Positions 1-35,323 of a stretch of DNA of 35,323 bases are shown one piece after another (positions within the stretch are counted from its first letter, which is position 1; the number at the start of each line of letters is the position of its first letter). The stretch is from Parafilimonas sp. (GTDB taxonomy: Bacteria; Bacteroidota; Bacteroidia; Chitinophagales; Chitinophagaceae), in the NCBI GenBank assembly GCA_017856455.1, contig JAFMEZ010000022.1, positions 1 through 35,323 of the forward strand. Reading direction: 5' to 3'. A program made the translations under genes and the position numbers. Under the pieces are notes generated by a model, which saw only the letters and a program-made list of their open reading frames with translations, did no database searches and had not been told where the DNA came from.

Positions 1-761
1 ATGGATTTGCTCCAGAGAGTGTAAGAGGAAACAGCAAAGCAAGAACTGCATGGGCTGTTGATCAGTTAAAATATGCTGCAAAGGCCTCAGCGAATTTGGG
101 ATTGAATGCACATGCAACTTTCAGTGGTGCATTGTTGTGGCATACTGTTTATCCATGGCCGCAAAGACCAGCAGGATTGGTTGAAACAGGATTCAAAGAA
201 TTGGCGAACCGCTGGCTGCCGATCTTAAATGTGTTTGATGAAAATGGAGTAGATCTCTGTTATGAAATTCATCCAGGTGAAGATTTGCATGATGGTATTT
301 CTTATGAAATGTTTTTAGAACATACCAATAATCACAAGCGTGCTTGTTTATTGTACGATCCAAGTCATTTTGTTTTACAGTGTTTGGATTATTTAACATA
401 TATCGATCATTATCATGAGCGCATCAAAATGTTTCATGTGAAAGATGCTGAATTCAATCCAACTGGAAAGCAAGGTGTATATGGAGGATATCAAAGCTGG
501 ATCAATCGTGCAGGAAGATTCCGTTCTTTAGGAGATGGACAGGTTGATTTTGCAGGAATCTTCAGCAAACTGGCATCTTATGATTATGACGGATGGGCGG
601 TGATGGAATGGGAGTGTGCGATCAAGCACCCTGAAGATGGTGCGAAAGAAGGTGCAGTGTTTATTAAAGACAAAATCATTCGCGTTACAGAAAAAGCATT
701 TGATGATTTTGCAGGAACAGGAAGTGATGAAGCATTCAATAAAAAAATTCTAGGTATATAA
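1..761 (+). CDS. Sugar phosphate isomerase/epimerase (5' truncated)
   Basis: This is a TIM-barrel protein of the xylose isomerase-like AP-endonuclease 2 superfamily, probably a cytosolic sugar or keto-sugar isomerase/epimerase. The frame is open from base 3, so the gene begins left of the window; the first internal ATG-like start near base 96 is not the true start because the upstream codons read as normal protein (GFAPESVRGNSKARTAW). Visible metal-site-type motifs are CYEIHPGEDLHD, LLYDPSHFVLQ, MFHVKDAEF and, near the end, WAVMEWECAIKHPEDGA. These match the acidic and histidine residues that bind a divalent metal in this superfamily. It lies 25 nt upstream of a cytochrome c gene and appears to head the operon with DUF1080 and the ThuA fusion. 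The family is certain; the substrate is not. The context suggests an oxidised sugar. Confidence 0.85.
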   Translation, partial: GFAPESVRGNSKARTAWAVDQLKYAAKASANLGLNAHATFSGALLWHTVYPWPQRPAGLVETGFKELANRWLPILNVFDENGVDLCYEIHPGEDLHDGISYEMFLEHTNNHKRACLLYDPSHFVLQCLDYLTYIDHYHERIKMFHVKDAEFNPTGKQGVYGGYQSWINRAGRFRSLGDGQVDFAGIFSKLASYDYDGWAVMEWECAIKHPEDGAKEGAVFIKDKIIRVTEKAFDDFAGTGSDEAFNKKILGI

Positions 762-786
762 TCCATAAACAAGAAAAAAAGAGAAC

Positions 787-1179
787 ATGAAAAAAGTAAT
801 TTTTACACTAATCATTGCTGCAGGAATATATGCATGCGGATCGAGCAACACTGAAACAACAGAACAAAAGCCCATTAGCAATGCAACAGAAGAACCTTTA
901 AAAGAGGAGGCTCCTGCAGTTGCAAAGAAAGACGGTAAGGCTTTGATTGAAGCATCTGATTGCAGAACATGTCATAAAGACGATACAAAATTGATTGGCC
1001 CTGCTTATAAAGATGTTGCAAAAAAATATCCAAGTAATCCAGATAATATCAAGATGCTTGCAGAAAAAATTATGAAAGGTGGACAAGGAAATTGGGGTGA
1101 AATTCCAATGGCAGCACATCCAAATGTTTCAATGGAAGATGCTTCAGCCATGGTAGAATATATTTTAACCATCAAATAA
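787..1179 (+). CDS. Small lipoprotein c-type cytochrome
   Basis: A 130-residue class I cytochrome c of the c551/c552 type, likely an electron carrier anchored by lipid at a membrane. The N-terminus is a lipoprotein signal with the lipid cysteine at C17 (IYAC), followed by a roughly 35-residue linker rich in Glu, Thr and Ala. The haem motif CRTCH is at residues 59-63. The probable distal ligand is M108 in EIPMAAHP. It sits one base upstream of the DUF1080 gene and two genes upstream of a fusion protein whose cytochrome domain is about half identical to it by eye. This suggests that it accepts or relays electrons from sugar oxidation in the same pathway. The cytochrome assignment is firm; the partner is inferred. 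Confidence 0.93.
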   Translation: MKKVIFTLIIAAGIYACGSSNTETTEQKPISNATEEPLKEEAPAVAKKDGKALIEASDCRTCHKDDTKLIGPAYKDVAKKYPSNPDNIKMLAEKIMKGGQGNWGEIPMAAHPNVSMEDASAMVEYILTIK

Positions 1180-1180
1180 A

Positions 1181-1912
1181 ATGATCAATATGAAAAAATT
1201 AACAACGATTGCTTTTTTGATTTGTGCTATTGCACTTGTATCATTTGTGAATAAGGGACAAGGAACAAGTGATGAGGGAAAGGGAAAGAAGAAAGGATGG
1301 GTTTCTTTGTTTGATGGAAAGACTAAAAAGGGCTGGCATATTTATCGTGGTGAAGGAACAGGATCATCTTGGCAAATAGAGGATGGTGCATTGGTTTTCA
1401 TTCCTAGCACTGAAAAGGGAGTAAAGAATGGAGGAGATTTAACCACTGATCAGGAATTTGAAAATTATCATTTCAGTGTGGAATGGAAAATTTCTGAAGG
1501 TGGAAACAGCGGCATTATTTTTAATGTGAAGGAAGATTCGGTCAATAAGAAATCTTATTTAACTGGAATGGAAATGCAGGTATTGGATAACGACAGACAT
1601 GCTGATGCGAAAATTCATAAACACCGTGCCGGCGATTTGTATGATCTAATTCCTTCATCAAAAGAATCTGCAAAGCCTGTTGGAGAATGGAACCTTGCAG
1701 AAATTATTTACAATAACAATGAGCTTAAATTGTTTTTGAATGGTGTAAACGTTGTAAGCACAATTGTTGGAGATGACAACTGGAATACCATGGTAGCTGG
1801 AAGCAAATTCAAAAGCATGCCTGGATTTGGTAAATACCACAAAGGAAGAATTTCACTTCAGGATCACGGAAATAAAGTTTGGTTCAGAAATATTAAAATC
1901 AAACAACTATAA
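1181..1912 (+). CDS. DUF1080 / 3-keto-disaccharide hydrolase-family exported protein
   Basis: A 243-residue exported protein of the DUF1080 family (PF06439), now linked to hydrolysis of 3-keto-glycosides and having a concanavalin-like beta-sandwich fold. After a signal peptide (roughly residues 1-27) comes the family opening GWVSLFDGKTKKGWH, then FSVEWKISEGGNSGIIF and GMEMQVLDN, and the C-terminal ISLQDHGNKVWFRNIKI. All are typical of the family, and the length is that of a single-domain member. ATG 1181 lies one base after the cytochrome stop; ATG 1190 (MKKLTTIAF) is an equally plausible start with a more conventional signal n-region. The placement between a cytochrome and a sugar-dehydrogenase-like fusion fits an oxidise-then-hydrolyse glycoside pathway, but the substrate is unknown. 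Confidence 0.9.
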   Translation: MINMKKLTTIAFLICAIALVSFVNKGQGTSDEGKGKKKGWVSLFDGKTKKGWHIYRGEGTGSSWQIEDGALVFIPSTEKGVKNGGDLTTDQEFENYHFSVEWKISEGGNSGIIFNVKEDSVNKKSYLTGMEMQVLDNDRHADAKIHKHRAGDLYDLIPSSKESAKPVGEWNLAEIIYNNNELKLFLNGVNVVSTIVGDDNWNTMVAGSKFKSMPGFGKYHKGRISLQDHGNKVWFRNIKIKQL

Positions 1913-1931
1913 AATCTTTCTTTTAAATTTG

Positions 1932-1966
1932 AAAATGGATGTCCTTTAAAGACATCCATTTTTTTA
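1932..1966 (+). terminator. Intrinsic terminator after the DUF1080 gene
   Basis: A perfect stem AATGGATGTC (1934-1943) / GACATCCATT (1951-1960) with loop CTTTAAA is followed by a run of Ts to 1965. It ends only about 17 nt before the ATG of the ThuA fusion, leaving almost no room for an independent promoter. It may therefore act as a partial terminator inside the operon. Confidence 0.8.
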
Positions 1967-1982
1967 TCATTAAACTTTTGCT

Positions 1983-4900
1983 ATGTTATCCAAAATCAAA
2001 ACATGTTTGTCAGTAATACTTTCTCTTTTTGTATTGACAGCATCAGGCCAAACAAAAATTTTGGTTTTTTCCAAGACAGCCGGATTCAGGCATTCATCTA
2101 TTGTTCCTGGAAAACCCGCTATCATGAAATTGGGAAAAGAAAATGGCTTTGTTGTTGATACAACTGAAGATGCATCGAAATTTACTGATGCTGTTTTGAA
2201 AGAATATAACGCTGTTGTTTTTTTGAATACAACTGGAGATGTACTGAATATCATTCAGCAAGCAGCATTTGAAAGATACATTCAATCGGGTGGTGGATTT
2301 ATGGGTATTCATGCTGCAACGGATTGTGAATACAACTGGCCATGGTATGGAAAATTGGTTGGAGCATATTTCAAGGGACATCCAAAAAATCAAAAGGCTA
2401 AACTTAATGTAATCAATAAGTCTCATCCAAGTACTTCACACTTACCAGATGTTTGGGAGCGCGTTGATGAATGGTATAATTTCAAAAAGGCACCAAGCAA
2501 AGAAGAAGTGAATGTACTCGTAACAATAGATGAAACTTCATATCAGGGTGGAGATAATGGCGCATGGCATCCAATGGTATGGTACCATGACTATGATGGT
2601 GGAAGAGCATACTATACAGAATTTGGACATACTGATGAATCGTTTGCAGATCCAAATTATTTGAAACATATTCTAGGTGGAATACAGTATGCCATTGGCA
2701 ACGGATCAAAACCAGATTATTCCAAAGCGAGAACACAAAACGCTCCAGAAGACGATCGGTTTACAAAAAATATTTTGGCTGGTGGGGTGTTTGATGAACC
2801 AACAGAAATAGCCATCCTCCCAAATTTGGATATTCTGGTTTCACAACGCAAGGGCGAGTTGACATATTATAATCAACAAACAAAAAAAGCAACTCAAGTT
2901 GCTAAACTGAACGTATATCATAAATCAGGAGTGAGAGATGTCAATGCAGAAGAAGGTTTCATGGGCATAACAGCAGATCCTGATTATGCAAAGAATAATT
3001 TTATATATGTATACTATGCACCCATTGATACATCTGTAAACAGACTTTCAAGATTTGTATTTAAAGATGGGAAGCTTGACCTAAAATCTGAAAAAGTGAT
3101 TTTGGATGTTGCATCCACTAGAAAAATTTGTTGCCATACAGGGGGATCACTGACGTTTGGCAATGATAGAAATTTGTATTTATCAACTGGTGATAATTCA
3201 ACGCCATTTAATCAACCCAACTCAAAATATACATTGGATGGATACGGACCAATGGATAATCGTCAAGGGTTTGAACAATGGGACGCAAGAAGAAGTTCTG
3301 CCAATACAAATGATTTGAGAGGAAAGGTGTTGCGTATAAAAGTTGATGAGCAAGGAAATTACACTATTCCAGAAGGAAACCTTTTCCCTCCAGGAACACC
3401 AAAAACACGTCCTGAAATTTATACAATGGGAACAAGAAATTCTTATCGCATTGCTGTTGATAAGAAAACAAACTATTTGTATTGGGGAGATGTTGGTCCT
3501 GATGCACAAGATGATCATCCAAATGAAAGAGGAACGCGTGGATATGATGAAATGAATCAGGCAAAGAAAGCTGGATTTTTTGGTTGGCCATTATTTGTTG
3601 GAAACAATTATCCTTATCGTCAATTTGATTATGAAACAGGTAAGGTGGGAGATTATTTTGATCCAAAGAAACCATTGAATCTTTCCAAGAACAATACAGG
3701 ATTGGTAGAATTGCCGCCTGTTAGTCCTGCATTCATATATTATCCTTACGCTGCATCTGCAGAATTTCCAGAGGTTGGATCTGGCGGAAGAAATGCAATG
3801 GCTGGGCCAACTTACCACTCTGAATATTTTCCATCTGCAACGAGGTATCCATCTTACTATGATAATAAAGTTTTGTTTTATGAATGGATGAGAGGATTTT
3901 TCAAGTGGGTGACATTGGATAAGGAAGGGAATTATGAAAAGATGGAATCATTTGTTCCACATATTAAATTCAACAATGCAATTGATGTTGAAGTTGGTCC
4001 GGATGGTAGATTGTATGGAGTTGAATATGGAACAGGTTGGTTTTCCAAAAACAATGACGCTGCATTATTTCGTATTGATTATAATGGTGGGAACAGAGCG
4101 CCTAAGACTGCTATAAAGGTTGATAAAAAATCTGGTTCTATTCCATTCACTGTAAAGGTTAGTGCTGAAGGCTCATCTGATCCAGATAAAGATGCGTTGA
4201 ATTATGTTTGGCATTTTGGATCAGTGGTACAAAAAGCAACAACTTCAAACAATGCAAGTTTTACATTTACTAAAGCTGGTGATTATAATATATATGTAGA
4301 AGTAAAAGATGCAAAGGGAGCAACAACGAAGAGCGAGGTGATAAAAATTTATGCCGGCAATGAAGCGCCAACAGTAACCGTGAAGAATGTAAACAGTAAT
4401 AGTTTTTATTTTCCTGGTATTCCCGTTCCATATGAAGTGTTGATCAATGATAAAGAGGATGGAACTTCAGAAAAAGGAAGCGTTGATAAAAAATCAATTT
4501 TTGTAAAGGTTGATTATATCAGTGGAATGGACAGAGCGCAGGTAATGGGACACCAAATTATCACTGCTGCGATGGAAGGAAAGAATCTTGCTGCAACATT
4601 GGATTGTAAAGTATGTCACAAAGAAAATGAAAAATCAATTGGACCAGCTTACAAGCAAGTTGCACAGCGATATCAAAATGATGCTAAAGCAAAAACATAT
4701 CTTACCAACAAGATCATCAAAGGTGGCGGTGGTGTTTGGGGAGAGACAGCAATGGCTGCGCATCCAGACCTGAAGCCTTCTGATGCAGAGATGATTGTTG
4801 AGTGGATATTGGGATTAAATAAAACTGCTGCACCATCATTGCCTTCAAAGGGAAGTATTACACCAACAGCTAAAGACTTAGGCAATGGAAATTTAATGCA

Positions 4901-5372
4901 GATCACTGCAACATATACTGATAAAGGTGGAAAAGGTATTCGTCCACAAAGCGGTGTAGGAAATCTGATATTAAGGAGTCCAATTATTTCTGTTGACGCC
5001 AACAATGGAGTTGATAAAGTGGCGATAGCAGAGTTTGACGGTAAAAAAATTGCAGTATCAACGGATAGGATTGGATTGATTCATTTTGACAATGTTAATT
5101 TGAGTAATGTTACCCTGGTTGATATAAATTATATGATGCAGGCTGTTCCGGATATTGGATATACCATCAGTTTACATGTTGATGGTGCAAATGGAAAGCA
5201 GTTGGGAGCTGTAAAAATTGGACATGATGTTGATCCGAAAGCAACAAAAGCATCAATTGTATTGAATGATGTACCAGCTCAACCTTTCAATTTATATGTG
5301 AAAATTACCAAGGCTGATGCAAAAGAGACACAGTATTTGGCGATTGGTTCGCTGCACTTGTTGGTGAAGTAG
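1983..5372 (+). CDS. Exported ThuA - sorbosone dehydrogenase-like propeller - PKD - cytochrome c fusion
   Basis: An 1129-residue exported multidomain protein. Approximate order: signal peptide 1-23; ThuA-like domain 24-240 (glutamine-amidotransferase-like fold, associated with sugar utilisation; FMGIHAATDCEYNWPWYGKL and the WYNF region visible); glucose/sorbosone dehydrogenase-type beta-propeller 255-700 (EEGFMGITADPDYAKN, CCHTGGSLTFG, STGDN, ELPPVSPAFIYYPY); PKD domain 705-790; cytochrome c domain with CKVCH at 875-879 and a Met in ETAMAAHPD; C-terminal beta domain about 955-1129 resembling a CBM6-type carbohydrate-binding module. The likely role is periplasmic or surface oxidation of a sugar, passing electrons within the polypeptide from the propeller to haem. 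Related architectures are widespread in Bacteroidota and mostly uncharacterised. It lies in the operon with cytochrome c and DUF1080. The propeller cofactor (PQQ or none) cannot be read from the sequence. Confidence 0.9.
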   Translation: MLSKIKTCLSVILSLFVLTASGQTKILVFSKTAGFRHSSIVPGKPAIMKLGKENGFVVDTTEDASKFTDAVLKEYNAVVFLNTTGDVLNIIQQAAFERYIQSGGGFMGIHAATDCEYNWPWYGKLVGAYFKGHPKNQKAKLNVINKSHPSTSHLPDVWERVDEWYNFKKAPSKEEVNVLVTIDETSYQGGDNGAWHPMVWYHDYDGGRAYYTEFGHTDESFADPNYLKHILGGIQYAIGNGSKPDYSKARTQNAPEDDRFTKNILAGGVFDEPTEIAILPNLDILVSQRKGELTYYNQQTKKATQVAKLNVYHKSGVRDVNAEEGFMGITADPDYAKNNFIYVYYAPIDTSVNRLSRFVFKDGKLDLKSEKVILDVASTRKICCHTGGSLTFGNDRNLYLSTGDNSTPFNQPNSKYTLDGYGPMDNRQGFEQWDARRSSANTNDLRGKVLRIKVDEQGNYTIPEGNLFPPGTPKTRPEIYTMGTRNSYRIAVDKKTNYLYWGDVGPDAQDDHPNERGTRGYDEMNQAKKAGFFGWPLFVGNNYPYRQFDYETGKVGDYFDPKKPLNLSKNNTGLVELPPVSPAFIYYPYAASAEFPEVGSGGRNAMAGPTYHSEYFPSATRYPSYYDNKVLFYEWMRGFFKWVTLDKEGNYEKMESFVPHIKFNNAIDVEVGPDGRLYGVEYGTGWFSKNNDAALFRIDYNGGNRAPKTAIKVDKKSGSIPFTVKVSAEGSSDPDKDALNYVWHFGSVVQKATTSNNASFTFTKAGDYNIYVEVKDAKGATTKSEVIKIYAGNEAPTVTVKNVNSNSFYFPGIPVPYEVLINDKEDGTSEKGSVDKKSIFVKVDYISGMDRAQVMGHQIITAAMEGKNLAATLDCKVCHKENEKSIGPAYKQVAQRYQNDAKAKTYLTNKIIKGGGGVWGETAMAAHPDLKPSDAEMIVEWILGLNKTAAPSLPSKGSITPTAKDLGNGNLMQITATYTDKGGKGIRPQSGVGNLILRSPIISVDANNGVDKVAIAEFDGKKIAVSTDRIGLIHFDNVNLSNVTLVDINYMMQAVPDIGYTISLHVDGANGKQLGAVKIGHDVDPKATKASIVLNDVPAQPFNLYVKITKADAKETQYLAIGSLHLLVK

Positions 5373-5382
5373 TGTTGATCGA

Positions 5383-5420
5383 AAAAAAGAAAGCCGCAGT
5401 TATTGAGCTGCGGCTTTTTT
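5383..5420. terminator. Bidirectional terminator between convergent genes
   Basis: The stem AAGCCGCAG (5391-5399) / CTGCGGCTT (5408-5416) has an A-run on its left and a T-run on its right, so it can terminate both strands. It lies just after the ThuA fusion stop. Its loop contains the stop codon of the - strand TMEM220-like gene, and its right arm encodes that protein's last residues (KKAAAQ). Confidence 0.8.
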
Positions 5421-5777
5421 ATTTGTAATAATATTAATAACAGCAACAATAAGGATGATGGACAGTCCACCGAATTCCCTTGTTTGTTCAATCCATGGTT
5501 TAGTTGCTTTCATGGATTGCACTAAATTTTCTGCATTGTGTTCTTTAAACCAAGCCATCACACCATTTGGATCTATGAATAATCTTACTGCATAGATCAA
5601 ACAAAATGCAATAATTATCCAGTGTGAGAATTTATCGAATTTCCCTTTGTAGGTTTGAAAACAAACATAAGCGGATACAAGATAAATAGGTATCCAAACA
5701 TATGGATCAAGATCATTGTATTGCAGTGCTGCAAAAATGATAAAGAGTATGGTGAATACGAGATTGAAAATCTTCAT
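5400..5777 (-). CDS. TMEM220-like small membrane protein
   Basis: A 125-residue protein with about four hydrophobic segments (residues near 3-17, 25-41, 51-67 and 101-118). The opening resembles the TMEM220 transmembrane family: a first helix ending in AALQYNDLDPYVWIPIY and then a Tyr- and Lys-containing loop. The function of this family is unknown. It is the last gene of a three-gene - strand unit, 18 nt after the Tat-exported isomerase. The family call rests on the characteristic QYNDLDP segment and its length. Confidence 0.75.
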   Translation of the reverse strand: MKIFNLVFTILFIIFAALQYNDLDPYVWIPIYLVSAYVCFQTYKGKFDKFSHWIIIAFCLIYAVRLFIDPNGVMAWFKEHNAENLVQSMKATKPWIEQTREFGGLSIILIVAVINIITNKKAAAQ

Positions 5778-5795
5778 TGATGTAAAAATTTTCTT

Positions 5796-6686
5796 CTACA
5801 GGTATTTTACAAGTGATGATTGAATATGACCAATGCTTTGTTTGATGCTGTCTAAAGGGTTACCCGGACAAACATCTTGTTCAACAAAGAAGTGTTTCAT
5901 ACCAGAGAGTTTTGCATTTTTGAAAATGGTTGCGAAGTCAATTACACCATTTCCAACTTCGGTAAAGTTTTTCTTTTCGGTTTTATCCATGTCTTTCACG
6001 TGCCATAGTGCTACCCTTCCCTTGTGTTGGTTGAAAAACTGTATAGGATCTTGTCCAGCGCGACTTGCCCAATACAGATCAAGTTCAATTTTAACCAAGT
6101 TCTCATCAGTTTGTTTGGTAAGAATATCCATCGGCAATTGTCCATTTACCATTTCAAATTCAAAATCATGGTTATGGTAACAAAGTTGAATGCCTGCTTT
6201 TTTGCAGGTTTCACCAGCCTTATTTAAATCTTCTGCGATTTTTTTATAGTCATCGATTGATTTTCTTTCATTCGGCATGAGGTATGCAACAACCATATAG
6301 TCTTGACCAATTGCTTTTGCGTCTTCAACTGCTTTTTCCCATCCGTAAACAATTGTACCAGGTACTTGTCTGTTTCCAAAGTTTCCGTACATGTAATGTC
6401 CGCTTGCTGCTTTCAAACCAACATCCGATAGGAATGTTTTGTATTCGGCTGCGTTCATTCCAAAATATTTACCATTGTATCCAAAGTTTTCAACTTCGCT
6501 GAAACCAAGAGCGGCAACTTGTTTGATGGTGCCTTTTGCATCTTTGCCTATCAAGTCTCTTACTGTATAAAGTTGTACACCTACTTTTTTATTTTTTACA
6601 TCTGCAAATGCAAAAGAATCTTTCATCATGATTGTACCTGCAGACAACCATGCCATTTGTTTGAGCAGTTCTCTTCTTGTAGTCAT
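5796..6686 (-). CDS. Tat-exported sugar isomerase/epimerase (xylose isomerase-like TIM barrel)
   Basis: A 296-residue TIM-barrel protein of the sugar phosphate isomerase/epimerase family carrying an export signal. The N-terminus has a twin-arginine motif (TTRRELLKQ, residues 2-10) and a hydrophobic stretch ending at SFAFA near residue 28, so it is probably folded before export through Tat. Barrel motifs include VGVQLYTVRD, CYHNHDFEFE, VKIELDLYWASRAGQDP, LWHVKDMD and HFFVEQD. These supply the His, Glu and Asp residues expected for a divalent-metal site. It starts 10 nt after the thioredoxin-like gene ends and precedes the TMEM220-like gene. An extracytoplasmic isomerase acting on free or oxidised sugars, such as 3-keto-hexoses, would fit the neighbouring DUF1080 and dehydrogenase genes; that role is inferred. 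Confidence 0.88.
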   Translation of the reverse strand: MTTRRELLKQMAWLSAGTIMMKDSFAFADVKNKKVGVQLYTVRDLIGKDAKGTIKQVAALGFSEVENFGYNGKYFGMNAAEYKTFLSDVGLKAASGHYMYGNFGNRQVPGTIVYGWEKAVEDAKAIGQDYMVVAYLMPNERKSIDDYKKIAEDLNKAGETCKKAGIQLCYHNHDFEFEMVNGQLPMDILTKQTDENLVKIELDLYWASRAGQDPIQFFNQHKGRVALWHVKDMDKTEKKNFTEVGNGVIDFATIFKNAKLSGMKHFFVEQDVCPGNPLDSIKQSIGHIQSSLVKYL

Positions 6687-6696
6687 TGTTATTCAT

Positions 6697-7167
6697 TTAT
6701 TTTTTAAAGATATTGATGAAGGTTGGAATATCACTTTCTTCATCACTATATAAAATCAATTGTCTGTTTGCTCCGAAGAGAAACATGGAAGGATATTTTT
6801 TCGGAAGGAATCTACCGATGAATTGATTGTAGACGTCCAACACTACAACTGTATTTTTCTTTGTATGAAGTACGGGACCAACACGTTTTAAAAATTCCAT
6901 AGCAACATCTTTTCGATCGCGCGTAACGATAACGATGTTGAGGTTATTCATTGATTGGTGGTTCTTGTTGTATTCTGTGATGGCACGAAAACAATGTGGG
7001 CACTCTGTGTCGAAGAAGATGAAGAAGGTTTTTTTACCTGGCGTGAGATTTTTGGAAGTAAACTCCGCACCATTGTCCATACGTACAAATTTGAACTCAG
7101 GTATATTTTTCACTTGGGCAGTTGCCATGCCACTGATCAATAGGAATGCAATGAGGAATTGTTTCAT
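6697..7167 (-). CDS. Exported thioredoxin-like protein (CPHC active site)
   Basis: A 156-residue exported protein of the TlpA/AhpC-TSA-like thioredoxin fold. It has a signal peptide (cleavage near ATA-Q18) and the redox motif CPHC at residues 56-59 in FFDTECPHCFRAI. A conserved cis-proline-type segment appears later (KKYPSMFLFGANRQLILY). CPHC is the DsbA-like dipeptide, but the overall length and N-terminal region match Bacteroidota redoxin domains. It is the first gene of the - strand unit with the Tat isomerase and the TMEM220-like protein. It might reduce disulfides or assist cytochrome maturation in the envelope; the partner is unknown. Confidence 0.82.
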   Translation of the reverse strand: MKQFLIAFLLISGMATAQVKNIPEFKFVRMDNGAEFTSKNLTPGKKTFFIFFDTECPHCFRAITEYNKNHQSMNNLNIVIVTRDRKDVAMEFLKRVGPVLHTKKNTVVVLDVYNQFIGRFLPKKYPSMFLFGANRQLILYSDEESDIPTFINIFKK

Positions 7168-7479
7168 GGTATCAAAAAGATGATTAATCCTGCATAATAG
7201 TAATTTTTGTTCAACATTTTAATATATATATGCAACATCTATCTTTTTTAGGTTTATCATGCAGCTATTCTATCAAACTAATTGTCAATATGCGGGTACT
7301 TCAACACAAAAATGTTGTGTAAAAAGTACACGAAAGTTAAAAAAAGTTTAATTTTTTGTAAGCTATTTAAAATGAAGACTTTAAATTGTGCCCACAAATG
7401 CAGCGAAAACGATTGCATAAACGTACAAACTAACATTTTTTACACATAAACACTATCTATTAATCAAAACCAAAATTGC
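7168..7479. other. Divergent intergenic region with overlapping inverted repeats
   Basis: These 312 AT-rich bases hold no credible gene and must contain the divergent promoters for the thioredoxin-like unit and the susC unit. I found no perfect TAnnTTTG element in either direction; the nearest + strand candidate is TTTG at 7355-7358 followed 23 nt later by TAAATTG at 7382. Two overlapping inverted repeats are visible: ACACAA-N5-TTGTGT (7304-7320) and GTGTA-N5-TACAC (7317-7331). They could be an operator or alternative hairpins. Confidence 0.5.
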
Positions 7480-10400
7480 ATGAAAAAAGTGCTTGCTTTT
7501 TCTCTAAGAGCTATGATGCTTGCGGCTTTCATGGGCCTGTTGGTATCTGCTTCTTATGCGCAGAAAAAACTCACTGGTAAAGTTACCGGTGGTGACACTG
7601 GAGGCGGACTCTCTGGTGCGACTATCAAGGTAAAGGGTTCAGCTACTGCAGTAACAACTGGAGCAGATGGATCTTATTCTATCACTGTTCCCAACAACTC
7701 AACTTTGCAGGTATCCTTCGTTGGATATGATGAGCAAGAAGTGAAAGTTGGTGAATCAAGTGTTCTGAACATTGTTATGCAAGCTGCTCAAAGCGCTTTG
7801 CAGACAGTTGTTGTTACAGGATACGGTTCACAGGAACGCAGAAGCATTACAGGATCTGTTGCTGTCGTAGACACCAAGGAGATGACCAAATTTGCAGCGT
7901 CTAATATTGCAGACCAGTTGCAGGGTAAGGTTCCAGGTGTTCAGATGTCAACTTCTGGTGATCCAGGTTCTGCTGCTTTCGTTCGTATTCGTGGTATTGG
8001 TACAATTAACAACAACGAACCATTGTACGTTGTTGATGGTGTTCCTGTACAAAACGAATCAAACATCAACTTCTTAAATCCTAATGATATTGAAACCATC
8101 CAGGTATTGAAGGATGCGGCTTCTGCTTCAATTTATGGATCAAGAGCAGCGAATGGTGTAATTGTGATCACAACCAAAAAAGGTAAAAGCGGTTCTTCAA
8201 AACTTGCAGTAGATCTTTTTTATGGTAACCAAACACCTTCAAAAGTTCCTGAAGTATTGAATCCATTGGAATTCCTAGAGGTTCAGCAGAAATTAGCTGC
8301 TGGTCAGGGTATTCCTTTCACTTCAAACATTTATATCAAGCAGGGCAGCAATTGGGTACTTCCTGATTATGCTGTTCGTGGATTGGGTGGTTACCTATCA
8401 GGTGATCCAGCCGTTGATCCTACAAAATATTTCTTGAACTCTGATCCAGTTGGACGTGGAGTAGGTGACTATTTAATTTTGAAAACAAACAAAGCTGGTA
8501 CTGACTGGTTTAGAGAAGTTTTCAAACCAGCTGCGATGAAGAACTATCAAGTTTCTGCATCAGGCGGTTCTGATAAAGGAAATTATTTCTTCTCTGGTAA
8601 CGTTTACGATCACCAGGGTATCATGATTGGCAATGACTATCGTCGTTACCAAGCTCGTGTAAACAGCAATTACAATATTGGTAAATATATCAGAGTTGGT
8701 GAAAACTTAAACATTGCATACCAAACAACAAGAGCATCTTTTGGTAACCCTAATGAAGGTTCTCCATTGATCAGTACTTATGGTATGCCACAGTTGGTTC
8801 CTGTTTATGATATTCAGGGCAACTTTGCTTCACCTGCTAACTTCAACTCAAACGTGAGTAACCCTGTTGCTCAACAATTGAGAAACCAAGCAAACAATTT
8901 CGGTCATAGCTTCCGTGTAACTGGATCTGCTTTTGCTGAAATTGACTTTACTGATTATTTGACTTGGAAATCTTCTTATGGTATTGACTATAACAGTGGT
9001 CCTGGTCAAGGTTATGGTACTCGTGCTTATGAAGCAACTGAAGGAAATACCAATCCAAACTCAATGAGTAACTCTTATTTCTTGAACAGAAACTGGGTGA
9101 CTTTCCACACATTGACTTTCAAGAAGAGCTTTGGTGACCATAGAGTAACTGCTCTTGGCGGTTATGAGGCAAAACAATCCTACTATGAAGGATTCAATGC
9201 ATCTGGTTCTGAACTTGCTTTTGATAACTTCAACTACAGATTGTTGCAGAATGTGAATCCTGCTACTTATCGTATGGGAAGCTACAGAGGTGAGCACAAT
9301 GTTGTTTCTCAGTTCGTTCAAACTTCTTATTCATACCAAGACAAATATTTATTCTCTGGTACTGTTCGTCGTGATGGATCTTCAAGATTCATTGAGAACA
9401 AGTATGGTATTTTCCCATCAGCTTCAATTGGTTGGAGATTATCTAAAGAGAAATTCATGGATAATGTTTCATTCATCACTGACTTGAAACTAAGAGCATC
9501 TTATGGTGTACTTGGTAACAACGAAGTAGGTGGTGATTATCCTGGTTACTCAAACTTCGGTACAGGTGTTGACGTATCTAACTACGATATCACTGGTACT
9601 GGTAACAGAACAACTACTGGTTTCGAACAAAGTTCAACAGGTAACCCTAAGTTGAAATGGGAAAGCACTGCAGTAACCAACATTGGTTTTGATGCGAATC
9701 TAACTGGTGGCTGGAACCTTATGGTGGAGTGGTACAATCGTAACACACGCGATATGATTTACAATGTGGAGCTTCCATTAGAGTTGGGTGCTGTTGGCCG
9801 TCAGGCACAGAACATTGGTTCAATGAAAAATACTGGTATTGATTTTGCACTTGGTTACACTAAGCGTGTAAACCGCGATTTCAATTTCAATATCAACGTA
9901 ACAGGTTCTACTGTTAAGAACGAAGTGGTTAAGCTTGAAGCAAATGATAACAGCTTTATCCGTTCTGGTGGATCTAGAATTGGTGACATCACTTATACTA
10001 AGGCGGGTCTTCCAATTTCTCAGTTCTATGGTTATGTTCAACAAGGTTTGTGGAAGTCTGATGCAGACATCGCTAAGGTGTTGTTCGCAGATAAGGGCGA
10101 CGCAAAAGTTGGTCGTTTCCGTTTTGCTGATTTGAATGGTGATGGTAAAATCGATAACAACGATGAAACTTATCTTGGAAGTCCAATTCCAACATTGTTG
10201 CTCGGTTTGAACTTGACTGCAAACTATAAGAATTGGGATTTCACAGCATACATCAGCGGAACATATGGAAACAAGTTGTTCAATTTCGTGAAGTACTTCA
10301 CAGAGTTCAACGCCTTCCAGCGTAGCCGTAGCAAAGCTTTCTTGTATGAGGCTGGTAAAACACTTCCAGTATTGGATGGTGGTGATAACTATAGCTCTCA

Positions 10401-10692
10401 AAGAAACAGCTACTATGTTGAGGATGGTTCATTCACACGTTTGAGAAACCTTCAGGTTGGATATTCATTCAGTCCAAATCAATTGAAGAAGCTTGGTTTG
10501 AGCAGATTCAGAATCTACGCTCAAGGTCAAAACTTGTTGACAATGACCAAGTATTCTGGTTTGGATCCAGATGTAACTATCACAAACATCACCGAAGGGT
10601 ATAATAGCCAGCGTGACCTTTCATTGGGTCTTGATAACGGTCGTTATCCATTGGCTAGATCAATCATTGTAGGTGTAAATGTTGAGTTCTAA
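7480..10692 (+). CDS. SusC/RagA-family TonB-dependent outer-membrane transporter
   Basis: A 1070-residue outer-membrane barrel that imports oligosaccharides or other large nutrients with energy from TonB. A signal peptide (cleavage after A27, SASYA-Q) is followed by a carboxypeptidase-D-regulatory-like domain (about 29-105), the SusC-type TonB-box region VVVTGYG (110-116), a plug domain (GKVPGVQ, VRIRGIGTINNNEPLYVVDGVP) and a long barrel. The conserved C-terminal EF-hand-like segment DLNGDGKIDNND and the terminal aromatic Phe (VGVNVEF) are present. There is no STN domain at the N-terminus, so it is not expected to signal through an anti-sigma factor. It is followed 99 nt later by susD. The substrate is unknown; sugar-oxidation genes lie on the other side of the shared promoter region. 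Confidence 0.97.
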   Translation: MKKVLAFSLRAMMLAAFMGLLVSASYAQKKLTGKVTGGDTGGGLSGATIKVKGSATAVTTGADGSYSITVPNNSTLQVSFVGYDEQEVKVGESSVLNIVMQAAQSALQTVVVTGYGSQERRSITGSVAVVDTKEMTKFAASNIADQLQGKVPGVQMSTSGDPGSAAFVRIRGIGTINNNEPLYVVDGVPVQNESNINFLNPNDIETIQVLKDAASASIYGSRAANGVIVITTKKGKSGSSKLAVDLFYGNQTPSKVPEVLNPLEFLEVQQKLAAGQGIPFTSNIYIKQGSNWVLPDYAVRGLGGYLSGDPAVDPTKYFLNSDPVGRGVGDYLILKTNKAGTDWFREVFKPAAMKNYQVSASGGSDKGNYFFSGNVYDHQGIMIGNDYRRYQARVNSNYNIGKYIRVGENLNIAYQTTRASFGNPNEGSPLISTYGMPQLVPVYDIQGNFASPANFNSNVSNPVAQQLRNQANNFGHSFRVTGSAFAEIDFTDYLTWKSSYGIDYNSGPGQGYGTRAYEATEGNTNPNSMSNSYFLNRNWVTFHTLTFKKSFGDHRVTALGGYEAKQSYYEGFNASGSELAFDNFNYRLLQNVNPATYRMGSYRGEHNVVSQFVQTSYSYQDKYLFSGTVRRDGSSRFIENKYGIFPSASIGWRLSKEKFMDNVSFITDLKLRASYGVLGNNEVGGDYPGYSNFGTGVDVSNYDITGTGNRTTTGFEQSSTGNPKLKWESTAVTNIGFDANLTGGWNLMVEWYNRNTRDMIYNVELPLELGAVGRQAQNIGSMKNTGIDFALGYTKRVNRDFNFNINVTGSTVKNEVVKLEANDNSFIRSGGSRIGDITYTKAGLPISQFYGYVQQGLWKSDADIAKVLFADKGDAKVGRFRFADLNGDGKIDNNDETYLGSPIPTLLLGLNLTANYKNWDFTAYISGTYGNKLFNFVKYFTEFNAFQRSRSKAFLYEAGKTLPVLDGGDNYSSQRNSYYVEDGSFTRLRNLQVGYSFSPNQLKKLGLSRFRIYAQGQNLLTMTKYSGLDPDVTITNITEGYNSQRDLSLGLDNGRYPLARSIIVGVNVEF

Positions 10693-10791
10693 ATTGATCA
10701 CTTGCTTAAACAATTGATTGAATCGAAAAAAAATTGAAATATTTTTATCGGTAATTGAAATTGAAAAGCACAAAGAATAAAAAATAAAAAA

Positions 10792-12504
10792 ATGAAAAAG
10801 AATATCATGCAAAAATTAGCGGTGATCGTAGTTCTAGCGATTGTCGTTTACAGTTGCGCAAAAGATTTTCTTGAAACACAGCCTTACGGAAGTGTGAACA
10901 ACGAACTTTTGTCAACATCTGAGAAGGGTGCAAATGCCCTGCTCATCGCTGCTTATTCTGGATTGGATGGTTTCTCTGGTTGGGATAACGGTACACCTTG
11001 GGGTGGTGCTGCTTCAAACTGGACATTCGGCAGTATCGCAGGTGGTGATGCATATAAAGGGTCAGAAGCTGGTGACCAGCCAGATATTACGCCGCTTGAG
11101 CGTCACAGTGTTGATGCAAACAATCCATATTTGGAAGGAAAGTGGAGAAATTACTACGATGGTATTTCTCGTTGTAATCAAACCATTGTTGCTTTCACTA
11201 AACTTGAAGGAATTTCAGCTACTCAAAAAGCAACTCGCTTGGCAGAAGCTAAATTCTTAAGAGCTTGGATGCACTATGATCTTTGGAGAATTTTCAGAAA
11301 TGTTCCTTTCATTGATGAAACACTCGAAGATGTTCGTGTTGGTAATACAGCAGATATCATGCCTAAAATTCAGGCTGACTTGCAAGCTGCTATCGCTGGC
11401 CTTCCTGTAACTCAACCAGAAGTTGGTCGTGTTACTAAAGGTGCTGCTCAAGCAGTATTGGGAATGACCTACATGTGGCAAAAGAAATATTCTGAAGCAA
11501 AAGCACAATTTGATGCAGTGATCGCTTCTGGTCGCTATGCATTGAATGCAAAATATTCAGACAACTTTAATGCATCTGTAAGAAATACAAAAGAAGGTAT
11601 TCTTGAAGTGCAAATGGCTGTTAATACAGGTGGTGGTGATGCTGGTAACGTAGGTGATGTATTGAACTTCCCTTACAATGGTGGTCCTGCAGGTTGCTGC
11701 GGATTCCATCAGCCATCTCAAGACTTGGTTAACTCTTTCCAGGTTGATGCAGACGGTCTTCCATTGTTGGATACCTATAGCAATAAAGATGTAACCAACG
11801 ATGATGGTGTTAAAGCAGATGCTGCCTTCACACCACATGCTGGTCCATTGGATCCTAGACTTGACCGCACTGTTGGTCGTCGTGGTATTCCTTATTTGGA
11901 TTGGGGTAAACATCCTGGTTCAATTTGGATTCGTGATCAGGCATATGGTGGACCATATGCTCCAATCAAGAACGTTCACGCAAAGTCTCAGGTTGCAGAA
12001 GTTACACATGCTTCTGGATGGACTTCTGGATATAACTCAAACAACTTAAAGTTGATTCGCTTGTCAGACGTAATGTTGCAATTGGCTGAAGCTGAAGTTG
12101 AATTGGGTAACCTTGAAAGAGCACGTACACTTGTAAACCAAATCCGTCAAAGAGCTTCTAATCCAGCTGACTTTGTATTGGATGGTGCTGCACCAGCAGC
12201 CAATTATAAAGTTGGATTGTATACTGCAGCTTGGACAGATGCAGCAACTGCTCGCAAGGCAGTTCGTTTTGAGCGTCGTATTGAATTGGGTATGGAAGGA
12301 CATCGTTTCTTCGACCTAGTAAGATGGGGTGTTGCAGCAACTGTTAAGAATGCATACTTTGCAAAAGAAAAATCAAAGAGAACATATCTTAACGGCGCAA
12401 GCTTTGTTGCTGGTAAGAATGAAATCTTCCCTCTTCCTGCAAAGGCTATCACTCAGAGTGCTAAAGATGGTGCTCCAACGTTGAAGCAAAATAGTGGTTA
12501 TTAA
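10792..12504 (+). CDS. SusD/RagB-family nutrient-binding surface lipoprotein
   Basis: A 570-residue lipoprotein that forms the lid of the SusC transporter and binds the nutrient at the cell surface. The lipid cysteine is C22 (VVYSC) and is followed by the typical AKDFLETQP segment. The TPR-like helical core (LAEAKFLRAWMHYDLWRIF) and the C-terminal family signature RFERRIELGMEGHRFFDLVRWG are clear. The leader before the ATG is very A-rich (AAAGAATAAAAAATAAAAAA) and has no Shine-Dalgarno sequence, common for strongly translated Bacteroidota genes. It pairs with the upstream SusC and ends 21 nt before a strong terminator. Confidence 0.97.
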   Translation: MKKNIMQKLAVIVVLAIVVYSCAKDFLETQPYGSVNNELLSTSEKGANALLIAAYSGLDGFSGWDNGTPWGGAASNWTFGSIAGGDAYKGSEAGDQPDITPLERHSVDANNPYLEGKWRNYYDGISRCNQTIVAFTKLEGISATQKATRLAEAKFLRAWMHYDLWRIFRNVPFIDETLEDVRVGNTADIMPKIQADLQAAIAGLPVTQPEVGRVTKGAAQAVLGMTYMWQKKYSEAKAQFDAVIASGRYALNAKYSDNFNASVRNTKEGILEVQMAVNTGGGDAGNVGDVLNFPYNGGPAGCCGFHQPSQDLVNSFQVDADGLPLLDTYSNKDVTNDDGVKADAAFTPHAGPLDPRLDRTVGRRGIPYLDWGKHPGSIWIRDQAYGGPYAPIKNVHAKSQVAEVTHASGWTSGYNSNNLKLIRLSDVMLQLAEAEVELGNLERARTLVNQIRQRASNPADFVLDGAAPAANYKVGLYTAAWTDAATARKAVRFERRIELGMEGHRFFDLVRWGVAATVKNAYFAKEKSKRTYLNGASFVAGKNEIFPLPAKAITQSAKDGAPTLKQNSGY

Positions 12505-12525
12505 TTCTTGAATTATAATAACTTT

Positions 12526-12553
12526 AAGGCCGCACAAAGTGCGGCCTTTTTTA
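12526..12553 (+). terminator. Strong intrinsic terminator after susD
   Basis: The stem AAGGCCGCAC (12526-12535) / GTGCGGCCTT (12539-12548) with a three-base AAA loop is followed by a T-run. It lies about 40 nt before the next + strand ATG, so it may separate a highly expressed susCD transcript from less expressed downstream genes. Confidence 0.88.
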
Positions 12554-12592
12554 TTTTCAACATTTTTATTTTTACTATTTGGGCAGGTTGCT

Positions 12593-15500
12593 ATGATTAG
12601 AAATTACATCGGAATTGCATCGCTTATTTTTTTCACAGCCATCGGTTGTAAAGAAGAACAAACGCTTTTCAATCTGTTAGACATAAAGAAGTCGGGAATT
12701 GAATTTTCCAATACCATTACGATCAATGACTCCATCAATATATTGGATAATGAATTCACTTACAATGGTGCAGGGGTTGCTGTGGGAGACCTGAATGGAG
12801 ATGGCTTGCAGGATGTCTATTTCTGTGGCAATCAAGTTGAAAACAAACTCTATTTAAACAAGGGTAACTTACAATTTCAAGATGTTACTGCTCAAGCAAA
12901 TGCTCAAAAGAAAAAAGGGCAATGGTCGTCTGGTGTAACCATCCTTGATATCAACAATGATGGAAAACAAGATATTTATGTATGCAATACCATGATCAAT
13001 GATCCGGAAATGTTGCGTGACTTACTCTTTATAAATCAAGGTAATGATAAAGATGGAATACCTCAATTCAAGGAAATGGGATCAGCATATGGTATCAACG
13101 ACAATAACCATAATTCTATTTCTACATTTTTCGATTACGATTTAGATGGCGATCTTGATTTATTTGTTGCTGTAAATTTTATTGACCAACAATACCCGAA
13201 TCAATACATTACCAAAATAAAAGATGGTACGGCACCTACAAGAGATCTCCTTTTCAGAAATGATTTCGATTCAATAGCCGGACATCCAGTATTTACAGAT
13301 GTTTCATTGAATGCAGGAATCATCTGGGGCGGCTATAGCCACTCTTCATTGATACACGATTTTAACAAAGATGGTTATCCTGATATCTATGTTGCCAATG
13401 ATTATCTCAGCAACGACCTGATTTATATCAACAATAAAAACGGAACATTTACCAATAAGATTGCTGATATTTTCAAACACCAGTCTTATTCATCCATGGG
13501 TAGTGATGTTGCTGATGTCAACAATGATGGTCAGCCAGACCTGTTCACAGTAGAAATGCTTCCTGCGGATAATAAACGCAAGAAAGTAAACATGAATGCT
13601 AATAATTACAATCATTATTTGTTTACTGAACAGTACCAATACGAATATCAATACGTTCGCAATTCGTTTCAAATTTATCAGGGAATCAATCCAACAAACG
13701 GACTCCCATTATATAGCGATATAGCATTTCTGGCTGGTGTAGAAGCAACCGATTGGAGCTGGTCGCCTCTATTGGCCGACTTTGATAATGATGGCTATAG
13801 AGATCTTTTAATTACCAACGGATTTCCTAGAGATATTATTGATCACGACTTTGGTGCTTTTCGCAGCAGCATCAGCAGTTCGTTGATCAGTAGAGGTGAA
13901 CTCCTTGAAATGATTCCAGAAGTGAAGATTCCCAACTTCGTTTTTAAAAATGAAAAAAATCTAACCTTCAAAGACAAATCAAAAGAATGGGGTATCAGCT
14001 TGCCAAGCTTTACCAATGGAACTGCTTATGCTGATCTTGATAACGATGGTGATCTTGATATCATCACCAATAATATCAATGACCCTGCATTTCTTTTTGA
14101 AAATACATTGATCAAAAAAGAGCATAAACAAGATAGTGCATCAACTCACTTCTTACGTGTACAATTAACAGGTGCAAATAAAAATTTAAATGCGTTTGGC
14201 GCATCTGTAAAAATATGGTACAAAGGTGAACAACAAATTGCAGAGCAGGCATGTGTTCGCGGATATCTATCCAAATCAGAAAACATATTGCACTTCGGAA
14301 TGGGTAATCAACTACTCATTGATTCCCTCATCGTTTATTGGCCTGATCAGCGCGTTCAAAAACTTCAAAACATCAAGACGGATCAGGTAATCACACTTGA
14401 TTATAAAAATGCAGTTGTACAAAATATTATCAGTCCAACTACTGTTGAGCCTATGCTAAAGCTTACCAGTCCCGCTGAACTTGGCATCAATTACGTGCAC
14501 GAAGAATATGATTATATCGATTTTAATATCCAAAAAACATTACCGCATAAATTTTCACAATACGGTCCTGCTGTTGCAGTGGGTGATGTGAATGGCGACG
14601 GACTGGATGATATGGTTCTTGGAAGTTCCAGTAGGTTTCAGGGCCCTACACTCATGTGTCAACTGCCTAATGGGAAGTTCACAAAAAAAATACTTCCACT
14701 TAAAAACTCTGATTTATTAAAGGAAGAAGACATGGGACTGCTGCTTTTTGATGCAGAAGGCGATGGTGATAATGATTTGTACATCGTACGCGGAAGCAAT
14801 CAGCATGATGCTGGTTCTTCATTGTATCAAGATATTTTGTGTGAAAACGATGGCAAAGGTAATTTTAAAGTTGTTGCTTCTGCTTTACCAACCATAACAT
14901 CATCCGGACAAAATATCAAAGCAGCGGATTTCGATAGTGATGGTGATTTGGATTTATTTGTTGGTTCAAGGGTAGAAGTAAAAGCATACCCCAAAGCTGG
15001 TGAATCTTTTTTGTTGAGAAATGACTCACAAAAAGGAAACTTAAAATTTACCAATGTTACTGATCAATGGAACAAAGATCTTTCACGAATTGGATTGGTG
15101 AGTGATGCATTATGGACAGATTTTGATAATGACCATAAAATGGATTTGATCATCGCGGGTGAATGGATGTCGTTAACCTTCTTTAAAAATACTGGCAATG
15201 CACTGATAAAAATTAATCCAGGCGAAGATGTTTCAAATGCCTTGGGATGGTGGAACAGCTTAGTAGCATCTGACTTGGATAATGATGGTGATATGGATTA
15301 TGTGGCTGGTAATTTCGGTTTGAATCAATATTTCAAGTGCTCATCTGGGGAACCGCTTAGCATATACGCAAAGGATTTTGACCAAAATGGGGCTTATGAT
15401 GCTTTCATTTCTTGTTATTTTCCTGACTCTTCAGGCCAAAAACATGAATATTTTTTCCACAGTAAAGATGATATGCAAAAACAACTGATTTTAATCAGGA

Positions 15501-16159
15501 GAAAATATGAGCATTATGCCGATTTTGGGCGCGCAACCGTAAAGGATGTATTTACTCCAGAAGAAATGAAGGGTGTACAAAAACTAACTGCCAACTACAT
15601 GAAATCTGCTTGGATAGAAAATCTGGGTGGAGCCAAATTTGCTTTACATGAACTTCCAATTGAGGCTCAAATGGCCCCTGTATATGGCATGCAATGTATT
15701 GATGTCAATCATGATGGGAACAATGATATAGTAATGGTGGGCAATGACCACGGTATGGAGACTTCACAAGGTAAGGCTGATGCTTTCAATGGCTTGGTTT
15801 TACTCAACAACGGTAAAAAACAATTTACTTCTCTATCATTCGAACGATCTGGATTTTTTGTACCCGGCGATGCAAGGGCATTAACAAGTATCTATATTCA
15901 AGGCAAACATTTCCTGCTCTCAACTGAAAACAAAAAGCCAATAAGTTTATTTGCAGTCAATAAAGAACTGAAAACGGAGCAATTGAAAAAAGAGGATGCC
16001 TATGGAGTAATTGAGTACACCAATGGGAAGAAACAAAAAATTGAATTTTCTTGGGGCTCATCATTTATGTCACAATCAAGTAGAAAGTTGACCTTACCCG
16101 AAAATGCTTCAATAAAAATTTATAATCAACAAGGAAATATTCATCGTACACTAGAATAA
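12593..16159 (+). CDS. FG-GAP/VCBS-repeat lipoprotein with ASPIC/UnbV domain
   Basis: An 1188-residue lipoprotein built from integrin-like FG-GAP/VCBS beta-propeller repeats. The lipid cysteine is C19 (FTAIGC) and is followed by KEE, resembling Bacteroidota lipoprotein surface-export signals. At least a dozen calcium-binding-type loops of the form DxDxDG are visible, for example DLNGDGLQD, DYDLDGDLD, DFNKDGYPD, DLDNDGDLD, DVNGDGLDD, DFDSDGDLD and DVNHDGNND. An ASPIC/UnbV domain lies near residues 525-600 (NAFGASVKIW, VRGYLSKSENILHFGMG, VYWPDQR). The in-frame start at 12539 lies inside the terminator hairpin, so ATG 12593, which gives a clean lipoprotein signal, is preferred. Such proteins often accompany SusC/SusD pairs; a substrate-binding or scaffolding role is likely but unproven. 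Confidence 0.92.
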   Translation: MIRNYIGIASLIFFTAIGCKEEQTLFNLLDIKKSGIEFSNTITINDSINILDNEFTYNGAGVAVGDLNGDGLQDVYFCGNQVENKLYLNKGNLQFQDVTAQANAQKKKGQWSSGVTILDINNDGKQDIYVCNTMINDPEMLRDLLFINQGNDKDGIPQFKEMGSAYGINDNNHNSISTFFDYDLDGDLDLFVAVNFIDQQYPNQYITKIKDGTAPTRDLLFRNDFDSIAGHPVFTDVSLNAGIIWGGYSHSSLIHDFNKDGYPDIYVANDYLSNDLIYINNKNGTFTNKIADIFKHQSYSSMGSDVADVNNDGQPDLFTVEMLPADNKRKKVNMNANNYNHYLFTEQYQYEYQYVRNSFQIYQGINPTNGLPLYSDIAFLAGVEATDWSWSPLLADFDNDGYRDLLITNGFPRDIIDHDFGAFRSSISSSLISRGELLEMIPEVKIPNFVFKNEKNLTFKDKSKEWGISLPSFTNGTAYADLDNDGDLDIITNNINDPAFLFENTLIKKEHKQDSASTHFLRVQLTGANKNLNAFGASVKIWYKGEQQIAEQACVRGYLSKSENILHFGMGNQLLIDSLIVYWPDQRVQKLQNIKTDQVITLDYKNAVVQNIISPTTVEPMLKLTSPAELGINYVHEEYDYIDFNIQKTLPHKFSQYGPAVAVGDVNGDGLDDMVLGSSSRFQGPTLMCQLPNGKFTKKILPLKNSDLLKEEDMGLLLFDAEGDGDNDLYIVRGSNQHDAGSSLYQDILCENDGKGNFKVVASALPTITSSGQNIKAADFDSDGDLDLFVGSRVEVKAYPKAGESFLLRNDSQKGNLKFTNVTDQWNKDLSRIGLVSDALWTDFDNDHKMDLIIAGEWMSLTFFKNTGNALIKINPGEDVSNALGWWNSLVASDLDNDGDMDYVAGNFGLNQYFKCSSGEPLSIYAKDFDQNGAYDAFISCYFPDSSGQKHEYFFHSKDDMQKQLILIRRKYEHYADFGRATVKDVFTPEEMKGVQKLTANYMKSAWIENLGGAKFALHELPIEAQMAPVYGMQCIDVNHDGNNDIVMVGNDHGMETSQGKADAFNGLVLLNNGKKQFTSLSFERSGFFVPGDARALTSIYIQGKHFLLSTENKKPISLFAVNKELKTEQLKKEDAYGVIEYTNGKKQKIEFSWGSSFMSQSSRKLTLPENASIKIYNQQGNIHRTLE

Positions 16160-16165
16160 TTGAAA

Positions 16166-17482
16166 ATGAAACTCATTAAAAATCCATTATCTATCCTGTT
16201 TACATGCCTGATTATTTTTTCATGTAATACAAATAAAAAAGCAACTCCCGTTTTATCAAATGAACTTCCGCATCAGTTGGTAAAAAAACTAACAGATATC
16301 ATGGTGGTCGATATTTTTACTCCACCTGTGGCCAGTAGAATTTATGCCAATTGTTCTCTTGCAATGTATGAAGCATTGAGATTTGAAAATAAAACATCTT
16401 CCTCTATCACAGTAAAGCTCAAGGGATTTGATCCAATGCCCATTCCAGTTGCAAACGTTCAATACAATTTTTCTATAGCTGCTATTCAGTCGTTTTGTGA
16501 GACTGCGAAAAAAGTCACATTTTCTGCTAATGAGATCACTGCTTATCAGGACTCAATGATCAAGTTATACGGACAAAATTTTGATAAGAAAATTGTTGAT
16601 AGTTCAATTGCATTCGGACAACGGGTTGCTGATGTAATTGCAAAGAGACTTTCAAAAGATAATTATAAAGAGACAAGAGGGATGGAACGCTTTGAAGTCA
16701 AGACATCTGACCAAACCCGCTGGGTTCCAACTGCTCCTGATTATGCAGATGGACTTGAACCTTATTGGTATAAAATGATGACCATGGGCCTAGACAGTTC
16801 GAGTCAGGTTGATGCAGATCCTTTTCCTGCATATAGTGAGGATAAAAGCTCTGCATTCTATAAAGAAATGCAAGAGGTATATGATATTTCTAAGAATATG
16901 ACGGATGAGCAAATTGATATTGCTTTGTTTTGGGACGATAATCCCTTTGTTTCAAAACATAAAGGTCATGTCATGTTTCAAGATAAAAAAATGACACCAG
17001 GTGGACACTGGATGGCAATAGCAGCAAAGGCGTGTAAAATCAAAAATGCTGATCCAGTAACCAGCGCAAAAGCATATGCATATACTTCAATTGGTTTGTA
17101 TGATGCATTTATCTCCTGCTGGAATGTGAAATATAAAACTGTTAGAATAAGACCCCAAACTGCTATTCAGAGACTCATCGATGAACAGTGGATTTCTTAT
17201 ATACAGACACCTCCTTTTCCTGAGTATACATCAGGACATAGTACCACATCTTCAACTGCTGCAGAAATGTTGACGCATTTATTTGGAGATAATATTGCAT
17301 TCACAGATTCTTCAGAACACGAATATAACCTTCCCGTAAGATCATTTACTTCTTTCAGACAGGCCGCGGGGGAAGCATCTATCAGCAGAGTATATGGCTC
17401 AATTCACTACAGGTCTGGATGTGAAAATGGAAATAAGCAAGGCAAAAAAATTGCTGAAGCAATACTTTCGAAGCTTGAATAA
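16166..17482 (+). CDS. PAP2-superfamily / vanadium-dependent haloperoxidase-like lipoprotein
   Basis: A 438-residue lipoprotein (lipid cysteine C20 in IIFSC) of the PAP2/vanadium chloroperoxidase superfamily. All three parts of the vanadate/phosphate site are visible: K322-x6-R329-P330, SGH with H358 (EYTSGHSTTS) and R408-x5-H414 (SRVYGSIHY). Members either oxidise halides with peroxide or act as acid phosphatases; sequence alone does not separate these. ATG 16166 is preferred over the in-frame TTG at 16160, because it gives a normal signal peptide. It starts six bases after the FG-GAP gene and is therefore probably co-transcribed. It ends exactly next to the stop of the convergent MerC-like gene. 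Confidence 0.9.
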   Translation: MKLIKNPLSILFTCLIIFSCNTNKKATPVLSNELPHQLVKKLTDIMVVDIFTPPVASRIYANCSLAMYEALRFENKTSSSITVKLKGFDPMPIPVANVQYNFSIAAIQSFCETAKKVTFSANEITAYQDSMIKLYGQNFDKKIVDSSIAFGQRVADVIAKRLSKDNYKETRGMERFEVKTSDQTRWVPTAPDYADGLEPYWYKMMTMGLDSSSQVDADPFPAYSEDKSSAFYKEMQEVYDISKNMTDEQIDIALFWDDNPFVSKHKGHVMFQDKKMTPGGHWMAIAAKACKIKNADPVTSAKAYAYTSIGLYDAFISCWNVKYKTVRIRPQTAIQRLIDEQWISYIQTPPFPEYTSGHSTTSSTAAEMLTHLFGDNIAFTDSSEHEYNLPVRSFTSFRQAAGEASISRVYGSIHYRSGCENGNKQGKKIAEAILSKLE

Positions 17483-17872
17483 TTAATGTTTACAGTCGTC
17501 TGTATGACAATGATTTGCTTTTCTGCAACTCAAATAGTTGATGGTATGTGCTGAAACAATCATTGCTATAGCAGGAATTAAAAAGTATAGTTGGTATTCC
17601 TCGAATGACTGTTTCAATAAAAGAAATATAATCCCAATTGAAAATAATAGAACTGGAGTCTTTTTATGATGATGTTTTTTGAATCCATGGCGTAATGCAT
17701 TGAACCCAATAGCGGCAGCCAAAAGGATCATGCCATATTCAAAAGCAGTATTTTTTATGATATTTATCCCAAAAATTGGCAGACTGGTCATCAATAACGG
17801 CAATACTGCACAGTGAATTGCACAGGCCACGGATGCGGCTATACCTAAAGCATCGTAATTGATTTTAAACAT
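17483..17872 (-). CDS. MerC-domain membrane protein
   Basis: A 129-residue membrane protein with about four hydrophobic segments and the MerC opening (ASVACAIHCAVLPLL). Paired cysteines sit in the first helix, where MerC proteins bind metal during transport. The middle loop is His- and Lys-rich (KKHHHKKTP). The C-terminus is Cys- and His-rich, with three Cys and three His in its last 14 residues (CRKANHCHTDDCKH). The gene diverges from the SCO1-fur pair and shares a promoter region with a candidate operator. In Bacteroidota this family is usually not linked to mer operons, so a role with zinc, copper or another soft metal is more likely than mercury resistance. The exact metal is unknown. Confidence 0.82.
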   Translation of the reverse strand: MFKINYDALGIAASVACAIHCAVLPLLMTSLPIFGINIIKNTAFEYGMILLAAAIGFNALRHGFKKHHHKKTPVLLFSIGIIFLLLKQSFEEYQLYFLIPAIAMIVSAHTINYLSCRKANHCHTDDCKH

Positions 17873-17882
17873 AAAGGGGTAT

Positions 17883-17890
17883 CAAAATTA
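17883..17890 (-). promoter_or_regulatory. Candidate -7 element for the MerC-like gene
   Basis: Read on the - strand this is TAATTTTG, a perfect match to the Bacteroidota TAnnTTTG element. It lies only 10 nt from the MerC ATG, so the transcript would be almost leaderless. I see no well-spaced -33 TTTG. Confidence 0.45.
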
Positions 17891-17897
17891 ATCATTT

Positions 17898-17912
17898 TGC
17901 AACAAAGTTGCA
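17898..17912. promoter_or_regulatory. Candidate Fur-family operator (inverted repeat)
   Basis: The perfect palindrome TGCAAC-AAA-GTTGCA has 6-base arms and a 3-base spacer. It lies between divergent TAnnTTTG elements and covers the likely -33 TTG (17908-17910) of the SCO1-fur promoter. Its position and symmetry fit a dimeric repressor such as the Fur-family protein encoded by the operon. The match to a known Fur or Zur box was not tested. Confidence 0.6.
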
Positions 17913-17934
17913 TTATTTCTTTACTGTACCTTTG
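17908..17934 (+). promoter_or_regulatory. Promoter of the SCO1-fur operon
   Basis: TACCTTTG (17927-17934) matches TAnnTTTG exactly. A TTG at 17908-17910 lies 16 nt upstream, slightly closer than the usual spacing. The ATG follows 24 nt after the -7 element. Confidence 0.6.
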
Positions 17935-17958
17935 TAATGTAATTATAGTATAACCACC

Positions 17959-18564
17959 ATGAATAAGAAATCACTTCGTTACCTCATTTTTTTCGGAGTT
18001 CTTCTTGGACTGTTTTATGCAGGCATGATTTATTTCACAGATTTTGAAAAAGTAAAGTTGCCCGTAATCAATACTGTTCAGCCTTTTAGTTTTACCAGAC
18101 ATGATGGAACTCAGGTTTCTCAGGTTGAAATCAAGAACAGGGTTTATGTAGCAGAATATTTTTTTACAACCTGCAAAGGGATTTGTCCCAAGATGAATAA
18201 AAACATGAAAGAGATTTATCTACAGTATAAATCAAATCCACAGTTTTTAATCATCTCTCATACAGTTGATCCAGAAAATGATTCTATTCCTGTGCTCAGG
18301 CGCTATGCAGATTCATTGGGCGCAAAAACCGACAATTGGTGGTTTGTAACAGGATCCAAAGAATCTCTTTATAAAACTGCAAGAGAAAGTTACTTATTGG
18401 ATGATCCTAAAAACAGTTCTGTAAATATCAAAGAACAATTTTTGCATACTCAGTTTTTTACATTGGTGGATAGACAAGGTAGAGTAAGAGGAATCTATGA
18501 TGGCATAAAAAAAGATGAAGTAAAACAATTGCTTACTGATATCAATGAATTATTGGCAGAATGA
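17959..18564 (+). CDS. SCO1/SenC-family membrane-anchored copper chaperone-like protein
   Basis: A 201-residue protein with one N-terminal membrane helix (about 7-27) and a thioredoxin-fold domain facing the periplasm. The copper-site residues of the SCO family are all present: C72 and C76 in FFTTCKGICPKM and H163 in QFLHTQFF. SCO proteins deliver copper to the CuA centre of cytochrome oxidase or act as thiol reductants. The last four bases overlap the start of the Fur-family gene (ATGA), so translation is probably coupled. The shared promoter with a MerC-like gene points to metal-responsive expression. Confidence 0.92.
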   Translation: MNKKSLRYLIFFGVLLGLFYAGMIYFTDFEKVKLPVINTVQPFSFTRHDGTQVSQVEIKNRVYVAEYFFTTCKGICPKMNKNMKEIYLQYKSNPQFLIISHTVDPENDSIPVLRRYADSLGAKTDNWWFVTGSKESLYKTARESYLLDDPKNSSVNIKEQFLHTQFFTLVDRQGRVRGIYDGIKKDEVKQLLTDINELLAE

Positions 18565-18980
18565 AAAAAACAAGTGGAGAAATATTAAAATCAAGTTCGC
18601 TCAGTATTACTGATGGCAGAAAAAAAATATTAGACATATTTCTTTCAGCACCCAATGCTTTGGCACATCAGGATATTGAATTAAAATGTAAAGAGAAGTT
18701 TGATAGGGTTACTATTTACAGAACACTTCAAGCTTTTTTAGAAAAAGGAATCATACATACTATTCCTTCTTCCGATAACATAACACGTTATGCTTTATGC
18801 AATGATGATTGTATCGATAGCGGGCATCATCATGATAATCATGTTCATTTTAGTTGCGATGAATGTGGTAAAACAATTTGTTTAGATGAAACTGCAATAC
18901 CATCAGTTCGTTTACCCAATGGATTTCGTGCACATCAAATCAATATGATTGTTTCGGGCGTTTGCAAATCTTGCTTATAA
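18561..18980 (+). CDS. Fur-family metal-responsive transcriptional regulator
   Basis: A 139-residue DNA-binding regulator of the Fur/Zur/PerR family. The winged-helix recognition segment is FDRVTIYRTLQAFLEKGII (about residues 48-66). The dimerisation half carries a His-rich metal segment (HHHDNHVHF) and two CxxC pairs (CDEC and CKSC) for structural zinc. The ATG overlaps the SCO1 stop by four bases. It probably regulates its own operon and the divergent MerC-like gene through the palindrome at 17898-17912. Whether it senses zinc, iron, copper stress or peroxide cannot be told from the sequence; the rich Cys and His content and the neighbours favour zinc or copper. Confidence 0.92.
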   Translation: MKKTSGEILKSSSLSITDGRKKILDIFLSAPNALAHQDIELKCKEKFDRVTIYRTLQAFLEKGIIHTIPSSDNITRYALCNDDCIDSGHHHDNHVHFSCDECGKTICLDETAIPSVRLPNGFRAHQINMIVSGVCKSCL

Positions 18981-19008
18981 AAAAGCCCCAGTGTAAAAAC
19001 ACCAGGGC
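18979..19008 (-). terminator. Terminator of the - strand peptidase operon
   Basis: On the - strand the RNA forms a 10-bp stem GCCCUGGUGU / ACACUGGGGC with a UUUU loop and two G-U pairs, then six Us. On the + strand the same positions become A-C mismatches, so it is a directional terminator for the gene ending at 19096. Confidence 0.7.
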
Positions 19009-19030
19009 ATTCGTTAAGGCTCTGATTAGT

Positions 19031-19060
19031 AGCAATTCAAAAATAGAATTGTTTATCTCT
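19031..19060 (+). terminator. Weak candidate terminator for the SCO1-fur operon
   Basis: CAATTC (19033-19038) / GAATTG (19046-19051) forms a short AT-rich stem, extendable by one G-U and one A-U pair, followed by a T-rich stretch. It is weak. Confidence 0.3.
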
Positions 19061-19095
19061 TTTAATTGAAATCAGCATATGATTTTAAACACCTT

Positions 19096-20814
19096 TTATA
19101 AACTTTCTAACTCGTTTTTAATAAAACGCATTAATCGATTGATGTTGTTTTTATTGAATCCTAATTCAATTCCTGCGTTTTGATAAAGAATCGGAAGTGT
19201 TTTTGTTCCACCTAAACTCAATGCATTGATGTAATTATTTAAAGCCTTCTCAGGATTTTCTTTATACTGCATCCACATACCAATTGCTCCCAGTTGTGCT
19301 ATACCATATTCTATATAATAGAAAGGAACTTCAAATAAATGCAATTGTTTTTGCCAGCTATATGATCTAAAATTTTCAAGTCCACTGAAATCAATAGCAC
19401 TTGAACTAAATTCGTTAAATATATTTAACCATTGGCTTCTTCTTTCTTCAACAGTATGAGTTGGATTTTCATAAATCCAATGTTGAAACTTGTCGATTGT
19501 TGCTATCCAAGGGAAGATCGTAATTACTCTTTCCAATTGATGCCTTTTGGCTCTATTCATTTCAGCATCATTATTAAAAAAGACTTGCCAATGATCCATG
19601 GTAAATAATTCCATCGACATGCTTGCTACTTCAGCCATTTCAGTTGGATACTCTTTGAATCCGGTTAATTCAAGTGGATGTGCTAAAAATGAATGAATGG
19701 CATGTCCACCTTCATGCACCATGGTTGTTAAATCAGACATTTGTGATGCTGCATTCATGAAAATGAAAGGAGCGCCGCTTTCTGCAAGAGGCATATTATA
19801 TCCACCGGGTGCCTTACCTTTTCTGCTGTCTAAATCAAGATGATTTAAGGTATCCATTTTTCTAAGACAGTCACCGAAAAATGGATTCAACTGATCGAAA
19901 CACTGGATAGATTTTTTTAGCAAATCTTTTCCGTCTGTGAATGGTCTTAATGGTTCAATTCCTGATGGTTCAGCTTCGGTATCCCATGGGCGCATTATAT
20001 CAAGATCCAATCTTTTTTTCTGTGCATTATATATTTCATTCACCAATGGGAGCACTTCTGATTTTACTGCTTCATGAAAATCGAAACAGTCTTGAGGGGT
20101 GTAGTCAAATCTTCCCATTTCAGCAAACTTGTAATCACGGTAATTATTAAAGCCTGCGTTTTTAGCAACTTGGTGTCGAATGCCAATCAATTTTGAATAA
20201 AGTTCATTTAATGAATCTTTATCTTTTAATCTTCTCTCTGCTATTCCCCTGTATACTTTTTCACGAATTTCTCTATCAGGACTTTCTAAAAACTTACCAG
20301 CTTGCTGTAATGTAAATTCTTTGCCTTCATGCTCGATCGTCATTTTTCCGGCAATCATACCATACTGCTGCTGCAGTACACTTGCTTCTGCTTGAAGGGG
20401 AATATTTTCTTCTCTAAAAAGATCAATACTTTTTTTAATTGATCTTATATAAGTGAAATATTTTTCCTGATCTAATTCTTTGGTGAATGGGCAGTTGACA
20501 AGTTTTTTATTAAGAAGATCTGCGTAGGGTTGAATTTTTGGCTGAATTTCTAAAAAGAAAAAGTTGAATGCCTCTTCCAGAGATTTATTCTCTGTGTCGC
20601 ATGTCATGCGCACTTGTCTCCAACAAGCATCTTCAGAAATGAAAGCTTCTAATTCACTCAAATCCTTCAACCACTTTTCTAATGCCTTTTTATCTTTTAT
20701 TTCTCGATCACGCAATTCAATAAAATATGGCTCAAGTGTTTGCCAATCTTTTAATTCAAATACTTCTGGTAAGAAACTATGTTTTAGTTTCTCAATATTG
20801 GCTGAGTATTGCAT
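19096..20814 (-). CDS. M3-family oligoendopeptidase (PepF-like)
   Basis: A 572-residue zinc metallopeptidase of family M3 (oligoendopeptidase F clade), acting on short peptides in the cytosol. The zinc-binding HExxH motif is H367-EGG-H371 in TTMVHEGGHAIHSF, and the third ligand is expected from the glutamate-rich helix EMAEVASMSMELF just downstream. There is no signal peptide. The length is typical of the family. It starts 17 nt after DUF5606 and is the last gene of the long - strand run before a directional terminator. Confidence 0.94.
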   Translation of the reverse strand: MQYSANIEKLKHSFLPEVFELKDWQTLEPYFIELRDREIKDKKALEKWLKDLSELEAFISEDACWRQVRMTCDTENKSLEEAFNFFFLEIQPKIQPYADLLNKKLVNCPFTKELDQEKYFTYIRSIKKSIDLFREENIPLQAEASVLQQQYGMIAGKMTIEHEGKEFTLQQAGKFLESPDREIREKVYRGIAERRLKDKDSLNELYSKLIGIRHQVAKNAGFNNYRDYKFAEMGRFDYTPQDCFDFHEAVKSEVLPLVNEIYNAQKKRLDLDIMRPWDTEAEPSGIEPLRPFTDGKDLLKKSIQCFDQLNPFFGDCLRKMDTLNHLDLDSRKGKAPGGYNMPLAESGAPFIFMNAASQMSDLTTMVHEGGHAIHSFLAHPLELTGFKEYPTEMAEVASMSMELFTMDHWQVFFNNDAEMNRAKRHQLERVITIFPWIATIDKFQHWIYENPTHTVEERRSQWLNIFNEFSSSAIDFSGLENFRSYSWQKQLHLFEVPFYYIEYGIAQLGAIGMWMQYKENPEKALNNYINALSLGGTKTLPILYQNAGIELGFNKNNINRLMRFIKNELESL

Positions 20815-20831
20815 TGAAATTATTTTTAAAA

Positions 20832-21227
20832 CTATTCTTCTGTATTGCTAAGTTTAACTTCTATACCATTTTTATCGATCACGTTGTACCACTTGATCAT
20901 TTTTTTCATATCGCTGGTATAGACTCTCTCAAAATCCATTGTAGGGAAAACTTCTTTGAAATATGCTTTGATGGCTTTGTCATCTTTTTCAGAGGGTAAT
21001 GTTTTTCCTGCAGTTTTTATGGCCTGAAAAACATCTACCAAATTGACATTGTCTTCTGTAGTATAGACTTCAATTGATTCAAGATGAGAAAACTGATGAA
21101 TTCTGCTTGATACAAATTTAGTTGACTGGTCGTCCAATGATTTTACAATGGCACCATCTGTTTTGCTGCTTAATAATTCGAATAAACCTGAAAATCCTGT
21201 AATTGAAATGAGTTTGTTGTATTCCAT
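20832..21227 (-). CDS. DUF5606 domain protein
   Basis: A 131-residue soluble protein resembling the Bacteroidota DUF5606 family, whose function is unknown. The N-terminal MEYNKLISITGFSGLFELLSS and the central VSSRIHQFSHLESIEVYT segments are typical. ATG 21227 is preferred over an upstream in-frame TTG at 21248 because the family starts at this methionine. The C-terminal half contains a conserved KKMIKWYNVIDKNGI stretch. It lies 32 nt after the DsbA-family gene and 17 nt before the peptidase gene. Confidence 0.85.
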   Translation of the reverse strand: MEYNKLISITGFSGLFELLSSKTDGAIVKSLDDQSTKFVSSRIHQFSHLESIEVYTTEDNVNLVDVFQAIKTAGKTLPSEKDDKAIKAYFKEVFPTMDFERVYTSDMKKMIKWYNVIDKNGIEVKLSNTEE

Positions 21228-21259
21228 GAACACTGTTTGAGAACGCAATTTACGATGAA

Positions 21260-21913
21260 TTATGCATTATTTACTTCTTTCAATACATTGCTGATACGTT
21301 CTTCAAGTGTTTCCAAATCGGTAAATCCCCTGCCAATCATATATAACTTGCTGTCACTTATTTGTATAAATAATGTCGGGAATCCGTTTACTTTAAGTTG
21401 CTGCACAAGCGTAAAATCATAATATGCAGCTTCTTTGTATTTTTCTGTTTTTAGTTTTTCAAAAAATTCTTCAATGGGGATTTCATACTTTTCAGTGAGA
21501 TGTCGATATGCCTCACGATCCGTTAAATCTCTCCCCTCAAAATGTAAAGCGTATTGTAAATCGCAAGCAAACTCGATGGTTCTGTCTGGATGATATTCTC
21601 TAAAAACAGTCATCGCAATTGCAGGCATTTCAGAACAAGGAAACCAATCGCTTTGATCAGGATTGAAAATATGCCATAAATAATCTTGACCAAATTCAAC
21701 ACCTGTTAACTGTTCAACATTCTTGTAAGCTCCTTGAATAAAGCCGGCAATACTGCTGATATGTTTAGTAGATTCAACTGGAATCATTCCTCCAGACAAA
21801 GTTTCAAACTCAAATCGATTCCTATTGCGAACCCATAGTTCTTTGATCACAGGACTAAACCCATAGCACCATCCGCAATATGCATCGTAACAATATATTA
21901 TTCTCGGTCTCAT
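21260..21913 (-). CDS. DsbA-family (FrnE-like) thiol oxidoreductase
   Basis: A 217-residue thioredoxin-fold protein with a helical insertion and the redox motif C13-GW-C16 near the N-terminus (YCYDAYCGWCYGFSP). A cis-proline region (KVNGFPTLFIQ) is present at the C-terminal side. It has no signal peptide, so it is probably a cytosolic disulfide oxidoreductase or isomerase of the FrnE type. Its start overlaps the end of the sterol-desaturase-family gene by four bases. The substrate is unknown. Confidence 0.88.
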   Translation of the reverse strand: MRPRIIYCYDAYCGWCYGFSPVIKELWVRNRNRFEFETLSGGMIPVESTKHISSIAGFIQGAYKNVEQLTGVEFGQDYLWHIFNPDQSDWFPCSEMPAIAMTVFREYHPDRTIEFACDLQYALHFEGRDLTDREAYRHLTEKYEIPIEEFFEKLKTEKYKEAAYYDFTLVQQLKVNGFPTLFIQISDSKLYMIGRGFTDLETLEERISNVLKEVNNA

Positions 21914-22656
21914 TTTGCTTTAACCTCTTCAAATTGTTTTTCATAATCTTCCCTGAGTGTTCCCATCCAACGGTCCCAAAACAAAAAATATAAACTATAA
22001 TTACCCTTGAAGAATTGATGATGTTGATTGTGTGCAACTGATGTGTTAATCCAACGACCAATCCATGATTTATGAAATCTTTTGGGATAGAGCTCCCATC
22101 CAAGATGTCCATATACATTATAAATGATCATGAACATGAAAAAGAAAAAGAAATGCAAGCGATGCATGGGCATTATGAATAGAAATACTATAAGTATTGA
22201 TGCTTCTATCACTGCTTCTAAAGGATGAAAAGCATATGCAGCCCATGGAGATGGATTGGTTGATTGATGATGAACAAGATGAAAATATTTGAAAAGTTTT
22301 TTATGATGCATCAGCCTGTGCATCCAATAAAAATAAGTATCATGGATGAATAGCATGATTGGGAACGCTCCTAAAAAATAGGCCATTCCTTTTTCATCAA
22401 TATTTTTATACAGTAGCGTATATTGTGAAACCTCCTTGTTAAATAAGAATATAGCAGGTACGAAACCAAATATTAAAACAGTAATTGTAGAGTAAAATAT
22501 TTCACGTAAAATATCTTTATTGCCTGGAAATTTCTGTTGAATTTTCTTGCGAAGAAATTTATTCTTAAATAAGACATAAAAAATTAAGAAGAAAATTCCT
22601 GCTACAGTTAAATATCTTCCTCCAATAATTGAAATTATGGTTATATAGTTATTCAT
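21910..22656 (-). CDS. Sterol desaturase / fatty acid hydroxylase-family membrane protein
   Basis: A 248-residue integral membrane di-iron protein of the fatty acid hydroxylase superfamily. The histidine clusters that bind iron are visible: HDTYFYWMHRLMHH, HLVHHQS and NQHHQ. Several hydrophobic segments surround them. ATG 22656 lies one base after the polA stop and gives MNNYITIISIIGG; the longer in-frame version starting at 22713 overlaps the end of polA and is less likely. Family members hydroxylate or desaturate lipids such as carotenoids, sphingoid bases or hopanoid-type lipids. The substrate here is unknown. Confidence 0.9.
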   Translation of the reverse strand: MNNYITIISIIGGRYLTVAGIFFLIFYVLFKNKFLRKKIQQKFPGNKDILREIFYSTITVLIFGFVPAIFLFNKEVSQYTLLYKNIDEKGMAYFLGAFPIMLFIHDTYFYWMHRLMHHKKLFKYFHLVHHQSTNPSPWAAYAFHPLEAVIEASILIVFLFIMPMHRLHFFFFFMFMIIYNVYGHLGWELYPKRFHKSWIGRWINTSVAHNQHHQFFKGNYSLYFLFWDRWMGTLREDYEKQFEEVKAK

Positions 22657-22657
22657 A

Positions 22658-25477
22658 TTAATGTGCTTCCAGCCAATTCTTTCCAATGCCTGCCTCAGCA
22701 ACAACAGGAACATTATTAGGAAGAGGGAGAGCTGATTCCATATTTTCCAAAATTAATTTTTTCAAGTCATCTGCTTCTGAAATCAATGAATCAAATATCA
22801 ATTCGTCGTGAACCTGTAAAATCATTTTACTCTTGAAGCCCTGTTTTTTGATTTCACGTTGAACTTTGATCATGGCTAATTTGATCATGTCTGCTGCAGT
22901 TCCTTGGATAGGTGAATTAATAGCGTTTCTTTCAGCAAAACCACGAACGGTGAAGTTTGATGAGTTGATATCTCTTAACCATCTTTTTCTACCCATTAGT
23001 GTTTCAACATAGCCCTTTTCTTTTGCAAACTCAATCGTTGATTCCATGTAGGATGTAATTCCTGAGAATTCTTTTTTATAGTTGTCTATGATTGTTTTTG
23101 CTTCAGTCCGGCTGATGCCCAAATTATCTGCTAAACCAAATGCACCTTGTCCGTATATGATTCCAAAGTTTACACTCTTCGCCTTATACCGCATATCTTT
23201 TGTTACCTCTGATTCATCTACGCCATAAACCTTAGCTGCTGTCGCAGTATGAATGTCTTTTCCCAGTCTGAATGCCTCACACATATTTTTATCACCACTG
23301 ATTGCTGCTACTATTCTCAGTTCAATTTGTGAATAGTCGGCAGATATTAAAACGTGATCCTTATCTCTAGGAATGAAAGCTTTTCTGATTTCTTTTCCTT
23401 TATCACTTCTTACAGGGATATTTTGAAGATTAGGATTATTGCTGGCCAATCTTCCTGTCACGGCTACAGCTTGTCCGTATGTTGTATGAACCCTTCCTGT
23501 ATTTGGATTGATTAACAATGGAAGTGCATCAACATAAGTTGATTTTAATTTTGTGAGCTCTCTGAATGTTAGGATATCAGAAACAATTGGAAACTGGTTG
23601 GCCAATTTTTGCAACACGTCTTCACCCGTAGCGTATTGTCCTGTTTTTGTTTTTTTGGCCTTTGGGTCTAGTTTCAATTTATCGAATAAAACTTCACCCA
23701 ATTGTTTAGGCGAAGCAAGATTAAATCGAACGCCTGCAGTTTTATAAACTGCTTCCTCTGCCTGTTTTGCTTCTTTTTCAAGCTCTTTTGAATACTCATT
23801 GAGAAAATCAACATCAACTTTAATACCCTCGTATTCCATATCCACCAATACTTTGACCAAAGGATTTTCTACATCATTGAAAACTTTTTCTACTTCCTTT
23901 GTTTTCAATTGAGGCTGAAAAATATTTTTTAGTTGAAGCGTAATGTCTGCATCTTCCCCTGCGTATTCTTTTACCTTCTCTATTTCTACATCACGCATAT
24001 TGCCTTGATTCTTGCCTTTTTTCCCAATCAGCTCTTCAATATGTATTGGTTCATATCCCAAGTATTTTACGCTCAGCAAGTCCATACTTCTTTTTCCTTC
24101 AGGCTCAATTACATAATGCGCAAGCATTGTATCAAAAATATTTCCCGCCAATTCAAATCCTAATCTCTTTAAGATCAATAAATCATATTTGATGTTTTGT
24201 CCAATCCATACTTTAGTTTTATCATCAAAAAGGGATTTGAATTTTTCTAGTATAGCTATGGTTTTTGTATCATCATCCGGACAAGGGACATAGCTAGCTG
24301 TTCCGGGTTTGACAGAAAAACTCATGCCAACAATCTTGGCAATATTCGCATCAATTCCAGTTGTTTCGGTATCAAAACAAATTTCTTCAGACTGTTGTAG
24401 TGTTTTGATTAATGCTACAATCTTTTCTTCACTATCAATCAGCTCATAGGTATGTGGAGTATTATTGATGTTTTTATCTGCAACTAAAGGGGCCTCTTCT
24501 TCTAATTCTTCTTTAACTGTTGGTGCACTATTGCCAATAGGCGCAGCTCCAAATAAATCACCTTGAACAGGTGCTGTTTTTTCAACAGGACCAGCAATAG
24601 GAATGTCTTCACCCAAAATTCTTTTGCCAATGGTTCTGAATTCCAATTCACTGAAAATCTCTTTTAAAGAATCTTTATTGGGATCTTTTACTTTGAAATT
24701 TTCTTCATGAAATTCAACCGGGACGGATGTTATGATAGTAGCCAGTTTTTTACTCATGATTGCCAGGTCTTTCCCCTGTCTTACTTTTTCACCAATCGAT
24801 CCCTTGATGCTATCAGCATTTTCCAATACTTTTTCCAGTGAACCAAATTCTGCCAAAAGTTTAGCAGCTGTTTTTTCTCCCACTCCTGGTATTCCTGGTA
24901 TATTATCAACGGCATCGCCCATCATTGCAAGCATGTCAATGACCTGATCTACGTTTTGAATGTTCCATTTTTCACATACTTCATGTGGACCAATGATCTC
25001 AACATCTCCACCCTGATATGGCGGTTTGTATATTTTGATGTTTTCGGAAACCAACTGACCATAATCCTTATCTGGTGTAACCATGTAAACATGATAGCCA
25101 GCTTTTTCTGCTTGTTTTGCGAGTGTACCAATTACATCATCTGCTTCAAATCCATCTGTTTCAATGATCGGTATATTAAAGCTTTCAATAATTTTTTTGA
25201 TATCTGGAATAGAAGCAAGCAGATCTTCAGGAGCTTCTTGTCTGTTTGCTTTATAATCTGCATAATCTGTATGACGTTCTGTAGGTGCAGCAGTATCAAA
25301 ACAAATTGCCATATGACTTGGCTTTTGTTTATTGATCAAATCAACCAATGCATTTGTAAATCCAAATTGTGCATTTGTATTTTTCCCTTTACTTGTAATC
25401 CTTGGATTACGTATCAGGGCATAATATGCGCGAAAGATCAATGCAAATGCATCCAACAAAAAAAGCCTTTTTTCCAT
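22658..25477 (-). CDS. polA: DNA polymerase I
   Basis: A 939-residue DNA polymerase for gap repair and Okazaki-fragment processing. It has an N-terminal 5' nuclease (MEKRLFLLDAFALIFRAYYAL; DGFEADDVIGTLA; TPDKDYGQL), a flexible linker of about residues 295-345, a 3'-5' proofreading domain with D369 and E371 (CFDTETTGID), and a family A polymerase with motif A D714 (ADYSQIELR) and motif C D891-E892 (QVHDELIFD). Proofreading residues are kept, unlike in some bacterial PolA proteins. The linker contains QGDLF (305-309), resembling a sliding-clamp binding peptide. ATG 25477 is preferred over an upstream in-frame start at 25531, which overlaps the esterase gene. Confidence 0.98.
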   Translation of the reverse strand: MEKRLFLLDAFALIFRAYYALIRNPRITSKGKNTNAQFGFTNALVDLINKQKPSHMAICFDTAAPTERHTDYADYKANRQEAPEDLLASIPDIKKIIESFNIPIIETDGFEADDVIGTLAKQAEKAGYHVYMVTPDKDYGQLVSENIKIYKPPYQGGDVEIIGPHEVCEKWNIQNVDQVIDMLAMMGDAVDNIPGIPGVGEKTAAKLLAEFGSLEKVLENADSIKGSIGEKVRQGKDLAIMSKKLATIITSVPVEFHEENFKVKDPNKDSLKEIFSELEFRTIGKRILGEDIPIAGPVEKTAPVQGDLFGAAPIGNSAPTVKEELEEEAPLVADKNINNTPHTYELIDSEEKIVALIKTLQQSEEICFDTETTGIDANIAKIVGMSFSVKPGTASYVPCPDDDTKTIAILEKFKSLFDDKTKVWIGQNIKYDLLILKRLGFELAGNIFDTMLAHYVIEPEGKRSMDLLSVKYLGYEPIHIEELIGKKGKNQGNMRDVEIEKVKEYAGEDADITLQLKNIFQPQLKTKEVEKVFNDVENPLVKVLVDMEYEGIKVDVDFLNEYSKELEKEAKQAEEAVYKTAGVRFNLASPKQLGEVLFDKLKLDPKAKKTKTGQYATGEDVLQKLANQFPIVSDILTFRELTKLKSTYVDALPLLINPNTGRVHTTYGQAVAVTGRLASNNPNLQNIPVRSDKGKEIRKAFIPRDKDHVLISADYSQIELRIVAAISGDKNMCEAFRLGKDIHTATAAKVYGVDESEVTKDMRYKAKSVNFGIIYGQGAFGLADNLGISRTEAKTIIDNYKKEFSGITSYMESTIEFAKEKGYVETLMGRKRWLRDINSSNFTVRGFAERNAINSPIQGTAADMIKLAMIKVQREIKKQGFKSKMILQVHDELIFDSLISEADDLKKLILENMESALPLPNNVPVVAEAGIGKNWLEAH

Positions 25478-25479
25478 TT

Positions 25480-26208
25480 TTAAAATTTCGAATCTATAAA
25501 GTAAGGCAACATTTTTCTCCAGGTTGGCCAATCATGATGAATATCATGGGCCCAGATTTCAAGATCATGCGGAATTGATTTGTTATGCAATACTCCCGAA
25601 AATCTCCTGTTTGCCTCTGGATCTTCATGTGATCCACTCCCCGAAGCTATGATCATTTTGCCACTTCTTATTTTTTCAAGTGTTTCATGATCTGTTAAAT
25701 TGGGTATATAGTGAATGGGTGAGTTAAAATAAACCTGATCATCATAGTATCCATCTGAATATTCCATTAAATCATATACACCACTCATGGCAATGACACC
25801 TTTGAATAAATCCGGTCTTTTTAAAAAAACATTCATTGCATGAAGTGCTCCAAAGGAAGCGCCAGTAGTTATGATGGATGTCTCATTTGAGGTGAAATTT
25901 TGTATAAATGGAACTACTTCTTTAAAGATATATTCGTTGAATTGATTTTGCCTGATGGCTTTATGGGCTCCTTCCATTTGTTTATTCATCCAACTCTCAG
26001 TGTTAATGCTGTTAATGGAAAACACTTTTATTTTTCCTGCATCAATCATCGGAGCTAAGTGATGAATCAATTCAAATCTTTCATACTCAAGAAAATCAGC
26101 TGCTGCTGTGGGGATCATCAATAAGGCAAATCCGTAGTGACCATAAACTGCTATGGGCATTTCTTTTTGTAAAGCAGGACTATACCATTGATGAATTTCT
26201 CTAACCAT
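25480..26208 (-). CDS. Alpha/beta-hydrolase esterase (putative esterase family)
   Basis: A 242-residue cytosolic-type alpha/beta hydrolase related to the esterase D/antigen 85-type family. The nucleophile elbow is G116-A-S118-F-G120 (TTGASFGALHAM). The catalytic histidine is likely in the C-terminal HDIHHDWPTWRKML segment. No signal peptide is seen. Its ATG shares one base with the stop of the propeller-azurin gene (TAATG), which implies translational coupling; polA starts two bases after it ends. It could remove acyl groups from the sugar substrate of the neighbouring module, but this is inferred from position only. Confidence 0.85.
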   Translation of the reverse strand: MVREIHQWYSPALQKEMPIAVYGHYGFALLMIPTAAADFLEYERFELIHHLAPMIDAGKIKVFSINSINTESWMNKQMEGAHKAIRQNQFNEYIFKEVVPFIQNFTSNETSIITTGASFGALHAMNVFLKRPDLFKGVIAMSGVYDLMEYSDGYYDDQVYFNSPIHYIPNLTDHETLEKIRSGKMIIASGSGSHEDPEANRRFSGVLHNKSIPHDLEIWAHDIHHDWPTWRKMLPYFIDSKF

Positions 26209-28193
26209 TATGGCACAACTTTAATGATTCCTCTCATCACCGATGCATGACCTGGGAATGTGCAAACAAAGGTGTACTCACCCGGAGTAGTGGGTGCTAT
26301 GAAATAAATAGACTCACTTGTTTCCGGTTGAAGCAGTGCTGTATGATAAAGTACTTTTGAAGAATTAGGAACATAATTCATTTCTGAACCTTTTAATCCG
26401 AGCTTTAAAGCTTGTGATGCAACGTCATCCGCTGCACCTGGTGCTACGATCACAACATTGTGCGTCATGTCATCATTATTATTGAAGATCAACCTTACTT
26501 TAGAACCAGCTTTCACTTCAAAATTGGTAACATCATATTTCAGTCCAGGTTTTGTTCCCAGTTTTAACACTCTATCTGGCTGCGTCCAATCTGCTGGCAT
26601 ACTTGTCTGCCTTTTTTTCGTAGCAACCGTTTTACCTGATGCAGCAGGCTTCATATCATGATGCATCCCAGCATGCATATTTATTTTTTCAGTTGATTTT
26701 AAAGTTGTTTTATCTCCTTCAGGGATATTGTTCAACGTATAATATGCGAAGTCATGTAAAAGTGATTTCTGATCTGTTGATTCTAAGTTTGCAATCCTGA
26801 TCTCATGGATATATCCAGGTATCAAGCTGTCCAAAACGAGTTTTACTTTTCTTCCATCATCAGAAGGTACGATTCCAATAATTTTTCTTGGACGATTGTT
26901 GATAATAGGACTGCCGTATTGATGATGGTATTTATATATAAAACTGTTGACAGTATAATTTTTTACATCTTTCAGTTTCGATGTATTTACGGGTAAAGTG
27001 AATTCTACTTCAAATCCATCAGGAAGTGCATGAATATTTTTCATTTCAAATGGAGTTTCTCCATTCCATACCAATCGCTGTAGTGCATACTCAGCCTTTC
27101 CTGTGCTTGCCCATCCTCTGCTTGTCATTCCACCAAAAATAGAACCGTCAATACCCCAACGTAATCTAACGAGTCCAGATGCAAACCCTTCGTAAAAAGG
27201 ATAACATGCACCTTGGTATTTCCCATTTACTTTTTCAAGTGACATTCTCATAATTTTTGAATGTCCTTGATCTGCAACAAAATATTGTCCATTAAAAGGA
27301 CCGAACGCGCCGTTTGTTTGATCTTCAATTATATCTGCAGTTGAAATTCCCATGATGGTATGCGGAAACCAAACAGCAGGAAGTTTTAGAGCCTTGATTG
27401 TTTTTGCAGCTTCATGCATCGGCTGACCATTATCAACAACTTTTAAATCTTCTTTAGTCAACTTCAATGGAGATTCAGGTTCTTTTGTCCAATTGAGTCC
27501 ACCTGCATTTCCAGCAAAATCACCCTTTTCCAAATGTGTAACTCTTCCACTCCCAACCCAGTCACCTTGATTCTCTGCATAGAAAACATCATTGTTGCTA
27601 TTTACTGTAAATCCGGCTGGGGATCTCAATCCAGTTGCAATAGGTTCTTGCGTACCATCATTTTTTATTTTAAGTAACCAGCCATGCCATTTGCCTAAAC
27701 CATCACCATATCCAACCCAAGCAACGTTTAGTGTAACAAACATATCTCCATTCTTATCAAATACAGGTCCGTATGCATATTCATGATAGTTGCCACTCAG
27801 TTGAAACAGAGTAATTGGCGTATAACTATCTGCTATGCCATCGCCGTTTTTATCTTCAATCTTGGTTAATTCACCGCGTTGAGTACAATAGAATGCCCCA
27901 TCTCTGTATGCCAAGCCCAGTACTTCGTGTAGGCCAGAAGCAAATCTGCTAAAATGTGGTTGTCCGTTTCCGTATGCATTTTGAATGATCCAGATTTCAC
28001 CTCTTCTTGTTGATGCAGCAATTCTTCCGTCTGGCATTACAGCAATACCGCCAACTTCCAATTTTACATTATCGGGAATGGCGACAGTTTTTAATGCGTA
28101 AAAATCTTTCTCTGATTGTACTACATTTTTTTGGGCATTTGCAATGCAAAAAACCGTTGAAAAAAATGATGCTAGAAGTATTTTATTGAACAT
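26208..28193 (-). CDS. Exported beta-propeller fused to azurin-type copper domain
   Basis: A 661-residue exported protein. A signal peptide (cleavage near ANA-Q21) is followed by a beta-propeller resembling sorbosone/glucose dehydrogenase and related Bacteroidota and Planctomycetes proteins (GGIAVMPDGRIAASTRRGEIW; HEVLGLAYRDG; GLRSPAGFTVNSNNDVFYAEN; YFVADQGHSKIMRMS). A middle beta domain leads to a Met/His-rich linker (506-514, MHAGMHHDM). The C-terminal cupredoxin has all type-1 copper ligands of azurin/auracyanin: H578 (THNVVIV), C644, H649 and M653 (CTFPGHASVM). The likely role is periplasmic or extracellular sugar oxidation with electrons passed to copper. No haem motif is present. The gene is translationally coupled to the esterase and follows the DUF1080-PA14 gene by 29 nt. 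Confidence 0.9.
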   Translation of the reverse strand: MFNKILLASFFSTVFCIANAQKNVVQSEKDFYALKTVAIPDNVKLEVGGIAVMPDGRIAASTRRGEIWIIQNAYGNGQPHFSRFASGLHEVLGLAYRDGAFYCTQRGELTKIEDKNGDGIADSYTPITLFQLSGNYHEYAYGPVFDKNGDMFVTLNVAWVGYGDGLGKWHGWLLKIKNDGTQEPIATGLRSPAGFTVNSNNDVFYAENQGDWVGSGRVTHLEKGDFAGNAGGLNWTKEPESPLKLTKEDLKVVDNGQPMHEAAKTIKALKLPAVWFPHTIMGISTADIIEDQTNGAFGPFNGQYFVADQGHSKIMRMSLEKVNGKYQGACYPFYEGFASGLVRLRWGIDGSIFGGMTSRGWASTGKAEYALQRLVWNGETPFEMKNIHALPDGFEVEFTLPVNTSKLKDVKNYTVNSFIYKYHHQYGSPIINNRPRKIIGIVPSDDGRKVKLVLDSLIPGYIHEIRIANLESTDQKSLLHDFAYYTLNNIPEGDKTTLKSTEKINMHAGMHHDMKPAASGKTVATKKRQTSMPADWTQPDRVLKLGTKPGLKYDVTNFEVKAGSKVRLIFNNNDDMTHNVVIVAPGAADDVASQALKLGLKGSEMNYVPNSSKVLYHTALLQPETSESIYFIAPTTPGEYTFVCTFPGHASVMRGIIKVVP

Positions 28194-28222
28194 ATAGATG
28201 TTTTCTTTTTATATAAATATGT

Positions 28223-30037
28223 TTACCAAATCAATTGATATTGAATTTTTTCTTTTGCAGATAAAATCAGCACGCGCTGACCTAGATAAGTTTCAATATT
28301 GGGTAAAACACTTGTACCAACTTGGATGAAATATTTTTGATCGTCAATCGCATATACACCATTCCCTAACGGAGTAATGTTTGAACCTTGTGCAATTCGG
28401 ATCAATGTTTTTTCTTTGCCATCTCCCTCAACCTGAATTGTTCTGCTCAACCCTCTTCCATTTTCATTTGGCGTAATCTGATCTTCAATTTTCAAATTTT
28501 TATAATTGTATTTGAATGTAGGATGTCCTTTTCCTGAAATATCATATCCCTTGTATTGATAAGCTGCAATAGAATCTTTCGTTGCAGTTCTTTCATAAAC
28601 AGGACAATTTCCAACAAGATCAATTGATGCACCTAAAGGTGAAGCTGTTTGTGGTTCACCTCTCTCGTACCACATGTCAGTTGCATTTAGAAAATTTCCT
28701 TTCCATATTTTCAACATTGCACCTTGCAATAAATCATATGCATAATGCAATTGTGTAGGGTCTCCTACTGATAATACATGTGTTAATTTTTTATTGTTAT
28801 GATACATGAAGGATCTGATGATTTCAGGATTCCCGATTGCCTTAACCTCTACCAATGGTGCAGGAGTTCTATCAGGCATTGATGCTGGAGCATGAAGTGC
28901 AACTGCCCTACTGTTGGGCTTTTCGACATACAAAGAAAATCCAGGAGGTGCCCAGTTTACGTCTTTGCTGATCCAAATTTTAAATTGATGTGAACCTGCA
29001 TCCAAGTCAATGTTGCCTGTTAATGGATCTGCGCCTATCCAAGTCCAGTTTGGCTCAATTACTTTTTTACCATCTATTTCCAGACTGCCATCTCCCGTAT
29101 GCAACATAGAGAAAGTATAAGTGTCTTTTGAAGGCACATTTATTTTTCCTTCAAATTGTAAATAGAACTGATCTCTTGCAGAAGCAAGTCTACCGTCTAA
29201 TGATTTTATTTTTCCAAAGCTTGTAGGTTTTGTTTTAGTGGCTTCATCTGGAGTTTTTGCAGATTTTTCAAAATAAGAATAGTTGATATCACTGAGTGTG
29301 ACATTTAATTCATCTTGAGGAGCGTATTTAAAATTTTTAAATGCAATCTGACCATGATCACCTTGAATCATCAATGGACCCATTGCCGTTTCATTTTCAA
29401 ATGCAGGTGATCTAGTTGGTCCGCTTACAATGATGTTTTCATGAATTGTAACACCATTCAAACGAACGTAATTGAATTTTGCGTTTGTAATTTTTTTTCC
29501 GCTTGCATCAAATCTTGGTGCCTGAAATGATATTTCCATATGCTGCCATAATCCTGGTGCAAGTCCAGCATTGGTAAGCGGCGCACTTCCTTCATAGCCT
29601 TTTTCATTTTTCCATCGTTCATAAATTCCACCAACATCACTGAATGTTGGAAGTTTTACACCCCAGCTATCATTGATTTGAACTTCATAACGGGATTGAA
29701 GATAAATGCCTGAGTTAGCACCTTTAGGGATCATGAAATCAAAATCAAGTACGATATCACCATGTTGCAGTTTAGTAGTCAGATGATGTCCTGGTTTATA
29801 TTTGATTGCATGAGAAAAATCATTGAAGAGAATTCCCTGTCCTCTTGCAATATTTAGAGAGGTGTCTGAGAAATTCGATTGAACTGCTCCGATGATTTTC
29901 CAGTTTGATGAAGGATTATCAAAACTTTCAAGAGAGCTTAATGAGAGCTCTTTGAATCTTGGTTTTACTTTTTGAGCATCAGCAGAAAATAAAATAAATA
30001 ATAACAGGAGTGAAAGACATGAAATTTTCAAGCGCAT
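28223..30037 (-). CDS. Exported DUF1080 - PA14 protein
   Basis: A 604-residue exported protein. ATG 30037 gives a good signal peptide (cleavage near ADA-Q22); the longer in-frame TTG at 30070 lies within a palindrome and is disfavoured. Residues about 45-255 are a DUF1080/3-keto-glycoside-hydrolase-type beta-sandwich (FDFMIPKGANSGIYLQSRYEVQ; LMIQGDHGQIAFKNFKY). Residues about 270-380 form a PA14-type carbohydrate-binding domain (FEGKINVPSKDTYTFSMLHTGDGSLEIDGKKV). The remaining about 215 residues (YAYDLLQGAMLKIWKGNFLNATDMW and onward) are a beta-rich region I cannot name with certainty. It is the first gene of the second oxidation module, 58 nt after uvrB. Confidence 0.88.
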   Translation of the reverse strand: MRLKISCLSLLLLFILFSADAQKVKPRFKELSLSSLESFDNPSSNWKIIGAVQSNFSDTSLNIARGQGILFNDFSHAIKYKPGHHLTTKLQHGDIVLDFDFMIPKGANSGIYLQSRYEVQINDSWGVKLPTFSDVGGIYERWKNEKGYEGSAPLTNAGLAPGLWQHMEISFQAPRFDASGKKITNAKFNYVRLNGVTIHENIIVSGPTRSPAFENETAMGPLMIQGDHGQIAFKNFKYAPQDELNVTLSDINYSYFEKSAKTPDEATKTKPTSFGKIKSLDGRLASARDQFYLQFEGKINVPSKDTYTFSMLHTGDGSLEIDGKKVIEPNWTWIGADPLTGNIDLDAGSHQFKIWISKDVNWAPPGFSLYVEKPNSRAVALHAPASMPDRTPAPLVEVKAIGNPEIIRSFMYHNNKKLTHVLSVGDPTQLHYAYDLLQGAMLKIWKGNFLNATDMWYERGEPQTASPLGASIDLVGNCPVYERTATKDSIAAYQYKGYDISGKGHPTFKYNYKNLKIEDQITPNENGRGLSRTIQVEGDGKEKTLIRIAQGSNITPLGNGVYAIDDQKYFIQVGTSVLPNIETYLGQRVLILSAKEKIQYQLIW

Positions 30038-30043
30038 GTTGAA

Positions 30044-30073
30044 GAATTGAGTATATGTGAATTTACTCAATTC
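30044..30073. repeat. Perfect 10-bp inverted repeat before the DUF1080-PA14 gene
   Basis: GAATTGAGTA (30044-30053) and TACTCAATTC (30064-30073) pair perfectly around a 10-base spacer and end six bases before ATG 30037. There is no T-run after it on the - strand, so it is not a standard terminator. It could be an operator or an mRNA hairpin affecting translation. Confidence 0.6.
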
Positions 30074-30095
30074 GTGTATTATTTCGAGCTGAATC

Positions 30096-32141
30096 TTAGG
30101 ATCCTTTTTTCATTTCGTCGAGCTTATGTTTTGCTTCAAACATCAGGTCGCGCAATCTTGCAGCTTCCATGAAATCAAGGTCTTTTGCTGCTTTTTCCAT
30201 TGATTTTTTGAGTTTGGTAACATGTTTTTCCATTTGGGGGATGGTAGTATAACTGCCTTGCTCTTCTGCCACCATATCACTGAGGTATTTTTCTCCTACA
30301 GATGCCAATGCATTTTTTTCATCATAACCTTTGATATCCAATACTGAGGTTTGAGCCATTACCTGTTCTATGCTCTTGCTTACCGTCATTGGAGTAATGC
30401 CATGTTCGCTATTGTAATCAATTTGTTTTTTTCTTCTTCTCTCTGTTTCATCAATTGTTTTTTGAATGCTGCCGGTGATTTTATCTGCATAAAAAATTAC
30501 TCTGCCCTCAGCATTTCTTGCAGCCCTTCCCGCTGTTTGTGTCAATGATTTTTCATTTCTCAAAAAGCCCTCTTTATCAGCATCTAAAACCGCTACCAGA
30601 GAGACTTCTGGCAAATCGAGACCTTCTCTTAGCAGGTTCACTCCAACCAATACATCAATATCACCCAGTCTTAATTGTCTTAAAATTTCAACCCTTTCTA
30701 ATGTATCAACTTCAGAGTGAATGTATTTTGATTTGATATGTATGCGTTTCAAATATTTATCCATCTCCTCAGCCATTTTTTTGGTGAGGGTTGTAACCAA
30801 AACGCGATCACCCTTCTTAACCGTTTTATCTATTTCATCCAGTAGATCATCAACTTGATGATGACTTGGTCTGATTTCAATGGGAGGGTCTAGGAGGCCA
30901 GTCGGACGAACAACTTGTTCGACGACAACACCTTCTGTTTTATTGAGTTCATACTCTCCAGGCGTTGCAGATACAAATACCGCCTGGTTGATCATTTGTT
31001 CGAATTCATTGAAGTTAAGTGGACGGTTATCCAGGGCTGCAGGGAGACGAAATCCATAATCGACCAAAACCAACTTTCTGCTTCTGTCTCCACCATACAT
31101 TCCACTGACTTGAGGGATGGTTTGATGACTCTCATCAATAAAGCAGAGATAATCTTTTGGAAAATAATCCAATAAACAGAATGGTCTTGTGCCGGGTAAC
31201 CTTCTGTCGAAGAACCGTGAATAGTTTTCGATGCCACTGCAATAGCCCAGTTCTTTGATCATTTCAATATCAAAGTTTACACGTTCACTCAAACGTTGTG
31301 CTTCTATCAGTTTTCCAGTTTCTTTAAAATATTGGACTTGTTTGTTCAGTTCATCCAGTATTTCTGAAATCACCTGATTAATGATTTCTTTTGGTGCGAG
31401 GTATAGATTTGCCGGGAAGATAGCAGCATGTTGGAGACTGCCTATTCTTTTACCAGTTGAAATTTCAAGCGTTTCAATACTTTCAATTTCATCCCCAAAA
31501 AATGTAATGCGGTATCCAATATCCAGGTATGGAAGATTAATATCAACTGTATCTCCCTTTACCCTAAATGTTCCACGCTTAAAATCCAGTTGTGTCCTTT
31601 GATACAGCGAGTTTACAAGTGCATGAAGAAATCCTTGTCTGCTGATAATTTGTCCCTGATGAATCCGTACAATTCCATTTTCAAATTCAGTGGGATTTCC
31701 CATTCCATAAATGCAACTCACAGATGCCACAACAATGATATCTCTTCTTCCACTCAATAATTCTGAAGTAGCATGCAATCGAAGCTTATCCAGTTCCTCA
31801 TTGATGGAAAGATCTTTTTCAATATACGTATCGCTAACAGGCATGTATGCCTCTGGTTGATAATAGTCGTAATATGATACAAAATATCCAACAGCGTTGT
31901 TCGGGAAAAACTGTTTGAACTCTCCGTATAGCTGTGCAACAAGTGTTTTGTTGTGGGTGAGAATCAGTGTGGGTTTTTGGACCTGTTGAATCACATTCGC
32001 CATGGTGAATGTTTTTCCAGATCCTGTAACACCTAATAAAGTTTGATAACGTTCTCCAAGCTGAATGCCTTCCACCAGTTGACGAATGGCTTCTGGCTGA
32101 TCACCAGCAGGTTGATAAGGAGCATGCAACTCAAAGGGCAT
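30096..32141 (-). CDS. uvrB: UvrABC excision nuclease subunit B
   Basis: A full-length 681-residue UvrB, the damage-verification helicase of nucleotide excision repair. The Walker A motif is GVTGSGKT (37-44). The beta-hairpin region YYDYYQPEAYMP, the DEAD-like FIDESH, QTAGRAARN (helicase motif VI), and the C-terminal UVR domain (KSMEKAAKDLDFMEAARLRD) are all present. It lies 19 nt after the amidase, with which it is probably co-transcribed. Confidence 0.98.
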   Translation of the reverse strand: MPFELHAPYQPAGDQPEAIRQLVEGIQLGERYQTLLGVTGSGKTFTMANVIQQVQKPTLILTHNKTLVAQLYGEFKQFFPNNAVGYFVSYYDYYQPEAYMPVSDTYIEKDLSINEELDKLRLHATSELLSGRRDIIVVASVSCIYGMGNPTEFENGIVRIHQGQIISRQGFLHALVNSLYQRTQLDFKRGTFRVKGDTVDINLPYLDIGYRITFFGDEIESIETLEISTGKRIGSLQHAAIFPANLYLAPKEIINQVISEILDELNKQVQYFKETGKLIEAQRLSERVNFDIEMIKELGYCSGIENYSRFFDRRLPGTRPFCLLDYFPKDYLCFIDESHQTIPQVSGMYGGDRSRKLVLVDYGFRLPAALDNRPLNFNEFEQMINQAVFVSATPGEYELNKTEGVVVEQVVRPTGLLDPPIEIRPSHHQVDDLLDEIDKTVKKGDRVLVTTLTKKMAEEMDKYLKRIHIKSKYIHSEVDTLERVEILRQLRLGDIDVLVGVNLLREGLDLPEVSLVAVLDADKEGFLRNEKSLTQTAGRAARNAEGRVIFYADKITGSIQKTIDETERRRKKQIDYNSEHGITPMTVSKSIEQVMAQTSVLDIKGYDEKNALASVGEKYLSDMVAEEQGSYTTIPQMEKHVTKLKKSMEKAAKDLDFMEAARLRDLMFEAKHKLDEMKKGS

Positions 32142-32160
32142 TCTCCAAAATTAAATCATA

Positions 32161-33789
32161 TCATTTGAATCGTTCAGGATGTATTTCATCAAATGATGTA
32201 ATGGACTGAAAATATTTTCCAAATGACAGCAATTCTTCTTCTTTGAAGAGATTAGCAAGAAAGGTTATGCTGTTGGGCGTGCCCTGTTTATTCAATCCTG
32301 TTGGAAGACAAAGTGCTGGATGTCCGGTTAAATTGGTTATTGCAAGTTGTTTGCCTCCGAAGCTTGGTGTAATCACAACATCAAAATTTTTCATGGCTTG
32401 ATTTGTCTTTTCCATGAGGATTGATCGGTGGCGCATGGTATTGATATATTCTACTGCTGGAATAGTTCTCGATTGTCTGAAGTAATTGGGCCAATCATTT
32501 TTGGTTTGTCTGGTCATTTGATCATCAATATTTAATCTGGTAAACGCATCAAATGCAGCAGCAGCTTCTGCTCCGATCACGAAGCCAATCATATCAAACT
32601 GATACGTTTCAGAATCTGGAAAATTCATAGGGTGAATTTCAACGCCAGCAGATTGCAATGCTTTTAAAACTGTCCACTCTTGTGCAGTGGAATCAAGTTT
32701 GTCAAAAATATTTTTTGCATATGCAATGCGAAGTTTCTTTACATCTTGAAGTGGGTTATAGTTGAATGCTGCATTAACTGCGCTTGCATCTTTGTTATCA
32801 GTACCGTGAATAAAACTGAAAACAGTTGCAGCATCTTCAGCGGATCTGCAAATAGGCCCGACCTTATCTAAGCTCCAACTAAGGGTCATTGCTCCTGAGC
32901 GACTGATGCTTCCAAACGTTGGTCGTAATCCGGTAGCGCCACATGTATGACTTGGTGAAACAATTGATCCGTGTGTTTCTGTCCCTATTGCAAATGGAAC
33001 GAGTCCTGCTACCGTTGCAGAAGCAGATCCTGCAGATGAGCCACTGGAGCCTCTTTCAAGGTTCCATGGATTTTTTGTTCTACCCCCAAACCAATAGTCA
33101 CCCATTGCAAGGGCACCCAGAGTAAACTTAGCAACAAGCACTGCTCCCGCCTGTTTCAATCTTGCATATACATAAGCATCTTCTTCAATGACTTGATCTT
33201 TATATGGAGCAGCGCCCCAAGTTGTTTTGGTACCTTTTACAGCAAACAAATCTTTGAGTCCGTATGGAATTCCTTGTAGTGGTCCACGATCAATTCCTTT
33301 TTTGAAATCTTCATCAGCCTGATTTGCTTGTTGCATTGCGATCTCCTCCGTAATGCTTACAACGCACTGCAGTGTATCGCCATATTTTTTTATTCTGTTG
33401 ATGAAGAATGATGTTAGTTCTTTTGATGTGATTAGTTTTTTTCTCAACAGCGAACCAAGTTGTTGGATGGAGTAAAATGCCAAGTCATTTTTATTGAAAG
33501 GCAATTGAATGTTTTTATTGTATTGCCAATTGATTTTTTGTTGGGTGGCATTATCTGGTTGTAATTTTTGTGACATGCTCATTCCAACACTATTGTTCAA
33601 TGGCAATAAATGCATTTTGCTGTATTCTATCAGGTTATCCTTTAGATCAGGAATCATCATTTCAATTTCTTTGTCATTGAATTTCAAATCCATCAATGTG
33701 CTCACCTGTTGCACAGTTGATTTTGAAATGCTGTCTTGTGCATAAATAGAATGACCAATCAATAGTAAGGCAGTAAAAACGTATTTCAT
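32161..33789 (-). CDS. Exported amidase-signature family protein
   Basis: A 542-residue exported hydrolase of the amidase signature family. After a signal peptide (cleavage near YAQ18) comes a roughly 80-residue extension without a recognised domain. The amidase domain then starts near residue 105. The catalytic triad is visible: K179 (PYGLKDLFAVKG), the cis-serine in RGSSGSSAGSASA (S248/S249) and the nucleophile S275 (GTETHGSIVSPS). The family hydrolyses amide bonds in diverse substrates, and the substrate here is unknown. It starts four bases after mgsA and is followed by uvrB. Confidence 0.9.
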   Translation of the reverse strand: MKYVFTALLLIGHSIYAQDSISKSTVQQVSTLMDLKFNDKEIEMMIPDLKDNLIEYSKMHLLPLNNSVGMSMSQKLQPDNATQQKINWQYNKNIQLPFNKNDLAFYSIQQLGSLLRKKLITSKELTSFFINRIKKYGDTLQCVVSITEEIAMQQANQADEDFKKGIDRGPLQGIPYGLKDLFAVKGTKTTWGAAPYKDQVIEEDAYVYARLKQAGAVLVAKFTLGALAMGDYWFGGRTKNPWNLERGSSGSSAGSASATVAGLVPFAIGTETHGSIVSPSHTCGATGLRPTFGSISRSGAMTLSWSLDKVGPICRSAEDAATVFSFIHGTDNKDASAVNAAFNYNPLQDVKKLRIAYAKNIFDKLDSTAQEWTVLKALQSAGVEIHPMNFPDSETYQFDMIGFVIGAEAAAAFDAFTRLNIDDQMTRQTKNDWPNYFRQSRTIPAVEYINTMRHRSILMEKTNQAMKNFDVVITPSFGGKQLAITNLTGHPALCLPTGLNKQGTPNSITFLANLFKEEELLSFGKYFQSITSFDEIHPERFK

Positions 33790-33793
33790 ATTA

Positions 33794-34249
33794 TTATTTA
33801 ACGTCGCGTTTCAAATAAGAAGAGTAATCTGGTATTGAGCAAGTATATTCTTCGAACATTAATGGTGAGGTAAGAATAAAATCAGCTGTTGCACGATCGC
33901 AGGCAAATGGAATATTCCAGGTTACTGCCAATCTCAGTAAGGCTTTGATATCTGGATCATGGGGTTGTGCTTCCATAGGGTCCCAAAAGAATATTAATGT
34001 ATCTACATTGCCTTCAGCAATCATAGCTCCAATCTGTTGGTCACCACCAAGTGGACCGCTCAATAATTTTTTTATTGATCGATCTAATGCTTCCTCCAGT
34101 AATTTTCCAGTTGTACCTGTTGCCAGAAGTTCATGCTTAGAAAGTGCAACTTTATTATAGACAGCCCAATCGATCAGTTCCTTTTTTTTATTGTCGTGTG
34201 CAACCAATGCGATTCGTTTTCTTTTATTGAGCGTCCTCTTTTTTTCCAT
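33794..34249 (-). CDS. mgsA: Methylglyoxal synthase
   Basis: A 151-residue enzyme converting dihydroxyacetone phosphate to methylglyoxal, a bypass that relieves phosphorylated-sugar stress. Catalytic and phosphate-binding residues correspond to those of E. coli MgsA: H18 (ALVAHD), D70 (GPLGGDQQIGAMI), H97 and D100 (QPHDPD). The TGTTGK phosphate loop is present. It has a short basic N-terminal extension. It lies just beyond the recA terminator and four bases before the amidase gene, probably heading the operon with amidase and uvrB. Confidence 0.96.
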   Translation of the reverse strand: MEKKRTLNKRKRIALVAHDNKKKELIDWAVYNKVALSKHELLATGTTGKLLEEALDRSIKKLLSGPLGGDQQIGAMIAEGNVDTLIFFWDPMEAQPHDPDIKALLRLAVTWNIPFACDRATADFILTSPLMFEEYTCSIPDYSSYLKRDVK

Positions 34250-34274
34250 CTTGGGTATTTAAGTAGGAAAGTTA

Positions 34275-34308
34275 ATAAAAAACCGCATCCTGATTAAGGG
34301 ATGCGGTT
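34275..34308 (-). terminator. Terminator of recA
   Basis: The stem AACCGCATCC (34281-34290) / GGATGCGGTT (34299-34308) is followed, read on the - strand, by six Ts (34277-34282 as As on +). It starts 23 nt after the recA stop. Confidence 0.88.
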
Positions 34309-34331
34309 AATATCAAAAACCCATCTGATAC

Positions 34332-35323
34332 TTATGTTGTTTGCATTTCTTTCAGCTTCTCTCTGATCTTGGCTTCGATTTCATTCGCCATTTCAGGATT
34401 GTCAATGATCAGTTGTCTCACACTATCACGTCCTTGTCCCAGTTTATCACTATTGTAACTGTACCAGCTACCGCTTTTTTGAAGGATGCCCAATTCAACA
34501 CCCATGTCAATGATCTCACCTGATTTGGAAATACCCTCGCCGAAGATGATGTCAAATTCTGCTGAGCGGAAAGGAGGAGCCACTTTGTTTTTTACCACCT
34601 TTACTTTAACGCGATTTCCGATGGCTTCTTCACCGTCTTTGATTTGTGCAGCTCTGCGGATATCGAGACGGACAGATGAATAGAATTTCAATGCATTACC
34701 ACCTGTTGTCGTTTCAGGATTCCCAAACATCACACCAATTTTTTCACGCAATTGGTTGATGAAAATGCAAATGGTATTTGTTTTGCTGATGGTGGCAGTC
34801 AATTTTCTCAGTGCCTGGCTCATTAATCTCGCATGTAATCCCATTTTGCTGTCACCCATCTCTCCTTCCAATTCACTTTTTGGAACCAACGCTGCTACAG
34901 AGTCAATCACCACCACATCCAACGCACCAGACAGAATTAATCTGTCGGCTATTTCAAGAGCCTGCTCACCATAATCAGGCTGAGAGATCAGGAGATTATC
35001 GACATCAACGCCTAATTTTTTTGCATATACACTATCAAATGCATGTTCTGCGTCAATGATGGCACACATTCCACCTTTTTTTTGCGCTTCCGCTATTACA
35101 TGGGTTGCAACAGTAGTCTTACCAGAGCTTTCTGGTCCGTATATTTCTATCACCCTTCCCCTCGGCAAACCGCCGATTCCAAGTGCTGCATCCAATCCAA
35201 TAGAACCTGTTGATACTACTTCAATTTGCGCTTCACCTTTTTCATTCATCATCATCACGCTACCTTTTCCATAATCCTTCTCAATCTTGTCCAGCGTGAG
35301 TTTCAGCGCTTTTAATTTTTCAT
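34332..35323 (-). CDS. recA: RecA recombinase (N-terminus cut by window edge)
   Basis: The RecA strand-exchange protein, central to homologous recombination and the SOS response. The Walker A motif is GPESSGKT; Walker B-like [14 protein letters not shown], the L2-type region [28 protein letters not shown] and the short acidic/basic C-terminus are present. The ATG near 35258 is internal: the frame continues to 35321 as [20 protein letters not shown], the usual RecA N-terminal helix. Only a few residues are missing beyond the window. The ATG-like triplet at 35321-35323 is out of frame. Confidence 0.98.

Follow-up and report, generated by a model that had tools for sequence, protein, structure and literature searches.

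Gene content of the two modules

The stretch of DNA that we analysed, 35,323 nucleotides from Parafilimonas sp. (contig JAFMEZ010000022.1, positions 1–35,323; hereafter the window), carries two modules that each combine DUF1080 with a propeller and a fused electron carrier (Table 1). A preliminary description had proposed two such modules with different carriers, and domain matches together with the fold confirmed it, the carrier being cytochrome c in module A and a cupredoxin in module B.

Table 1. Features of modules A and B, with positions in the window.
Feature	Position	Strand	Evidence or remarks
Module A	787-5372	+	small cytochrome c, DUF1080 protein, ThuA-propeller-PKD-cytochrome c
Small mono-haem cytochrome c	787..1179	+	PF00034, E 6e-10
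Stand-alone DUF1080 protein	1181..1912	+	PF06439, E 7e-52
ThuA - GSDH-type propeller - PKD - cytochrome c - C-terminal region	1983..5372	+	
ThuA domain	2055..2693	+	PF06283, E 5e-80
GSDH-type propeller	2790..4082	+	Pfam match spans 2790-3629, E 2e-35
Fused cytochrome c domain	4572..4817	+	PF00034, E 6e-9
Module B	26208-30070	-	DUF1080-PA14-C-domain, then propeller-cupredoxin
DUF1080-PA14-C-domain protein	28223..30070	-	first ATG at 30037; model pLDDT 89.6
DUF1080 domain	29309..29950	-	E 2e-24; EVQIND and QGDH motifs present
PA14 domain	28901..29299	-	PF07691, E 4e-8
C-terminal beta domain, common to partner proteins	28226..28858	-	
Propeller-cupredoxin protein	26208..28193	-	
Propeller domain, sugar-dehydrogenase fold	26724..28118	-	Foldseek 2ism, 3das, 3a9g; alignment
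Cupredoxin (auracyanin-like) domain	26211..26573	-	PF00127, E 1e-11; 6kol E 1e-12

In module A, the small cytochrome c has an N terminus that looks lipoprotein-like in translation (IYACGSS, judged by eye). The DUF1080 protein that follows scores 176.6 bits for PF06439 (cut-off 26.8), contains the ExQxxD and QDHG motifs, shares the polar residues ExQxxD and QDH with solved members in alignments, and resembles the eliminase/hydratase structures 8rr2 and 8tda (phmmer, E about 6e-38). The ThuA domain of the large third protein was missing from the preliminary description, as was a SusC/SusD pair at 7480-12504, which lies about 2.1 kb past module A with three minus-strand genes intervening. Two xylose-isomerase-like TIM-barrel proteins flank the module. 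The window has zero matches to glycoside hydrolase families, in keeping with the earlier statement that it contains no classical glycoside hydrolase.

In module B, the DUF1080 domain also clears the PF06439 cut-off, at 87.5 bits, and the cupredoxin has the type-1 copper ligands H578, C644, H649, and M653. The region that corresponds to the C-domain in a distant relative (L222) gives a DUF6797 match just under the cut-off.

Both propellers have the sugar-dehydrogenase fold

The module A propeller was recognisable by sequence profile (2ism, E 2e-27; sGDH, E 2e-18). The module B propeller had no Pfam match above the cut-off, and because a search of PDB sequences with propeller-B profiles returned mainly designed and NHL-type propellers and zero sugar dehydrogenases, a fold search was needed. 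An AlphaFold2 model (pLDDT 88.5) submitted to Foldseek identified the domain (2ism, E 3e-14), with sugar dehydrogenases as the best matches and the AA12 pyranose dehydrogenases 6jt5 and 6h7t also among the matches. The propellers of both modules thus have a sugar-dehydrogenase fold.

We take His144 and Arg228 (sGDH numbering) to be the catalytic residues of these enzymes, and Lys377, Arg406, and Arg408 to be the residues that clamp PQQ; the clamp positions were checked against the numbering of the sGDH chain. Equivalents of His144 and Arg228 were both kept in 16 of 16 module A propellers. Among module B propellers, R190, which aligns with the catalytic Arg by profile, was kept in 95 of 95, and H137 was kept in 93 of 95 but lies about three columns off the catalytic His in the profile alignment. 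The clamp fared differently in module A: none of the 16 propellers had an Arg at the columns of sGDH 407 and 408, position 377 was occupied by M, I, L, or A instead of Lys, and position 406 fell inside an insertion of sGDH relative to these propellers. Alignment of module B over the clamp positions was unreliable. A cytochrome-GSDH paralogue on another contig (C93) of the same genome kept the R-x-R. Searches for PqqE (TIGR02109) found no match above the cut-off in 28 carrier genomes (26 had weaker matches) and none at E 1e-60 or above the cut-off in 395 genomes of the phylum, with no control genome above the cut-off in either search. PQQ can also be scavenged. With the clamp residues gone in module A and no PqqE above the cut-off, we do not accept a PQQ enzyme as demonstrated.

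Loss of the clamp in module A would also fit propellers that are non-catalytic binding scaffolds, with the carriers serving other dehydrogenases and 3-keto sugars coming from enzymes of the known Gfo/Idh or GMC kinds. Hedgehog-interacting protein, a binding scaffold, is among the relatives of propeller A by sequence and of propeller B by fold, and the genome contains 19 Gfo/Idh matches (18 above the cut-off), one of them immediately preceding the gene of a double DUF1080 protein (L052), as well as two GMC matches, which sit on contigs other than that of the window, where the GMC family has no match. We nevertheless consider this explanation unlikely, given that polar residues are strongly conserved across the architectures and that the propeller is constantly coupled physically to an electron carrier.

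Module B is a conserved gene pair with an exchangeable carrier

We assembled 126 propellers of the two-gene type: 80 from named loci, 45 drawn from samples of the order and the phylum, and that of the window. The named loci are the closest 80 of at least 582 and are therefore biased; the phylum search contributed every place at E 1e-40 or better and part of the weaker ones. Two of the loci, L077 and L193, are one contig; of the 152 propeller proteins, 151 are distinct, and domain calls rest on profiles built from window seeds.

A DUF1080 gene lay at most two genes upstream of 114 of the 126 propellers, compared with 3 of 489 background genes (80 named loci), which led us to reject a local accident as the origin of the pairing. 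Counting any recognised partner, 118 of the 126 had one within two genes upstream, directly upstream in 104 of those cases, and the median gap between directly adjacent pairs of all types was 16 bases (n = 109). The other eight propeller genes (seven distinct, two being one contig) had no recognised partner nearby. Six single chains joined cytochrome c, PA14, propeller, and DUF1080. Module B is therefore a conserved bipartite system. SusC/D genes lay no more than five genes away in 17 of 125 module-B loci; because the search profile was built from the SusC/D pair of the window, this is a minimum.

Relatives of propeller B, counting single-chain and other distant types, occurred in 46 of 395 Bacteroidota genomes, and a propeller-A relative was present in 44 of these 46 as against 23 of the 349 genomes lacking a B relative (Fisher p 9e-39, ignoring relatedness). 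Distant relatives match DUF7133 and DUF6797 above the cut-off.

The carrier was a cupredoxin on 104 of the 126 propellers and a cytochrome c on 22. Copper ligands were present in 103 of the 104 cupredoxins, and the remaining one is a fragment from the end of a contig; all 22 cytochromes had CxxCH. The propeller tree was built from 95 of 141 sequences, those left by thinning at 85 per cent identity, and excludes 11 distant ORFs that have no C-terminal carrier. On it, C-terminal haem carriers appear at three separate places, each beneath a starred branch; the tree was made quickly and has no bootstraps, and its fewest-change counts cannot separate gain from loss. The carrier of module B is thus exchangeable, having switched repeatedly between copper and haem on one propeller, which supports the earlier proposal of haem or copper as the electron sink.

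Electrons could in principle run the other way, from the carrier to a substrate bound in the propeller. Nitrous oxide reductase works in that direction and has its propeller and cupredoxin laid out alike, and such reductases appeared among the Foldseek matches. Those matches had a TM of about 0.25 and an rmsd over 20 Å, a likeness of layout only, and we regard reverse flow as very improbable.

DUF1080 is not an obligate half of the system

Conservation across genomes had been predicted for both modules, and a lack of conserved linkage, which the preliminary description named as grounds for refutation, is contradicted by the module B counts. The linkage that we found for module B has no counterpart in module A, where 1 of 20 related loci had a DUF1080 no more than five genes away (20 of 26 non-window places were fetched; one is a paralogue in the same genome, and two of the 20 stretches are cut short by the end of a contig). 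We therefore reject module A as a conserved DUF1080-propeller pair.

Within module B, 79 of 118 partners kept both DUF1080 motifs, as did the DUF1080s of all six fused chains; for the less biased samples the figure was 36 of 43. Both were absent in 31 of 118, made up of 27 of the 74 close-relative partners and 4 of the 43 sampled ones. DUF1080 is missing altogether from the cupredoxin-Cdom and cytc-PA14-propeller architectures. Four partners also lacked it: L136 and L210 are truncated where their contigs end, the DUF1080 of L109 is encoded by the ORF before it, and L137 alone seems shorter in itself. DUF1080 is accordingly not an obligate half of the module B system, and the cleavage half of the earlier oxidise-then-cleave interpretation, which gains from the module B linkage and the carriers, is weaker than its redox half.

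These counts bear on two ways of reading DUF1080. Each module might oxidise glycosides at C3 and use its own DUF1080 to cleave the product, making an extracytoplasmic two-step lytic system. The conserved pairing, the single-chain fusions, and the retention of both motifs in most partners and all fused chains argue for this, as do the titles of PDB entries 8rr2, 9fbe, 8v31, and 8tda, which call characterised DUF1080 proteins 3-keto-glycoside eliminase/hydratase. The TIM-barrel proteins beside module A add a fold-level likeness, the TIM barrel being a known 3-keto-glycoside eliminase fold according to PMC10628242. We hold this reading to be possible but doubtful, however, since DUF1080 is degenerate or absent where propeller and carrier remain, the module A linkage is not conserved, and B-type DUF1080s lack the HxDAK stretch seen in solved members (by eye).

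DUF1080 and PA14 of module B could instead bind carbohydrate and place the redox propeller on a polymer, with no cleavage at all. The partners that have lost both motifs would fit, and in one locus (L223) the partner of the cupredoxin protein bears a lectin-like Laminin_G/ConA domain; in addition, the designation DUF1080 overlaps with that of CBM66 in Thermogutta (PMC5673643). Most partners and every fused chain keep the motifs, though, and the losses fall mostly in the close-relative set, so we entertain pure binding only tentatively.

A proposed carbohydrate oxidoreductase with a swappable carrier

The reading that we prefer, with a probability of about 0.5, is that each module is an oxidoreductase acting on carbohydrate outside the cytoplasm, with a one-electron carrier that can be swapped and with cleavage as an option. 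In its favour are the conserved pairing, the single-chain fusions, the carrier exchange, the fold with its retained Arg and His, the resemblance of the module A DUF1080 to eliminase/hydratase structures, and the co-occurrence of propeller-A and propeller-B relatives. Against it stand the lost clamp of module A beside a paralogue that keeps the R-x-R, the PqqE results, the degenerate DUF1080s, the module A linkage at a single locus of 20, and the eight propeller genes that lack a nearby partner. The propeller would draw electrons from a sugar or glycoside, and these would move to the fused carrier domain, haem c in module A and blue copper in module B, for delivery to the respiratory chain. In module B, the partner encoded upstream would presumably associate with the propeller protein and provide contact with carbohydrate through PA14, the DUF1080 sandwich, and the C-domain. 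If oxidation is at C3, a DUF1080 with conserved residues, such as that in the window, may eliminate or hydrate the 3-keto product.

More speculatively, and in our judgement improbably as a whole, these propellers may represent a Bacteroidota family of extracytoplasmic carbohydrate dehydrogenases without a canonical PQQ site, in which copper and haem c have been swapped at least three times as plug-in carriers and which in many lineages is coupled through DUF1080 to non-hydrolytic cleavage of the oxidised sugar.

DUF1080 routes explain non-hydrolytic glycan breakdown, and their first step is, to our knowledge, carried out by LacABC or by NAD enzymes. To these, a widely distributed secreted pair whose propeller has its own carrier would add an oxidation step that is coupled to respiration and located in the outer compartment. 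One propeller that occurs in copper and haem versions, with or without a canonical DUF1080, also provides a natural series for ideas about the electron sink and about cleavage.

Comparison with known systems

Nasseri et al. reportedly described in 2024 a Bacteroidota 3-keto-glycoside pathway from the BT2157 region, in which cleavage of 3-keto glycosides is based on DUF1080 and oxidation is said to be by NAD-dependent Gfo/Idh enzymes. The likeness to our modules is DUF1080 itself, that of module A matching 8rr2/8tda; the difference lies in what accompanies it, reportedly Gfo/Idh in that pathway and, in the window, a propeller that contains its own haem or copper carrier. In Caulobacter and some Bacteroidota, LacABC, the oxidising enzyme of that system, converts a glycoside to its 3-keto form in the periplasm, and a DUF1080 protein that has a putative signal peptide comes next (PMC9007349). 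With this system and the PDB titles, oxidation followed by DUF1080-based 3-keto glycoside cleavage is already published, and calling the locus an undescribed oxidative alternative to a polysaccharide utilisation locus was too strong. A version built on a propeller and carrier was not found in searches of open-access literature.

Among proteins related through the propeller, the PVC-type haem-binding TIGR02604, DUF7133, and DUF6797 cytochrome proteins give weak profile matches to the window propeller, which scores under their curated cut-offs. The AA12 pyranose dehydrogenases (6jt5, 6h7t) match in structure, and fungal PDH has a haem domain and a carbohydrate-binding module fused to its propeller; that family differs in being eukaryotic, in using cytochrome b, and in having no DUF1080, and we know of no carrier exchange in it. 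The soluble PQQ glucose/aldose sugar dehydrogenases (1cq1, 2ism, 3das, 3a9g) have the propeller fold in common with both modules and the His and Arg in common with module A, whereas module A has lost their PQQ clamp and the systems described here add a fused carrier and a DUF1080/PA14 partner.

Module B is a conserved gene pair

Module B proved to be a genuine redox pair, both conserved and modular. A propeller-profile scan of the collection returned at least 582 relatives of its propeller, the best 80 of them serving as named loci, and relatives were also present in 14 of the 149 genomes of an order sample (E 1e-10) and 46 of the 395 genomes of a phylum sample (E 1e-15). From the named loci and the two samples we examined 152 propeller ORFs, and 126 of these carried a C-terminal electron carrier, which was a cupredoxin in 104 and a cytochrome c in 22. 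For 96 of the 104 cupredoxin-type and all 22 cytochrome c-type ORFs, one of the two genes next upstream in the same orientation encoded a partner (74 of 80 named loci, 43 of 45 sampled loci and the window itself). Over the 109 pairs, of all types, in which the two genes are immediate neighbours, the median gap was 16 bases. DUF1080 was recognizable in 114 of the 118 partners; as background, a DUF1080 gene occupied the equivalent place for 3 of 489 other genes in the 80 named loci.

Among the matches listed, the nearest named relative by module-B propeller was a Chitinophagaceae MAG (locus L059, 94 per cent identity). In the close relatives L060, L062 and L064 a gene of 363–376 aa, not found in the window, separates the pair; in L062, the one scanned with Pfam, it is PLP-decarboxylase-like.

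The carrier is interchangeable between copper and haem

Copper ligands were kept in 103 of the 104 cupredoxin carriers (the remaining one is truncated where its contig stops), and CxxCH in all 22 cytochrome c carriers. In a propeller tree of 95 sequences (thinned from 141), C-terminal haem carriers appeared at three places among the copper ones, as groups of 10, 2 and 3 rows with support of 99, 96 and 99. The preliminary description, which had the modules differ in electron carrier, was right on this point, and more strongly than it stated. Other architectures comprised a carrier-less propeller behind a cupredoxin–C-domain partner (five cases plus L223, whose partner bears a lectin-like domain; one clade, support 99), a single cytochrome c-PA14-propeller chain with DUF1080 at its end (six cases) or without it (three), and eleven more distant ORFs lacking a C-terminal carrier, of which the two scanned with Pfam (L226 and L231) had an N-terminal cytochrome and DUF6797. 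Constant in the classified types are a propeller and a carrier; variable are carrier position, metal and DUF1080.

DUF1080 is optional in the pair

Both conserved DUF1080 motifs were present in 79 of the 118 partners, one in 4 (short ORFs in two, L064 and L070) and neither in 31; of the 4 without DUF1080, two are truncated at the end of a contig, and in a third case the domain lies in the preceding ORF. Loss of both motifs was uneven: the close-relative set had 27 such cases among its 74 partners and the samples 4 among 43, and in the tree the loss fell mainly in one Spirosomataceae/Leadbetterellaceae group and separately in L040, L041 and L046. The motifs are thus the rule in the samples, yet the pair persists without them. 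Because the window's module-B copy keeps both (EVQIND, QGDH), the cleavage that the preliminary description proposed may occur there, although it does not hold generally.

Predicted structures and the propeller as a possible enzyme

The AlphaFold2 model of the propeller-cupredoxin protein (45 homologues, pLDDT 88.5) matched sugar-dehydrogenase propellers best in Foldseek (2ism, E 3e-14; 3das, 1e-11; 3a9g, 4e-11), with soluble PQQ glucose dehydrogenase (sGDH; 1cq1) and AA12 (6jt5) ranking lower and nitrous oxide reductases, which superposed poorly, further down; its cupredoxin part matched auracyanin (1qhq, 6kol). The DUF1080-PA14 model (pLDDT 89.6) had an extra, C-terminal third domain of beta structure and, among DUF1080 structures, was closest to 4qhz, with weaker matches to 8rr2, 9fbe, 8v31 and 8tda, four entries that by title are 3-keto-glycoside eliminase/hydratase and 3-keto-2-hydroxy-glucal hydratase structures.

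sGDH acts through a catalytic His and Arg and holds PQQ at clamp positions. In favour of an enzyme, all 16 module-A propellers compared have counterparts of this His and Arg, and module-B propellers keep R190 in 95 of 95 sequences, H137 in 93 of 95 and many further polar residues; the module-A and module-B profiles align at E 1e-4 (probability only 57 per cent) with the Arg paired and the His not exactly so. Against it, the module-A propellers in alignment to sGDH do not keep the PQQ-clamp positions. Just before the catalytic-type His, all 16 module-A propellers (window 2745–4082) have two adjacent cysteines, possibly a vicinal disulphide. A cytochrome-GSDH paralogue on another contig of the same genome (C93; L252:3279–4709) does keep the R-x-R typical of PQQ enzymes, adjoins SusD and may be a true PQQ dehydrogenase, in a genome that yielded no PqqE. 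PqqE exceeded the cut-off in none of 28 carrier genomes (26 had weaker matches) and none of the 395 phylum genomes, but no control genome exceeded it in either search, and its absence therefore shows little.

Module A is related but differently linked

Module A is a protein related to module B but differently linked. In 20 other loci, fetched out of 26 non-window places, propeller, PKD and cytochrome c always occurred together, with ThuA in 17. The conserved DUF1080–propeller linkage that the preliminary description set as its test was seen for module B (partner present for 118 of 126) and not for module A, where DUF1080 lay within five genes in one of the 20 loci, four genes away. Module-A propeller relatives occurred in 67 of the 395 phylum genomes: 44 of 46 with module B versus 23 of 349 without (kinship ignored). 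One of 125 module-B loci unites both modules (L134:4399–11968, Adhaeribacter rhizoryzae), its ThuA-GSDH-cytochrome gene directly preceding the DUF1080-PA14 and propeller-cupredoxin genes.

Gene layout

The window is one entire contig of a draft genome (1.94 Mb, 102 contigs, 89 per cent complete) with eight DUF1080 domains. By eye, the module proteins have secretion-signal-like N-termini. A Pfam-type domain scan matched no glycoside hydrolase family within the window, as the preliminary description had it. The run at 7480–17482 resembles nutrient-uptake loci, and the three genes after it perhaps handle metals.

Genes of the two modules and their surroundings
Feature	Coordinates	Strand	Context
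Xylose-isomerase-like TIM-barrel proteins	3–761 and 5796–6686		flank module A; weak IolE likeness, below cut-off
Cytochrome c, 130 aa	787–1179	+	module A
DUF1080 protein	1181–1912	+	module A
ThuA + GSDH-type propeller + PKD + second cytochrome c, 1129 aa	1983–5372	+	module A
SusC/SusD pair	7480–12504		beyond second TIM-barrel gene
FG-GAP/UnbV_ASPIC protein	12539–16159		after SusC/SusD pair
PAP2-domain protein	16160–17482		after FG-GAP/UnbV_ASPIC gene
MerC-like, SCO1/SenC, FUR-like genes in a row	17483–18980		between modules A and B
Esterase-like gene	25480–26208	-	after propeller-cupredoxin gene
Propeller-cupredoxin protein	26208–28193	-	module B, second gene
DUF1080-PA14 protein	28223–30070	-	module B, first gene

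Comparison with known routes

That DUF1080 acts after oxidation is already known; a Nature paper of 2024 reportedly describes such a pathway. Searches of an open-access library turned up no publication on the pairing of propeller, carrier and DUF1080, and the excerpted text of an azurin survey (PMC8779525) contains none of the words propeller, fused, dehydrogenase and DUF1080. Excerpts of PMC9007349 describe BT2157, a 3-ketotrehalose hydrolase, and LacABC together with DUF1080, which makes an undescribed alternative to polysaccharide utilization loci too wide a claim; the same excerpts report that a Pedobacter strain has ten DUF1080 proteins, none of which gave a lactose phenotype. Direct xanthan hydrolysis by DUF1080 proteins is a rival claim (PMC5673643, in part). 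The TIM-barrel proteins flanking module A share their fold with known 3-keto-glycoside eliminases (PMC10628242, as excerpted). Elsewhere in the window's own genome (contig C84, L052:5593–11004), a Gfo/Idh oxidoreductase gene directly precedes one for a protein with two DUF1080 domains; a GH32 gene lies close by, and this set looks like the NAD-type route.
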